64,000 nucleotides of DNA. It comes from Lepidostoma basale. Taxonomy: Eukaryota; Arthropoda; Insecta; Trichoptera; Lepidostomatidae. The stretch is taken from assembly GCA_022606425.2 (NCBI GenBank), contig JAHDVF020001353.1:992001-1056000 (forward strand), read 5' to 3'. A model generated the notes under the pieces. That model was given only the letters and a program-made list of their open reading frames with translations. It had not been told where the DNA came from and ran no database searches. Position numbers and translations under genes: made by a program. The number at the start of each line of letters is the position of its first letter. Position 1 is the stretch's first letter. Positions 1-64,000 of the stretch are shown piece after piece.

Positions 1-74
1 TAAAGCTTTTAGAAAACAAACGTTTTCATTCGTTTAAACTATATACGCACATATACACACATACATACACAAAC

Positions 75-596
75 GTCATCGCAAAAAAAACTTATCCAAA
101 AAAGCTAAGATGGCAGTGCATAATGGTGTTCTTGTGCCGACCCTTATGTATGGAAGTAAAGCATGAAACTGCCAAAAGAGGGATGAAAGTAGAATAAATG
201 CAGTAGAAATGAGATCTCTAAGACGAATGCGTGGTAAATCTGTATATGAAAGAGTGTCAAATACAAGTATAATAAGTGAATGGTGCGAATGAAAGTGTTA
301 TGAACAAAATAATGAAATGGTTTGGACACATGGAAAGAATGAGTGAAGACAGAATGGTGAAGAAGGTGTATATAAACGGCGTGAACGGAGCTGGAAATAG
401 AGGAAGGCCGAAAATTGGCACGATGAAATCAATCAAATATTAAACGTCGGTCACGTGAGGAGTCGAAGAAATCGACGTGCTTCCATGACACGCTGTATGA
501 ATGTAGAGTGATCGAGAGAAGTATGTCAGGACAGAACAGTGTGGCGTTTCATTCTTCCTGCCTACCCCTCCGGGAGACGGCGTGATGGTTAGTTAG
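75..596 (+). pseudogene. LINE-T 3' fragment, decayed
   Basis: This matches the C-terminal tail of the LINE-T reverse transcriptase polyprotein, from VIAN..LSKKA through the MAVHNGVLVPTLMYGS box and the WFGHMERM and RGRP boxes to the ILSAYPSGE end. It has several stops and indels. It ends in the family's GGCGTGATGGTTAGTTAG tail. The 5' truncation joins a piece of HH-A-type sequence at 1-74. Confidence 0.8.
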
Positions 597-659
597 CCAC
601 GTCAAATAGCTTATTTACCTTATTCTGCTACCTTAACTCGTGTCTATAAATAGCAGGGC

Positions 660-760
660 GTTTGATTTTCACTACATTTGATAATGCCTTATGTTATTTA
701 TATAAAATATAATAAAGCTTCTAGAAAACAAACGTTTTCGTTCGTTTAAATTATATACGC
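660..760 (+). repeat. HH-A repeat fragment
   Basis: It contains TTTGATAATGCCTTA followed by the TATAATAAAGCTTCTAGAAA segment seen downstream of the hammerhead-like core in other HH-A copies. The GAAAC half of the core is missing, so this copy is a relic. Positions 1-55 repeat the same downstream segment. Confidence 0.55.
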
Positions 761-784
761 CCATATACACACATACACACACAA

Positions 785-968
785 ACATCTACTTCGTTGG
801 TTTCAATCCTGGGGATTGATTTGCAGCAAAGATCTGCATCTCGTCTTCCACTCCGTTTGATTCTACGCATCCCTCTTCTGAACTCCACGTACGAGACACA
901 ACTCATATCTTTACAAATTTGCTGCAGATATTCTCGTGGTTGTGCCCCTCTGAGATTTGTATTAAAAT
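785..968 (-). pseudogene. LINE-W C-terminal fragment
   Basis: On the minus strand the translation includes SCVSYVEFRRGMRRIKRS and a CCKSIPRIET end. These align with SSYADFKRAAQDREEWKRR and AAKPIPGLK at the C-terminus of the longer LINE-W copy at 6906-7625. Only about 60 residues remain. Confidence 0.55.
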
Positions 969-999
969 ACACATATTTCAACAAAAAAAATTACTCAAA

Positions 1000-1470
1000 T
1001 ATACAAAAAATTGTAATATTTGAAAGAATGTTCGAATTTTGAACATTTCATTCTAGAACATTAGCGATGAATGCCTTTCTGTCTGGCGCGCTCATAAAGA
1101 TGGCGGCGTTTGGGTAGGTCCCTTTGGTGTGGCCGTGTTTTTCTTTAATATCCGCGGTTCTTATTTGAATTTAATATAAATAAAAGAGACTTTATTACCC
1201 CATACATCCTCGCGCTGGGTAATTTATACGCGGATAGTTTAGGCGCTCCTTTCCATAAAACGGACATAAACAAGAGCTCGTGTTTCAACATGACTGTTAA
1301 TAAAAACTGACACTTTTTACTATGAACTACATTTCATCAAAACTGACGATCTAACTTACTTATTAACTTCCTATGCCTATACAGAGTGGCCTGGAAGCAA
1401 ATGGAGAGCGCCTTTGTCCATGAGTGGACGGAAATATACTAAAGAAGATAAAGAAGAAGATGTGGGCATC
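1000..1470. other. Unassigned stretch
   Basis: No convincing frame or recognised repeat was seen. Around 1025-1065 there are several TTC/GAA inverted trimers, as in TTCGAATTTTGAAC, that look like heat-shock-element half sites. In AT-rich DNA this is weak evidence. Confidence 0.3.
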
Positions 1471-1472
1471 AT

Positions 1473-1762
1473 GAAATCAAATCAAATCAAATCAGTTTAT
1501 TTTCTCAAAAGATATTACAAACAATTTTTATAGTTTAAGACATATATTGAGAACAGGTAAAATATAACAAATATAATACTAGGAACGCATTATATATGGT
1601 TCAACATTAGGAATACAAGAGTACTGCAATGTCAAGAGTATTTGTCTTCTGAACGTACTTTTACGAATATGAAAGACATCGATCTCCGAAGCGATCATGT
1701 TCAGCGGTTTGATTGCTCTCCCCGCCGGCATCACCAGAGGCAGGTTGGTTCAGGTGTTATAT
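1473..1762 (-). mobile_element. LINE-K 3' end, (GATTT)n tail
   Basis: On the minus strand the element ends AATAAACTGATTTGATTTG. The upstream part matches the short peptide region RTNLPL..GRAI.LLN found in the copy at 18780-19265. The same 3' UTR (GTATTTTTATAATGTTT type) recurs at 26222, 34335 and 62555. It is 5' truncated. Confidence 0.6.
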
Positions 1763-1840
1763 ACACATAATCGAATGATTCTTCTGAAATCTCTTGATGG
1801 AAGTTCATTTTAAATAATAATTAAATAAAACGATGTTTTT

Positions 1841-1987
1841 TACAACAATGTATACAAATTCTTGTAGACAAATACTGGATTTTTCCCATTGCGGATAATT
1901 TTTTTTATAAGGATTAATTGTATCTCAATAGAGACGAAGGTGTAAATTGTTTTTCTGGGAACAGAATGTGGCGCTTACAGGACTTAT
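1841..1987 (+). mobile_element. X repeat, truncated, with TSD
   Basis: It contains the family signature TGTATCTCAATAGAGACGAA and the AATGTATACAAAT junction motif. It sits inside an HH-D repeat between two copies of ACGATGTTTTTT. Only about 147 bases of the 0.5-kb consensus are present. Confidence 0.6.
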
Positions 1988-2028
1988 GACGATGTTTTTT
2001 TAACTACTTCCACTTTTGTCATTATTTC

Positions 2029-2072
2029 GACAGCGACCGGTTTCGCCAGGCTCGCTGGCATCGACAGACCGG
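2029..2072 (-). ncRNA. Hammerhead-like motif, family HH-D
   Basis: On the minus strand the order is CUGUCGA (CUGANGA with A6 changed to U), one extra U, stem II GCCAG-CGAGC-CUGGC, GAAAC, CGG and UC, then GCUGUC. The segment at the stem III position is ACCGGU, which is self-complementary. Stem I can pair CGGU with GCUG using wobbles. The A6U change makes activity doubtful. Confidence 0.45.
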
Positions 2073-2326
2073 TGACACTATTGCAAACCGAGTACTTTAT
2101 ATACATACAGATCAGGGGTGGTAAACATAATTCTATACAAAAATAATCTTCATATGTTTTTGTAAAATTTACTGAATTTAATTTTTGGTATTTCAGGTAT
2201 TCAAGAGGATTAATATTCAATACAATGTATTTTAAATTTTATTATAGCATACATATTTTGATTTGATTTGATATTTATATAACGATTTGTGATGCGTATA
2301 ATAATAGTGTTTTGAAATTAATTAAC

Positions 2327-2645
2327 TAACTAACTAACTAACCATCACGCCATCTCCCCGAAAGGGTAGGCAGAAAGAATGGACTGTCACACTTTTACCG
2401 ATGCGGCACTCCATCCTTCTCTTTTCGCCCCGCGGGAGACGCGGTGTGATGGGTTGCGAACCTCATCGCCACCAATAGGCATCTCCCGCGCACACTTCGA
2501 TCGTCCAACACCCACAAAACAAATCTAAAACAAATAATATAAAATACAATGATATAAAATAAAATAACAAAATAAAAATTATTTAACACAGAATGTTATT
2601 TTTAGATGGTGCATATATTGTCTATTCAATTATTTAACCACATTA
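2327..2645 (-). mobile_element. SINE-T copy
   Basis: On the minus strand an AT-rich 5' part is followed by a GC-rich core (GGTGGCGATGAGGTTCGCAA and GCGTCTCCCGCGG). The last ~60 bases are those of LINE-T, up to GGCGTGATGGTTAGTTAGTT. An 11-bp duplication TGAAATTAATT lies at 2313-2323 and 2719-2729, so this copy and the small LINE-T piece at 2672-2716 entered together. Confidence 0.65.
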
Positions 2646-2671
2646 ATTTAACCACAGTTTTTCTTCTAATA

Positions 2672-2716
2672 ATCTCTTAGACGAATGTGTGGATACTCTG
2701 TGTATGATAGAGTGTA
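2672..2716 (+). pseudogene. Tiny LINE-T segment, inverted to SINE-T
   Basis: CTCTTAGACGAATGTGTGGA and the following 25 bases match the SLRRMCGYSVYDRV region of LINE-T on the plus strand. It is head-to-head with the SINE-T copy, inside the same TSD pair. This resembles the 5' inversions left by twin priming. Confidence 0.6.
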
Positions 2717-2729
2717 ATTGAAATTAATT

Positions 2730-3295
2730 TGTATATTTATATAGGGTTTTGAAATGTCAAACCTCAATTCTTATCTTATATTATGCAGCGTGGTCGCATC
2801 CAATATGGTGGTCCTCCTTTTTCATAAGATACCGCATAGCGACCCTGCTTGGAGCAAATATTTCATGGACCCAATCTCTTGTGCTATGAGGATATTATTT
2901 GTAAAATATCCTCCGAGAGGAACGCGGATACGAGGAATGGCAGTGGAGTGCCACATAAATTTCCTGTAATTATTTTTGTATGCAAATGAAGCTTAGAGTT
3001 TTCACGATACTCCAGTGAATTTTCAGTATGAAGGTCCCTAAATCAGATCACCGCTGCTTATCTGGAACAATTAAAACGTCTTTATTGTGTTAAAAACGAT
3101 TTTGTTTCGGCCAAGGAATGGGGCAGCTCATATTAAAAAATAGCAAATGGTCTAAGGAAAGGTCAAGTTGTTTGTACTCATTAATTCAAACACAGTTTTT
3201 CAACTTACTTATGAAGATTTTATATCAACACGTATTCTTCTTCTTCCGATGTCGAGTATTTAAGGGCTAAGAATAGTCTATTGTTTTGGCCGAAA
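2730..3295. other. Unassigned stretch
   Basis: A 71-codon frame at 2754-2969 (+) has no motif I recognise and no clear splice context. No repeat seen elsewhere in the window was identified. I cannot assign a role. Confidence 0.3.
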
Positions 3296-3430
3296 CACTA
3301 TGATTTCAACATTATTACTGTTAAAATTTAAAACACTGTTATAATATCACAATTTCTCTTTATTCACTGAGTGTCGCGACAGCTATTTCGCCAACCGATG
3401 TTGACATCCTCAGGTGCTACAATAAACTAA
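3276..3430 (-). repeat. HH-C repeat fragment
   Basis: It carries the outer segment TTTTGGCCGAAACACTATGA, then the TTTAAAACACTGTTATAATA segment and the HH-C core. The same order occurs at 15540-15690 and 63290-63545. Confidence 0.65.
3374..3422 (-). ncRNA. Hammerhead-like motif, family HH-C
   Basis: On the minus strand: CUGAGGA (a full CUGANGA match), an extra U, stem II GUCAAC-AUCG-GUUGGC (six pairs including one wobble), GAAA, UAGCUG and UC, with GCGACAC after the predicted cleavage site. Stem I is discontinuous, with outer UG/CA pairing beyond a mismatch, as in natural hammerheads with an internal loop. This is the best-preserved stem II in the family. Confidence 0.6.
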
Positions 3431-3628
3431 AGTTACAAATGAAAATACTTACTATTTTTTGGGCAAAAAACTCGTTATTGTTGTTAGTCATAGTAAAAAT
3501 TAAGTATGCGAAATCTGTTGACAATTTTACAAACAAATATAACAAAGGTGGGAAAAAAATAGCGATTAGAAGGGACAATTATACATACAAGAAATGAAAG
3601 GGTATTTATTGTCACTGTTAAAATTAAT

Positions 3629-4588
3629 AAAAGGTGTCAAACAAGGTTGCGTAATGTCCCCGTGGTTATTTAATCTGTATATGGACAATTGTATGAGAGA
3701 GCTGAAAGGGTTGGATGTAGGTGCCAAAATGAGCGGAGTGTCAGTAAGCTGTCTCTTGTATGCGGATGACGCTGTCCTACTTGCTGACAACGAGCATGAA
3801 CTACAAGTCCTAGTGAATTGTATGTATGAGGTATTCATGCGAAATGATCTGATGATGAATGTTAATAAGTCCAAGGTAATGATTTTTAAAAAGGAAGAAA
3901 CCACGACAGTCTGCAACATTAGCGTGAATGGTGAAAACTTGGAGCAAGTAGTTGAGTTTGTGTATTTAGGTAGTATGTTTACAAGAGATGGGAGAGTGGA
4001 AAGGGATATTGAAAGAAGGGTTGGGGCAGGTAACAAAGTGAATGGTGCACTTAAAGTTGTCATCGCAAACAAAAACCTATCCAAAAAAGCTAGAATGGCA
4101 GTGCACAATGGTGTTCTTCTACCGACCCTTATGTATGGAAGCGAAGCATTGAACTGGCAAAGGAAGGATGAAAGTAGAATAAATGCAGTAGAAATGAGAT
4201 CTCTTAGACGAATGTGTGATATTCTGTGTATGATAGAGTGTCGAATGAAAATATAAGAAGTGAATGCGGTGCGAATGATGGTGTCATGAACAAAATAATG
4301 AAAGCATCATTAAGATGGTTTGGACATATGGAAAGAATGAATGAAGAAAGAATGGTAAAAAAATTATATGTTAATGATGTAAATGGAACCAGAAATAGAG
4401 GAAGACCGAGGAAAACGTGGCACGATCAAATAAATCAAATATTGAATGTCGGCCGTGTGAGGAGTCAGAGAAATCGACGCGCGTGCATGACACGATGTAT
4501 GAATGTTGAGGAAGCGAGAGAAATATGTCAGGAAAGAAAGGTGTGGCAGTCCATTCTTTCTGCCTACCCCTTCGGGGAGACGGCGTGA
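3629..4588 (+). pseudogene. LINE-T reverse transcriptase C-terminal half, one frameshift
   Basis: This is the C-terminal part of a non-LTR (RTE-like) endonuclease/reverse transcriptase. In life it would copy the element RNA at a nicked chromosomal site. Visible in order: the GVKQGC..SPWLFN box, the catalytic LLYADDAVLLAD box (two adjacent aspartates), thumb-type FVYLGSMFTRDGR and DIERRVGAGNKVNGAL, then the MYGSE..NWQ, LRWFGHMERM and RGRPRKTWHDQI boxes and an ILSAYPFGETA end. About 320 codons remain; the endonuclease and fingers are lost. A one-base deletion near 4216, within the RRMCG..YDRVSN region, shifts the frame, so the rest is read from about 4226 in the next frame. RTE membership is inferred from the box order and the simple-repeat tail. 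Jockey-type naming in automated annotations is possible. Confidence 0.8.
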
Positions 4589-4606
4589 TGGTTAGTTAGT
4601 TAGTTA
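3629..4606 (+). mobile_element. LINE-T, longest plus-strand copy, with TSD
   Basis: A 978-bp 5'-truncated insertion flanked by the 12-bp duplication GTTAAAATTAAT (3617-3628 and 4607-4618). It starts inside the reverse transcriptase at GVKQGCVMSPWLFNLYMD and ends in (GTTA)n. The TSD shows that the preceding codons, from about 3594, belong to the target and not to the element. Confidence 0.85.
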
Positions 4607-4751
4607 GTTAAAATTAATTGGGTGAAGATGCTACAAATAATGTTATTATAAGCCAACACAATAAAAGTTTTTTTTTTTAACTGGCAGTAAAAGAAACTGG
4701 GTCAACAGGTATAAAATATGAGAATTTAAAGTGTAGGGAACAACAAGAAAA

Positions 4752-5565
4752 CTTACTAACTAACCATCACGCCGTTTCCCCGGAGGGGTAGGCTACGAGA
4801 ATGGAATGCCATACTGCTCTGTCCTAACTTATCTTTCTAACTTTCTCTACATTCACACATCGTAACATGCACGCTTGTCGATTTTACCGACTTCGAATGT
4901 GGCTACCTTTTAGTATTTGATTAATTCAGTCATGCCATGCTTTTCTTGGTCTTCCACGGCTTCTCTTTCTATTCACACTGCTTGAATGCAACATTTTAAC
5001 CATTTTTCTCTCGTTCGTTCGTTCCATATGTCCAAACAATCTCAGGGATCTTTTTTTTTTTTTTTACTGATGATGCAATCATCTGCCTAACATTCCTTCA
5101 TTTTTTCGTCATTCGGTATTCTATCATTTATCGTTTTCTCGCACACACCACAAAAACCTACTTTTTCAAAATACCTCATAAAATAAAAAAACGGTTATCT
5201 GATTTCTGGTGTCAGATGTAGCTCTCATGACTAAAAACATTGTCAAAGCGCCCTTGAGGTGAGCTATTCACGAAAACTGTGCTATACAAATTAGCCTAAT
5301 TATTATTATTATTATTACATTATTCTCAGTGATCTTATTTCCACGCCATTTATCATACTTTCATCATTTATTGCCAGCTCCAAGCTTCACTTCCATACAT
5401 AATGGTTGGCACTAGAACTCCGTTGTGTACTGCCATATTTGTTTTATTGGATATATTTCTGTTTGCAATGATGACTTACAGAGCGCTATTTATTTTATTC
5501 CCAGCACCGATCCTTTTCTCGATGGCTTTCTACATTTTTCTTCTCTTATAAACATGCTTCCCTTA
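4752..5565 (-). pseudogene. LINE-T fragment, split by a LINE-L tail
   Basis: The minus strand starts at the tail (TAACTAACCATCACGCCGT) and runs back to the IEKRIGAGN region near 5530, with many indels. The run from about 5130 to 5317 is foreign: it is a LINE-L 3' UTR ending in (ATT)n. Confidence 0.7.
5225..5318 (+). mobile_element. LINE-L 3' end inside LINE-T
   Basis: AGCGCCCTTGAGGTGAG, a diverged GGCGCT-like segment and (ATT)7 match the 3' ends at 13140-13205, 23403-23476 and 40990-41057. The left boundary is unclear and may extend to about 5130. Confidence 0.55.
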
Positions 5566-5644
5566 CTATGTTATTAAAATATTCTATACAAATTTTAAAT
5601 GAACTTAAGGCGTTCTCACTGTGGAATTGCATAATGACGATTTT

Positions 5645-5812
5645 TTTATAAATTATAACACTGTTTTTTCCACTTACGTGTTTATTTTTCTCGGCATGTT
5701 TCGAAGGCTTACACCTTCATCATCGGGTGAACGATATAACGATGTATGCCTTCGAAATATGTCGAGAAAAATATACTCAAAAGTAGAAAAAACAGTGTTT
5801 TAATTCATAAAA
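5645..5812. repeat. HH-B foldback
   Basis: Two arms face each other: AACACTGTTTTTTCCACTT on the left and AAGTAGAAAAAACAGTGTTT on the right. The left arm has a complete core read on the minus strand (CCGAUGA, U, GAAGG..CCUUC, GAAAC, AUG, CC). Its cleavage site is GCC rather than GUC, and the right arm lacks the CNGANGA half, so both arms look inactive. Confidence 0.6.
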
Positions 5813-5869
5813 AATTCTATACAAATGTTCGTTTTTTTTTTGTTTTTCGAAAATTTGCTATACCATTCA

Positions 5870-6600
5870 ATTAATTGAATCTAATCTTCATAGATCATCA
5901 TCATCATCCTAAGCTCGACAGCCCTGGGTGGGCCTTGGCTGAATCCAGGAGCTTCCTCCATTCTTGTCTGTTTGATGCCCCCATTCTCCAATTTCTCACT
6001 TGCAACACCGATGCATCCGTGTTGACACTGTCCATCCATCGCATTTTGGGCCTTCCTGGTCTTCTACGTCCCTGTGGTACTGAGAGCGTGAGGTGTTTTG
6101 TAGGGTTGTCGTCGTCCATTCTGATTATGTGACCAGCCCATCTCAGGCGCCCTACTTTGACGGATCTGATCACATCGGGCTCTTTATAGATATCATATAG
6201 CTCTCGGTTATATCGACGACGCCAGCCATTGTGGTCTCTCACTGGGCCAAATATTGTCCTAAGAACCCTTCTTTCAAATGCTGCGATGGACCTTTCAGTG
6301 TGTTTTGTCATCACCCAGGTTTCAGAGGCATATCTTCATAGATGGCGCTTTGAAACTGACATGTGAATTGTGGTGTTGGATATAAACATATATACAACTT
6401 CCAAAAATTTGTCAGACATGGTGGTCATAAGAAATGTGGAATGGGGAATGTTGTAATTACATAAAGCGTGCGCTTAACCCAACCAATGACAGGTCATAAG
6501 TCCTGTAAACACCTCGATCACCATATTCAGTTTCCAATTTGCATCTTCGTCTCTATGGAGATAAAATTAATCATTCAATGAAGGTTTACCTTAATTACTT
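5870..6600 (-). mobile_element. X repeat interrupted by an RTE-like LINE
   Basis: The minus strand carries TATCTCCATAGAGACGAAGA, the GACTTATGACCTGTCATTGG stretch and the CGCCATCTATGAAGAT segment of the X family. A 436-base LINE piece (5896-6331) splits it and duplicated 12 bases of it. Confidence 0.65.
5896..6331 (-). pseudogene. RTE-like LINE C-terminal fragment, (ATG)n tail, 12-bp TSD
   Basis: An open frame of 136 codons (5904-6314) gives SIAAFERRVLRTIFGPV, VGRLRWAGHIIRMDDDN, RRPGRPKMRWMDS and QEWRKLLDSAKAHPGLS. These are the usual end boxes of an RTE-type polyprotein. After them comes a run of GAT repeats. The exact duplication ATCTTCATAGAT (5884-5895 and 6332-6343) delimits the insertion. 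The N-terminal half, including the reverse transcriptase catalytic box, is absent. The frame is still fully open, so this insertion is probably young compared with its X-repeat host. Confidence 0.8.
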
Positions 6601-6905
6601 CAACAACTTTTTTTAAGAACTGTCATTGCAGAATGCCATTTTTCTGTCAAGCGTACATTTTTGAAAAACTTCTTCATAAAATTTCACGAGCTGCCTCAGA
6701 TTGCTGCTCAAACTTCTAGAAAGTTTCCAATAATTATTAATCAAAATTTATGCAGTTAAAATTTTGGATCGGAGGTGCCGGTTTTAGATAACTTTGCTTA
6801 AATAATTTATGAAGTACGTTCAAGAGTTATGGAAAACAAACACGTACATTATCAAACTAGTATCATACGTGAAAATACGCATATACAAATTTGTTTTAAT
6901 GATAC

Positions 6906-7625
6906 CTAAACATTATTATTAGAAAGTTTCAATCCTGGGATTGGTTTTGCAGCAATTTCTTCTATTCTTCTCTTCCATTCTTCCCTGTCTTGTGCGGCTC
7001 TTTTAAAATCTGCATATGATGAGCAGCGCACGTCCACCAACAGGTCCTCCAGGTACTCTCGGCGTGGGCGTCCCCTAGAGTTTGTCCCCTCGGTCATACC
7101 CTCCATTATGGCATGCAAGAGGCCTTCTTGTCGTATTACATGGCCGATACATCTTGCATGCCTTTCGGACAAGGTCCTGAGCAGGTGCCTTCCTCCTTCG
7201 ATTCTTTGAAGAACCTCCTCATTCGTGGTCTGTTCTCGCCAGGAAATTCCTAATAGTCTTCTATAGGACCACATCTCAAAAGCCTCTAGTTTCCGTTTAT
7301 CTCTTTCGGATAGGCACCATGTCTCGCAGCCGTACATCAAGATACTCCATACATAGGTCTTGATGAGGAGTATTCTAATTTTTAGGTCTATATTATTTGA
7401 TTCTATTATTTTCGACCTTTTATTAAATGCAAGCCTAGCCTGATGTATACGGCTGTCGACCTCCCTCTTAGACCGACCGTCCCATGTTATTTTGCTCCCA
7501 AGGTAGACAAACTCCTTGGTGTTCTTTAGTGGAACTCTTGACATCACTACTCTCATCTGATGTTGCGTTCGGCCTACAGTCAGCAGCTTTGTTTTGTCTT
7601 TATTTATCTTAATGTTACATGTCAC
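6906..7625 (-). pseudogene. LINE-W reverse transcriptase C-terminal fragment
   Basis: An uninterrupted 239-codon frame reads INKDKTKLLTVGR, KEFVYLGSKITWDGRSKREV, a MYGCETWCLSERDKRKLEAF box, MWSYRRLLGISW, a diverged CIGHVIRQEG box, RGRPRREYLEDLL and REEWKRRIEEIAAKPIPGL. This is the thumb and C-terminal tail of an RTE-like non-LTR polyprotein. The YADD catalytic box would lie just upstream and is missing. The end is an (AAT)-type repeat. Traces of this family recur at 785-968 and 63565-63600. Confidence 0.75.
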
Positions 7626-7626
7626 A

Positions 7627-7920
7627 CATACATACTACCTCATCTCTACCGCATTTATTCTGCTCTCATCCTTCTTCTGCCTGTTCCATGCTTCGCTTTC
7701 ATACATTAGTGTTGGGACCAGAACTTCAGTGTGCCGTTTTCGTTTTCATTGATAAATTATTGTTTCCAATAACACTTTTTAAAGCTCCATTACTACTATC
7801 CGTCACTATCCGTCTTAGTCACCCTTTCTAAATTTCATTTAGGATGCATTCATCCACCTTACATTCCTTTCTTACTTCATCATTAGAACTCCTAGCTTCA
7901 CTTCCATACATATTTATAAT
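7627..7920 (-). pseudogene. LINE-T fragment
   Basis: The minus strand carries the EAWNRQKKDE, RINAV and GVGTRT-type segments of LINE-T in scrambled, short pieces, abutting LINE-W. There is no intact tail and several internal deletions. Confidence 0.6.
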
Positions 7921-7989
7921 ACATACCATAGAATGAACGTTTTCTGCTTAAAGTCAGCGTGTCGTACGTCGTGAATTACATTTTGGTAC

Positions 7990-8330
7990 ATTTTTATATG
8001 ACAGTTATTTGTTAGATTATACAAAAAGCAATAATTTAGTTGCGTCACCGCTGAAACTCCTGAAAAATCCTGCATCCTTATCTGTAGCAGGAAGCGGAAG
8101 GCATCTGTCGCGCGGCGTTGGGGAGCCTGGAGACGGGTAGACCGGGGAAACTAGGTCGCGGGGTAACTGTCGCTACTCCGCGTCTATCAGACCGCAGCTC
8201 ACGTCAGATCAACGCACGCTAACCCCGCTCTAGATCGTGGTCTTTACCCACTTTTAATCATTAATCTTAGCTAATTAACGAACCACTATTCCATGTTCCT
8301 TTAGGAGTGTTTAGCAAATGTGGTATATAA
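7990..8330. other. Unassigned GC-richer stretch
   Basis: Positions 8090-8235 are noticeably GC-richer (GTCGCGCGGCGTTGGGGAGC) than the surroundings. All reading frames are short, and no repeat partner was seen in the window. Confidence 0.3.
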
Positions 8331-8337
8331 GGATAAA

Positions 8338-8384
8338 TGCCGTAGAAATGAGATCACTGAGAAGAATGTGCGGCAAAATGATAA
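8338..8384 (+). pseudogene. LINE-T segment (RINAVEMRSL)
   Basis: It encodes RINAVEMRSLRRMCGKMI and is followed at once by a SINE. The neighbouring LINE-T piece at 8515-8815 covers an earlier part of the same protein, so the order is rearranged. Confidence 0.65.
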
Positions 8385-8387
8385 ATT

Positions 8388-8514
8388 GACAACCTTCTTG
8401 GCCGAGTGGTTAGTGCTTTGACTTCCAAACTTTGGTCCCGGGTTTGATTCCTGGCGATGGCAGTGTGATTGTCACACTCTTTTTGATCTGGTGGATCTAT
8501 AATTTCTCGTGTCA
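8388..8514 (+). mobile_element. tRNA-derived SINE, head part
   Basis: It has a Pol III A-box-like TGGCCGAGTGG, a B-box-like GGTTTGATTCC and the family body TGGCAGTGTGATTGTCACAC. It inserted between two LINE-T pieces and lacks the (AAT)n 3' end. Confidence 0.75.
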
Positions 8515-8815
8515 AGAATGTACGAAATATGCAATAAGTATGACCTTGTGATGAACATGTCAAAGTCTAAAGTTATGGTATTTCAAAAGGAAGAATGTAT
8601 GACAGTTTGTGACATAAGTGCGAACGGTGAGAAATAAGAGCAAGTAACCGAATTTGTCTACCTGGGAAGTATGTTTACAAGAGATGAAAAAATGGAGAAA
8701 GATATCGGAAGAAGGGTTAGAGCTGGAAACAAAATAAATGATGCTGATCAAAGTCATTACGAAGCAAATATGGCAGTGCACAATGGAGTCCTACTGCCGA
8801 CCCTAAACGGCGTGA
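8515..8815 (+). pseudogene. LINE-T fragment
   Basis: The translation gives NKYDLVMNMSKSKVMVFQKE, FVYLGSMFTRDEKMEKDIGR and MAVHNGVLLPTL, then jumps straight to the GGCGTGATGG tail. Everything between the MYGSE box and the tail is deleted. A stop replaces the residue before EQVTEFVYLG. Confidence 0.7.
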
Positions 8816-8819
8816 TGGT

Positions 8820-8935
8820 TTGTTAGTTACCTATCACATGTCACAAGAATCTATATAATAGCTCAACCATTAACATCGATTTGGCTCGCGCTGTAATGAT
8901 GTAAATAGCGATTCAACAAAATAATAATCTTCTTC
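8820..8935 (+). mobile_element. SINE 3' half
   Basis: ACCTATCACATGTCACAAGA, ATCGATTTGGCTCGCGCTGT and a terminal AACAAAATAATAAT match the 3' half of the full SINE at 47157-47408. The tRNA-like head is absent. Confidence 0.7.
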
Positions 8936-8937
8936 TT

Positions 8938-9347
8938 TCGGTGCTATGTCAGCTTCCTCCAACGTTGGCGATCACTACAGCAAAGGCATCTCTGTCCTGC
9001 GCCACTTGAGACAGGTTCTGAACTCTTGTGATTCCTGTCCACTCTTCAATGTTCCGCAGCCTTCTACAAACTCCCCGACGCCCCTCCACTTTACCCGTGA
9101 ATATCAGTCGAAGGAAGTGGTAATTTTCGCCCCTTGACACATGACCTTGGCGACATGACCCAAATATGAGACCTTTCTAATTTTCCCACTTGACAACAGC
9201 TCTCTATCGGCTCTGGCTCTCTGTGGTACGTCTGCATTATTGACTCTATTGGTCCACGGTATACGGAGCATTTTGCGGTATATCCACATCTCGAACGCCT
9301 CCAACCGGTTTATTACATTCACTTTTAGTCCTGGTTTTGCAGCCGTA
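8938..9347 (-). pseudogene. LINE-V C-terminal fragment
   Basis: On the minus strand the frames give NRLEAFEMWIYRKMLRIPW, a diverged YLGHVAKVMCQGAK box, GRRGVCRRLRNIEEWTGI and a QDRDAFAVVIANVGGS end. This is the C-terminal tail of another RTE-like LINE, with one frameshift near 9120. The upstream part of the same copy continues at 9613-9636 and 9962-10050, after two separate insertions. Confidence 0.7.
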
Positions 9348-9359
9348 TAGTAGAACAGA

Positions 9360-9600
9360 ATTTATTTTATATCATTGTATTTCAGATAATTTGTTTAAGA
9401 TTTATTATGTAGACGTTGAACGATCGAAGTGTGCGCGGGAGATGCCTTTTGGTGGCGATGAGGTTCACAAACCATCACACCGCGTCTCTCGCGATGGCGA
9501 AAAGAGAAGGATGGAGTGCCGCATCGATTAAAGTTTGGCAGTCCATTCTTTCTGCCTACCCTTTCAGGGAGACGGCGTGATGGTTAGTTAGTTAGTTAGT
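9360..9600 (+). mobile_element. SINE-T with 12-bp TSD
   Basis: It is flanked by TAGTAGAACAGA at 9348-9359 and 9601-9612. It runs from an AT-rich 5' part through GGTGGCGATGAGGTTCACAA to the LINE-T-identical 3' end and (GTTA)n. This copy is the best proof that the ~240-base unit moves on its own. Confidence 0.8.
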
Positions 9601-9612
9601 TAGTAGAACAGA

Positions 9613-10050
9613 CCATAAATAACATTTAATCATTCTAAATAATGAAAACAAAAATATGTATATACAAAAAATCTTTATTATTATGTATTTAGTGTGCTTC
9701 CACTTGTGTTTATGTTCGACCGATTTTGGCAGCTTGCTGCCATCTTCTGGTACCTTCTTCAAAACTTATTTGGTTTATATAATAAATGATAGTGGTGAGG
9801 GTAAAACATTTTTTTCCAGATTCTAAAGTATTGCTTTTATTTAGTTGTAGTTGAAATGATTCTATATAATGCAAATTTATTATGTTTTGGGTTAGTTTGT
9901 TTACTATATAAAAAGCAATTACTAGGGTTGCTCATTCTCGGTGTTTAATTTAATCATTCTTTGTCGGAGTTTCAAGTATAGATTATCGTTACAAAAGAAG
10001 GTTCTCATTATATTAAATGCAGTTCGTGCATTTCACTGTCCGGGTCAAAA
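9613..10050 (-). pseudogene. LINE-V continuation, split by an HH insertion
   Basis: Positions 9613-9636 and 9962-10050 read on from the LINE-V piece at 8938-9347. They match 47690-47960, for example TTTCAAGTATAGATTATCGT against the same region there. The gap 9637-9949 is an insertion with a 12-bp TSD. Confidence 0.65.
9637..9949 (-). mobile_element. HH-D-like 313-bp retro-insertion with TSD
   Basis: It is bounded by TTTAATCATTCT at 9625-9636 and 9950-9961. On the minus strand at 9755-9713 it has a degenerate hammerhead-like core: CAGAAGA, U, stem II GGCAG-CAAG-CUGCC, AAAAU, CGG and UC. No coding frame is visible. The clean TSD sets the element's limits in this copy. Confidence 0.65.
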
Positions 10051-10394
10051 GATTAATAATTATAATAATAATAATAGTCATGCAAAAATTCAGTATGTTT
10101 TTTTTAACAAATATTTAAAAAAAAATTAATTTAAATTTGAGATTCCTGTTACCCCAGATTCCCCTCGGCCATCACACAACATAACGACACTTTGAACGGA
10201 AATATGTGTATCTGAAATATGAACATTTAACCAGTCGCGTGTGTGCCGCTCTAATGTTACGCCATTTATTCTTTAACTGCTTTGTGATTTACTACATCAT
10301 GTAGATAATATTATTAGGATGCAACACACATTATGAGTAATTTAATTCATTAAATAAATAAGCACTTAATCGACCAGGAACGGCTAACGGCTTC

Positions 10395-10515
10395 AAAAAA
10401 AAAGTGGAAAAAACTGAGTTTCATAAAAAAGTTTTCCACTTTCGAGTTCCTTTTTTATCGGGATGTTTGGAAGGTTTACATCTTCATCATCGGGATAACA
10501 TATAGATAAAATCCG
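10395..10515 (-). repeat. HH-B fragment, degenerate
   Basis: It has AAAGTTTTCCACTTTCGAGT, then GGGATGTTTGGAAGGTTTAC and CATCATCGGG. The order is that of HH-B but the GAAAC box is mutated. It is one arm only. Confidence 0.55.
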
Positions 10516-10625
10516 AGATAATGAACCGCCACACTACTCTATCCTGGCACATCCCTCTAACTTCCTCCACATTCATACAGCGAGTCATACACGCAAGTTA
10601 ATTCTTACGTCTTCTAACATGACCA
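10510..10625 (-). pseudogene. LINE-T scrap
   Basis: Short runs such as CTCTATCCTGGCACATCCCT and CTTCCTCCACATTCATACAG match the ARE.CQDR..W and MNVEEA region of LINE-T on the minus strand. The tail is missing. Confidence 0.5.
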
Positions 10626-10684
10626 ACCTTTAAAATATTAATAAAATATATTTTTTTTATATGATATCAATAAACGAATTTATA

Positions 10685-10880
10685 TGGATTAAAACACTGT
10701 TTTTTCCACTTTTGAGTTTATTTTTCTCGACATGTTTCGAAGGCATTACACCTTCATCATCGGGAGAACGATATCAACAGTTTATATCGTTCTCCCGATG
10801 ATGAAGGTGTAAGCCTTCGAAACATGTCGAGAAAAATAAGCTCGTAAGTGGAAAAAACAATATTTTAATTCATATGAATT
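10685..10880. repeat. HH-B foldback, best copy
   Basis: Two nearly complete arms meet around 10780. Each arm has, on its own sense strand, GUUCUC, CCGAUGA, U, GAAGG-loop-CCUUC, GAAAC, AUG, UC and GAGAAAAAUA. The outer ends are AAAACACTGTTTTTTCCACT and its complement. Confidence 0.7.
10785..10833 (+). ncRNA. Hammerhead-like motif, family HH-B
   Basis: Stem I is UUCUC/GAGAA (five Watson-Crick pairs). Stem II is GAAGG/CCUUC with loop UGUAAG. Box one is CCGAUGA, with U4 changed to C. The GAAAC box is exact, and ACAUGU sits where stem III would be, followed by GUC. The mirror copy on the minus strand spans 10728-10776. Position 4 is the only departure from the core consensus. Confidence 0.6.
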
Positions 10881-10884
10881 CGTC

Positions 10885-11640
10885 ATACGGAATTCCACAG
10901 TATCAACACCTTGAGTTTATCTAAAATTAATATCAATAAATAATTTGTGAACAAATGAATGGTAAAAATATTTATAATTTTTTTTTATAGCGCTAGAAAA
11001 AATACCTAAAATTCGGGCGTCTAAACTAGAATACCCCTTTAAATATATATAAAATTAAAAAAAATATATAGTATCCTTGTAAAAGCGGGTACGTTTTGAA
11101 TAAATTATGCGAATTGATAACGCTAATCTTAAGACATATCATGAAAATTGTTTCCCTATAATATAAAAAATTCCGCCACTCTCGCAGCATTTTCCTATCA
11201 TTTTTCACGTTCTTCACATTTGATTACACGCCTCACTTGATTAAGTATTAATCAGATTCCTTCAAATAGTGCTCGCGGAGCTAATCCCTCACGTGTCACG
11301 TGGTTATTTATCACGTGGGAAATTTTGATTCCCCCGACATACCCTTCAACGCCCAGCCTCTCGCCTTACCCTTCGTCTTGGCGTGAGATAATGGAGCCAA
11401 AAATTCGGGCATTTGTTCTATGGCTCGTACAATATTATCAATGAGATTTCACTAAAAAAGACGCTAGGGAATTTTGTTTTTTTTTTGTTTAAGGTAGTAA
11501 GTCTGGTAACTTAGCCGATTTTCATGTCTTTTTTGGGGGGCGTTTTTTTGTAGGAAAATAAAAATGAATCGTTTTGGAAATTTAGGATGTTTTTATTTAC
11601 ATATTAAAATTACAAAAAAAATTTTTTTGAAAAAAATTGA
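10885..11640. other. Unassigned AT-rich stretch
   Basis: A 63-codon frame at 11026-11217 (-) is low-complexity and unconvincing. GC rises around 11320-11430 (CAACGCCCAGCCTCTCGCCT), but I see no gene or known repeat. Confidence 0.3.
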
Positions 11641-11645
11641 TATTT

Positions 11646-11970
11646 TATTAACTAACTAACTAACTAACCATCACGCCGTCTCCCCGAAAGGGTAGGCAGA
11701 AAGAATGGACTGCCACACTTTAATCGATGCGGTACTCCATCCTTCTCTTTTCGCCATCGCGAGAGACGCGGTGTGATGAGTTGCGAACCTCATCGCCACC
11801 AAAAGGCATCTCCCGCGCACACTTCGATCGTTCAATGTCTACATAATAAATCTAAAACAAATTATCTGAAATACAATGATATAAAATAAAATAACAAAGA
11901 AAAATAATTTAACACAATGTTATTTTAGATGGTGCACTTGTCGTCAGCTGGACGATCCGGGCATTTGTGT
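11646..11970 (-). mobile_element. SINE-T, longest copy
   Basis: The minus strand begins near GCCCGGATCGTCCAGCTGAC, giving the longest 5' end in the window. It continues through the AT-rich middle and the GAGGTTCGCAACTCATC core to the LINE-T-like 3' end and (GTTA)n. The GGTTCGCAAC stretch resembles a Pol III B box, but I found no matching A box at the usual spacing. Confidence 0.65.
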
Positions 11971-12039
11971 TTATTTAATTTTTATTCCACGTTATCCACT
12001 GTTTTTTTTTAATTTACTGTAATTAGGCACTTAAAACAA

Positions 12040-12135
12040 TCCAACACCAGCAAGAACTTAAAAATATTATTGAAGAATTTATTCAAATTGTCATTGGAAC
12101 AAATGAAATATTTCTAAACAACACTATTCATTTGT
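12040..12135 (+). repeat. HH-C upstream segment
   Basis: It matches 44105-44235 and the complement of 15690-15790 (GAACTT..TATTCAAATTG..GGAACAAAT). It stops before the hammerhead-like core. Confidence 0.5.
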
Positions 12136-12164
12136 TCCGATATTTTATTATTATTATTATTATT

Positions 12165-12440
12165 ATTAATCGAAGTTGGCACCTCGCGTGGGTGGCCCGG
12201 GTGAACGCCCTCCAAAATGTCATGAAAATCGGCTTAAGTTACTTAAACGAGCATTCTAGAATGAATTCAAAATTAAATCGTTCTAATTAATTTGAATTTG
12301 TTCTAGAAAGTAAAATGTTTGATTACTTACAAATGGCGGTTTGAAACAGTTCGATCGTTCAATCTTATTATTAAAAACATTACTTCGTCTTTTGCTGGAA
12401 TAGTAGGAACAGATAATAAACCGCCATACTTTCCTTGGAT
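12165..12440. other. Unassigned; inverted repeat at 12249-12305
   Basis: TTCTAGAATGAATTCAAAATTA and a near-complement ending TTTGTTCTAGAA face each other across about ten bases. No coding sequence was seen. Confidence 0.35.
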
Positions 12441-12496
12441 ACTTATTGCGATTAGATATTATTTTTTTATTTATTGTATGGAGTAGTATTTCCTTT

Positions 12497-13000
12497 TATA
12501 TAAGGCAATTAAAATCTATTAAAAGAAATATTCCCGTTGACAGTTTTAAAACATTAATCAATTCCTTCGTCGCATCACGACTAGATTACTGCAATGGAAT
12601 CTACGCAAACATCCCCAAACAGCAAACTAATAAACTCCAGTCTGCAATCAACGCAGCAGCAAGACTGATTAGAGGTGTGCCGAAGAGTTGTCACATAACA
12701 CAGCATCCTGAGGAGCTCCACTGGCTGAAATGTCCAGAAAGGATTCAATACAAGATCTGCTGGACGGTCTTTGAGGCGTTGCAAGGTATGGCACCAGCTT
12801 ATGTATCTGAACTCTGCATCAACGAGAACCTGAATGCCAGACAGTCTACATTGCGATCAGCTAAGACTTCTGCGATCGCTAGATTGACTGTGCCAAAACG
12901 CTGTCCTAGCACAAACTTTGGCGACCGAGCCTTCGCGGTAGCCGGCCCTTCAGCCTGGAACAATCTTCCAGCAGACCTTAAATGCATAGATAATCAGTGA
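12497..13000 (+). pseudogene. LINE-L polyprotein C-terminus
   Basis: The open frame gives LIRGVPKSCHITQHPEELHW, a LKCPERIQYKICWTVF box, GMAPAYVSELC, and the AFAVAGPSAWNNLPADL box. The last is typical of the C-terminal end of CR1/L2/Rex-like non-LTR polyproteins. A TGA at 12998-13000 interrupts it; the same frame continues beyond with EFRSRLKTYLFKLSFSDRKG and then a stop. The same TGA is present in the 43-kb copy. The catalytic domain is missing. Confidence 0.75.
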
Positions 13001-13205
13001 GAGTTTAGATCGAGACTCAAAACGTACCTTTTCAAATTATCATTTTCTGATAGGAAGGGCTGATCGACTACGTTAGGTGCAGCCCTCATACTAAATATGT
13101 TTATTTTTTAACTAGTTCATAAAACGGAGCATTTTCTACAGCGCCCTTGAGATGAGGAATTCATAAAAATGGCGCTCTATAAATTATCCAATATATTATT
13201 ATTAT
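12497..13205 (+). mobile_element. LINE-L (CR1/L2-like) 3' region
   Basis: A 5'-truncated element covering the last ~170 codons of the reverse transcriptase polyprotein, then a 3' UTR (GAGCATTTTCTACAGCGCCC, AATGGCGCTCTATAAATTAT) and (ATT)n. The reverse-oriented copy at 42770-43545 matches it over its whole length. Confidence 0.8.
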
Positions 13206-13209
13206 TATT

Positions 13210-13830
13210 ATATTTAAATAAAGGCCAATAAATGTGTAAAAGTGCGTAATGATTGAATACTTTAGTGTAGTTCAAACATCACCCTAAAAATGCCACCTGT
13301 GGTACATGACATATGGAACGAAACACAGCTTTTGCTTATTCTCTCTGCTTTAAGTTTAAACCACTTGGCACCTTTGTAATGTCCAGCTTTCAATTGTGAT
13401 TAATGTTTGAGAAGGGCCAATCCAGGCAACCAGCGTATGAAATGTTTGAGAGCCGCGAGGCTTTTGACTTAACAGAACACACCTAGTCTTTCGCTCCAAG
13501 TTACGTCAACTTTGAGAATCCGCCGTCATGAAATAGTTTTCAAACTATGGGTCGTGGGGCGTAACTTATGATTTTAATTCAATTTCTGCGATATTAATAG
13601 AACGTTAAAGGAAGATTATTCCATAATTAGTGCCAGGGGAACTAAGCGAACAAGACTGGATTTTCGCGTCACAATGTCGGCTTTAATCAAACAACCGTGT
13701 CCTAAATGAAAAAAATATTTGCGTAGTGTGTGCAAAAGGAGAAATTAAGAGATATTACTCGTACATTTTACAGTGTGGGGGTTTGTTGTGGCAAGAGTTA
13801 AAAGACGGCGGAGGTTTCAGCGCTTATTGT
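13210..13830. other. Unassigned stretch before the exon-like frame
   Basis: No long frame and no repeat partner in this window. It lies downstream of the possible coding frame at 13834-14292 (-) and could be its intron or 3' UTR. No AATAAA was obvious close to that frame's stop. Confidence 0.3.
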
Positions 13831-13833
13831 GTC

Positions 13834-14292
13834 TCACAAGTAATTACACGTAAACAGTATGATGCCTTGTGATGGAGCGTGGCTGGATGTCGGTAGCAGC
13901 GGGGCGGAGTCCGGGTAGTGAGCCGTAGAGGATGATGGCTCGCTGGGCGGTAGGTCGTCGAAGGTTTCGTGACGTAGCCGTGTAGACCGATGTGTACTCG
14001 GGAGGAAAGTCGGAGGTTTCTCGTACGTAGACAGGGTAGTGGAGACTCGTGTCCTTTTAGACATCGCGATACTGGCTGACGTGACATTTAGAGTTGACTG
14101 ACGTATTGGGTGTTCGGAAGTACCGCTTTTATATGCTTCGCTTTCGTCATCTACGATGCCCTGACCTAATGACCAAACTTGAATATTCGGGGCCCGCGAG
14201 TCATCAAATTTGATAATTAGGTCTTGGGTCAGCGTTTTTGTGTTTATTCGTGTCATGGAATACTCGTATGCTGGTTCAGCGTCGAAGTCCAC
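13834..14292 (-). CDS. Possible host or element exon, unknown protein
   Basis: An open frame of about 150 codons whose codon choice looks coding: mixed, with C and G common at third positions, unlike the AT-rich surroundings. It encodes an acidic start (DFDAEPAYEYSMTRINTKTL), a middle segment (KFDDSRAPNIQVWSLGQG), a basic patch (MSKRTRVS) and a Pro/Ser/Thr-rich end (DDLPPSEPSSSTAHYPDSAP). No signal peptide, membrane helix or catalytic motif is visible. No ATG opens the frame: the first codon is GTG, just after TAA, in the context CATAAG|TGGAC, which could be a splice acceptor without a strong pyrimidine tract. I found no copy elsewhere in the window. It could be an exon of a host gene with a disordered cytoplasmic tail or part of an element I do not recognise. 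Confidence 0.4.
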   Translation of the reverse strand: MDFDAEPAYEYSMTRINTKTLTQDLIIKFDDSRAPNIQVWSLGQGIVDDESEAYKSGTSEHPIRQSTLNVTSASIAMSKRTRVSTTLSTYEKPPTFLPSTHRSTRLRHETFDDLPPSEPSSSTAHYPDSAPLLPTSSHAPSQGIILFTCNYL

Positions 14293-14364
14293 TTATGTGG
14301 GTCGCCTACAACAGTTACGGAATTTTTTATATAAATAAAAAAACACGTTTATTTTCCTACTTAA

Positions 14365-14612
14365 TTTATTTTTAGAATAAATGCAGTAGAAATGAGATCC
14401 GTTAGACGAATGTGTGGATACTCTGTGTATGATAGAGTGTCGAATGAAAATATAAGAAGTGAATGCGGTGCGAATGATAGTGTTGTGAACAAAATAATGA
14501 AAGGATCATTAAGATGGTTTGGACACGTGGAAAGAATGAATAAAAAAAAATAATGGTAAAAATATATTTATATTAACGATGTAAATGGAACTAGAAATAG
14601 ATGAAGATGTCA
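14365..14612 (+). pseudogene. LINE-T fragment, fused to a LINE-G end
   Basis: It runs from RINAVEMRS through RMCGYSVYDRVSNENIRSEC and GSLRWFGHVERMN. It then breaks and joins GATCGTCAGATCTATTAAAA plus (GAA)n at 14613-14650, which is the LINE-G 3' end. The (GTTA)n tail is absent. Confidence 0.65.
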
Positions 14613-14719
14613 CAGATCGTCAGATCTATTAAAAGAAAAAGAAGAAGAATTTTTTGTGGGATTTTAGTAAAATTATGGTTTGTTCATATACCCTTTTATT
14701 TATGGCTTACATTAAAAAA

Positions 14720-14815
14720 ATATTATTATAATATGAATGATAACGTCTGTTTTCTAGAAGTTTTATTATATTTTATCTGAATGACATGTTTCGTCTGTCT
14801 AAGGCATTATCATTC
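14720..14815 (-). repeat. HH-A arm (left)
   Basis: On the minus strand: GATAATGCC, the UUAGACA loop, GACGAAACAUGUC, then ATTCAGATAAAATATAATAA. The plus-strand partner arm begins at 15396, and a LINE-S insertion separates the two arms. Confidence 0.6.
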
Positions 14816-15390
14816 ATTCATTAATTTCTCGGCGCTACATCCCTGTGTGGGATTTGGCCTCCTCCACAACGGTCCTCCACTGACTTCTGTCTCTGGCCAT
14901 CTCTGTCCGTTCCCCAGCTCCTTCCATTTTCTCCCAATCTTGTTTCACGCAATCCACCATCTTTTTCTCGGACTGCCTCTTGGTCACTTTTCGCGGGGCA
15001 CCCATCTGGATATAATTTGTAGTATTCTACCCTCTTGCATTCTTTCCACATGGCCAGCCCACCGTAGGCGTTGAAACTTACAGAATCTCACTACTGTTTC
15101 CTGGTTAATCAGTTATTCAACTTCAAGGTTTCTTTTAATTCTGTAAATCCCATCCTCCAGCGTGGGTACAAAAAAAATTCTCAGAATATTCCTCTCAAAA
15201 ACTGTCAGTCTGCCTTCCTCGCTCTGCGTTAGAGACCATGTCTCACAGCCGTAGGTGACTACCGGTCTTATGATAGCCTTATATATTAAAAGTTTGGTAT
15301 TCCTGCTGAGTAACTTAGAGCCCAGAAGCGTCTTTCACCCATGAAAAGATCTGTTTACTGATAAGAGGCGAATATTTAATTCTTCTATAT
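14815..15390 (-). pseudogene. LINE-S (RTE-like) C-terminal fragment
   Basis: On the minus strand broken frames give LLIYKAIIRPVVTYGCETWS, the TQSEEGRLTVFERNILR box, LRWAGHVERMQEGR, GSPRKRWW, then WKELG and the IPHRDVAPRN end. This is an RTE-like tail with several stops and shifts. It inserted between the two arms of an HH-A foldback. A shorter relative lies at 38770-38885. Confidence 0.7.
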
Positions 15391-15395
15391 ATGAT

Positions 15396-15480
15396 ATTTG
15401 ATAATGCCTTAGATGAGCGAAAAATGTCATTTACATAAAATATAATAAAACTTCTACAAACGTTTTCATTCGTATTAATT
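15396..15480 (+). repeat. HH-A arm (right)
   Basis: TTTGATAATGCCTTAGATGAGCGAAAAATGTC is followed by ATTTACATAAAATATAATAA. The GAAAC box is GAAAA here. Together with 14720-14815 it forms the foldback. Confidence 0.6.
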
Positions 15481-15539
15481 ATTTATTATGGAGTTTTACA
15501 TCATTGTTCAAGAATCAATAAATAATTTAAACTAAGTCC

Positions 15540-16290
15540 ATTGTTTTGGCCGAAACACTATGATATTTTAACATTTTATAACTGTTAATTCATAAACTTT
15601 GTTTAATATCACAAATTGTATTTATTTTACTTTACGACAGCTGTTTCCTCAACCAATGTTGACATCATCAGGTGTTACAAAAATATATATCAAATGTCAA
15701 ATTTTCGTAATTTTTCGAATCTTTGTGTATTTGTTCCTAAGTCAATTTGAATAATTTATTTGATATAATTTTGAAGTTCTTGCTGAAATTGATTTAGGTA
15801 CCTAAATATTTTAAATAAAGAACGGTTAGTTACTGTTTATAGGAGTAAATATTAAAGGTAGAAAATATAATAAAAAATAAACAACAATAATAATTAACAA
15901 TAATTAGAAAGAACAATTACACATAGTATAGAGTCAAAAACAATAAAACATAATTAATTAAAAACGATAAACAATAATAGGGAGTACATAGATTACATTC
16001 ATAGGAAAGGTAACAAAAGTTGAAGGTAATATTATTATTTTTTAGCAAGATTGTACAGGGGAAAAGTTTTTAATGTACTATATACTAATGGGGAATAAAG
16101 AGGAATTTGGTTATTTATAACATTTAGTTTACATTTTTTGGCCTTTAAAATTTCTAAATTTTCTAATTTATGTAATTTTTGAGGATTATTATTTGCTATA
16201 TGTAAAAATTTTGTCGTAATTTTGTCGTAACGTAAAATAAATACAATTTGTGATATAAAACAAAGTTTTTGAATTAACAGTTATAAATTT
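15540..16290. repeat. HH-C foldback, ~750 bp
   Basis: The left outer arm (15587-15640, TAACTGTTAATTCATAAACT) is mirrored at 16220-16288 (AATTAACAGTTATAAATTTA). The full HH-C core sits at 15630-15680 on the minus strand, and the upstream HH-C segment fills 15690-15800. The remaining interior is AT-rich with no frame. Confidence 0.6.
15630..15682 (-). ncRNA. Hammerhead-like motif, family HH-C
   Basis: CUGAUGA is exact. Then come an extra U, stem II UCAAC-AUUG-GUUGA with a flanking mismatch, GAAAC, and ACAGCUGU (self-complementary) ending in GUC. Stem I pairs CA with UG next to the core, and after a three-by-three internal loop pairs UUUGU with GUAAA, using wobbles. Confidence 0.6.
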
Positions 16291-16616
16291 AAACTTGTTT
16301 TCAATAATTATAATGGTTGACTTAATAGATTATTGATTATAATGCGGTTATTTAATGATTATATTTACATTAAATATGGATTATTATACAGCAATTAACG
16401 AACTAACAATGTATGATAGTGGCGGTGTATAATCCCTTTTCTCATTATGCGCTTCGGTTCATTATCGTTACCCGTCAGACGAACAAAGGGGTAATTAGCC
16501 AACGTAATAAGAGATCCGTGGATAATTTATCAACATCCCTATTAAAATAAGAATCTGATAAGAACGATCTACAGATTACGCGAGCATTATATTTTTACTA
16601 AAATATTAAAATATTT

Positions 16617-17240
16617 TTTGTGAATGTATACTTATACTTTTATACGAATACTGGATTTCACCCATGGTGGGTGATTAATTCATGAAATTTAATTGTATCT
16701 CAATAGAGACGAAGATGCAAATTGGAAACTGAATATGGTTGATCAAGGTGTTTACAGGACTTATGACCTGTCATTGGTTGGGTTAAGCGCACGCTTTATG
16801 TAATTACAACATTACCCATTCCAGCTTTTTCTTTATGACCATGTAAGACAAAAAAAAATTTGGAAGTTGTATATATGTTACAAATCTATGCCTTATTTCA
16901 CATGTCAGTTTCAACATGCCATCTATGAGATTTTTGATTACATATGTTAATCTTTTTAAGATTACTCTATATAATCCACATACTAACGCCATCTATGGAG
17001 ATTAATTTTTAGCATTTAGCAGAACTACTTTATTAACACAATGTGAAAGGCTATCGCCATTAGCGCATTGTTAGAAGCCGCCTGGAGATGTCACTCCTAT
17101 CTATATGCCAAAGAATTTGACCAGTATGATTACAATATTTTTTGTGAATGTATACTTATACTTGTATACGAATACTGGATTTCACCCACCGTGGGTTATT
17201 AATGCATGATTTAATTGTATCTCAATAGAGACGAAGATGC
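16617..17240 (+). mobile_element. X repeat, tandem (one full unit plus a partial)
   Basis: The junction motif GAATGTATACTTATACTT recurs at about 16620 and 17141, 521 bases apart. A full unit is followed by a second unit that breaks at GAAGATGCAAAT. The unit includes GACCTGTCATTGGTTGGGTT and the AACGCCATCTATGGAGAT segment. It has no coding frame. Confidence 0.65.
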
Positions 17241-17429
17241 AAATATTATTAATTAATATAATTATATTTTTACTAAAATATTAAATATCCGACACATAAA
17301 AAGTCTGAGAATTCAACGTGAGCACATGACACGGTTTATCAATGTTCTTCTTTTAGACCTTTGGTCTGTTCTTGTAATCAGGCTGGTCTCTCTTGAGAGG
17401 TAGACTTCTAGCTATCCCCCAAAGCGAAG

Positions 17430-17932
17430 CGCCAAAACTTAATTGATCATTCCCCAGTATCTACATCCGACACAGGTATCTCTCCTAAAAATTCAATAAA
17501 ACTTCTTGGCGTCCATCTAGAGACTGATCTTCCATTGAAAACTCAAATCAATAAAACAGTCAGCAGTAGCTTCTTTCATCTAAGGCAATTAAGAACATAA
17601 AAAGAAATATCCCCTTTGACAGATTCAAAACGTTAATCAATTCCTTCGTCGTATCACGACTAGATTACTGCAACGCAGTCTATGCCAACATCCCCAAACA
17701 GCAAACTAATAAACTCCAGTCTGTAATAAGAGGTGTGCCGAAGAGTTTTCACATAACACAGCATCTTGAGGAACTCCACTGGCTGAAATGTCCAGAAAGG
17801 ATACAATACAAGCTCTGCTAGACGGTCCTCAACGCGTTGCATGGTATGGCACCAGCTTATATATCTGAACTCTGCATCAACGAGAACCTGAATGCCAGAC
17901 AGTCTTTATTGCGATCAACTAATTCATCGCCA
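17430..17932 (+). pseudogene. LINE-L fragment, 5' more complete
   Basis: It encodes KLLGVHLETDLPLKTQINKT upstream of the region seen at 12.5 kb, then LEELHWLKCPERIQYKLC, a stop, and GMAPAYISELCINENLNARQ. It has several shifts and a deletion after 17715. A SINE abuts at 17936. Confidence 0.7.
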
Positions 17933-17935
17933 TTT

Positions 17936-18055
17936 TATTGTCACGTGAATTCTCCCCCGGGCCAAAGACAATGTGACAATCTCACTGCCATCGCCGGGAA
18001 TCGAGCCCTGGACCTCCGGTGTGGCATTCAAAGCACTTACAACGCGGTAATATAA
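17936..18055 (-). mobile_element. tRNA-derived SINE, head part
   Basis: On the minus strand it has a B-box-like GGGCTCGATTCCCGG, the GGCAGTGAGATTGTCACATT body and a diverged A-box region. The tail is missing. Confidence 0.6.
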
Positions 18056-18584
18056 TATATAACTATTCATGACTGTTGTTGAAATGTAAATAATAGCTTT
18101 TAAGATAGATGCTTAGAATTGTTTACGATATACGATTAACCGAAATGGGAATAAATTGTATATGTCATTTTAACCGTATTTCTAAGAACCATCAAAACAA
18201 CACACTATAGACACGTGCTTCTTCACAAATAAACAAATATCTACGATTATATATTAATAGTATTTTCGGAATTCATGTGTACAAGTAGCTTTTTGTCTAT
18301 TTTCAAAAGCCCATCTGATATCAACTATCAGGACCGGATTTAAAATATTTCCCGCCCTTTGATACAGAAAAATATATATACCATCCGTAATATCTGTTAT
18401 CGGACAGTTTCAATGTGAGTGTTTCATCCCATCATCTGTACTATTTATATTACTTTTCTTATCATTAGAAGTTGTTTTGAACGAAATAATTCATAGGGCG
18501 TTTAGATGCTTCGGACATATGGAAAGAATGAATGAAAAAATAATGGTAAAATATGTTAACGTTAACGGAAAACGTGGCACGATC

Positions 18585-18775
18585 TCTCTTCTTCTTTTAA
18601 TATATCTGACGATCTGTAACACAGAAATCATGTCTCGTCGGATGCTGGAGTCTAGCTGTCCTTCCATCTCTTAGGCGGTCTTCCGGGTGGGCGGTATCCG
18701 GAGGGGATTTCATAAGCTGCTGTATATGCAAGTCTGTCACAATCCATTCGGAAATCGTTCAGTGGAGTAGATCCA
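18585..18775 (-). pseudogene. LINE-G C-terminal fragment, (GAA)n tail
   Basis: On the minus strand: a YEIPSGYRPPGRPPKRWKDS box, then TAACACAG..GATCGTCAGATA and an AAAAGAAGAAGAGA tail. The RP.GRPPKRW box and tail match 28870-29140 and 62895-63150. Confidence 0.6.
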
Positions 18776-18779
18776 GAAG

Positions 18780-19268
18780 AAAATACTGGAGGGACCATGT
18801 ACCACAGTATTTCTTTTGGGAATGCTCGGAACCAATTATTTACAGCTTCGAAGAGATGGGCATCTCATTACCCATTTCTTTAGATTATTCAGGGCATATT
18901 TCGAGAACTCGGCCGTGCTGTTGGTATTTTTGTCCCTGATAGATATCTCCGACAGCGACAGCACAGATTGTTTTACCTACCGGCTGCCAGAACCAATCTG
19001 CCTCTGGTGACACCGATGGGAAGAGCAATTGGTCTGCTGAATGCGGTCTCCTCGAAGATCGACGTCTTTCATATTAGTGAAGATACGTTCAGGGGACAAA
19101 TACTCTCGACTTTAGAAAGTATCGTCTTCCTAATGTCGAACCATCACTAATGCCTTCCTGGTATTATGTTGTATTTTTATAATGTTTTACCTGTACTCAA
19201 TAGATGCCTTAAACATTTATGCTATTTGTAATGTCTTTTGAGTTAAACTGATTTGATTTGATTTAGTC
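18780..19268 (+). pseudogene. LINE-K 3' region
   Basis: Short frames give RTNLPLVTPMGRAIGLLNAV and FHISEDTFRGQIL, followed by a 3' UTR and GATTTGATTT. The peptide resembles the C-terminal end encoded at 21557-21830 (RTNVLAQHTMTRGMVLLNEV), so the two families are related, although that one has a poly(A) tail. Confidence 0.6.
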
Positions 19269-19508
19269 CGAATGGATGGTGGCACGATCAAAATTTTCAA
19301 ATATTAAATGTTAAAAATGCCTCATGTGGTTGCCCACAATATACCCGTGGAACATCGCATGCGCTAAGTAGACCGCCAAAAAGATGTTAAAATAGCTGGT
19401 GTTCCACTTCCCAAGAGGATAACACCCTTTCAAGAACTAATCTATGATCTGTAATAAGTAAGATGCAGAATTTTGGGTAAGATGGTTGTATTCCAAATAA
19501 ATATTTGG

Positions 19509-20165
19509 TTCTTCTTAAGCCTGTTGTGACCGTCCTCTCCAGGACGCGTAGGCTTCCATTCGTGTTTTCCACTCCTTTCTTTCCTGAGCGATCCGTATCC
19601 AGGCACTTCCCACACTCTTCCGGATATCGTCGCGCCAACGCAACTGTGGGCACCCAACTCCACGCTTTGCCATCATCGGGCACCAGCAAAGCAGTCGCCT
19701 TGTCTACTGTTCATTTGGATCACGAACGATGTGTCCCGCCCAACGCCACTTAGACCCGTAGCACACCTCCGCCCGCTGCGAAACCATAACAGCGGAGCCG
19801 CAGTAATTTCGCCATGTCTTGTCCGTATGTAGGAGAAGCGGAACACTAGCGGAGCTGCCTGTTCTAGCGCATACATTTTACTATAATTCTATCTCTTTCC
19901 CCTTGCAGTTTCGTCGATCTGCTCCGATGCCGAGGTCCGGCCGCCATGGCGGTAGTGATTACTGCGAAATTACTGCGGCTTCGCTGTTATGGTTTCGCAG
20001 CGGAGCTGTACTACGGGCCTTAAGAGTTACGGCCAACTTGAGGACGTCGGAGTCCTTTGTCCTGGCTCGTATGTCCTCATTTATGTCTCTTTTTCGCAAG
20101 CTGATACACTCTCACACTCTTAGTCAACATGGCTCTCTGTGTGACTCTTAGCTTGTTGGGACTTA
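19509..20165 (-). pseudogene. LINE-R (RTE) C-terminal fragment, split by a MITE
   Basis: On the minus strand: KLRVTQRAM-type start, LKWRWAGHI box, TRRLLCWCPMMAKR, RWRDDIRKSVGSAWIRIAQE and KEWKTRMEAYAS. This is the standard RTE tail also seen at 29811-30394. A 267-bp MITE (19753-20019) inserted at a TTA between the LK and WRW codons. Other damage includes an in-frame stop in the first half. Confidence 0.7.
19753..20019. mobile_element. PIF/Harbinger-type MITE
   Basis: Terminal inverted repeats of about 60 bases start GACCCGTAGCACACCTCCGC on the left and, inverted, GGCCCGTAGTACAGCTCCGC on the right. Both continue into GCGAAACCATAACAGCG. The target duplication is TTA (19750-19752 and 20020-20022), the three-base site typical of PIF/Harbinger. 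It has no transposase. Confidence 0.75.
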
Positions 20166-20510
20166 TTTTGTTACATTGTCTCAATACCATAACTTTACAC
20201 TGGTAGAACACAGGCGTGATAAATATTTGGTTACATCAAATTTAATCGCCATTTTGACCCTACGATGTGACCGGCTCTGCGCCTCTCTGAAATTGCTTTT
20301 CAATACAGCGACCATTAGGGCTCCGAGACCTTTCACGAACTTATCTTCGGGGCTGTAACATCAAAAGCACCTCACCCCTATCTGTGTGACCTGCCCCATT
20401 CACAGCGTTTGGGGTAGCTACCCCTCTTTATTATGTGTGCCAGCTTTTCGATACCAAATTGATTGTCTTCAAAATATCACAATTCACTATAAGAATTTTG
20501 AACGAATTTC
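20166..20510. other. Unassigned stretch
   Basis: A 60-codon plus-strand frame at 20176-20358 has no motif. The sequence is GC-richer than its surroundings and may be the 5' part of the adjacent LINE-R, too decayed to read. Confidence 0.25.
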
Positions 20511-20514
20511 TTAG

Positions 20515-20700
20515 CTTCTCTTTTTCTTTTTTATATACTTTGTATACACAACATTTACATTTAAAAAAATTTAATTACATAGACATGTTTCGGACGCCAG
20601 TCCTTCTTCAGTGATACATATTATAAAGATATATATTTAAAATATTATAAAATTGTTTTCATGATCTGACAGATGTCATAAAGATTTATTTTGAAACGTT
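20515..20700 (-). repeat. HH-F repeat
   Basis: A single-orientation repeat containing an HH core. In HH sense, TATAATATGTATCA precedes the core and TATGTAATTAAATTTTTTTA follows. No second copy of this family was seen in the window. Confidence 0.5.
20578..20618 (-). ncRNA. Hammerhead-like motif, family HH-F
   Basis: CUGAAGA is a full CUGANGA match. It is followed by one extra A, stem II GGAC-UGGC-GUCC (four perfect pairs), GAAAC and ACAUGU ending in GUC. Stem I pairing is not convincing. All the core bases I can score are consensus. Confidence 0.55.
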
Positions 20701-20869
20701 TATGCTTTTGTTTTAAATTTATTTTTGATTATTTATAATTATCTTTATTTTTTATTCCATTCATTTTATGGTTTTGCTTTTAGTTTTATTGTTTATTTAC
20801 ATAATTGTTTTGTTATATAATTTCCATAACGTAAAATAAAAATATTATTATACGTTAAAATATTGATTC

Positions 20870-20940
20870 TTCTTCTTCAAGTGCCCTGTTGGGTCTCCCC
20901 AACGTTGGCGATCACCTCAGCGAACCTTTCTCGCCATGGT
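20870..20940 (-). pseudogene. LINE-V 3' end
   Basis: On the minus strand: TTCGCTGAGGTGATCGCCAA, CGTTGGGGAGACCC and a GAAGAAGAA tail. It matches the ends at 8938 and 31990. Confidence 0.5.
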
Positions 20941-21500
20941 GAATATCCTGGGAAAAGGTAATCAGAGTGGTTTCCCGTTGCCTTCTCTGATGGGTTTTTC
21001 TGTAGGGGTCACCTTCCCTTAGCTGGGGGGTCCGGCTTTATGGCGCCGGACACTCGCCATTCGCCCACTCATTATCCGCTATGACACTGATGGTAATGTC
21101 AGTGGCCACATTGCCCGGGGTTCGCGGAGCCTGATAGACCACTCGAGGACGCTAATGAGTTGGACTTGGTAGTAGTGTTGCGGGTGTTATTGCAACATGG
21201 CGCATTACGACATTTTATAGATGTACACTTTCCAGCAAAGTATACCCCATCGTAGCCCTACTACCCGTTAGAACCCCAAAATATTGATAACAAAATAAAA
21301 CAAAAGTCTGCTAAATTTGAGTAACGATACTTATAGTAAAAAAAAAAATTACATTTTTATATAATATTATACAATATAATATTAATTTCATATCCATCAC
21401 ATTTATTCTGCTCTCATCCTTCTAGTTCCTAGTTCCAAAAGAGTTCTAAGAAAGTTCTAGTTTCAAAAGTCGCCTCCAAACGTAAGGGTTAAAAATATAA
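20941..21500. other. Unassigned, GC-rich to 21245
   Basis: It includes a CCGGCTTTATGGCGCCGG hairpin near 21032 and several short GC-rich runs, but no frame. It may belong to the LINE-V 3' UTR or to a separate short repeat. I cannot tell which. Confidence 0.3.
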
Positions 21501-21504
21501 AATG

Positions 21505-22045
21505 GCGATAGATTAGCTACCTATCACATGTCACGAGAATCACTATGATAGCTATAGTGATGATCTTAGGATTTAAAATACTCCGTAACCTCATTGATAG
21601 CCCATACCTCTTAGAGTGTTATGGCCTCAATGCACCGGACAGGTATGCTCGCGCTAGAAGACACGATCTGTTGTGCATACCGCATAGCAGGACAAATGTC
21701 TTGGCGCAGCATACAATGACTCGGGGTATGGTGCTCTTGAATGAGGTGTCAGTCGATGGGGACATTCTCCAAATGACCTATACGTCCTTTAAGGAACGTA
21801 TAGGTACATACCACAACTGTTAATATTGTTTTATTTTATTTTAATTGTTTTATTTTAACATGTATTTTAAAATGTATGTAAAATGCATGTCAAATTTATG
21901 TAAATTGTATACAAAAATAGGGTCATAAAAACCTGTTGTATACAAAAAAAAAAAAAAATTAAAAAAAAAAAAAAAAATACCCTTTACATCGATTAGGCTC
22001 TTGCTGTCATGATTTCAAGAGGGATTCAACAAAATAATAATAATA
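21505..22045 (+). mobile_element. SINE 3' half interrupted by a poly(A) insertion
   Basis: GCTACCTATCACATGTCACG..GATAGCTAT on the left and CTTTACATCGATTAGGCTCT..AACAAAATAATAATAAT on the right join to give the normal SINE 3' half. A 420-base insert with a poly(A) end separates them. Confidence 0.65.
21557..21977 (+). pseudogene. LINE-K-related element, poly(A) tail
   Basis: It encodes SPYLLECYGLNAPDRYARAR, then a RTNVLAQHTMTRGMVLLNEV box and a short end. The 3' UTR is AT-rich, (GTATAC)-containing, and finishes in about 35 A residues broken by a few other bases. The peptide box matches LINE-K, so this is the C-terminal end of a related non-LTR polyprotein inserted in a SINE. The first ten or so codons of the open frame are SINE sequence. 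Confidence 0.6.
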
Positions 22046-22730
22046 TTTTAATTAATTTGTTATTTTTAAACAATCGCTAGATTTTCGTGATCTAGGATTT
22101 CTTAGCGTTTATTTTTTTAAATGTATACGAAATCATAGTATTCATTTATTGTTTACGAATTTTCCAAACAACCTGACGGGCTGGACTGGACGAATCTGTC
22201 GATGGAAGTCTACCAAGAACTTGTTAAAAGAACATAGTTTTGTTTAATTATTATTTAAAATGAACTACCTATAAAAAATCAACACTTGCGATACTAGACA
22301 TAATTGTTGAGCAGTATTCTTTATTACAATACCATTTAGGTACTATAACAGGTAATCGTTTTATTTATTTCTGGCAATTTTCATTGCAGTGGCAACCCAC
22401 GTATTTACAAGCATGTGCATAAATAACAAATGTCACCCGTTAAAAGTTTTACTTTGCTTTATATCTGAACTATTTTATTGCAATTAAAATGGATGTCACA
22501 TGATTTATTACTTTTGTCTTGATGAGTAAGATTGTAATATTATAACTTTATTTAAATATTTTGTCATATACTTAATTATTGTTTTTATTTCGTGTGATGT
22601 AAATTATTTTTTTAAAGAAGAATTGAGTTTATAATCGGCTTTTATATCCATTTCTGGATATTATAGACACGCTTCCATTTATTTTATTGTTTTACTTTTG
22701 GTTTAATTGTTTATTTACATAATTTTTTGG
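22046..22730. other. Unassigned AT-rich stretch
   Basis: No long frame. The TTTAATTGTTTATTTACATA motif near 22705 also occurs at 20790, so part of this is probably an old repeat flank. Confidence 0.3.
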
Positions 22731-22739
22731 TTATATAAT

Positions 22740-22990
22740 TTCCATAACGTAAAAAAATTGTTTCTTGAACAATGATGTAAAACTCCATAATTATAAATAT
22801 TTATGAAAAAAAGATAGTTTTCGGGGAGTTTTATTATAATATTTATGTACGACATGTTTCGCTCTTCTAAGGCATTATCAACATTTGATAATGCCTTAGA
22901 AGGGCGAAACATGTCATACATAAATATTATAATAAAACTCCTTGAAAACTCTCGTTTTTTCATACATATAAATAATAAAATAAAAATATT
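22740..22990. repeat. HH-A foldback
   Basis: Two arms face each other around 22873. Each has TTGATAATGCC, the UUAGAA(G) loop, GGGCGAAACAUGUC or a close variant, and ATACATAAATATTATAATAA. The outer ends are GATAGTTTTCGGGGAGTTTT and its complement. It is flanked by the TTGAACAATGATGTAAAACT segment common to HH-A copies. Confidence 0.7.
22884..22925 (+). ncRNA. Hammerhead-like motif, family HH-A (U3-A8 type)
   Basis: Box one is UUGAUAA: relative to CUGAUGA, C3 is U and G8 is A, which keeps the 3-8 pair as U-A. An extra U, stem II GCC-loop-GGC, GAAAC and ACAUGU ending in GUC follow. Stem I begins with UA/AU pairing. The mirror copy spans about 22849-22880 on the minus strand. Confidence 0.45.
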
Positions 22991-23090
22991 ATTATACTTT
23001 AAAATTGTGAGAACAAAATAAAACAAAAGTATGAAAAATATGAGTAACGATGCATATAGAAAAAAATAATTTTATTATTATATAATATAC

Positions 23091-23605
23091 TAACTAACGC
23101 CAATTCCCCGGAGGGGTAGGCAGAGAGGATGGATCGCCACAATGCTCTGTCCTGGCATAACTCTCGGGCTTCCTCTACATTCATACATCGTACCGTGGCC
23201 GCCTTTTAGTAATTGATTAATTTGGTCATGCCATGTTTTCCTCGGTCGTCCTCGGCTTCTTTTTCCACTTACGCTGCTTGTGTACAACTTTTTAACCATT
23301 ATTCTCTCATCCATTCGTTCCATATGTCCAAACCATCTCAGGGATCCGATTTTTAATTTTATCCATGATGCAGTCATCTGCCTTACATTTCTCTCTTATT
23401 TCATCGCCCTTGAGGTGATTACATCACAAAAACGGCGCTTTAAAAGTTAGCATATTATTATTATTATTATTATCGTCCGGTATTCTATCATACAACGTTT
23501 TCCCGCGCATTCTTCTTAGTGATCTCATTTCTACGGCGTTTATCCTGCTTTCATCCTTCTTTTGCCAGCTCCAAGCTTCACTTCCGTACACGAGGGTTGG
23601 CTGTG
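23091..23605 (-). pseudogene. LINE-T copy interrupted by a LINE-L tail
   Basis: Minus strand from the tail (CTAACTAACGCCAATTCCCC) back to the YGSEAW box. The open stretch includes LRWFGHMERMDERIMVKKLY and RGRPRKTWHDQINQLLKGGH. A LINE-L end at 23403-23476 separates it from the TLYDRIPDD.. and RINAVEMRSL part. Confidence 0.75.
23403..23476 (+). mobile_element. LINE-L 3' end inside LINE-T
   Basis: GCCCTTGAGGTGATTACATC, AACGGCGCTTTAAAAG and (ATT)7. A short ATCG at both junctions may be the TSD. Only the last ~70 bases of the element were copied. Confidence 0.65.
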
Positions 23606-23737
23606 GCGCTTGTGAATATGAAATTAATATTGTATGTTATTATATTATATAATTTTAATATTCACAACATTTATTCTGTCTTATCCTTCTTCTAGTTCCA
23701 AAAGTCGCCTCCGTACATAAGGGTTAGAAATATATTT

Positions 23738-23935
23738 AAATTAATTTGTTCAATCAATCAAATATTGAATGTCAGTCACGTGAGGAGTCGGAGAAATCGA
23801 CGTGCGTGACAAGATGTATGAATGTAGTGGAATCGAGAGAAGTATGTCAGGACAGAACAGTGTGACGTTCCATTCTTTCTGCCTATCCCTCCGGGGAGAC
23901 GGCGTGATGGTAAGTTAGTAAGTTAGTTAATTTGT
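23738..23935 (+). pseudogene. LINE-T 3' end
   Basis: It starts at (N)QILNVSHVRSRRNRRA and runs to the GGCGTGATGGTAAGTTAGTA tail. A few-base deletion after the RRNRRA region removes the ACMTR codons. Confidence 0.7.
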
Positions 23936-23939
23936 TTTT

Positions 23940-24418
23940 ATTAAACAATCGCTAGATTTTCGTAATCTAGAAAACTTACATAAAAATATAACTATAAATC
24001 GAGATATATACGTATAGGTTGGAACATTTTCTTTGGAAGCATATTTTCAGAAAATCGTTATCTTTGTTTAAGGTTTTAGTATCGCATCTGATCTCCAAAA
24101 ATGTCTCCAGTAATGTCAAACTAAAATCTTTATTCAAAATCTCTCCGTTCAAACTATGAAATGTTACAAATTGGGATTTTCGCTGCGTGTCCTTCCGTCG
24201 TCTACGTTCATCCCCGTGTTTGCCGGAAGTACACACCCCCCGCCAACTTCGCCCCCAACATCTCCTAGAAGAGCCATAAGCAGATGCTGAGTAGATATCC
24301 GAAGTCAGCGTATTTCCTTTTATGAGTCTGCATATATGCGTGTACATAACATTAACTAACTTCTTATGTCCTTGATAGTTATGTAGTATTTTCAACGTAA
24401 TCCTACATATACGAGTAT
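23940..24418. other. Unassigned; weak minus-strand frame
   Basis: A 139-codon frame at 23976-24395 (-) contains a basic run (GDERRRRKDTQRK) and no recognised domain. The ends are low-complexity. I do not call it a gene, but it is the longest unexplained frame in this part. Confidence 0.25.
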
Positions 24419-24733
24419 AGGATGTTTTTTTTTTAGAGGTTAGGTTTTTAAACTGGCAACATAGTTTCTACAGACTGTCAATTTGACAGTTGATAGTTGA
24501 TTTGTAGTCAGTACGTTTTGCCATTTCACCCAGGTGCTCAAAGAAGGTGTCGAAAATTAGACTTTACGATTGCGCTTCATTCGAGCTAGCCGTGGAGCTC
24601 ATATACCCGAAATCATATTTAAACAATAATGGCGTAAAATTATCTATTAAATAAAGCCAATATCATAGACATAAACATTATTTTAATTGGTTTTTTTTAT
24701 TTTGAATTTGTATACCTCTAAAAAAATCACCCT
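24419..24733. mobile_element. Short DNA transposon with ~20-bp TIRs
   Basis: Left end AGGATGTTTTTTTTTTAGAG; right end, inverted, AGGGTGATTTTTTTAGAGGT. The interior contains CTGTCAATTTGACAG and no transposase frame. TIRs of this kind occur in some Tc1/mariner relatives. The TSD is not clear. Confidence 0.5.
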
Positions 24734-24739
24734 TTATGC

Positions 24740-25440
24740 AACATTGTTCCATCATCCCGTCGGCAGTGCCCAGACCATTGCTACTTCATCCTTGCAATGC
24801 GTATCCCTATATTGGTGATTATCCCTATAGCTTTGTTTTCTGCTTAATTAATTATTTGGCAATCTAGCGTACATCTAGCATAATTAATACAAATAAAACC
24901 GTTTGTAAGTTTTTTTTTTTTTTTCATTTTATTTTGCCTTACTTTCTTTTTCTTTTTAATGTATTTGTTAAACAAGTTTTTATTTTTTTTTTTGTGTGCA
25001 ATCGCACTCAGTGTTGAAGCTGCAAAAAATCTTAATTATTTTTTTGTTATTACTGAACCAAAATTAGATAATAAAAATATTTATTATCTAATTTTGTTTC
25101 CTAATTTCTATAAGTCTATTTTTCTTCGTTCTTTAATAAACTTTAGTGATAATCCATGTGTGTAGTACGTATTGAGCTTACGAAAAAGAAGGAAAAGCTG
25201 AGTTTGTGTAAGAACTGGACTCAGTGTACTAGCTGCAATACAAATAAAACCGTTTATTTTCTAGAAGAATGAAAATGATTAGTTTCGGCTTACAAAGGCA
25301 TGTATGCATTATCAAAAGTTTGATAATACATTTGTTAAGGTCTTTACAATTTTATATCTTTCCCGCCGGTCAGCGCCAGTGTAGTAAACTGGTATAAATT
25401 TCCCCCCTTTCCACCCACAATGTGTAAATAATCTTTATTT
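24740..25440. other. Unassigned AT-rich stretch
   Basis: A 68-codon frame at 24959-25165 is A/T-rich and unconvincing. A degenerate HH-A piece (AGTTTCGGCTTACAAAGGC and TTTGATAATACA) lies at about 25255-25330. Confidence 0.3.
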
Positions 25441-25449
25441 TTGTTTCAG

Positions 25450-25534
25450 ATCTGTTGAATTCAAGTTCAGACTATCATAGTCGGAGACAGCAGTCCTCCC
25501 ACCGGCAATCCATCGCACTGGCTCATTGACCAGA
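25450..25534 (+). other. Candidate exon with good splice sites
   Basis: The acceptor is TCTTTATTTTTGTTTCAG, a clean pyrimidine tract, and the donor is CCAGA|GTAAGTTT. The 85 bases between are GC-richer than both flanks. The only frame with a long open run encodes LLNSSSDYHSRRQQSSHRQS and then reaches a TGA near the 3' end. It could therefore be a non-coding exon or a terminal coding segment. No partner exon could be identified. Confidence 0.4.
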
Positions 25535-25704
25535 GTAAGTTTATTCAAATTTTCACTTATTTTAAAACAAAATGTCATTTAAAAATTGTGTCTATGATTT
25601 GTCCTCAAATTTTTCTAACTTCAGAATTTATTTAACCTTATCTTATCGATGCTATGTAGCTGGCCTACATTGCTTCAAAAACTTTATTAGGTTTATACCA
25701 AAAA

Positions 25705-26030
25705 CAATACTGTAACGATGCCCTAGCCTCCATATTCGTCAAACATGGCTCCGTGTGCCTTATTCCTATTTCCAAAAATAAAGAGAAGCTTAAAGGGCCG
25801 TTGTTATACAAGCATAGATAAAATTAAAAGCGCATCGCTGAAAGAGCTACAGTCTATCCCAAAAATCGAGTTTAAGAAGTGTTTCGAGGATTGGAAGAAG
25901 CGCTGACACGAGTGCATAATATCTAATGGGGACTATTTTGAAGGCGACAACTTTAATATAGACGAACAAATAATTATATTTTTTTCAAAAAATTAAAATT
26001 TCCGTTATTTTCTGAACACACCTCGTAAAT
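25705..26030 (+). pseudogene. mariner-type transposase C-terminal fossil
   Basis: One frame reads a DKIKSASLKELQSIPKIEFK segment, then CFEDWKKR, a TGA, HECIISNGDYFEGDNF. This is the usual end of a mariner transposase, where W(K)KRW.KCI precedes the final GDYFEGD. The TGA replaces the tryptophan expected after KKR. Just upstream, in another frame, FPKIKRSLKG follows a decayed SPDLAPCDF region. It has at least one frameshift and one stop. It is unrelated in detail to the mariner at 48.6 kb. Confidence 0.7.
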
Positions 26031-26221
26031 GTAATTAAATAATATTGCGCAACATATTCGAAATCAGTCCGATAAAATGTGACAGTTCGTTAGAACTATT
26101 TTCACTTTTTTTTACTGACTTCATTCGTGTCTCGTTTTATGGCATGTTTTTGCAATTCGTGAGTTGGCACGCGTGAAATGTCCGGCTGTTTTTTATCATT
26201 GATCGCTAATGTCATCATGTC

Positions 26222-26425
26222 GCACTTCCGTAACAGGATGTCTCTCATATTAGTGAAAGTGCGTTCAAAAGGCAAATACTCTTCATTTCTAATGTCGAAC
26301 CATCTCTCACGCATTTCTTGTAGTATACTACAATATATACAATATATTATTTAATCTCTTCTCAATAGATCCCTTAAACCATAACTTTGTTATGTCTATT
26401 GATAAAATAAACTGATTTGATTTGA
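26222..26425 (+). mobile_element. LINE-K 3' end
   Basis: It carries TCATATTAGTGAAAGTGCGT and the CTGATTTGATTTGA tail. An X repeat inserted into the tail: ATTTGATTTGA is present on both sides of the X copy. Confidence 0.6.
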
Positions 26426-26426
26426 A

Positions 26427-26880
26427 CTAATTATATCTCAATAGAGACGAAGATGTAAATTAATTGGAAACAGAATATAACAGTCGAGGCGTTTACATGA
26501 CTTATGACCCTTCATTGGTTGGGTTACGCGATCTTTTTATGTGATACAATATTCCTCATTCAGCCCTTCTTACGAACACCACGTCTGACAATTATTTTTG
26601 GCAGTTGTATATATGCTACCATGTTGAGAAACATTTCACATATTTTAGTTCAATCTACACTAGCGCCATCTATTGAGACTAGATGTAAGCATTAAGCTGA
26701 AAATCTTTATTAATGTAATGTGAAAGGCTATCAACCCAATTATCACACATTACTAGACAACGCCTGGAGAAAACTTTCCAATTTTTAAATGCTTTTAACT
26801 TTGACCAGTTTTTATACATTTTGTTTTTGTCAATGTATACAAATACTTGTACTTGTACGAGTATTTGTATACATTAAAAA
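26427..26880 (+). mobile_element. X repeat, near full length
   Basis: It begins at AATTATATCTCAATAGAGAC and ends in a palindrome, AATGTATACAAATACT facing AGTATTTGTATACATT (about 26833-26876). Interior landmarks are TGACCCTTCATTGGTTGGG and TACACTAGCGCCATCTATTG. The flanking GATTTGATTTGAA copies look like a TSD in the LINE-K tail. It has no open frame. Confidence 0.65.
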
Positions 26881-26889
26881 AATTATTTG

Positions 26890-27775
26890 ATTTGATTTGA
26901 AAAAAGGCTGGAATCTTCCTCTCCAGACTATATACGAAAACACAGAAGGGTTCCCACCGCATACCCGAGGCTGTTATAGGGCGCAGCGGCACCCTTTCGT
27001 CAGCCTCGCCCGTACACTTTCTAGGCCTGTCGCCGTCCATCCGGGACATACATTTAATTTACGCAAACACAATGGGATGCCAGGCCACATTTACTCTACT
27101 TTGTATTTCCTTCTGTGTCCCGCACTTCCACATGTAAACTACTATTTATTTAAAAATATAGAAATAATAACAATTCTACAAAATAGAGTCTTACCATATA
27201 TACGAATAGTAAGGGTCATCGGACTGCCCTTCCAGAGTTCATAGGTCTAAACAGCTGTAAATTTATATTAACTGGGTCTAAAGAGAATTAATCGCCACAC
27301 TCCTGACCGGAATAACAGTCTCGCGACTTTTTGGTCACTTTCGTGAACGCCGAGATTTAATAACCCGCCCGTAATGTCCGACATCACTCAGCGCTCCCAC
27401 CCCGCATTTATATCATTCTGGAACTTTCATATTTCACGGGATTTAATGTATTTTTACATTAAATATTCATTCCGGCCCGGCGGAGATAGCTGGAGATGGG
27501 ATGCTGAGACGATAAACGGCGGATCTGCAGTCCGGAGGAGGCGCAGATGCTGCGAAGTCCGGCTAAGATCCCTAAACGAGATTTCCGACTGAAGTTCTCG
27601 TGTATCTACTTCACTTCCAAGTTTCACTTCGCAGTTACAATCGTTTATGTAATCAATGATTATAAAGCTGAACTTTGTAAGAAATTTATTTGCTTTTTGC
27701 TTTGAATCAACTCAAATAAAGAATTTATTATTTCTTGAACAATGATGTAAAATTTCTTCATTCTTTCTTTTTTAA
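26890..27775. other. Unassigned, locally GC-rich
   Basis: Overlapping frames on both strands at 26795-27244 and 27374-27592 lack motifs. GC-rich patches occur at 26950-27050 and 27470-27590. There are no repeat partners. It could hold host exons, but I see no splice-bounded frame. Confidence 0.25.
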
Positions 27776-28465
27776 CTAACTTAACTAACTAACTAACCAT
27801 CACGCCGTGTCCCCGAAGGGGTAGGCAAAAGAATGGACTGCCACACTTTTCTTTCCTGGCATATTTATCTCGCTTCCTCAACATTTATACATCGTGTCAT
27901 GCACCCGCGTCGATTTCTCTGAATCCTCACATGGCCGACATTCAATATTTGATTTATTTGATCGTGTCACATTTTCCTCGGTCTTCCTCTATATCTGGTT
28001 CCATTTATATCATTAACATATAATTTTTTTACCATTCTTTCTTCATTCATTCTTTCCATATGTCCAAACCATCTTAATGATCCTTTCATCACATCTTAAC
28101 ACCATCATTCGCACCGCATTCACTTCTTATACTCGTATATTCATTCGACACTCTATCATACACAGAGTATTTACACATTCATCTAAGAGATCTCATTTCT
28201 ACTGCATTTATTCTACTTTCATCCTTCTTTTGCTAGTTCTATGCTTCGCTTCCTTACACAAGGGTCGGTACAAGAACATCATTGTGCACTGCCATTCTAG
28301 CGTTTTTGGATAGGTTTTTGTTTGCGATGACAACTTTAAGTGCACCATTCACTTTGTTGCCTGCCCCAACCCTTCTTTCAATATCCCTCTCCACTCGCCC
28401 GTCTCTTGTTAACATACTACCTAAATATAATATTATACATAAACTCATCTACTTGCTCCAAATTT
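27775..28465 (-). pseudogene. LINE-T copy, decayed
   Basis: Minus strand from the tail to VYLGSMLTRDGRVERDIERR. The readable part includes VGAGNKVNGALKVVIANKNL and MAVHNDVLVPTL. The second half has many indels, for example in the WFGHMERM and ICQER regions. Confidence 0.75.
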
Positions 28466-28689
28466 TTTTATTTTTTTCATTATATTATAATTAACTGAAC
28501 TCTGCGAAGAAAATTAAGCATCCCGGTGCATTAATTGATACGACGAACGTAAAAGAGAATTAATTGCACGCCGCCATACTTAAATGAGTTTTGTCCTACC
28601 CTTAATGACAAGCCAGAATTCCCTCTTTAAATTTCCTCACACCACAAGAACACGGGTTTAAAATGAAGTTTTCAATTTCTTCTATATTC

Positions 28690-28870
28690 GCCTTCACTTT
28701 GTGTTGTGGATTCACATTTGAATAAATATAACTGCACTTAGTATTACAACACTTTATTACACTTTCACAAACATGTTTCGATAATGACATAACCTTTTTC
28801 AATGTAAAAATTTGAACATTTCGAAATTTAAAAATTTGTACATTGATAAAGGTTATGTCATAATCGATAC
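28690..28870. repeat. HH-G foldback, right arm partial
   Basis: Left arm: TTCACTTTGTGTTGTGGATT, TAATACAACACTTTATTACA and the core on the minus strand. Right arm: TTGATAAAGGTTATGTCATAATCGAT, where the GAAAC box is lost. The left core has UUGAAAA and GUU instead of GUC. Confidence 0.6.
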
Positions 28871-28874
28871 TTCT

Positions 28875-29145
28875 TCTCTTCTTCTTCTGATTACGATCTG
28901 TTTATGCAGGATATCAACTTTCTTCCTGTGAAGAAGACGACCAGCCTTCCCTCCATCTCTTTGGTGGTCGTTCTGGTGGTCGACGGCTCTCTGGAGTCTC
29001 GTGCATCACGATATTAGGAACTCTTGCTGTATCCATTCTCTCGATGTGGTTCCTCCAGAATCGTCTTCTCTGCCTACTCCATCTCACTATGTCTTCAATT
29101 TTTCAGGATTTGCGAATTTCTTCTTCTTCGCTATTCATATGTCAA
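28875..29145 (-). pseudogene. LINE-G C-terminal fragment
   Basis: On the minus strand, with shifts: WRNHIERMD, a RPPERPPKRWREGW box, and a (GAA)n tail. It abuts the HH-G foldback. Confidence 0.6.
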
Positions 29146-29189
29146 GACATCTGAGCCGTCGAAATGTCTTTATAAGTTAATAAATACGA

Positions 29190-29340
29190 ATATAAGCGTC
29201 TGTTATCTGGAAGTTTTAATATATTTTGTTTCGCTTTGTTAAGGATTTATCAAATATCTTCTTACAAAAGTTCTAGAAAAGAAACATTTTCATTATTTAA
29301 TATGGAGTTTTACATCATTGCTCCATAAACAATAAATATG
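29190..29340 (-). repeat. HH-A relic
   Basis: TCTGGAAGTTTTAATATATTTTGTTTCGC and AGGATTTATCAAATA follow the HH-A order, with large deletions in the core. The GGAGTTTTACATCATTGCTC flank is present. Confidence 0.45.
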
Positions 29341-29344
29341 TCTT

Positions 29345-29760
29345 TAATACATTTGAGTGACAAAACTGTTTTTTCACTCTAAGCTAAACATCCTTACGTT
29401 AAAACAAGAAACTAAAGTTCCCGTTAAAATCGCGAATAATATATTCGTAAACTTGGCTTTGAGATGGGGTAAGTCACGTGTAGCCAACCCCTCAAGCTAC
29501 GTTAAGGTATTAAGGGTAACCTAGTCAGGGTGGTGCACACTTCACTGGACCTCACTTCGGCTTGTGTTTACTTACGAAATTCTTAGAAAATTATTCCAGA
29601 TTGTTCCTCTGTATTACGATGTATATTATTTTTAAATCTGTAGAAAAATACAGCCAGCGCTTATAAAATTATTCAGATAATATTAAAGCTTAGTCGGGTC
29701 GCCTCGGAGGTCGACATATTTCGTGATAGTGTGAGTTTCCTCAGGGATGGAATATCAATG
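29345..29760. other. Unassigned stretch
   Basis: No long frame, and no repeat partner recognised within the window. Confidence 0.3.
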
Positions 29761-29764
29761 TCAT

Positions 29765-30690
29765 GTTTCTTTTTAATTAATACTCTTTATTAAGAATTAA
29801 TTGTATCTCATTGAATCTGTCAGAGAATACATTTATTTGGGTCACATAATACAGCTTGGGCGAGATAACCAGACAGCAGACCTGAATAGAAGAGTTGGAC
29901 TAAGCTGGGCAGCATTCAAAAATCTTGGTCACATTTTGAAAAATTAGAAATACCCATCAACTTGAAAAGGAGAGTGTTCAATTCCTATGTCCTGCCACTT
30001 GTGGTATTGAGACAGTCACAATGTCACAAAAAAGTGCCAACAAGCTTAGAGTCACTCAGGGAGCAATGGAGAGAGCCATGTTGCGTATCAGTTTACGGGA
30101 CAGACTCAGAAATGAGGACATAGAAGTCAGGACAAAGGTTTCCGATGTTATCAAGATGGCCGCAACCCTCAAGTGGCGATAGGCGGAACATGTCGCTCAC
30201 GATCTAGATGAAAAGTGGACAAGGCGACTGCTGTGCTGGTGGCCAAGGACGGCAAAGCGTTGGCGCGACGATGTCCGGAGAAGTGCGGGAAGTGCCTGGA
30301 TGCGGATCGCTCAGGATAGAAGAGAATTGAAAATGCGAGAGGAGGCCTACGTCCAGGAGTGGACGGTCAATACAGGCTGAAGAAGAAGAAGAAGAATTGT
30401 ATCTCAATAGAGACGAAGATGTAAATTATTTGGAAACAGAATCTGGTGGTCAGGTCGTTACAGGACTTACGACCTGTCATTGGTTGGGTTAATCGATTGC
30501 TTTATCTAATACAACATTCCCCATTCCGCCCTTCTACGTCTGACAATTTTTTAAAGTTGTATATATACTAACATGTTGAGAAACATTTCACATATTTTAG
30601 TACAATCTACACTAGCGCCATCTATTGAGACTAGGGGTAAGCATTAAGCAGAAAACTTTATTAATGTAATGTGAAAGCTGTCTTACTCTT
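29765..30690 (+). mobile_element. X repeat split by an RTE insertion
   Basis: The left part ends AATTGTATCTCA at 29799-29810. The right part restarts with the same 12 bases at 30395-30406 and continues through GACCTGTCATTGGTTGGGTT to the end of the CTAGCGCCATCTATTG segment. Confidence 0.7.
29811..30394 (+). pseudogene. LINE-R (RTE) C-terminal fragment, 12-bp TSD
   Basis: The plus strand encodes, with stops and shifts, a YLGH(T)IQLGRDNQTA-type start, KSANKLRVTQGAMERAMLRI, SLRDRLRNEDIEVRTKVSDV, a degraded LKWRWAEHV box, WTRRLLCWWPRTAKRWRDDV, and AQDRRELKMREEAYVQEWTV with a (GAAGAA)n tail. These are the classic end boxes of arthropod RTE elements. The exact duplication AATTGTATCTCA bounds the 584-base insertion. 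The catalytic domain was never copied in. Confidence 0.8.
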
Positions 30691-30694
30691 GTAA

Positions 30695-31440
30695 ATGTTG
30701 TTTTACTCTTTAGATATTTTTTTTGCTTCTTTTATAAATTCTTATAATGTAATTGCAAACGATCTGCAATTGTATGTCTGTAATGTTTGTGATATTTATT
30801 CAAATAAATGAAAAGAAAATTAAATCTATAGAAAAATATCATCAATTTCACTAGACTCACTTGTAATGGTACTGAAATGGTTATAACTTTACCTTTATAC
30901 TGATTTTGAATATATCTTTATTGAAAGTTTAGGCGTTAACATTGTGGAATTACGCTGTTAATTCGGTAAGAAATTTTTAAACACTGCTTGATTCACTTTA
31001 TTTATGATAACGCCTTACGAAAAGAACCGGGCTAGGTAGAAGAAGAACTTGGAAATTATTAAGCTTGTGTTATGGATATATTTTTAATGTGATTCCAGTG
31101 TCCATAATGGTGTCGGCGACACGGTATTCTACCCTCTCACATAGGGAATCCCTCGCGTACAATTCGCGCATTTTAAAATCACCCCTGATGATCGAGAATG
31201 CAACGTGCTTCCTTGCTAATATATGAGTAAGCTTTGCACTTTCTTACAAAGAATGGAGTGTTTCTAGCGCGAGGACTTCAAATGGGATTCCATTATTCAT
31301 ACAAAGAGTTTTTTAATACATTGAATTCAATATTAAAACACTTTTTTTATTCTCAATGTTACAAGATCACAAAATACAAAAAAATATTTGCATAGAAAGG
31401 TAATTATTCTCTTCTATAGAATAATTATCTTTTGTAGCAA
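30695..31440. other. Unassigned stretch
   Basis: AT-rich with short frames only. No motif or repeat partner was recognised. Confidence 0.3.
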
Positions 31441-31675
31441 ATATATTCGCCTTCACTTTGTGTTGTGGATTCATATTTCAATAAGTATAATTACACTTGG
31501 TATTACAACACTTGTTTACACTTAACACAGACATGTTTCGGTCACAAGTAACCTTTATCAATGTTAAAATTGTGTACATTGATAAAGGTTACTTGTTACC
31601 GAAATATGTCTGTGTTAAGTGGAATAAAGTGTTGTAATAACAAGTGTAATTATATTTATTCAAATAATTATTCTC
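31440..31675. repeat. HH-G foldback, two full arms
   Basis: TTCGCCTTCACTTTGTGTTG flanks the left side. The arms meet around 31570. Each arm has UUGAUAA, A, GGUUA..(U)ACC, GAAA(C/U), AUGUC and UGUGUUAAGUG on its own sense strand. Confidence 0.7.
31575..31622 (+). ncRNA. Hammerhead-like motif, family HH-G (U3-A8 type)
   Basis: Stem I is ACA/UGU, extended by two wobble pairs. Box one is UUGAUAA, with a 3-8 U-A pair in place of C-G. Then come an extra A, stem II GGU..ACC, GAAA, UAUGUC and UGUG. The minus-strand arm (31524-31562) has GAAAC and the self-complementary ACAUGU. Within the U3-A8 class this is the family with the best stem I. Confidence 0.5.
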
Positions 31676-31889
31676 TGTTGTAAAGTTTACTACTCGTATT
31701 TACAATGAGCCCAACATTGATAAAAATATGTCGATTTGATCATTAGCGTCGGTCCTTCCATGGGGGCGATATAGAGTCCAGAGGTAAATGGGAGTGATGC
31801 AGTTAAAAGGGGTAGTCATGGCATATGTATTTTATTACATAATAATGATATTTAAAAAATAAATGTAAAGAATGTATGGAATGTAGGGA

Positions 31890-32006
31890 ATTAAACAGGA
31901 ATGAACAGAGTTGAAAACCTGGTCCAAGTAGCGTAGGACAGAGATGCTTTCGCTGCAGTGATCGCCGACGTTGGGGGGACCTGATACAGCATCAGGAGAA
32001 GAAGAA
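31890..32006 (+). pseudogene. LINE-V 3' end
   Basis: It encodes NRVENLVQVA, a stop, DRDAFAAVIADVGG, then TACAGCATCAGGAGAAGAAG. It matches the LINE-V ends at 8938 and 20870. Confidence 0.6.
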
Positions 32007-33130
32007 TTAAATTAAGTTTATGTGCTGAAGTTGGATCTCTTAAATATTCTATTTTTTTTTCTTTTCTTCTTTGTCGTACGAAAAGAATTTATTTTGGAAA
32101 TACCTACAATAGTTAGTTTACAAAATGTGTTTCTGTATTGCCAAAGAAAGTGCCGTTCGCTATTCAATTATGTGATGATTCTCGACTTTCTATTTAGGGA
32201 CAGGTTGACACAGGTTACAGGTACCGGGTTCCGGTAAATATTTGTATTTACTTCACTTTACCATTCGGGAATACTTGCTCGAAGGCATGCTTCAATTATC
32301 TGCCGTGTGAAATTCTTGCAAGATTCTTTCCGTGAGATATCTAGGAAGTACCTAGGACCAATGATTACAAAAATTCTTATATTTAACAAATTTCCGAGAT
32401 ATTTGAATAAATATAACCGCAATTATTATTTTTACAACACTTTATTAACCGTTTTATTACGGTGATGTTTTAAGCTTAGGAACCCTCACATACCGCATGT
32501 TTTTTTAATGAGGCTAATAGATTTTATGCATTATGTTTAAAGTTTACATATAAAAATGACATATCAAATTTATTTTTTTCAAGTTGCATTATCGAAATTT
32601 CTAATATTTGATTTTTCTTTCATGGTTGTCACAAGCATAAATAAATATAATTCTTAGATTTTTATAAAAAATATATATTTATTGAAAGCAAACTTTAAAA
32701 AATCAAAATATGTTGTATCTATTTTCTGAAGATTTGAAGATTGTTCTCACATTGAAGATTCATTGATTTAAATCTTTGGTGTTTGTTTTTTTTTTAAACA
32801 AAAAAATAGCTAAAAAAATCAGTTCTTGTCTAGTATCACTTGAAATGTAATTCTTTCAGGTGATATTCTTTTGATCCTTTATATCAATCTCATCATAAGT
32901 GATAACCCCAGTGCGCTCGACTTCTACAAAAATCCCTTTTTCAATATGATCGACCAACTTCAGAAGGTTTATTTTTCTTGCAGAGATAGTGTATAGATGT
33001 CGCTAACCACACAAAAAAAATATATTAAAATTCCTACTGGAATCATTTTTAATGCAAAATGGCCTTACGGTATTGATGGTGCGCCTACGTAGCGGCCACC
33101 AGTGACAATTTTTTTTATACTAAAAAACGT
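32007..33130. other. Unassigned AT-rich stretch with an HH-G trace
   Basis: At about 32400-32500 AAATATAACCGCAATTATTA and TTACAACACTTTATTAACCG resemble the HH-G flank, without a core. A 71-codon frame at 32022-32237 has no motif. Confidence 0.3.
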
Positions 33131-33137
33131 TGTGTTA

Positions 33138-33255
33138 TAAAACCGAAACAAGTCTGTGAAAAATGTAATAAAATATTGTATAAATACTAAGTGCAGTTGT
33201 ATTTATTTAAATGTGTATCCACACTACAAAGTGGAGGTGAATATAGAAGAAATTT
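33138..33255 (+). repeat. HH-G right half
   Basis: ACCGAAACAAGTCTGTGAAAAATG, TAAATACTAAGTGCAGTTGT and the CACTACAAAGTGGAGGTGAA end. Box one is absent, so the motif is incomplete. Confidence 0.55.
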
Positions 33256-33269
33256 TCATGACACTTTTT

Positions 33270-33432
33270 TTTTTAAAACTCACTAAATAACCATCACGCC
33301 GTCTCCCCGAAAGCGACTGTTCTTTCATATATCGTGTCACGCACGCACGTTGATTTCACCGTCTCCTCACGTGGCCGACATAGAATATTTTATTAATTTG
33401 ATCGTACCACGTTTTCCTCGGTTTTTTAATAT
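33270..33432 (-). pseudogene. LINE-T 3' end next to its own tandem array
   Basis: Minus strand from the tail through AACCATCACGCCGTCTCCCC, a deletion, the CMTR and SRRNRRA-type codons, and TWYDQINKI. It runs directly into the 89-bp repeats. Confidence 0.65.
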
Positions 33433-33433
33433 T

Positions 33434-33870
33434 ATTTTGTTCTTGACGCTTTCGTTCGCACTGCGTTCACTATATTTATGGAAGCCTGTTTTAGAATATT
33501 ATTTTCGTCATGATGCTTTCATTCGCATTGCATTTAGTTATTATAGTCGCATTTAACACTTTATGTATATAAGCCTGTTTTCGAATATAATTTTGTTCGT
33601 GACGCCATCGTTCGCCCTGTGTTCAATCATTTTATTCGCATTTAACACTTTATTTATGGAAGCCTGTTTTAGAATATTATTTTCGTCATGATGCTTTCAT
33701 TCGCATTGCATTTAGTTATTATAGTCGCATTTAACACTTAATTAATATAAGCCTGTTTTCGAATATTATTTTGTTCGTGACGCCATCGTTCGCCCTGCGT
33801 TCACTCATTTTATTCGCATTTAACACTATATTTATGTAAACCTGTTTCCGAATTTTATTTTGGGAATGTA
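33434..33870 (-). repeat. 89-bp tandem array derived from LINE-T
   Basis: The landmark GCCTGTTT recurs at 33484, 33573, 33662, 33751 and about 33840, exactly 89 bases apart. Units alternate between two types (TTTTCGTCATGATGCTTTCA and TTGTTCGTGACGCCATCGTT), giving a 178-base higher-order repeat. The unit core resembles LINE-T around the VMNKI codons (TATTTTGTTCATGACACCAT). Confidence 0.8.
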
Positions 33871-34335
33871 TTGTATAATATGAGTATTTATGAACTGAGA
33901 ACGTATTAATATGTTTTTAATCAATTTCTATGGTTACATAAATCGTTTGATATTCGTATATTTGAGTATCCGTCCTCTGGACTAAAAAAATGAATATTTC
34001 AGTTCCATAGTATTTACCCTAGATATGCAAAGGTAAAATGTGTCTTGTAAGCTTCGCCGACATAGCTTTCCGTAAGTCAACATATTGACGTACAGGTTGA
34101 CCTGTTTCCGGTACAAAAAGGTTCGCATTCTTACGTTGACTTCGAACAAACGTCTAAAGTTAATAAGAATACCAAGCTGTTTCGCCGATGTGAGGTATGC
34201 TAGGGTGGGTGGAAATCCTTGTTTAACATTATAAATAATGAAAAAAATACATACATTAGAACTGGCAAAAGAAGCTTAAAAGTAAAATAAAAACTGTTAA
34301 AACAGCGGCAATGTCAAACGACAAAAGATGGTTTT
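33871..34335. other. Unassigned stretch
   Basis: No frame longer than a few dozen codons and no repeat partner recognised. Confidence 0.3.
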
Positions 34336-34445
34336 ATTCAAATCAAATCTGATCATATCAGTTTACTATCTTGACAGACATTATAAACAACATTAATGTT
34401 TAAGGCATGTATTGAGTACAGGTAAAATATCATATTTACAATACT

Positions 34446-35295
34446 AGCGGACCCGATAGACGTTGTACTGCCCGAACGTTGGCTTGCCTGTTATTACTGT
34501 AATATTCAAATAACTAACCATCACGCCATTTCCCAGGAGGGGTAGGCAGAGAGGATGGATCGCCACAATGATCTGTCCTGGCATACCTCTCGGGCTTCCT
34601 CCACATTCATACATTATACCATGCACGCTCGTCGATTTTTCCTACTTCGAAAATGGCCGCCTTTCAATAATTGATTCATTTGGTCATGCCATGTCTTCCT
34701 TGGCCTTCCTCGACTTCTTTTTCCATTCAAGCTACTTGTATATATCTTTTTAACCATTCTTCCCTCATCCATTCGGTTCATATGTCCAAACTATTATATC
34801 TTAGTGACCCTTACTTGATTTTATTTATCACGCATTCATCCGCTTTACATTCCTTTCTTACTTTATCATATCATACATTGTTTTCCGTACATCCTTCTTA
34901 GTGACCTCATTTTTACGGCATTTATCCTACTTTCATCCTTCTTCTGACAACTCCAGGCTTCACTTCCATACATAAGGGTCGGCACTAGAACTCCATTGTG
35001 CACTGCCATCTTTGCTTCAGTCTATATATACGAGTATATTTGCGGTAATGACATTCAAAATACCACAAAATTCGACATCAACGCCATCCATGGTACACAA
35101 ACATAATGAATTATTCTCAGATAAATTGTTCAAGAACTTCTCAGAAGGTTTTAACGGTAACCCACTGGGTCCAATTGTGAATCTAAACCATCTAGGGACC
35201 CACTCAAACATACACAAAAAATTTATCTAAATCGGTCTAGCCGTTTAGAAGGAGTTTAACTACAAACGCCCGTACAGAAGAATTTAATATAAATA
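34446..35295. mobile_element. R element (TAGCGGACCCG type) split by LINE-T
   Basis: The left end is TAGCGGACCCGATAGACGTT and the right end AAATCGGTCTAGCCGTTTAG, then CGCCCGTACAGAAGAATTTA. I know this kind of sequence as a common dispersed repeat in moths and butterflies, but I am unsure of its class. LINE-T occupies 34511-35020. Confidence 0.5.
34511..35020 (-). pseudogene. LINE-T copy in the R element
   Basis: Minus strand from tail to the MAVHNGVLVPTLMYGSEAW box. The NRMDEGRMVKKIYTS and RNVRKTTLRS parts are recognisable but scrambled by indels. Confidence 0.7.
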
Positions 35296-35366
35296 AAGAT
35301 AATACCAGAAACGCATGAAAGATGGTTCGACATTAAGAAGAAAAGATACACTCTAAAGTTAAGAGT

Positions 35367-35865
35367 ATTTTTAAGGATTAATTGTATCTCAATAGAGACG
35401 AAGATGTAAAATGTTTTTGGAAACAGAAAATGGTGGTCGAGGCGTTTACAGGATTTATGACCTGTCATTGGTTGGGTTAAGCGATCGCTTTATGTAATAC
35501 AACATTCCCCATTCCGCCCTTCTTACGACCACCACGTCTGACAAATGTTTGAAAGATGCATATACGTTAATCTGTAACACCACACTTCACATGGTAGTTT
35601 CAATCTACACACTAGCGCCATCTATGAAGATTGGATTTTAGGCATTAAGCAGAAGATCTTTTTATTAACGCAATGTGAAAGGCTACCGCCATTATCGTAT
35701 TGCTAGATAACGCCTGGAGATGTCACTCCAATTTATATGCTATAACTTGGACCAGTTTTTGTTTTTACAACATTTTGAATGTATACAAATACTACTATGT
35801 TGAGAAACACTTCACATATTTTAATTCAATCTACACTAGCACCATCTATTAAGATTAGATGTAGA
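35367..35865 (+). mobile_element. X repeat, full unit plus a partial second unit
   Basis: TTAAGGATTAATTGTATCTC to the GTATACAAATAC junction is one unit. After it, TACTATGTTGAGAAACACTT to AGATGTAGAG repeats the last quarter of a unit. The tandem arrangement is as at 16.6 kb. Confidence 0.65.
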
Positions 35866-36039
35866 GTATTTGTCTTTTAATCAAGAGTATTTAACTTCTG
35901 AACGTACTTTTACTAATATGAAATACGTCGATCTCCGAGGAGACTGCGTTCAGCAGACTAATTGCTCTTCCCACCGGTGTCCACCACAGGCAGGTTGGGT
36001 CGTCATATTCGATTCGCATCCGGTCAAACATTCAAATGG

Positions 36040-36395
36040 GCGCACTATGCGAAAGCGAAAGGGTCCATTTTCGTTTCGCTTTCGCGTCTCTATGTACTAG
36101 AGGCGTAAGAAATATTATTGTTAATTATATCTGGCGTTCTTTTGTCATAAAAGGAAGCCTAAAAAGTATTTAATACCTTAGTGAAAATATTATTTTTTCT
36201 ATTGTATTATATTCTGTGTTGTTTTTAGGTGTTTTCCTACAATTAAAATTATAGAAGCGTAAAAGCGTACTGGGAAAGCTGTGTTAATGAAACATTTTGC
36301 CTAAAAAATTCCGATGAAGGATTTTAAGGGAAGACGCATTTTAGTATTGTTTAAACAATTTAATTGGTTTATTACTTCATCATCCCTACGACGAC
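36040..36395. other. Unassigned; perfect hairpin at 36049-36085
   Basis: GCGAAAGCGAAA and TTTCGCTTTCGC are perfect 12-base arms around a 13-base loop. The rest is AT-rich with no frame. Confidence 0.4.
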
Positions 36396-36396
36396 C

Positions 36397-36510
36397 TTCG
36401 TGGCAGAGTGGCAAAAGCTACGAATACCACACAGAAGGTCTCGGGTTCGGCTACTGACGATAGCAGTGAGAATATCACACTGTCTTTGGTCTGGTGTAGA
36501 ATTCTGAATA
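36397..36510 (+). mobile_element. tRNA-derived SINE, copy 1
   Basis: ACCTTCGTGGCAGAGTGGCA (A-box region), GGTTCGGCTACTG (mutated B box) and AATATCACACTGTCTTTGGT. It ends abruptly; a second copy follows within about 25 bases. Confidence 0.75.
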
Positions 36511-36532
36511 TATATCCAATAAAATTCTTCCT

Positions 36533-36775
36533 TCGACCTTCGTGGCAGAGTGGTAAGAGCTCTGACTTCCATACCGAAGGTTCCGGGTTCGATTCCCGGC
36601 GATGGCAGTGTGATTGTCACACTGTCTTTGGTCTGGTGTAGATCACGTGACAATAAAATGGTGATAGATGGGATATCACATGTCATGATAATCAATATAA
36701 TACCTGTTGTATGCAAGGAAAAAAAATGGAAATAGATAAGCTACCTATCGCATATCATTAGAATCAATAATTAAT
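36533..36775 (+). mobile_element. tRNA-derived SINE, copy 2, intact boxes
   Basis: A box TGGCAGAGTGG and B box GGTTCGATTCC are both consensus. The tRNA-like head is followed by the TGGCAGTGTGATTGTCACAC body and the ATGGGATATCACATGTCATG 3' region. This is the best promoter of the SINE copies seen. Confidence 0.8.
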
Positions 36776-36900
36776 ATGAATGAAAACGTATGTTTTCTAG
36801 AAGTTTTATTATATTTTATATGAAAGCCATGTTTCGCCTATCTAAGGCATATTATAAAACTTCTATAAAACGCACGTTTTAATTCGATTTAATTATTTAT
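36775..36900 (-). repeat. HH-A copy, core partly deleted
   Basis: On the minus strand, ATGCCTTAGATAGGCGAAACATGGC keeps the stem II loop and GAAAC. The cleavage site is GGC, and box one is deleted (ATAATATGCC). Confidence 0.55.
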
Positions 36901-37082
36901 GTCTGTATTTTTTTTTTTGCAAAAATTAGTAGCAAGCGATGGACAATACATAAACATAAAACATACTGTTCCTATTTTCACAATTAATGTTGTATTTTTA
37001 CTGTTAAGTTAAAACACTGTTTTAGAATATCACACATATCATATAGAATATCAAAATATTGAAATATCATTATGTTAAAACT

Positions 37083-37605
37083 AATTAACTTACTATCACG
37101 CCGTCTCCCCGGAGGGGTAGGCAGAAAGAATGGAACGCCACACTGTTCTGTCCTGACATACGTCTCTCGCTTCCTCTACATTCATACATCTTGTCATGCA
37201 CGCACGTCGATTTTTCCGACTCCTCACGTGACCGACATTCAATATTTGATTGATTTGATCGTGCCACGTTTTCCTCGGCCTTCCTCTATTTCTAGCTCCG
37301 TTCACACCGTTTACATATACCTTCTTTACCATTCTGTCTTCACTCATTCTTTCCATGTGTCCAAACCATCTTAATGACCCTTTTCTTATTTTGTTCATAA
37401 CACTTTCATTCGCACCACATTCACTTCTTATACATGCATTTGTCACTCTATCATATACAGATTTGCCACACATTCGTCTTAGAGATCTCATTTCTACTGC
37501 ATTTATTCTATTTTCATCCTTCTTTTGCCAGTTCCATGCTTCACTTCCATACATAAGGGTCGGCACAAGAACACCATTGTGCACTGCCATCTTAGCTTTA
37601 TGTTT
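37083..37605 (-). pseudogene. LINE-T 3' fragment, intact C-terminal frame
   Basis: From the tail back to MAVHNGVLVPTLMYGSEAWN the frame is open for about 168 codons: NWQKKDENRINAVEMRSLRR, MCGKSVYDRVTNACIRSECG, KGSLRWFGHMERMSEDRMVK, NRGRPRKTWHDQINQIL and VCQDRTVWRSILSAYPSGET. It is cut off at the 5' end at AKMAV. It is close to the copy at 44258-44965, so the two probably come from one subfamily. Confidence 0.8.
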
Positions 37606-37625
37606 CATGGAAATCAATGGATTAA

Positions 37626-38232
37626 CCCTTTCCTGCTGATTTTTTATTCTTTTAGGATTTTTTTTGCTATTTAATAAATGCAAATATTAACGACTAATGT
37701 AATTCATATAAAAAAATATATATATATATATCGATCGAAACATATAATAAAAAAACTATCTTCACTTCCCACTGATAATTGGTAGAATACCCATTGTACG
37801 TAAGAAATAAATATATACCTCATTTCACAATTTTTTTTTTATATTATGTAAAAAAAAACATTGAAATGGTGTTGGTAAAAATAAATTACATTCCCACTTA
37901 TGAAATATGAAATACCCTGAAGTTCAGTATCATACAGTGAAATAAATGTCTATGGAACTCAAATCATTCTTCATCATCCTTATTTACTTGATTGTAATGT
38001 CCAAAAATTAACTTATCAGACGCACGACACTCAAAAACAAAAAATCACGTCTTTTTTAATTCACCTGCCAGTTAAAAGTTCAACCAATAAAGCTGGTAAT
38101 TTTTTTTATCGTAATACCCAATAATGGCGCTAGATGACTGAAGTGAATAAACTTAGGAAACGTAATTCCCACTGATCTTTTTAGGGCAATTTCGAAAATG
38201 GGAATACGTATACCCACCCCCCCACGAAAGGG
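37626..38232. mobile_element. Possible piggyBac-type MITE
   Basis: CCCTTTCCTGCTG at the left faces CCACGAAAGGG at the right (TIR CCCTTTC). The flanks are TTAA on the left and TTAT on the right, as if one TTAA target site had mutated. Direct motifs of the type TTCCCACTGAT recur inside. It has no transposase. A short (TA)n run lies at about 37713-37731. Confidence 0.4.
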
Positions 38233-38239
38233 TTATATA

Positions 38240-38655
38240 AACAATAACAGTATGGCGAAAATCTACAAAAACTTAAAGACCAATTTGTTTTATATTAAAC
38301 GGTGGAAACTTATTTGTTCAAGTGTTTAAATATGTTTTTAAGCTTAGAAAAAGCTTCACTTCTTAGCATTAATGCTCGATATAATGTGATAAGAACTTTT
38401 ATATATATTTTTGCTCTCTGTTTAAGTAAGCCTCCATGACTTCTCGCCCGGCGGTCGGTATAACAAGAAATTTAGTACTTTGTAATTAAACTTATGATTT
38501 GGCTCACATTAGAGAAATGAACGGCCCGAAATTAAAAACAAGGAGTTATAACATAAATACGCCCCTTTTTAATTACCCTTGTTCTCTTTGGTGTTTTAAT
38601 ATTCAGGACGAAAAACACGACACTACCCCCACAAAAAAGTTTGCTAAAATTATTT
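38240..38655. other. Unassigned stretch
   Basis: No long frame and no repeat partner. A slightly GC-rich patch lies at 38440-38460. Confidence 0.3.
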
Positions 38656-38666
38656 CTACATTATAT

Positions 38667-38885
38667 CTAACTAACTAACAATTACGCCCTGTTCCCTAAG
38701 GGATGTGCAGAATGGTTGGTCCTCCAAACTTTTCTATCCTTGCGTACCTATCCCGATTCATACTATCATCTTCTTTTTCTTCTCGGCGCTACATCGTGAT
38801 GTGGGATTTGGTCTCCTACACAACAGTCCTCGGCTGGTTCATTTCTTGGCCATCTCTCTCCATTCTCCAGATCCATACTATAAAA
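38667..38885 (-). pseudogene. LINE-T tail joined to a LINE-S end
   Basis: 38667-38760 is the LINE-T tail and ILSAYP region with many substitutions. 38768-38885 is the LINE-S end (GAAGAAAAAGAAGATGA tail and the IPHHDVAPR codons). Confidence 0.6.
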
Positions 38886-38929
38886 TTATTATTATTAAAT
38901 ATATTTGTACTTTGGAAATTGAAATTAAC

Positions 38930-39112
38930 TTTGTTTAATCCACAAAATATTAAAAAAAACACGACATGTTTCGGAGGATATGTACCTCCATCTTCAGGTG
39001 TAAAAATATAATATAAACTAACCAAAGAAAGACTAATATAAAAAACGCATTTAAAATTCGATACAATAATTTCACTTAAAAACATTTACCGTTAATTTCA
39101 AAATTTAAATTA
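38930..39112 (-). repeat. HH-H repeat
   Basis: A single-orientation repeat with a complete HH core. It is followed, in HH sense, by GTGTTTTTTTTAATATTTTG. Only one copy was seen in this window. Confidence 0.55.
38958..39008 (-). ncRNA. Hammerhead-like motif, family HH-H
   Basis: Stem I is ACAC/GUGU (four pairs). Box one, CUGAAGA, is a full CUGANGA match. Then an extra U, stem II GGAGG-loop-CCUCC (five pairs), GAAAC and ACAUGU ending in GUC. Of all copies here, this one satisfies the most hammerhead constraints at once. Confidence 0.65.
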
Positions 39113-39117
39113 TTGTA

Positions 39118-39485
39118 TGGAGTTCTCTTAGACGAATGTGTGGATACTCTGTGTTTGATAGAGTGTCGAATGAAAATATAAGAAGTGAATGCGGTGCGAA
39201 TGATGGTATTATGAACAAAATAATGAAAGGGTCATTAAGATGATTTGGACATATGGAAAGAATGAATGAAGAAATAATATATTTTAACGATGTAAATGGA
39301 ACCAGAAATATTCCTCTGTCGTCCTCGACAGAGGAAAACGTGGCACGATCAAATAAATCAAATGTTGAATGTCGGCCATGTGAGTAGTCGGAGAAATCGA
39401 CGCGCGTGCATGACACGATGTATGAATGTTGAGGAAGCGAGAGAAATATGTCAGGAAAGAAAAGTGTGGCAGTCAGTTAGTTAGT
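39118..39485 (+). pseudogene. LINE-T copy with local palindrome
   Basis: It runs from LRRMCGYSVFDRVSNENIRS to a truncated (GTTA)n tail. An opal codon replaces the Trp of RWFGHMERM. At 39311-39336 the RGRPRK codons are replaced by a perfect 11-base inverted repeat with a 4-base loop. Confidence 0.7.
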
Positions 39486-39875
39486 TAGAATTTTAAATAT
39501 CTTTTTCAATTGTTTGTCTTTCACATTTCTTTGTAAACATGCTTCCCAGATATACAAATTCTTCCGCATCTTAAATGTCCTTCTTTGTTTTTTTTTTTTG
39601 CCTTTGCGGAATTGCATCCCTTCCCTCTTATTCTATATCTAACACATTCAAATGTATGCACCCAACTTGCGGAGTTGTTTGTGTTTACGAGCTCAGTTCC
39701 GCATTCGAGCATATCGTGTGGTAACCCAGTTTCTCTCTTCGAACAGCATTTGGTCACCCTATTCCCCCTGGTGTTGACCTCTGCCCTGAAGTTGGTCCCG
39801 TTAGTCCGTATCTTTGCCCGGCAGACACAGATGTCAGCACATCGCATTATTCACGAACAAAGTATTTAGGAAATA
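39486..39875. other. Unassigned, with a small LINE-T piece (39530-39580, -)
   Basis: FVYLGSMFTK-type codons are visible on the minus strand at 39530-39580. The rest (39590-39870) is open for about 95 codons on both strands and is not recognised. Confidence 0.35.
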
Positions 39876-39879
39876 TGAG

Positions 39880-40505
39880 TTACCGTTCGAATTTGGAGCA
39901 GGTGAGAGAATTTGTGTAATTAGGTAGCATGTTCACAGCGAATGGCCGAACGGATAGTGACGTCGAAAGAAGGGTTGGTGCGGGTAACATAGTGAATGGA
40001 GCTTTAAAAATAGTTATTGGAAACAAGAATTAATCAATGAAAGCGAAAACGGCCGTTCACAATGGAGTTCTGGTCCCAATCCTAATGTATGGAAGCGAAG
40101 CATGGAACTGGCAGAAGAAAGATGAGATCCGAATAAATGCGGTAGAGACGAGGTCCCTAAGACGTATGTGTGGTAGAACGATATACGACAGAATCCCAAA
40201 TGCTGATATTAGAATGTAGAGCGAAAGAAGGCATTATGAACAAAATTATGAAAGGATCGCTGCGTACTCGAGAATGGAGTACGAAGTCGAGGTACACCGA
40301 GAAAAACATGGCATGACCAAATTTATCAAATTTTAATTTTAATTCGTTGGTCATGTCAGAAGCTGGAAGAATCGACGTGCGTGGTATGACTCGCTGTATG
40401 AATGTGGAGGAAGCTAGAGAGTTATGTCAGGATAGAGTAGTGTGGCGGTCCATTCTATCTGCCTACCTCTGCGGGGAAACGGCGTGATGGTTTGATGTTG
40501 TTGTT
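39880..40505 (+). pseudogene. LINE-T copy, diverged subfamily
   Basis: SNLEQVREFV, a stop, LGSMFTANGRTDSDVERRVG, then KAKTAVHNGVLVPILMYGSE and NWQKKDEIRINAVETRSLRR. Deletions follow in the WFGH region. The tail is GGCGTGATGGTTTGATG plus (GTT)n, unlike the usual (GTTA)n. Confidence 0.75.
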
Positions 40506-40964
40506 GTTGTTGCTGTTAAGATCAAACAACCTGTTGTATACAAATAAATAAAAAATGTTACACTAATAATGTCCTGGCGCTCTGTAGCTGCCGGACGTTT
40601 TTTCAAATAGCTCCCTATTTAAATAAAATTTTGAGGGTCTGAGTACTCCATTTGCGTCTATTTAACATCTCTTATCACCTTTTAATGAATCCAAACAAAT
40701 CTGTGTATCCAAAATTAATTATTTACGTATAGTTTCAGTGAAAAGAACAAATTAAGTTGAAATACGTGAAAGTTTTTAATGTAAAGTGCATCGTGTAAAC
40801 GTCTCTAAACGGCTATTTCCGAGTCGAGACCTCAAAGATGGTTGCCACATGTGTGTCCGAGTGTCCAGTGAATTGTGTGAAGTGCAACAGGATGATTTAT
40901 GAGGGAACGCCCAAATTCTCGGAAATAATTTGTAAACTTTTACTATGTGCCAAAACATTAAGAT
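40506..40964. other. Unassigned stretch
   Basis: A 78-codon minus-strand frame (40776-41012) has no motif. No repeat partner was seen. Confidence 0.3.
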
Positions 40965-41057
40965 TGATAAAACGGAGCATTTTCTACAGCGCCCTTGAGA
41001 TGAGTAATTCATAAAAATGGCGCTTTATAAATTATCCAATTTATTATTATTATTTGT
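40965..41057 (+). mobile_element. LINE-L 3' end
   Basis: AAAACGGAGCATTTTCTACA, GCGCCCTTGAGATGAG, AATGGCGCTTTATAAATTAT and a short (ATT)n. Only the terminal ~90 bases are present. Confidence 0.7.
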
Positions 41058-41059
41058 TG

Positions 41060-41460
41060 CTAGCCAATCCAAAGGATTGAGAGTAAACATAAAATGTTCT
41101 AATGTATGAATCTATCAAGGATGTTTTACAAATATCGGTCCGTAAGATAAAGTGACGCTCTTCCATCACAAGGTACATTCTTGTCCTTGTTATGTGTCCA
41201 TAATTTCACTTCTTACCCTCCCTGGGTGCGCTCCGTCCGCAGTTCCTTATCTCCACAAGTTAAGGGATGCCGTAAACCTCCCCTAACTCACAGAACCTGT
41301 ACCCACTCATACAGGAGACGGAAGATTCTTCGACAGTCGATTCATCGGCAGTTCACCGAATGTAATCAATTCGATCAATTTGCCTACGAAATACACATCC
41401 ATATATTATTAGTCTCTGAATTTTTATATAATAAACTCGTAAAAATATAAATAAAATATT
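41060..41460. other. Unassigned stretch
   Basis: An 89-codon plus-strand frame at 41181-41450 is Arg/His/Ser-rich without motif. I cannot support a gene. Confidence 0.25.
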
Positions 41461-41461
41461 T

Positions 41462-41695
41462 ATTGTTTCTTGAGCAATGATGTAAAACTCCATATAAATT
41501 ATTAATATGTATGAAAACGATAGTTTTCAAGGATTTTTATCATAATATTTATGTATGACATGTTCGCCCTTCTAAGGCATTTAAACATTTTGAAAATGCC
41601 TTAGAAGGGCGAAACATGTCATACATGAATATTATAATAAAACTCCTTGAAAACTATCGTTTTTCATACATATTAATAATAAATAAAATACTGCT
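41462..41695. repeat. HH-A foldback
   Basis: Arms meet around 41585. The right arm is TTTTGAAAATGCCTTAGAAGGGCGAAACATGTC on the plus strand, with box one UUGAAAA. The left arm lost one T of GTTTCG and most of box one. The outer ends are ATGAAAACGATAGTTTTCAA and its complement. Confidence 0.65.
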
Positions 41696-41697
41696 TC

Positions 41698-41875
41698 TTC
41701 TTCTTTGCAATTGACCTATGTGGTATGTTCTCCAGAAGGTTGCTTCTCTTGTGAGTCGAATTCCCAACTGTTCTTACATCTTTCAGGAGGTCTTTGTCAA
41801 GTCCTGTGAGACTGATTATGTATTGCAATATTGGAGTCTGGTGGGGTCCATTCTTATTCTACTTGTTTCCTCACC
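41698..41875 (-). pseudogene. Unclassified LINE end, (GAA)n tail
   Basis: The minus strand reads LLKDVRTVGNSTHKRSNLLE followed by the AAAGAAGAAGAAG tail. The layout is that of the other short LINE ends here, but I cannot place the family. Confidence 0.35.
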
Positions 41876-41896
41876 ACTTTATGTTTGTCTTCAAAC

Positions 41897-41940
41897 TAAC
41901 TGGTTTCGCTCCCGCCGGAGCTTCGTCAGGGTTACAAAAT
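41897..41940 (-). ncRNA. Hammerhead-like motif, family HH-E
   Basis: CUGACGA is a full CUGANGA match. It is followed by an extra A, stem II GCUCC-GGCG-GGAGC (five GC-rich pairs), GAAAC, then CAG and UU. The cleavage triplet would be GUU, and the stem III segment is not a perfect palindrome. Stem I is short (AAC/GUU with an offset). Confidence 0.5.
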
Positions 41941-42050
41941 ATACTGAACACCACTTTGATCAATCAGTTTTGATAAAACATAAAAAGGTGGTGTAAAAAC
42001 AAGCGGAACAGTGTTTTAAAATTATTTTGAATAAATGTCACACCACTAAA

Positions 42051-42187
42051 AAAGGCCGCAAAAAAGGAGGGGGAGGGGAAACGTGGCTGCATCTGGCAGA
42101 AAATAGAGACGAGTGGAAAGGAAGGGAAGAGGCCTATGTCCAGCAGTGGACCGATGAAGGCTGACGAAGAAGAAAGAAGAAGAAGAA
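42051..42187 (+). pseudogene. RTE-like LINE end with 14-bp TSD
   Basis: It encodes a WLHLAENRDEWKGREEAYVQ segment, then QWTDEG and a (GAAGAA)n tail. The exact duplication GTCACACCACTAAA (42037-42050 and 42188-42201) bounds it. The W..LA.NRDEW..EAYVQQW box is a common RTE polyprotein end. Confidence 0.8.
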
Positions 42188-42224
42188 GTCACACCACTAA
42201 ATAAGTGCTTCATACGAAAGTATT

Positions 42225-42390
42225 TAAATTTTCGATAAATACGTTATCGATTGTTGAAATTTTCGACGAATACGTTTTCGACGATTTAAATATTCGATAA
42301 ATACGTTTTCGATAAATACGTTTTTGACTATTACATTTTTTTGATAAATACGTTTTCGACTATTTAAGTTTTCGATAAACTAGTTTTATC
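42225..42390. repeat. 31-bp minisatellite
   Basis: About five degenerate units of the type TTTTCGATAAATACG + TTTTCGACTATTTAAA lie head to tail, most of them 31-32 bases long. Inner half-units (TTCGATAAATACGT) are sometimes doubled. It has no coding role. Confidence 0.7.
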
Positions 42391-42768
42391 CACGAACACT
42401 AGTTAGTATCAATATATAACGACGCTTCTGACTTCGATGAATTATTAATTTGTTAGATTTAGGTCAACTTTGGACCAGACTTTGTTACAGAAATATTAAT
42501 TCTGTTATTATAAACAAATATTAGTAACGATGAACTCTTAATAATGCGTCTTATCCTTAATCTTCAATACGTTTGTATTTTATCTTTCTATAATCAATTA
42601 AATATATCTAGATTTAATACAATGATTAATTATTTCTAGTTGTATTGATATAAATAACAGACTATCTTCATATGATAACATTCATTTATTTTATTATTAA
42701 TGATAACGTTTTTTAAATGCTTGTGATGATAAATTATATATGCCAAATAATATATATATTTGATAATA
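42391..42768. other. Unassigned AT-rich stretch
   Basis: Very AT-rich, with no frame or repeat partner. Confidence 0.3.
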
Positions 42769-42769
42769 T

Positions 42770-43545
42770 AATAATAATAAATTAGATAATTTATAAAGCG
42801 CCATTTTTATGAATTGCTCATCTCAAGGGCGCTGTAGAAGATGCTCCGTTTTATCAACTAGATAATAATAATAATAATAATGATAAAAAAATATATATAA
42901 ACATATTTAGTATGAGGGCTGCACCCGACGAAATCGATCAGCCCTTCCTGTCAGGAAATGATAATTTGAAAAATTGCGTTTTGAGTCTCGATCTAAACTC
43001 TCATTGATTCTCAATGCACTTAAGGTCTGCTGGAAGACTGTTCCAGGCTGAAGGGCCGGCTACCGCGAAGGCTCGGTCGCCAAAGTTTGTGCTTGGACAG
43101 CGTTTTGGCACAGTCAATCTACCGATCGCAGAAGACTTAGCTGATCGCAATGTAGACTGTCTAGCATTCAGGTTCTCGTTGATGCAGAGTTCAGATATAT
43201 AAGCTGGTGCCATTCCATGCAACGCCTTATAGACCGTCCAGCAGAGCTTGTATTGTATCCTTTCTGGACATTTCAGCCAGTGGAGCTCCTTAAGATGCTA
43301 TGTTATGTGACAACTCTTTGGCACACCCCTTATCAGTCTTGCTGCTGCATTGAATGCAGACTGGAGTTTATTTATTTGCTGTTTGGGGATGTTGGCGTAG
43401 ACACCATTGCAGTAATCTAGTCGGGATACGACGAAGGAATTGATCAATGTTTTAAAACTGTCAATGGGAATATTTCTTTTTATGGATCTTAATTGCCTTA
43501 GATGAAAGAAGCAATTGCTGACTGTTTTATTGATTTGAATTCATT
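42770..43545 (-). pseudogene. LINE-L copy, minus strand
   Basis: Minus strand: LINE-L 3' end with (ATT)-type tail, then back through the ADLKCIENQ, AFAVAGPSAWNSLPADL, RLTVPKRCPSTNFGD and GMAPAYISELCINENLNARQ codons, and the LHWLKCPERIQYKLCWTVYK region in another frame. The TGA after IENQ is at the same codon as in the 12.5-kb copy. The YCNGVYANIPKQQ region near 43400 is intact. Confidence 0.75.
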
Positions 43546-43574
43546 TGAGTGATGAATTATTTCGAATTCCGATA

Positions 43575-43935
43575 AAAGAAATGAACGCAGGGGCAAAAAA
43601 TGTAATGGAAATTGATCTCTTAGACAAATGTGTGAAAAACTGGGTATGATAGAGTGTCGAATGAAAATATAAAAAGTGAATGCAGTGCGAATGAAAGTGT
43701 TATGAACAAAATAATGAAAAGATCATCAAAAAGGCTTGGACACTTGGAATGTATGAATGAAGAAAGAATGGTAAAAAAAGATTATGTTAACGATGTAAAT
43801 GGAATTATAAATATTTTAAGACTGAGAAAAACGTGGCACGATCAAATAAATCAAATATTGAATTTCAGCCACGTGAGGAGTCAGAGAAATCGACGCGCCT
43901 TCATGACACTATGTGTGAATGTTGAGAGTTGAAAT
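43575..43935 (+). pseudogene. LINE-T fragment, no tail
   Basis: VSNENIKSECSANESVMNKI, a degraded KRLGHLECMNEERMVKK and the RKTWHDQINQIL codons, ending in the CVNVES region. It has many amino-acid changes but a long open frame (43654-43932). Confidence 0.7.
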
Positions 43936-44104
43936 ATCTCAGTCCTATCTTTTCGTCTGCTTCCTTATCGTCGATGTTTATCGTCTTTAGTGTATTATGT
44001 TCCTTCTAATCATTGTTTTTATTATTATTATAATTTTTTTTAAATACGTATTTTTTTCACCTTTAATAAGTTCTAAAAATAGTTACTTATCGTTCTTTTA
44101 ATAA

Positions 44105-44256
44105 GATACCTAACTCAAATCCAACAAGAACTTTAAAATGATATCAAAGAAATTATTCAAATTGACATAGGAACAAATACACATAAAGGTTTGAAAAATC
44201 ACGAAAATTTGACATTTGATATATTATTGTAACATAGGTTGACAAAACAGATGTCG
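44105..44256 (+). repeat. HH-C copy with core deletion
   Basis: The HH-C upstream segment (TTATTCAAATTGACATAGGA, AATTTGACATTTGATATA) is followed by GTAACATAGGTTGACAAAACAGATGTCGC. The CUGAUGA box and the first half of stem II are missing, and GAAAC reads CAAAA. Confidence 0.55.
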
Positions 44257-44257
44257 C

Positions 44258-44965
44258 TAACTAACTAACTAACTTACCATCACGCCGTCTCCCCGGAGGG
44301 GTAGGCAGAAAGAATGGAACGCCACACTGTTCTGTCCTGACATACGTCTCTCGCTTCCTCTACATTCATACATCTTGTCATGCACGCACATACATTTTTC
44401 CGACTCCTCACGTGACCGACATTCAATATTTGATTGATTTGATCGTGCCACGTTTTCCTCAGCCTTCCTCTATTTCTAGCTCCGTTCACGCCGTTTACAT
44501 ATACCATCTTTACCATTCTGCCTTCACTCATTCTTTCCATGTGTCCAAACCATCTTAATGACCCTTTCCTTATTTTGTTCATAACACTTTCATTCGCACC
44601 ACATTCACTTCTTATACTTGCATTTGTCACTCTATCATAAACAGATTTGCCACACATTCGTCTTAGAGATCTCATTTCTACTGTATTTATTCTACTTTCA
44701 TCCTTCTTTTGCCAGTTCCATGCTTCACTTCCATACATAGGGGTCGGCACAAGAACACCATTGTGCACTGCCATCTTAGCTTTTTTGGATAGGCTTTTGT
44801 TTGCGATGACAACTTTAAGTGCACCATTTATTCTGTTGCCTGCCCCAACCCTTCTTTCAATATCCTTCTCCACCCTCCCATCCTTTGTAAACATACTTCC
44901 TAAATAAACAAATTCCTCCACTTGTTCCAGATTTTCACCATTTACACTAATGTTGCAGACTGTCG
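44258..44965 (-). pseudogene. LINE-T copy, intact C-terminal 228 codons
   Basis: From NISVNGENLEQVEEFVYLGS and MFTKDGRVEKDIERRVGAGN to the ILSAYPSGETA end the frame is open. It covers the thumb and the full C-terminal tail, but not the YADD catalytic box. The open frame extends a further ~90 codons upstream only because it reads the antisense of the neighbouring copy at 45015-45275, so the 315-codon frame 44280-45227 is a chimera. It has a (GTTA)n tail. Confidence 0.8.
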
Positions 44966-45014
44966 CGATAAATAAAAATAAAATTCTGATACATAAAAAT
45001 AAAGTTTTATGATT

Positions 45015-45275
45015 TAACAGTTTAAGAATGGTTATGAAAGTATACATTAATGATGTAAATGGGGTACGGAGTCGAGGCAGACTGATAAAAACATGGCATG
45101 ACCAAATTAAACAAATTTTAAAGATTGGTAATGTTAGAAGTCGGAGGAATCGACGTGCGTGTATGACTCGTATGAATGTGGAGGAAGCTAGAGAGGTTTG
45201 CCAGGATAGAGTATTGTGGCGGTCCATTCTCTCTGCCTACTACTGCGAGGAAACGGCGTGATGGTTTGTTTGTTT
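45015..45275 (+). pseudogene. LINE-T 3' end, head-to-head with the previous copy
   Basis: VMKVYINDVNGVRSRGRLIK, TWHDQIKQILKIGNVRSRRN and VCQDRVLWRSILSAY, with tail GGCGTGATGGTTTGTTTGTT. One codon of CMTRCMNVEEA is lost. It belongs to the same diverged subfamily as 39880-40505. Confidence 0.75.
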
Positions 45276-45655
45276 GTTTAGTGACTTTATTATAATATTT
45301 TAAAGTTTCGCATCTCAACATTTATGTTTTAAAAATTCTGCAATATTTCTTGTCTCTGAGTAAAGCAGCACTTTGAGCTTACTTTGGAATTTTAATAGAA
45401 TATTTCGGATCAATAAACCTAACCTTTAGATGAGAATTTTCCATGTTTATGATAAATACCTCCTACTTGTGCTTGGTGAAGCGTCTCAACTTTTCCAAAC
45501 TCAACTTAAACTTCCAGACTAAACAGACGTACGGAAATGCACCGAGCTTATACTGAGACTTATCGAAAATATATCTACAGACTAAGATCCGACCAAGTTT
45601 AAAGCAGGCATGTCTAACAAATGCGTTCTAAAATAAAGCATTTATTGTGTCTTGA
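45276..45655. other. Unassigned stretch
   Basis: AT-rich, with no convincing frame. The TGTGTCTTGAACAATGACT string at 45643 resembles the HH-A flank. Confidence 0.3.
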
Positions 45656-45659
45656 ACAA

Positions 45660-45965
45660 TGACTCCGTTCACAATGGAGTTCTGATCCCATCACTAATGT
45701 ATGGAAGCGAAGCATGGAACTGGCAGAAGATGGATGAAAGCAGAATAAATGCGGTAGAGATGAGGTCCCTAAGACGTATGTGTGGTAAAACGATATACGA
45801 AAGAATCTCAAATGCTGATATAAGAAATGAATGTAGAGCGGAAGAAGGAATTGTGAACAAAATTATGAAAGGATCGCTGCGTTGGTTCGGACACACGGAA
45901 CGCATGGATGGAGAAAGAATGGTTAAGAAAGTATACGTTAATGGTGTAAATGGGGTACGGAGTCG
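45660..45965 (+). pseudogene. LINE-T fragment, internal
   Basis: VHNGVLIPSLMYGSEAWNWQ, MRSLRRMCGKTIYERISNAD, GSLRWFGHTERMDGERMVKK and VYVNGVNGVRSR. It is broken at both ends and joined to another LINE in the opposite orientation at 45966. Confidence 0.75.
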
Positions 45966-46617
45966 TAGATTTCCAAGTCTCACATCCGTACAGCAGTACG
46001 CTTTTAAAGCTACTGCTGAATATTTGGAGCTTGAGCTTTCTCGAAATGATACTAGAACGCCATACAGGGCGAACAATAGCGAAACCTCCTTGTAGAGTTT
46101 GCTGGCTACATCTTCCTCCGTACCTCCCGAGCCTGCTATCATACTACCGAGGTAGAAAAAGCTGGTCATGGTCACAAGGGGGACACCGTGGAGAAAGATT
46201 GGGGTGGAGTCATTTGTGGACACTCGTAGGTCTACTGTCTTGGACATGGTAATCTTGAGACCCACTTTTGCCGCTTCCTCGTGAAGTCTGCATAGCTTCT
46301 GCTCTGCATCCACCCGGTTTGTCGAAAACAAACAGAGGTCATCAGCATAATCCAGATCCTGCAACTGGGTATCACGTATCCATGGAATGCCACGAGGACC
46401 GTCGAAAGAACGGCGCAACACATCCTCCAGCAGCACTATGAAGAGCAGGGGTGATAGTAGATATCCCTGTCGCACTCCCGCACTCAGTTTGATGGCCTCG
46501 GAGAGTTTTCCCTGGTGCACTAACCAACAAGAACAACCGTCATACATTGCCCTGATGACATTCACAATCTTCTGTGGGACTCCTTTATGAATGAGAGTTG
46601 ACCAGGGATTACCTTAA
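45966..46617 (-). pseudogene. RTE-clade reverse transcriptase, central part
   Basis: The minus strand encodes NVIRAMYDGCSCWLVHQGKL, the KLSAGVRQGYLLSPLLFIVL box, RGIPWIRDTQLQDLDYADDL with its catalytic aspartates, the HEEAAKVGLKITMSKT box and a FFYLGSMIAGSGGTEEDVAS thumb. These are palm and thumb motifs of a non-LTR reverse transcriptase, and the frame is open over about 200 codons. It is cut off on both sides: the upstream end is at NPWSTLIHKGVPQK-type sequence and the downstream end joins antisense LINE-T, which explains the 298-codon chimeric frame 45669-46565. This is the second catalytic YADD box in the window, from a different family than LINE-T. Confidence 0.8.
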
Positions 46618-46619
46618 TC

Positions 46620-47120
46620 CAGAAAAATTCCATCTCGAAGTCAATTTACATTGTCGTGCCCTCTCATTGAAAATAAAAATATGTAACAAAGAATTTTGAT
46701 TTAATTCAATTTCTAATAGATTTAACACACTATGAAGGCGAATATGGAAGCATATTCTTCACTTGATGGAACACCCCTGATAGAAAGTATAGCGAAACTT
46801 CCCGCATCGCGAATAATTTAATGCTTGAAGAATGATATGGGGGTTCTCCTATCTATAATTTCTATACAAAACTTAGACCACTATTAAAATATTTACGGTA
46901 CTTTAAGTTTCGCCTCTACTCCCGCAACTTCAGACGTATTACAATGCACCTGCGAAATTAATTAAGGGCGCTCTCATTCTCCCACAAATCTCACCACCCG
47001 AAAGAAAAACTAAAATGTTTTGTAAAATACCGCTGTAAACTTAACTTAAACATAAGTTTAACAGTTTTCTATTGTTTCAAGAACAACGATGTAAAACTCA
47101 ATTATAAATGATTAAAACTA
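46620..47120. other. Unassigned stretch
   Basis: No frame of note. HH-A flank-like sequence (CAAGAACAACGATGTAAAAC) lies near 47078. Confidence 0.3.
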
Positions 47121-47121
47121 A

Positions 47122-47660
47122 ACTAACTAACTTACTAACCATCACGCCGTCTCCCCGAATCGACGACCTTCGTGGCCGAGTGGTAAATGCCACCCCGAAG
47201 GCTCCGGGTTCGATTCCCGGCGAGGGCAATGTGATTGTCACACACTGTCCTTGGTCTGGTGTAGAATTCACAAATGGCGATAGATTACCTACCTATCACA
47301 TGTCACCAGAATCACTATGATAGCTATAATATCCTTTACATCGATTTGGCTCATGCTGTCATGATGTAAAGAGCGATTCTACAAAATAATAATAATAATA
47401 ATAATAATTGGAAGGCAGAAAGAACGAACTGCCATACTTTTCTTTCCTGACATACTTCTCTCGATTCCTCAAAATTCATATATCGTGTCATGCACGCACG
47501 TCGATTTCTCAGACTGCTCATGTGGCCGACATTCAATATTTTATTTATTAGATCGTGCCACGTTTTCCTGGGTCTTTCTGTATTACTAGTTCCATTTACA
47601 TTGTTAACATATACTTTTCTGTCATTCATTCTTTCCATGTGTCCAAACCATCTTAATATT
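47122..47660 (-). pseudogene. LINE-T copy split by a SINE
   Basis: The tail part (47122-47156) and body (47409-47660) are separated by a full SINE. The body reads GHMERMNDRKVYVNNVNGTS, RPRKTWHDLINKILNVGHMS and EESREVCQERKVWQF, with a frame of about 90 codons. Confidence 0.75.
47157..47408 (+). mobile_element. tRNA-derived SINE, full length
   Basis: A tRNA-like head (TGGCCGAGTGG A box, GGTTCGATTCC B box), body GGGCAATGTGATTGTCACAC, 3' region ATTACCTACCTATCACATGT and ATCGATTTGGCTCATGCTGT, ending AACAAAATAATAATAATAAT. It serves as the reference copy for the fragments at 8388, 8820, 17936, 21505, 36397 and 62452. Confidence 0.85.
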
Positions 47661-47689
47661 TCTATTCCAGTCTGTTCATTGAGTTAACT

Positions 47690-47960
47690 TTCAAGGTCCA
47701 CGTTTCACATCCGTACAATAAAACAGACCACACATAGCAATTGATCATTCTGTGGCGGAGTTTCAAGTTTACGTTATCATTGCAGAAGAGTGATTTCATT
47801 TTATTAAACGTAGCTCTTGCTGCCTCAATTCTGCATTTTATCTCTGCATCTGGGTCAAGAGATTGCGTATTATCGCTGCCATACTAATGCTGCCGAGGTA
47901 TTTAATTTTTTCTGCCCTTTAAAAGTTACAGCCGTTCAAATGCAATACTGACCCACTGTA
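47690..47960 (-). pseudogene. LINE-V fragment
   Basis: On the minus strand, after stops, ATCCGTACAATAAAACAGAC and the TTTCAAGTTTACGTTATCAT stretch match the LINE-V copy at 9613-10050. The coding frame is decayed. Confidence 0.5.
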
Positions 47961-48628
47961 GTCAAGCCGTCCGAATGTCTTGCTTGTTTAATAAATTTAA
48001 AATGTATATACTTACTTCCTATGACCATACAACTCTTCAGGGGATTTAGCCTCCCTGAAGATTTTTCTCCAAGCTCCTCAATCCTGCGCATTCTCGAAAT
48101 GTACGAGTATATAGTGTGCTGACAATGAAGCTCAAATCCAAAATGAAAATCAACACCCAATTGTGTTGATTTCGTCTACAAGTAAACTAAAAATTGAAAA
48201 GAAAAAAAAACTACGTTCTACGTCGTGGTGTTACAATCGAAATAAAATTCTACGTGGTAAATTGTTACGTTCAAACATCTCGGTAAAAATAAAACCTTCA
48301 ATATCGCAGAGACTAACAGTTTTTTTCTTAAAACTCCCCGGTAAATTGTTCAAAGTGTTGAAACCTGAGATATACCCTAGAGGAATGATTTGCATCCAGC
48401 ATTCCGCTCGTGGAGAGTCTAGAATGAGGATAAATCGCAAAATAGTACGCCACCCTCTTTCCTACCCTCTGAGGGCGAAGATGTCAAAGATCGGTAACGA
48501 GTAACAAGAATTCACTTGTTAAAAAGCAGCATCCCGTTGCAATCACGTTCCCTTCTTTTTTCCAATACATAAGTGAATGAACTTACTATTTTCACACACA
48601 AAAATGTATTTAAGATAATTGTTTATAT
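47961..48628. other. Unassigned stretch
   Basis: Frames of 113 (48163-48504, +) and 74 (47936-48160, -) codons lack motifs, splice sites or partners. I do not call them genes. Confidence 0.25.
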
Positions 48629-48630
48629 TA

Positions 48631-49910
48631 GTTCCTTACATATGAAATTGGCGTTTGTATGGGAGGAACATAAAGTTGATTTTTTTCAAATATAATATAT
48701 TTATTTAATCAAAGTATGTACCATTGCTATCTATGCACTTTTGCCATCTCATAGGTAGTTCATCGATCCCTTTACTAAAAAAAACATTCGGACGGGAATC
48801 AATAAAATCTTTTAAGTCGGTTTGGACTGCCCCATCGGAGTTGAATTTTTTCCCTTGCAAGAAGTTATCCAAATTTCGAAAAAAATTGTAATCTGTTGGG
48901 GCAAGGTCCGGAGAGTACGGTGGATGTCTTAGACATTCCAATTGAAGCTCTTCTAATTTGGTAGCCGTCTGTTGTGCAGTGTGTGGTCTAGCGTTATCAT
49001 GAAGCAGCAGTGGCCTAGAGCGATTAACCAGCCTCGGTTGTTTAGCAGCTAGCTTTTCCATCATGGTTTGCAGTTGCTGACAATAGACATCTGCCGTAAT
49101 CGTCTGGCCAGATTTAAGAAAGCTGTAGTGAACGACACCAGCACTAGTCCACCAAACGCTCACAAGTAACTTTTTTGGAGTCAATTTTCGCTTGGGGCAT
49201 GGTTTGGCTGGTTCGGCAGGGTTCAGCCATTGCGATGAGCGCTTCCGATTATCATACAGGATCCACTTTTCATCACAGGTAATGATTCGATTCAAAATCC
49301 TTTCATTATTGTGCCAGTTGAGTAATGCAACGCGGCAGTCAACGCGCGTTTGTAGATTTGCTTCACTCAATTCGTGAGGTACCCACCTTTCAAGCTTTTT
49401 CACCTTCCCAATTTGCTTCAAGTGGATTAAAACGGTTTAATCACTAACACCGCAGCCTGCAGCTAACTCGGACGTGGTTTGCGATGGATCCGCTTCCACA
49501 ATAGCCTTCAATTCTTCATTATCAACTTTGGTCTCCGGCCGTCCACAGGGCTTGCTCTGGAGGTCGAAATTTCCAGAACGAAAACGTTGGAACCAAAAAC
49601 GCACAGTGTTTTCTTTTGCGGCACCGTCCCCATAAACATCATTAATCTTTCGAGCCGTTTCTGCAGCACTGGTGCCACGATGGAACTCGTACTCGTAAAT
49701 AACGCGATATTTCAAGTTTTCCATTTTGTAAACTGAGTGAAGCAAAGAAAAAAAACAATTGAGGAAAAAACAAATGAATTATAATTTCCGAAACACAAAT
49801 ACTTGAGTAAATAGCTGTATAAATTTGAGTTTGGAATTCTTAACCAAAGAGAAGATATTTGAGATCAAAGTTGCCAGTACGGCAAAACGCCAATTTCATA
49901 TGTAAGGACC
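48631..49910 (-). mobile_element. mariner element, nearly intact
   Basis: A 1,280-base element with about 28-base TIRs (CCTTACATATGAAATTGGCG on both ends, 48631-48658 and 49883-49910) and the expected TA duplication (48629-48630 and 49911-49912). The size and layout are standard for mariner. Confidence 0.9.
48705..49724 (-). pseudogene. mariner transposase, one in-frame stop
   Basis: A cut-and-paste transposase that binds the TIRs and excises the element. The frame starts at MENLKYRVIYEYEFHRGTSA. An N-terminal pair of helix-turn-helix regions (TVRFWFQRFRSGNFDL, then DPSQTTSELAAGCGV) is followed by the WVPHEL linker. The catalytic core has ITCDEKW (D1), LLHDNARPH (D2) and LAPTDY (D3). There are 34 residues between D2 and D3, the D,D34D signature. 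It ends MRWQKCIDSNGTYFD. The length, 339 residues, is normal. The only lesion I can see is TAA at 49437-49439, after GVSD, with no shift. Residues around it resemble the cecropia-type mariners that include human Hsmar1. Readthrough would be needed for function, so the copy is probably inactive but young. Confidence 0.88.
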
Positions 49911-49914
49911 TAAT

Positions 49915-50035
49915 ATTAATAACTAACTAACCATCACGCCGTCTCTCCGAAAAGGTAGCCAGAATCAAAGGACCGCCACACTTTTGTTTTCCGACAAACT
50001 GATTTGGTTCCTTAAACATGTACTATAAAATACAC
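49915..50035 (-). pseudogene. LINE-T 3' end
   Basis: AACTAACTAACCATCACGCC followed by the ILSAY and VWQS codons, decayed from 49990. It touches the mariner TA, so mariner probably landed next to or in the tail. Confidence 0.6.
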
Positions 50036-50360
50036 TATAAAATTGATAACTTTGAACTTCTTTGCAAATTGACACTCAATAACCCCACATCTCGCACAAG
50101 ACACACCGCAAGCCAAGTTTTCCATCTCCCTGTTTATCGCACTAACTACGCTCAAAGCGCGGTAATGTACAGGATTTTTTGACAACTACAACAAATATTT
50201 TGGAAACATTGATGTTTTCAATTTGAACGAACGAAACTTAAAAAAAAAAACGATAGGAGCAACCTTTCGGTGTGGATGAGACCATAATGTTGCATGATAT
50301 TATAATATGTTACTTTTATTTTTACTTTTAATTTTGTTCTTATTTCTACTACTATTATTA
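50036..50360. other. Unassigned stretch
   Basis: No frame or repeat partner. There is an A10 run near 50240. Confidence 0.3.
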
Positions 50361-50366
50361 TGTTTA

Positions 50367-50604
50367 AAAGGCGGGCCAGACTGTGATAAAACATCGGTTT
50401 CCAACCAACGAGCCAGACTATCTATCTCATTCTACGCCGGGTAAAATAATGCGAGGAAGAGAGATAAACGTACCATGTGCAACAAACAAACATGCACAAC
50501 AAACATGGTACGTTTATCTCTCTTCCTCGCATTATTTTACCCGGCGTAGAATGAGATAGAAGCCCTATACAACCGATGTTTATCCACAGTGTGGCCCGCC
50601 TTTA
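50367..50604. repeat. Long palindromic foldback (MITE-like)
   Basis: Ends AAAGGCGGGCCAGACTGTG and the inverted GGCCACACTGTGGATAAACA. The arms are about 115 bases and the centre is a short CAACAAACAAACATGC-type loop. The inner 60 bases of the arms (TCATTCTACGCCGGGTAAAA to GATAAACGTACCATG) pair perfectly, while the outer parts differ at several sites. The TSD is not certain (TTTAA-like). Confidence 0.7.
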
Positions 50605-50634
50605 ACTCTCAATCATTTTAAATAATAATCAAAT

Positions 50635-50890
50635 AAAACGATGTTTTTTAACTACTTCCACTTTTGTCTTTATTTAGACAGCGATCGGTTTCGCCAGGCT
50701 CGCTGGCATCGACAGACTGGTCCATCGGCAGACAGACTGGACTGACCAGTCTGTCGATGCCCGCGAGCCTAGCGAAACCGGTCGCTGTCTAAATAAAAGT
50801 GGAAGTAGTTAAAAAACATCATTTTATTTAATTACTATTTAAAATGAATTTCCATCAAGAGATTTCAGTAAAATCATTTGATTATCTCAA
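50635..50890. repeat. HH-D foldback
   Basis: Arms meet around 50730. Outer flanks TAAATAATAATCAAATAAAA and its complement match the copy at 1765-2095. The left arm is the cleaner one (GCCAG..CUGGC stem II); the right arm has GCCCG..CUAGC. Confidence 0.7.
50681..50728 (-). ncRNA. Hammerhead-like motif, family HH-D
   Basis: CUGUCGA (A6 changed to U), an extra U, stem II GCCAG-CGAGC-CUGGC, GAAAC, CGAUC and GCUGUC. In this arm the palindrome ACCGGU has become ACCGAU. The plus-strand arm (50747-50793) keeps ACCGGU but has a weakened stem II. Confidence 0.45.
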
Positions 50891-51049
50891 TCATTTTGTT
50901 TGACCATATTTTGCCTTAGTTTAAATTCAATTAACTGTTTATTGTATTTGTGGTAGCATGTAATTGGCTTTATTTATTATTTTTCCCAATGTTTCTTAAT
51001 TAATATATTGATCGCGGTATGCTGCCCTTACTGAATAAATAAGTGCCAT

Positions 51050-51135
51050 TTAATATTTGATTGGTCTGGTCGTGCTACGTTTTCTTGAGCCATTTTCTTT
51101 TTCCGTTCACGTCGTTTACATATACTTTATTTATT
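51050..51135 (-). pseudogene. LINE-T scrap
   Basis: The TWHDQINQIL and VYVNDVNG codons are visible on the minus strand, truncated on both sides and abutting a LINE-L piece. Confidence 0.6.
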
Positions 51136-51136
51136 C

Positions 51137-51232
51137 AGTACAAACTCTGCTGTACAGTCTTCAAAACGCTACATGGAATGGCTCCAAATTATACCCTCTC
51201 CTCCTTACTGTCTGTTCTCATATACCTTACTA
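51137..51232 (+). pseudogene. LINE-L scrap
   Basis: It encodes VQTLLYSLQNA-type sequence in one frame and QYKLCCTVFKTLHGMAPNYT in another; the latter matches the RIQYKLCWTVF..MHGMAPAY box. Confidence 0.6.
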
Positions 51233-51233
51233 A

Positions 51234-52458
51234 CTAACTAACTAACCATCACGCCATTTTCCCGGAGGGGTAGGCAAAGAGGATGGATCGCCACAGTACT
51301 CTGTCCTGGCATACCTCTCGGACTTCCTCTACATTCATACATCATACCATGCACGCACGTTGATTATTCCGACTTCGAATGTGGCCGCCTTTTAGTATAA
51401 TAATTGATTAATTTGGTATGTTTTCCTCGGTCGTCCTCGGCTTCTTTTTCCACTCACGCTGCTTGTGTACAACTTTTTAACCATTCTACTCTCATTCATT
51501 CGTTCCGTATGTCCAAACCATCTCAGGGATCCTTTTTTTAATTTTATTCATGATGCAGTCATCTGCCTTACATTTATTTCTTATTTCATCGTTCGGTATT
51601 CTATCATACAACGTTTTCTAACTAACTAACTAACTAATCATCACGCCATTTCCCGGAGGGGTAGGCAAAGAGGATGGATCGCCACATTACTCTGTCCTGG
51701 CATACCTCTCGGGCTTCCTCTACATTCATACATCATGCCATGCACGCACGTTGATTATTCCGACTTCGAATGTGGCCGCCTTTTAGTAATTGATTAATTT
51801 GGTCATGCCATGTTTTCCTCGGTCGTCCTCGGCTTCTTTTCCCACTCACGCTGCTTGTGTACAACTTTTTAACCATTCTACTCTCATTCATTCGTTCCGT
51901 ATGTCCAAACCATCTCAGGGATCCTTTTTTTAATTTTATCCATGATGCAGTCATCTGCCTTACATTTATTTCTTATTTCATCGTTCGGTATTCTATCATA
52001 CAACGTTTTCTAACTAACTAACTAACTAACCATCACGCCATTTCCCGGAGTGGTAGGCAGAGAGGATGGATCGCCACATTACTCTGTCCTGACATACCTC
52101 TCGGGCTTTCTCTACATTCATACATCGTTCCATGCACACACGTTTATTATTCCGACTTCGAATGTGGCCGCCTTTTAGTAATTGATTAATTTGGTCATGC
52201 CGTGTTTTCCTCGATCGTCCTCGACTTCTTTTTCCACTCACGCTGCTTGTGTAAAACTGTTTAACCATTCTACTCGCATCCATTCGTTCCATATGTCCAA
52301 ACCATCTCAGGGATCCTTTTTTTAATTTTATCCATGCATTTCTTTCTTATTTCTTCGTTCGGTATTCTATCATACAACGTTTTCCGGTACATTCTTCTTA
52401 GTGATCTCATTTCTACGGCTTTTATCCTGCTTTCATCCTTTTTTGCCAGCCTCAAGCT
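51234..52458 (-). repeat. Three tandem 392-bp LINE-T units
   Basis: The landmark CATCACGCC occurs at 51247, 51639 and 52031, 392 bases apart each time. Units one and two are cut at the same point (ACAACGTTTTC) and join directly to the next unit's TAACTAACTAAC tail. Unit three runs on into the TLYDRIPNEEIRKK, RIKAVEMRSLRRM and RLAKKDES codons, until the LTR element at 52459. The frames read GSLRWFGHTERMNESRMVKK and RGRPRKTWHDQINQLLKGGH. Confidence 0.85.
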
Positions 52459-52570
52459 TGTGATGGTATTGAACCATCGTAGAGAGAGATACGTGAATTC
52501 AGATGTACGAAAATAAATTCAAATGACTAGAAAATATAACACCTAACCAAGTGGGATGGATGTAGTGGTG

Positions 52571-52650
52571 CGGGAAGCAGAGGGGGACGAGGGGGAAGAT
52601 TTGGGGATGGGTTTGGGGCGCGGGGAGCGGGGAAGGGTAGTGGGCCAGGG
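52571..52650 (+). promoter_or_regulatory. G-run tract in the LTR (G-quadruplex potential)
   Basis: At least ten runs of three to five G within 80 bases, for example GGGGGACGAGGGGGAAG and GGGGCGCGGGGAGCGGGG. The same tract is at 58953-59032 in the 3' LTR. A regulatory role is inference only. Confidence 0.45.
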
Positions 52651-53186
52651 AGAGAGGTAGCTCGGGGCAGTTGACTTTTGACCTGACGGGAAGCGGTCGC
52701 TTTCGGTATTAAATTCAGTGGGTGTTTGTTGTTTTGATTATCAAGAACTTCATTTTATTTTGTATACAAGTATAGTGGTACGAGGGGTGCGGCGTTTGCA
52801 GATTTAAAAATACTATAGAATCAGTGTTCCTGAGCTGATCGACGGAAAGCTAAGTCTAGAATTAAGAATTTATATTTCAGGAAATTGGAACGTATGCGTT
52901 CGGCTTACTCCATGATTATACTATGCTTACGTTTATATATTACATACATGTACCTAAATATATATATATATATATATGATATATCGATACCTTTCCTATA
53001 CTGCACGTAATATAGTTCACTAACACTCGGGCTAACGCCTCGCGCCCGAACAAGGTACTCACTAACTCATCGAATACTGAAATCTTAGTTATGGACATGT
53101 AGCGTTCTAACAAAATTTGCCATCTTCTATATAAATAAACATATAAACTACGACCCATGCAAATTATGCTACATAAATATGGTTAA

Positions 53187-53468
53187 CTGTTGATGAATGA
53201 AGACAGTTAGGAGAGGTTGGGATCGCGCGCTTCGGGACCCCACCGAAAGACGAAATATAAGGTAGTATGGTGAAAGACCCTGCTATCTGTCTATTGGTGG
53301 AGGTTGTCTCGAGGGTGAGTGGACCGACTGCTGATGAATGAAGACAGCTAGGAGAGGTTGGGATCGCGCACTTCGGGACCCCATCGAAAGACGAAATATA
53401 AGGTAGTATGGTGAAAGACCCTGCTATCTGTCTATTGGTGGAGGTTGTCTCGAAGGTGAGTGGACCGA
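53187..53468 (+). repeat. 141-bp tandem duplication inside the LTR
   Basis: TGATGAATGAAGACAG occurs at 53191 and 53332. Both units contain GACCCCA(C/T)CGAAAGACGA and GGTGGAGGTTGTCTCGA. They differ at only a few sites, and the same differences appear in the 3' LTR. Confidence 0.8.
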
Positions 53469-55892
53469 ACTTCGAAAACCCCTAATAGGGTGATGGCCAG
53501 GTTCATGGGTTTGAATCCCCAGGTCCACTGATTAAGGGTTGGGAAGTAGGTCGTCTGGTTACCAGACGATCCTGCTGTGGAGCAGTGGAGAAAAATCATC
53601 AGTCTGACGAAAAGACTGGTTCAACGCGATACTAACACTATTATATCCCAGTTATCCCCCACAACTCCTTATATACTTAATATATTATATTTTGACACTG
53701 AATTGTTATATAACCTGTGCCTTTCAGGAACCTGTTCTTTATTGCATCATTATTACATTACGCTCTGATTTTAATTACTGTACATCGTATTTGTTCCAAA
53801 TTATTTGTGAATGTTTCTTCCAGGGCTGCCACATTTTCTAGAGATAATATTCTGAATTATATTCTGTAAACTTAGAGATATTTTAGGTTGTTTGGTTTAG
53901 ATGTTCCTAGGAAATATTGAGTGACATATAGTTTGATTACACGTGGGTTTGTCAGGATTGCTTAGAATATTCGGAAGGGTTAGGAACGATTAGCTTTAGA
54001 ATGAAATTATCAGTAATCGCCAAATAAAAGGACTTGGATTACATCGGTCATAACGAAGGGTCATACGGTATTATTTCTAGACGATCACGAAGGCCAACTC
54101 GCGTAAGGTAAAACACCTGTAAGCTCCGTACAGGTGGATGAAGAGGGAATGACTGGAGGAAGCTCCACCATTCGCGGAGGAAGGTTAGGAGGGATTCTGC
54201 TTAGGTTCATCGTGGATAGGGCATTACACCACATTTGGTGCCGTGACCAGGATTAATTAATTCTTCACGTGTGTAAATCGATTCCATCACATTTGGTGCC
54301 GTGACCAGGATGGGTCATCACAGTGATGATGACCACCAGGAAGGATGAAGGCTGGGTTACCATCGGGGACCAGCTCATTTCACCACATTTGCTGCGCGTG
54401 ACCAGGAGTTTGGTTTAAAGCATTACTTGATAATTTCATTATTATGCATATTTATTTAATTAGTTTAAAAATTTAAATTGTTTTAAAAAATTATTCATCG
54501 CTAGATATTTATGCCAACCCTAGCTAGGATTCGTAGACAGCAGGCGGGTTTTCTAGGAAGGTATTCTAGGATGCTCTATGCAGGGGTCGCGTATCGTTTC
54601 GAAAATAATTATCGGCGTGGTATTTAGTTTATGATTTGAATATTTAAAGAGAACTCCGAACATATTATAGAAAGTTTAGTATTGAAACACAACTTTAGTT
54701 CACTTTTCGGTAGGTTTAATAGGAATAAATATATTCTTATCATAATTTTGTTATTGTAGAAGAATATTTTGAGAATTTAGAAAAGGGTGAATGTATACAT
54801 TATTATTCATAAGTAACGCTATTCTATTAAATTATTGTCAGCTTGAAATTATATTTGAGACCAATTAGAGTAATCTTTAAATTATATTAAATTATTGATA
54901 GGTTAATCATATATTTTAGATCGACTAAGGTCACCATTAAAATATTCATTGTGTTATAGACTCATGTATATTCTAATCAAACATTTGAGAGTACGCTAAA
55001 TAAATAAATAAATATTGTGATTATGTTCCGAATTAGCATATTTGTAAAATAAACTTTTAAGGGCCCCGCTATTATTAGTATGCTTAGAGTAGAATATAGT
55101 ATTTAAGTTAGTTTAGATGTATGATCGCGACGAGATTGAATTCATGCTTAAAATATTGGGAATTAGTAATATCGAGAGTTATATTTATTTCGTAAATGTA
55201 GTGTGTAAAAAGGTTTGTTACCACCTACGTTTTTTCCATACTTCTAAAAACTGCAGCGAGAGATCTGAAATGGTAAACATGTGTCTTGAGTCAATAACAT
55301 TCTTCTTGGTTTGTATTTTTCCATAATCCTGGATAGGTACACATTAATTTCTTTCACACCAAAATAACCATAAATTAGTTCGAGTCAAGTGTTTACATCA
55401 GGATACTTCTAGGGATCGCGGTCGGTTAGGTCGCCGTAGCAATTTTGCTTGTTAGGGGGATGTAAATAATATTATTTATAACGAAAGTGACAAATAAATG
55501 GGTCGTTTCTAAAATATTTAATCATTTATTGGCCATGTATAATAATACGTACTTGGATTTCGACTGTCCCAGTAAAAGAAGGACGTAGCTCGGTAATTTT
55601 AGTTAAATATATAATTATAATAGTTTATGAATACGGAATAGGATAGGATATATATTTTATAATGGCTAGTTTACAAAATTTATATTTAATGTCTTTATGT
55701 TCTACGTATGAGCAATAGGCCATCGATAATAATTTTAAGTTATGTACATTGCGAAGTTGAAATACAGACGTGTTAATTATATAAAATAGAATTGCGAGTA
55801 ATGATTAAATCAGTAATAATAAGAGTTTAGGTTACTTCCATCGTAAATTAAAATACAGATGTGTCAATTATGCGAAATAAATATTATTGATT

Positions 55893-56053
55893 TGGGAGAT
55901 GCCTATTGGTGGCGATGAGGTTCGCAACCCATCATTCCGCGTCTCCCGCGGAGCGAAAAGAGAAGGATTGAGTGCCGCATCGGTTAGAGTGTGACGGTCC
56001 ACCCTTTCTGCCTACCCTTTCGGGGAGACGGCGTGATGGTTAGTTAGTTAGTT
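55893..56053 (+). mobile_element. SINE-T copy inside the LTR element
   Basis: GGGAGATGCCTATTGGTGGC, GATGAGGTTCGCAACCCATC, GCGTCTCCCGCGGAGCG and the LINE-T-type end with (GTTA)n. It is 5' truncated. Confidence 0.7.
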
Positions 56054-57289
56054 GATCATTATTAATTGCAGCAAGTTAGAATTTAGGTGAATATCTACGA
56101 AGCGGAAAATAAAATATTATATTTTAAATGAATCGAATTGCAGTCGTATATGAGGCGTTGCGGTCTGAGATATCCTAGAGATAACGAGGAGACCACTTAA
56201 AGATATCGTTAAATTTTGTGGGTTTCAAAGTATTGACAATTTTAGCCGTTAAATAATTTAGGATGGAACAAAAAAATACCACGGTTAATACTTAAGTTTC
56301 TAGGCAATGTGTCGGGCTTAAATCTTAAGGAGATAGAGTTATTTATTGCGGATGTTGGGACTTGTTAAAATAATGAAGCGGAGGATGAAATTCTGAACGG
56401 TTTGTTAATAGGTGATAATTTTTCAATAGTGTCAAGTTGGTATTCTGTAGGCTGGCATTTCATGGAATTCTCCTTATGGATCAAGTATCTCGCCAAGCTG
56501 GTGTTGTTTTAGGTCGCCATGGGTTGGGTTCACGATAACAAATACTAGGAAATGAACGGCGATGTGACATGCATTTGTGAAGTTATTACAGGTTCGAGGA
56601 CGATGCTTAAATTGTACGAAAAAAAATTAAGATACTTTAGAATAATATTTAACAAAATGGAGCGGCATACCCATAGGTTAGTTTAGTATGATTCTCAATT
56701 ATTGTGGAATGCATAAATACAAATACATTTTATTTCAAAAGGAATATGGGATAATGCTTATAAAATTATAATAATTATATAAATTGTCGAATAAACAATT
56801 ACGGAGATAAACCGAAGTAGTATAATATGTTAGCATTTAAAGATGATTTAGTTTAAATTTTAATTTAGTGTTTAATTATATGTTCCGATTAAGTACCTTA
56901 ATCGTAGGTTAACATAAGTCTAAGACTAGGTGTGGGAACCCGGATGAGTAGGTATTTTAATACATAAACATATAATAGGAATTGACAAATATATGAGTAA
57001 GATAATTATAAGAAAATAAATAAAAAATATCGATAATAAGCTATGATGGTTAGGTATAGGTATATCGGATTTCAATTGCAGATGCAGCCGGTTATAGGTC
57101 GCTTACATATATCCCAACATAATTATGTGTATCAAAAAAAAAAAAAAAAAATCGGAATTTATAAAATTAATAAATACTTCCGCAGTCATCAAAAATAAGG
57201 GCCAAATATCATAGATATATGTAATAGATTTTTTCTGAAATTCAGTAAATTATTAGATTACTTAACAACAGATAGTCGCACATTCTACA

Positions 57290-57450
57290 GTCATGTTTTG
57301 CGGAGCTTCTACGTTCATACTTCGTGGAGCGGACGCTCGCCGATAGCTCCGACTTCTAATGGAACTCCTTTTAGTTTCAATGATTTGATCGTGTCACGCT
57401 TTTTTTTCCGACTTTATCGACTTTCTTTAATTAACACTGTGCGTGTATAT
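57290..57450 (-). pseudogene. Decayed LINE-T in the LTR interior
   Basis: CTTCTACGTTCATACTTCGT, CCGACTTCTAATGGAACTCC and TTTGATCGTGTCACGC track LINE-T codons CMNVEEA, VRSRR and WHDQIN at about 70 percent by eye. It is the most diverged LINE-T trace in the window. Confidence 0.5.
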
Positions 57451-58156
57451 ATCTTCAAAAAAATAATTTGCGTTATTTATTTATTCTTAGGAGCTCGATG
57501 TTATTCTTTTAGGGAGCGTTCGATCGATCGAGATGTGTTACCAAATTACAAAAAATGTTTAAAGCAGCAGAACTAATTATCAATCGTAGTGATGAGAAAA
57601 TTCTTAGGGGGGTACGTTTAGAACCATAATGGTAGATTGAAATTAGAATAAGAACTATTTTAAATTGTCAATTTTATAATTCGAATTTCCGTTGCACAAT
57701 TAGGAAATGAAAGGAGGATGTGACAACAGTAGCTCACTGGTGATTAAGTTTCTTTAATATTCGAGTTACATATTATTTTAATGAACAACTATCAAGTATC
57801 TGGAAAACGTGCAGGACCGAGTAACCAGATGCGTTATTCGTCATTCATTGTTATTATTATTTTTTTTTATCTAGGTAATAGGGTCACTAAATAAAGATAG
57901 GTACAACGGCAATAGTGATTATGATTATTATAAGAAATAGATTATAAGTTATTTTATTTATGATAAGTTATATTTTAAGTGCGTCGTTTGTAAAATCAAT
58001 TACCACAAGGGTTCACTAGAAAAGGGCTGACTGGTCAATGCAGTCTTTAGGAGTTAAGATTATAGTTATTATAGCATAAGTTTAGTCGTAAGTAGCTGTA
58101 AATAGGTAATGATTGCGTTGAAATTCGACCTTAATCTAGGTAGTAAATTGATTTTG

Positions 58157-58188
<32 letters not shown>

Positions 58189-58830
58189 TAAATAACGGTG
58201 TGTGAGTACATGTGCACGTGAGAGTAAAAATATGTAACGAAATATGTGCTTTGGATTTGAGGGGCTGGAGTTTTAGGGGGGGATGAGGAAAGTTGTATTT
58301 GATTTGATTTTGTGGAGCGGAAGAATTTCTTTTGTAGGGACATGGCGATATAATTTTAGTTATAATATTGTGTTCAAAATTTGCCAGATTAGATTCTAAT
58401 TGGAAACAATAAAAATAAAATGAAATAAATGAGTAATGGTTGTGATTTCACCAATACGAGGTTGATAAAGTCTTCGGATTCTAGGGGGAAGGTTTACTGA
58501 TAAAAGCGTTGTCGCTTATATATTTTGCGGTGACTTAGGATAATAAAAGGAGCGAAACGAAGGAAAATATTTTACTCGTCAGATTCTTGCTAGAATCTAG
58601 GGAATAGAAGTGGCGGCAAAATTATTAGTTCGAATTGAAGATGTTAGCATATCAAGGCGTAGGTACACTAGTAGTTAAGACAGCAGAATAATGTACTGTC
58701 AAAGGACAATTATCATAGGTTAAATAACATAATAAGGTAACTTACTAGGAAAATTAACAAGGGTGGAACGAATTACCTGGAATTGAGGAAGCAACGGAAA
58801 ACTTTCTGCCGAGTTTTCCTGGTTTCCTCT

Positions 58831-58840
58831 AGGGGGGAAC
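58831..58840 (+). promoter_or_regulatory. Polypurine tract
   Basis: AGGGGGGAAC lies directly before the TGTGATGG start of the 3' LTR, as expected for the plus-strand primer of reverse transcription. Confidence 0.65.
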
Positions 58841-60763
58841 TGTGATGGTATTGAACCATCGTAGAGAGAGATACGTGAATTCAGATGTACGAAAATAAAT
58901 TCAAATGACTAGAAAATATAACACCTAACCAAGTGGGATGGATGTAGTGGTGCGGGAAGCAGAGGGGGACGAGGGGGAAGATTTGGGGATGGGTTTGGGG
59001 CGCGGGGAGCGGGGAAGGGTAGTGGGCCAGGGAGAGAGGTAGCTCGGGGCAGTTGACTTTTGACCTGACGGGAAGCGGTCGCTTTCGGTATTAAATTCAG
59101 TGGGTGTTTGTTGTTTTGATTATCAAGAACTTCATTTTATTTTGTATACAAGTATAGTGGTACGAGGGGTGCGGCGTTTGCAGATTTAAAAATACTATAG
59201 AATCAGTGTTCCTGAGCTGATCGACGGAAAGCTAAGTCTAGAATTAAGAATTTATATTTCAGGAAATTGGAACGTATGCGTTCGGCTTACTCCATGATTA
59301 TACTATGCTTACGTTTATATATTACATACATGTACCTAAATATATATATATATGATATATCGATACCTTTCCTATACTGCACGTAATATAGTTCACTAAC
59401 ACTCGGGCTAACGCCTCGCGCCCGAACAAGGTACTCACTAACTCATCGAATACTGAAATCTTAGTTATGGACATGTAGCGTTCTAACAAAATTTGCCATC
59501 TTCTATATAAATAAACATATAAACTACGACCCATGCAAATTATGCTACATAAATATGGTTAACTGTTGATGAATGAAGACAGTTAGGAGAGGTTGGGATC
59601 GCGCGCTTCGGGACCCCACCGAAAGACGAAATATAAGGTAGTATGGTGAAAGACCCTGCTATCTGTCTATTGGTGGAGGTTGTCTCGAGGGTGAGTGGAC
59701 CGACTGCTGATGAATGAAGACAGCTAGGAGAGGTTGGGATCGCGCACTTCGGGACCCCATCGAAAGACGAAATATAAGGTAGTATGGTGAAAGACCCTGC
59801 TATCTGTCTATTGGTGGAGGTTGTCTCGAAGGTGAGTGGACCGAACTTCGAAAACCCCTAATAGGGTGATGGCCAGGTTCATGGGTTTGAATCCCCAGGT
59901 CCACTGATTAAGGGTTGGGAAGTAGGTCGTCTGGTTACCAGACGATCCTGCTGTGGAGCAGTGGAGAAAAATCATCAGTCTGACGAAAAGACTGGTTCAA
60001 CGCGATACTAACACTATTATATCCCAGTTATCCCCCACAACTCCTTATATACTTAATATATTATATTTTGACACTGAATTGTTATATAACCTGTGCCTTT
60101 CAGGAACCTGTTCTTTATTGCATCATTATTACATTACGCTCTGATTTTAATTACTGTACATCGTATTTGTTCCAAATTATTTGTGAATGTTTCTTCCAGG
60201 GCTGCCACATTTTCTAGAGATAATATTCTGAATTATATTCTGTAAACTTAGAGATATTTTAGGTTGTTTGGTTTAGATGTTCCTAGGAAATATTGAGTGA
60301 CATATAGTTTGATTACACGTGGGTTTGTCAGGATTGCTTAGAATATTCGGAAGGGTTAGGAACGATTAGCTTTAGAATGAAATTATCAGTAATCGCCAAA
60401 TAAAAGGACTTGGATTACATCGGTCATAACGAAGGGTCATACGGTATTATTTCTAGACGATCACGAAGGCCAACTCGCGTAAGGTAAAACACCTGTAAGC
60501 TCCGTACAGGTGGATGAAGAGGGAATGACTGGAGGAAGCTCCACCATTCGCGGAGGAAGGTTAGGAGGGATTCTGCTTAGGTTCATCGTGGATAGGGCAT
60601 TACACCACATTTGGTGCCGTGACCAGGATTAATTAATTCTTCACGTGTGTAAATCGATTCCATCACATTTGGTGCCGTGACCAGGATGGGTCATCACAGT
60701 GATGATGACCACCAGGAAGGATGAAGGCTGGGTTACCATCGGGGACCAGCTCATTTCACCACA
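58841..60763 (+). repeat. 3' LTR
   Basis: It matches the 5' LTR base for base wherever I compared them, apart from three fewer TA units in the (TA)n run near 59341. It ends CACCACA and is followed by the AGCT duplication and the continuation of LINE-T (AGCTTCACTTCCATACC). Confidence 0.85.
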
Positions 60764-60808
60764 AGCTTCACTTCCATACCTGAGGGTTGGCACTAGAACT
60801 CCATTTAT
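60764..60808 (-). pseudogene. Rest of the LINE-T unit split by the LTR element
   Basis: AGCTTCACTTCCATACCTGA and GGTTGGCACTAGAACTCCAT continue the YGSEAW and GVLVPT codons of the LINE-T copy that ends at 52458 on the other side of the LTR element. Confidence 0.75.
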
Positions 60809-60861
60809 TAAAGGCCCATTCCCATATACTTGTTATTCCATATGGTCTTCTTGAGACAACC

Positions 60862-60950
60862 TGATATTTTTAAATATATAAATATTAATCATTTTAATGT
60901 CTGCTATGAAATTTATGAACAGAAGTTCATTTGCAAACCATGAAAATATA
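60862..60950. repeat. Direct repeat, left copy (LINE-T flank)
   Basis: It matches 61961-62047 with about six differences in 74 bases of core (TATAAATATTAATCATTTTA to GCAAACCATGAAAATA). The pair brackets the LINE-T copy at 60951-61960. Confidence 0.75.
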
Positions 60951-61960
60951 GCTAACTAACTAACCATCACGCCGTCTCACCGAAGGGGTAGGCAGAAAGA
61001 ATGGACTGCCACACTTTTCTTTCCTGACATATTTCTCTCGCTTCCTCAACATTCATACGTCGTGTCATGCACGCGCGACGATTTCTCTGACTCCTCACAT
61101 GGCCGACATTCAATATTTGATTTATTTGATCGTGCCACGTTTTCCTCGATCTTCCTCTATTTCTGGTTCCATTTATATCATTAACATATAATTTTTTTAC
61201 CATTCTTTATTCATTGATTCTTTCCATGTGTCCAAACCATCTTAATGATCCTTTCATTATTTTGTTCATGACACCATTATTCTCACCGCATTCACTTCTT
61301 ATATTTTCATTCGACACTCAATCATACACAAAGTATCCACACATTCGTCTAAGAGATCTCATTTCTACTGCATTTATTCTACTTTCATCATTCTTTTGCC
61401 AGTTCTATGCATCGCTTCCATACATAAGGGTCGGTAGAAGAACACCATTGTGCACTGCCATTCTAGCTTTTTTGGTTAGGTTTTTGTTTGCGATGACAAC
61501 TTTAAGTGCACCATTCACTTTGTTGCCTGCCCCAACCCTTCTTTCAATATCCCTCTCCACTCGCCCATCCTTTGTTAACATACTTCCTAAATAAACAAAT
61601 TCATCCACTTGTTCCAGATTTTCACCGTTTACACTAATGTTGCAGACTGTCATGCTTCCTTCTTTTTCGAAAATTTTGGACTTTTCATTCATCATCAAAT
61701 GGTATCGCTTGCATACCTCATACATACTAGACACCAGGGCTTGCAGTTCGTGCTCGTTGTCTGCAAGTAGCACAGCGTCGTCCGCATACAACAAACAGCT
61801 TACTGACACACCGTTCATTTTTGCACCTGCTTCCAACCCTTTCAGCTCTTTCATACACTTGTCCATATATAGATTAAACAACCATGGAGACATTACACAC
61901 CCCTGTTTGACACCTTTATTGATATCAAACCAGGCTGTAAGATCCCCAATTACTCTGACA
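60951..61960 (-). pseudogene. LINE-T copy with catalytic box, three nonsense codons
   Basis: Minus strand: RVIGDLTAWFDINKGVKQGC, VMSPWLFNLYMDKCMKELKG, the catalytic LLYADDAVLLADNEHELQAL, then FVYLGSMLTKDGRVERDIER. A TAG replaces the Trp after YGSDA. Further on come a TGA after MCGYFVYD and a TAA in ERINE.RMVKK. I saw no frameshift, so the copy has decayed by point mutation only. It ends in a short tail (GGCGTGATGGTTAGTTAGC). The endonuclease domain is absent. Confidence 0.82.
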
Positions 61961-62047
61961 CTATATTTTCAGTATATAAATATTAATCATTTTAATTTCT
62001 GTTGTGAAATTTATTAGCAGAAGCTCATTTGCAAACCATGAAAATAA
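61961..62047. repeat. Direct repeat, right copy (LINE-T flank)
   Basis: Partner of 60862-60950. See the left copy for the match. Confidence 0.75.
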
Positions 62048-62049
62048 TG

Positions 62050-62450
62050 TTATTCTAGTATATAATATATGATTGCCTTAACAGTTATTCGTTTCACTCT
62101 CCGCAAAACCGATAAAGCATCTCTAGCCCTCTCCAGACAAGCTTCTCCCAGTTTTGCATCTTGTTTATATTCTGCTCTGCTCCACGTTTGGACCGGTGCA
62201 ATTTCCTACCTCGGAATAGTTTTCTCCGGAATGCGCCCAATATATTGAATTCGATTGATTCCCGAACCTTTCTTCCGTGCTCCAACGGAATATTCCACCC
62301 TTTTATCATTTTCCAATATTACAACCTTTGTATAATTCATCCCTTATACTAAAACATCGAACAAGTGTGAATATACAGCATTTAAATTTACAAAAATGGT
62401 TCAAAGTACAATTAATGAGGTAGATTTGATAAAGTCCATTGTTATTATTA
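62050..62450. other. Unassigned stretch
   Basis: Frames of 71 and 63 codons on opposite strands (62094-62352) have no motif and no repeat partner. Confidence 0.25.
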
Positions 62451-62451
62451 T

Positions 62452-62838
62452 TATTATTATTACTTTGTTGAATCGCTCTTTACATCATGCCAGCATGAGC
62501 CAAATCGATGTAAAGGATATTATACAATAGCTATCATAGTGATTCTCATGACATCTAATGCGTTCCTGGTACTTTGTTGTATTTTTATAATATTTTACCT
62601 GTACTTAATAGATGCCATAAACATTTTCCTGATTGTAATGTCTATTGAGTTAATAAACTGATTTGATTTGATTGATTTGATTTGATTTGACATGTGATAG
62701 GTAGCTAATCTGTCACTGGAATTCTCACGCCAGACTAAAGACAGTGTGACAATCACACTGCCGTCGCCGGGAATCGAACCCGGAACCTTCGGGGTGGCAG
62801 TCAATGCATTTACCACTCGGCCACGAAGGTCGTTATGG
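62452..62838 (-). mobile_element. tRNA-derived SINE with nested LINE-K end
   Basis: On the minus strand: a consensus A box (TGGCCGAGTGG), B box (GGTTCGATTCC) and the full 3' part with (AAT)n. The 133-base LINE-K end (62555-62687) interrupts it. TGACAT at 62549-62554 and 62688-62693 is the likely TSD. Confidence 0.8.
62555..62687 (+). mobile_element. LINE-K end, very short insertion
   Basis: CTAATGCGTTCCTGGTACTT to (GATTT)n. It contains only 3' UTR, matching 19145-19265. Confidence 0.7.
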
Positions 62839-62894
62839 GTGAAACACTATGATACCTCAACATTACAAATTGTTAAATTGTAAAACTCTGTTTT

Positions 62895-63150
62895 TTCTTC
62901 TTCTTCGTCTTCTTCACTTTTGATAGACTCAGGAGTCTGTTATTTCAGGCGGGTCCTCTTGAGACGCTGAACTCCAGCTTTCTCTCCACCGTTTCGGGGG
63001 TCTTTCTGGTCGGCGTTGTCCGTTTGGCGTTCCATGGAGAGCTATGTATGGTATTCTATTTGAGCTCATTCTTTCTACATGTTGATGCCAGTATCGCCGT
63101 CTGTGACGTCCCCATCTGAACACATCTTCGACCTCGCAGATTTCTTGTCG
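62895..63150 (-). pseudogene. LINE-G C-terminal fragment
   Basis: The minus strand encodes RWGRHRRRYWHQHVERMSSN, a TPNGQRRPERPPKRWRESWS box and the SASQEDPPEITDS end, then a (GAA)n-type tail. The 64-codon frame is open. It is the best-preserved copy of this family here. Confidence 0.65.
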
Positions 63151-63182
63151 GATGTTATTTGTGTTTTCACAATTTTATTTTT

Positions 63183-63545
63183 ATTTTTCACGACAGCTAT
63201 TTCGTCAACCTATGTTGACATCATCAAGTGTTACAATATGTGATTTGATATATCTTAGTCGAATTTGTAGAAAATATTATTTTTTCACTGTTAAAATTTA
63301 AAACACTTATAATATTACAATTTCTTTTTATTCACTGAGAGTGTCGCGACAGCTGTTTCGCCAACCGATGTTGGCATCATCAGGTGTTACACAGTTTATT
63401 GTAACACCTGATGATGCCAACGTCGGTTGGTGAAACAGCTGCCGCAACTTTCTCAGTGAATAAAAATAAATTTTGATATTATACCAGTGTTTTAAATTTT
63501 AACAGTAATAATGTTGTGGTATCATCGTGTTTCGGCCAAAACAAT
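63183..63545. repeat. HH-C single copy plus HH-C foldback
   Basis: 63183-63240 is one minus-strand core with box one UUGAUGA. 63290-63545 is a foldback whose arms meet around 63396, with outer ends TTAAAATTTAAAACACT and CGGCCAAAACAATGG-type sequence as at 3276 and 15540. Confidence 0.7.
63341..63396 (-). ncRNA. Hammerhead-like motif, family HH-C
   Basis: CUGAUGA exact, an extra U, stem II GCCAAC-AUCG-GUUGGC (six perfect pairs), GAAAC, ACAGCUGU ending in GUC, then GCGACAC. The facing plus-strand arm (63401-63448) has stem II GCCAAC-GUCG-GUUGGU but GCC at the cleavage site. The difference between arms (A/G in the loop, C/U at the stem base) leaves stem II pairing intact. Confidence 0.65.
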
Positions 63546-63549
63546 GGAC

Positions 63550-63740
63550 TATTTAATTATTTTTTTCAATTTCAATCCAAGGAGTTGGTTTGGAGCAAAA
63601 TGTAACATTTTTTTATGGCCTTAATGTTTTTCGTTTGTTCTGTCTCATTTGTGCATTATGTACAATATAAATAAATAAATAAACAGATTCATCCACTTGT
63701 TCCTGAATTTCACATTTCACGCCAATGTTTTGAGGGAGAG
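63550..63740 (-). pseudogene. LINE-W and LINE-T scraps
   Basis: 63565-63600 resembles the LINE-W end (TTTCAATCCAAGGAGTTGGT). 63672-63735 encodes VKCEIQEQVDESVYLFI, a decayed form of the LINE-T NISVNGENLEQVDEFVYLG segment. Confidence 0.5.
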
Positions 63741-64000
63741 AGAGATGGATATCATCAACCGGTTGGGATATACTGCTCCATATGTTACGTGAAAGAGAGA
63801 AAACCATTTGATGTATACAGGTGGTAATACCTCGTCTGTTCATTATTTGGAGCGGCGAAAAAGTCTGCAAACATGATGCAGGTAACGAGCAATATTTCAA
63901 AAGATTTATCCCAATAAAGTGGTGCGGACTAATCTCGCGATAGGCGCTCATTTAAACCCTCGTAAAGTATCATCCGCCTTCAGGGTGGAGCGGCGCGGAG
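63741..64000. other. Unassigned end of window
   Basis: The minus-strand frame continues to 63951 without motif. Nothing is recognised up to the window end. Confidence 0.25.

Follow-up and report, generated by a model that had tools for sequence, protein, structure and literature searches.

Known Hammerheads of Penelope-Like Elements

Minimal type I hammerheads of Penelope-like elements (PLEs) have reportedly been described by Cervera and de la Pena in 2014 and by Luense et al. in 2017. In the accessible parts of PMC7761336 and PMC6466107, these ribozymes combine a CUGANGA/GAAA core with almost no helix III and a palindromic stem III loop, and occur as thousands of dispersed copies, some of them in PLE pseudo-LTRs (pLTRs). 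The repeats analysed here, starting from a 64,000-nucleotide stretch of Lepidostoma basale DNA (the window), are alike in all of these respects, but four of their groups have a changed box and their dispersed copies are mostly the arms of head-to-head insertions. An extra base before stem II is usual here, whereas the available portion of PMC10085705 has at most one or two such bases in known alignments.

PAc, Poseidon of Anolis carolinensis, carries its hammerhead at the pLTR-ORF junction, as do the present units (PMC11167929). According to that study, PLE reverse transcription starts internally, two sites bound the 'tail', both strands are cut and extended, and hammerhead mutants insert normally in vitro. 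Cleavage by the PAc hammerhead itself required the presence of its protein. Our repeats appear to share with PAc the internal start, the two sites explaining a 30-40 bp 'tail', the extension of both strands and the AT-rich targets. The PAc cut site falls 26 nt inside the frame, whereas the cut predicted here lies some 50-70 nt before the ATG, and cleavage would therefore leave the PLE frame whole. PAc start sites are alike between strands in vitro, whereas most pairs here use one of each, and unlike PAc the bulk of the copies here are short non-autonomous units.

Penelope Pen2a of Adineta vaga, as covered in the available part of PMC3846280, likewise has an inverted, shorter pLTR at its 5' side, a tail on one pLTR, a pLTR that includes the first codons, a 9-bp target site duplication (TSD), and mobilisation in trans through pLTRs. 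Its copy number is very low, in contrast to the thousands of stripped units here, and the same text favours antisense self-priming for inverted pairs. Canonical Penelope traits recur in our data as RT and GIY-YIG in one frame (loci L069 and L070) and, in families D and C, as an inverted pLTR pair with a tail on one arm and a TSD. Metazoan retrozymes, in the accessible text of PMC7229834, are also small and non-coding with a type I hammerhead; they are described there as tandem repeats, a layout not seen here, with circular RNAs. In the literature collection searched, no paper joined Penelope, hammerhead and butterfly/Lepidoptera, and the available text of three papers with both Penelope and twin priming concerned other subjects.

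Hammerhead-Like Repeats and Their Core

Ten multi-copy groups (B, C, D, E, F, G, H, I, J and K, with C falling into the subfamilies C1 and C2) and three single-copy motif sites (L012, L031 and L057) were distinguished in the sequence read. An earlier sequence-only reading of the window had counted eight families; the related repeats are real, and the number is superseded. Copies in the window are as follows.

2041..2067, minus strand: D core, box CUGUCGA; unit -20..+77 at 1989-2087, with positions 65..140 again at 1767-1842
3386..3413, minus: C core, CUGAGGA and GAAAU; arm 3273-3432 reaching the long end at +144; probably family A of the sequence-only reading
5699..5726, minus: B core, CCGAUGA; inverted partner arm 5743-5813 (plus)
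10735..10763, minus: B core, left arm of a head-to-head pair; arm 10669-10777
10795..10822, plus: B core, right arm, paired with 10735..10763; arm 10781-10882
20588..20611, minus: F core, CUGAAGA, stem GGAC/GUCC; unit 20516-20635
22885..22909, plus: K core, UUGAUAA; arms 22757-22898 (minus) and 22868-22964 (plus)
31536..31561, minus: F-like core, UUGAUAA; inverted partner upstream; ATG reading MNPQHKV at +87
38969..38997, minus: H core, CUGAAGA, stem GGAGG/CCUCC; unit 38907-39017; an inverted partner was looked for and none found
41590..41614, plus: K core; arms 41457-41603 (minus) and 41590-41678 (plus)
41904..41929, minus: E core, CUGACGA, stem GCUCC/GGAGC
50607..50619, no strand: left copy of the 13-bp target site duplication TCTCAATCATTTT of a D insertion
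50620..50721, minus: short arm of this D insertion; core 50689-50715; stops just before the ATG position
50745..50884, plus: long arm of this D insertion, to +140 (query end), within the first PLE frame codons
50885..50897, no strand: right copy of the 13-bp duplication
63200..63227, minus: C2 core, UUGAUGA and GAAAU
63356..63383, minus: C1 core, short arm at about 63285-63391, ending at +98/+100
63408..63435, plus: C1 core, long arm 63393-63553, to +145
Near both outer ends of the C1 pair 63356..63383 / 63408..63435: 10-bp direct repeat ATTATTTTTT

The shared motif runs in the order box, one extra base, covarying stem II, GAAAC, short spacer, UH. Scanning the window gave 5 strict sites versus 0 in 12 dinucleotide shuffles, and 11 one-mismatch sites versus a mean of 0.08 in 12 such shuffles. 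A motif scan returned 20 rows, 12 of which were kept, the other 8 being dropped as chance or overlapping registers; three of the 16 two-mismatch rows were assigned to groups K and F (22885 plus, 31561 minus, 41590 plus). Genome-wide, the pattern CTGATGAN{8,30}GAAAC had 16,100 + 16,035 matches, compared with 344 + 322 for the reversed pattern.

The CUGANGA box and GAAA are present in the consensus of C1, C2, E, F, G and H. The box deviates in B (CCGAUGA in all three window copies and mostly CCGAUGA overall), D (CUGUCGA), I (CAGAAGA) and K (UUGAUAA). Among scanned copies it is changed in 8/8 of D, 3/3 of I, 12/12 of K and 5/6 of B, the B-like copy at L028 5818 having CUGAUGA. Leaving core positions 6-7 of the D pattern open yielded 6,148 matches, with the canonical A6 in 0/100 among the matches listed. 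Of 157 scanned sites, a number that includes chance sites, 140 have the extra base before stem II. The common design claimed earlier stands, in most copies, for the extra base, GAAA(C) and a short spacer ending in UC or UU, but not for a CUGANGA box in every family.

All six stem II pairs given in the sequence-only reading occur in the sequence: GGAC/GUCC (F), GGAGG/CCUCC (H), GAAGG/CCUUC (B), GCCAAC/GUUGGC (C), GCUCC/GGAGC (E) and GCCAG/CUGGC (D). A test of stem II covariation gave pairing in 95.2% of cells versus 55.2% shuffled (33 rows), a figure that is partly circular because the sites were preselected with at least 4 stem II pairs. Among 55 distinct strings drawn from the matches listed for the genome-wide pattern, which demands no stem, 41 form at least 4/5 stem II pairs (20% with shuffled letters). 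Stem I pairs across the predicted cut in 83 of 112 pairs against a mean of 47.7 and a maximum of 68 in 20,000 shuffles (28 of the 33 rows were usable; L012 was misparsed by the pairing rule); the pairing is weak for C1, K and L057 and for some of the single copies. Stem I covaries between groups, like stem II. Ten of 12 groups have a self-complementary spacer, counting C1 and C2 apart and L012 and L057 as single copies, with J and L057 the exceptions. As read from the sequence, the near-absent stem III with its palindromic loop appears suited to dimers, and the layout is that of a PLE-type minimal type I hammerhead.

The Rfam hammerhead models, whose use the sequence-only reading had proposed, gave no match in the window at the gathering threshold or at E up to 10, and a lone weak match in 11 other loci (L031, HH9, 19.3 bits versus a threshold of 52). 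MFE folds of seven consensus stretches recovered stems I and II for B, G, F and H, with additional pairs through the core in B, G and F; E gave another stem I, and C1 and D folded otherwise. The z-scores were -3.9 (B), -2.7 (G), -2.3 (E), -1.8 (F), -1.7 (C1), -1.0 (H) and -0.6 (D).

Paired Arms and Target Sites

Among 116 C copies, 72 lie in head-to-head pairs (36 pairs), versus 3 tail-to-tail and 5 same-strand. The short arm stops just before the ATG, and the other runs about 42-47 nt beyond. Of 26 classifiable C pairs, 23 join a short arm to a long one, whereas shuffles averaged 13.2 and attained 23 in a fraction of 5e-5; the remainder are two short+short and one long+long, and 10 of the 36 pairs were unclassed. 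The same combination is seen in 10/10 independent D insertions, a tally that has no shuffle control and from which the L016 pairing, with arms 3.6 kb apart, was dropped. An inverted partner is rare in H (0/3), I (0/3) and F (3/14). The inverted 1.5-kb C element in L022, tried as a foldback transposon, was read by eye as a C pair interrupted by a CR1/Jockey-like fragment.

Target duplications of 8-14 bp accompany part of the pairs. Of the 35 C pairs that could be tested, 10 had a TSD score of at least 8, a level reached in 2.7% when flanks were shuffled; 14 pairs lacked a TSD and 11 scored 3-7. Perfect 13-bp TSDs were found at 50607-50897 of the window and at L071, which is one insertion of two 5'-truncated copies. 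Its arms are 99.8% alike, and their inner ends differ, lying about 0.9 kb apart in element coordinates.

The nearest-relative test was indecisive, with the own partner ranking as closest relative in 4 of 40 arms, a low count that age differences can explain, if not provenly so; private variants common to partner arms were therefore counted. They numbered 21 versus 5.7 shuffled in 16 pairs and 18 versus 8.0 in a second set of 12 pairs, values reached in 0/2000 shuffles in each case. This count used 28 of the 36 pairs, the others being of mixed subfamily or having fewer than 45 shared positions.

A start within 1 nt of the predicted cut was found for a single C copy out of 116, with no excess there, and hence there is no sign that the inserted RNA is the cleaved RNA. 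With this and the changed boxes of D, I, K and most B copies, the earlier statement that the window holds many such ribozymes goes too far. That reading had also missed that stem I pairs and that the copies are mostly arms of head-to-head pairs.

A Probable Penelope-Like Carrier

L069 and L070 contain an open 747-aa frame with RVT_1 (1e-13) and GIY-YIG over cut-off, flanked at both ends by D units in inverted orientation. The two loci were counted as one insertion because more than 1.4 kb of left flank is common to both. Homologs are named from other insects. H units lie 3' of two GIY-YIG matches distinct from the D frame. In all, 62 GIY-YIG matches were found; of 10 further ones examined, a D unit follows 4, an H unit 2, and neither 4. 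The best GIY-YIG match, L072, looks by eye like a bacterial UvrC and not a PLE. Neither a direct (tandem) pLTR nor a complete 5' end was seen in L069-L071, whose copies appear 5'-truncated. PLE frames were found with D and H only. The positions of the D and H units, the covarying stems I and II and the palindromic stem III loop bear out the earlier assignment to the PLE-associated minimal hammerhead class, and its term 'non-autonomous repeats' fits most copies.

In several families, long copies carry an ATG some 50-70 nt past the predicted cut, with first residues that resemble PLE N-termini. The ATG near +83..+109 opens MNFHQE in 5 of 11 D rows, MxFH in 2 of 6 B rows and 1 of 5 H rows, and MNPQHK in 2 of 14 F rows; compared by eye, these openings are like the PLE protein starts MEFHQV and MFHREP. 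A PLE link for families B, C, E, F, G and K is suggested by their overall layout and, in some copies, by the ATG tail; in I and J, it is the motif alone that suggests one. The repeats look like PLE ends and short non-autonomous offspring. Reading the units as 5' ends of RTE-type non-LTR elements, pieces of which trail several copies, was rejected because these pieces vary by copy while D and H units adjoin PLE sequences. The many RTE matches in the annotation list reflect flanking DNA in the queries, and those rows were ignored.

Proposed Insertion Route and Alternatives

We consider it likely that the repeats are PLE terminal units and derivatives, inserted by two-sided target-primed reverse transcription from two internal sites. 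The units would be pseudo-LTR to ORF-start junctions of PLEs, together with short non-autonomous derivatives keeping little else. Each shows the type I hammerhead layout, with stem I open, stem II paired and stem III very short and usually self-complementary; a leader spanning some 50-70 nt comes 3' of the hammerhead, and long arms add the first codons of a PLE frame. Acting in trans, the PLE protein may cut an AT-rich target on both strands, about 8-14 bp apart, and each DNA end would then prime reverse transcription inside the RNA. A start just before the ATG would give the short arm, a start 42-47 nt further the long arm, and the two cDNAs would meet head to head. Ribozymes with a canonical core probably act as dimers, cutting multimeric or read-through transcripts. 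Cleavage seems dispensable for insertion, and the copies themselves give little indication that insertion requires the ribozyme.

More tentatively, and with a chance somewhat short of even, two-sided insertion may be obligatorily asymmetric, short pLTR-ORF junction RNAs may suffice, and the ribozyme may be dispensable in vivo and serve RNA maturation. Dispensability for insertion in vivo is suggested by the changed core of the D lineage. If the asymmetric reading is true, nearly every insertion in the genome would consist of one short and one long arm, with the two DNA ends using different RNA start sites flanking the ATG.

Head-to-head pairs could instead arise by self-priming (snap-back) on an antisense PLE template. 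In the available text of PMC3846280, head-to-head is the commonest orientation in Adineta vaga Penelope too, with palindromes at the junction, and many C junctions here are a small gap between near-full arms. Snap-back would predict equal outer ends and one common inner point, however, whereas outer ends are unequal in 23/26 C pairs and 10/10 D insertions and the L071 inner starts differ by about 0.9 kb, which makes it distinctly improbable. Were the pairs DNA transposons or MITEs, with TIRs mobilised by a transposase and hairpin-rich ends giving rise to the hammerhead likeness incidentally, the palindromic layout, the TSDs of some copies and the high copy numbers would be accommodated. This reading is already largely refuted, and scarcely credible: the two ends are mostly not equal inverted repeats, 5'-truncated arms exist, the frame within D units is RT and GIY-YIG, and stems I and II covary from family to family, something not required of ends that act at the DNA level.

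Retrozymes, that is, circular-RNA non-autonomous elements with type I hammerheads, are similar in size (150-450 bp), low GC and hammerhead type, and PLEs are proposed as their helpers in the accessible parts of PMC7229834 and PMC7761336. They are described as tandem repeats, however, and the 36 head-to-head pairs versus 5 same-strand neighbours, the PLE frame start kept in long arms of several families, and copies that do not start at the predicted cleavage site make such an identity very unlikely. The hammerhead folds might also be fossils, with catalysis lost in all families and the common core reflecting common descent only. The changed box of D, I, K and most B copies is in keeping with this, as are the abundance of the changed-core D pattern (6,148 matches; A6 in 0/100 listed), its presence on an open PLE frame, and the normal in vitro insertion of Anolis PLE hammerhead mutants (PMC11167929). 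Box and GAAA are nevertheless kept in C, E, F, G and H despite widely diverged stems and flanks, a pattern suggestive of selection acting on the core between bursts of amplification, and we judge the loss of catalysis in all families unlikely rather than negligible.

Significance

What PLE hammerheads do in vivo is a mystery according to the available part of the review PMC7761336, and the origin of PLE head-to-head inserts is unsettled (PMC11167929 and the accessible text of PMC3846280). Insertion products of a single class are very numerous in this genome; they show unequal arms and TSDs and come from canonical-core as well as changed-core families. Counting them and running simple ribozyme assays can therefore put both the role of the hammerhead and the origin of head-to-head inserts to the test.

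Hammerhead-like motifs

The shared hammerhead-like design put forward in the sequence-only reading is present in the window: 12 of the 20 rows of a scan allowing at most one mismatch belong to it, and 3 of 16 further rows with two mismatches also fit. Strict and one-mismatch motif scans gave 5 and 11 window sites, respectively; 12 dinucleotide shuffles gave none and 0.08 on average. Across the 769 Mb genome searched, CTGATGAN{8,30}GAAAC matched 32,135 times and the reversed pattern 666 times. The eight families first proposed became ten multi-copy groups plus three singletons when the window and ~240 kb of further sequence were counted, and the CUGANGA-type box did not extend to window copies of B (CCGAUGA) and D (CUGUCGA).

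Stem II pairing was borne out when 33 sites were aligned, drawn from 13 groups if C1 and C2 are taken as two: 95.2% of cells were paired versus 55.2% after shuffling. The test is partly circular, because a site needed four or more stem II pairs to be chosen. In this alignment both sides were changed in 74 cells, and the 4 pairs changed on both sides were no excess over shuffles. The genome-wide pattern set no stem requirement; among its matches listed, 41 of 55 distinct strings formed at least four of five stem II pairs (20% for shuffled letters). Stem I, which played no part in site choice, formed 83 of 112 pairs (mean 47.7, maximum 68 in 20,000 shuffles), the 5 of 33 rows lacking a G-U-H spacer end being left out. 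Group consensuses formed 40 of 48 stem I pairs (mean 21.4) and 59 of 60 stem II pairs (mean 33.2).

In 10 of 12 groups, the bases separating GAAA from UH form a self-complementary spacer (CATG, CCGG, CTAG, CAGCTG, CG), a property that lets two units of a dimer share stem III (PMC6466107). Rfam hammerhead models, proposed as a check, failed to recognise these RNAs in the window and other loci. One unit elsewhere in the genome (L031 235 +) has no extra base preceding stem II, and is the only one in the loci searched that left any Rfam hammerhead signal (HH9 at 19.3 bits, below threshold). In a family G copy (L026 593 -) the spacer could pair as a 4-bp stem III (CTAC/GTAG), making it a possible less reduced hammerhead.

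Insertion anatomy

Family C copies were found mainly in head-to-head pairs (72 of 116 copies, 36 pairs), versus 3 tail-to-tail and 5 same-strand neighbours. Over ten groups, an inverted partner lay close upstream of 71 of 118 units and of 31 of 300 random places; F had 3 of 14, and H and I none on the close upstream side examined (0 of 3 each). Counted from the box start, the short arm of C pairs ends near +85 to +116 and the long arm at +128 or beyond. Short and long arms were combined in 23 of 26 classifiable C pairs (shuffled mean 13.2, reached in a fraction of 5e-5 of 20,000 shuffles), 10 of the 36 being dropped as unclassifiable; the exceptions were two short+short and one long+long. All 10 independent D insertions also combined them, the long-arm end coinciding with the query end in both the C and D searches.

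Repeats resembling target site duplications (TSDs) scored at least 8 in 10 of 35 C pairs, versus 2.7% with shuffled flanks; 11 scored 3–7 and 14 had no such repeat. D insertions frequently carried repeats of 11–16 bp (raw count; the shuffled control was run for C only), as in the window:

50607-50619 and 50885-50897: perfect TCTCAATCATTTT copies, direct repeat, enclosing the D insertion

Another locus, L071, holds a single insertion, bounded by a perfect 13-bp TSD and composed of two 5'-truncated Penelope-like element (PLE) copies head to head; its arms are 99.8% alike over 1,433 nt, and their inner ends differ and meet at a few shared bases. Partner arms had private variants in common above chance, and separate short-arm and long-arm lineages were not seen (mean identity 0.838 versus 0.835). 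Paired architecture, arm asymmetry and TSDs in part of the pairs are direct observations.

A probable Penelope-like carrier

A genome search for GIY-YIG yielded at least 62 matches with E-values of 0.001 or below. Two loci, L069 and L070, counted as one insertion because they share >1.4 kb of flank, contain an open frame of 747 aa in which both RVT_1 and GIY-YIG are found, with inverted D units on both sides, hammerhead 5' sides facing inward. Its closest full-length relatives are mostly ~810 aa, so the frame is probably short of its first part. The named PLE proteins in the top matches belong to moths, butterflies, beetles, locusts and a psyllid. Of ten further GIY-YIG matches examined on the downstream side, D followed in 4 and H in 2, and 4 had no unit within ~830 bp. 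D and H are thus linked to PLE sequence.

Part of the rows have a frame-opening ATG 83–109 nt past the box start:

D: MNFHQEIS, 5 of 11 rows
B: MEFHREL or MQFHSENA, 2 of 6 rows
H: MKFHYY, 1 of 5 rows
F: MNPQHKV, 2 of 14 rows
K: MKFN/MEF-type, 3 of 12 rows
C: 3' end reads MLKYHSVSAKTMDY, translated by eye

Rows lacking it are short arms, truncated or decayed copies; this ATG is absent from all 3 I rows. By eye these frames resemble PLE protein N-termini (full-length starts: MEFHQVPT, MFHREPTA, MDFRKITP), and the unit is therefore most likely the junction of pseudo-LTR (pLTR) and ORF start, where the hammerhead of the Anolis carolinensis Poseidon PLE (PAc) sits too (PMC11167929).

Other elements

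Further features of the window were:

36536-36607 +, 47166-47228 +, 62759-62830 -: Rfam tRNA matches just above threshold with a common GGTTCGATTCCCGGC box, suggestive of a tRNA-derived SINE
3594-4588, 37096-37683, 44280-45227, 60949-61893 and others: numerous 5'-truncated elements with TTAG-type tails and a GGGGTAGGCAGAG stretch, presumably RTE-like
48705-49421 -: 238-aa transposase frame, which we take to be mariner-like
53186-53468, 59562-59844: 141-bp tandem pair, two occurrences 6.4 kb apart, first units 100% identical
33468-33912: tandem array, 89-bp period

Hammerhead units often adjoin the RTE-like elements. Contig C102 (1.64 Mb) bears, at locus L072, bacterial-looking frames (UvrC, dicarboxylate-type symporter, FecR-like, RidA-like, by eye); the contig would be endosymbiont DNA or a contaminant of the assembly.

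Ribozyme role and mechanism of insertion

PLE hammerheads, their dimer action, inverted pLTRs and tails are already known. As far as searched, in the open-licence literature (two founding papers lie outside that scope), three things are new: stripped inverted-pair families in very large numbers, genomic insertions that almost strictly combine a short with a long arm, and a large family whose core has changed.

A6 is part of the conserved hammerhead core. The D pattern with positions 6 and 7 open gave 3,038 + 3,110 genome matches, and none of the 100 listed has A6 (93 CTGTC, 6 CTGTT, 1 CTGCT), so the D hammerhead should be inactive or slow. D has nonetheless amplified and accompanies an open PLE frame; natural hammerheads with changed core bases can still cleave (PMC10085705). 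Among the 116 C copies, a single one begins no more than 1 nt from the predicted cut. That the folds are pure fossils is unlikely, as the core has been kept in C, E, F, G and H while the rest diverged widely.

The insertion anatomy fits, with good probability, two-sided target-primed reverse transcription that would begin at two internal start sites. The short units would be mobilised in trans. In PAc in vitro, both strands were cut and extended, with starts inside the RNA, and two start sites bounded a 30–40 bp tail (PMC11167929). Adineta vaga Penelope has the same structure (inverted shorter pLTR, one-sided tail, first codons in the pLTR) and a 9-bp TSD (PMC3846280). The preference expressed in that paper, head-to-head pairs from self-priming on an antisense template, is improbable here, since it would predict equal arms. 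In vitro, PAc start sites are alike on both strands (PMC11167929), so that the one-short-one-long rule of the Lepidostoma basale insertions has no counterpart there; this lack of a strand difference, together with the partnerless groups, slightly trimmed our confidence in two-sided priming and obligatory asymmetry.

PAc hammerhead-mutant RNAs inserted as well as normal RNAs in vitro (PMC11167929). For two-sided priming in vivo, we hold only tentatively that two start sites (short + long arm) are obligatory, junction RNAs sufficient templates and the ribozyme dispensable for insertion. PAc is cut 26 nt into the frame, in a protein-dependent way (PMC11167929); in Lepidostoma basale, unlike PAc, the predicted cut falls ~50–70 nt before the ATG, so that cleavage would leave a translatable RNA.
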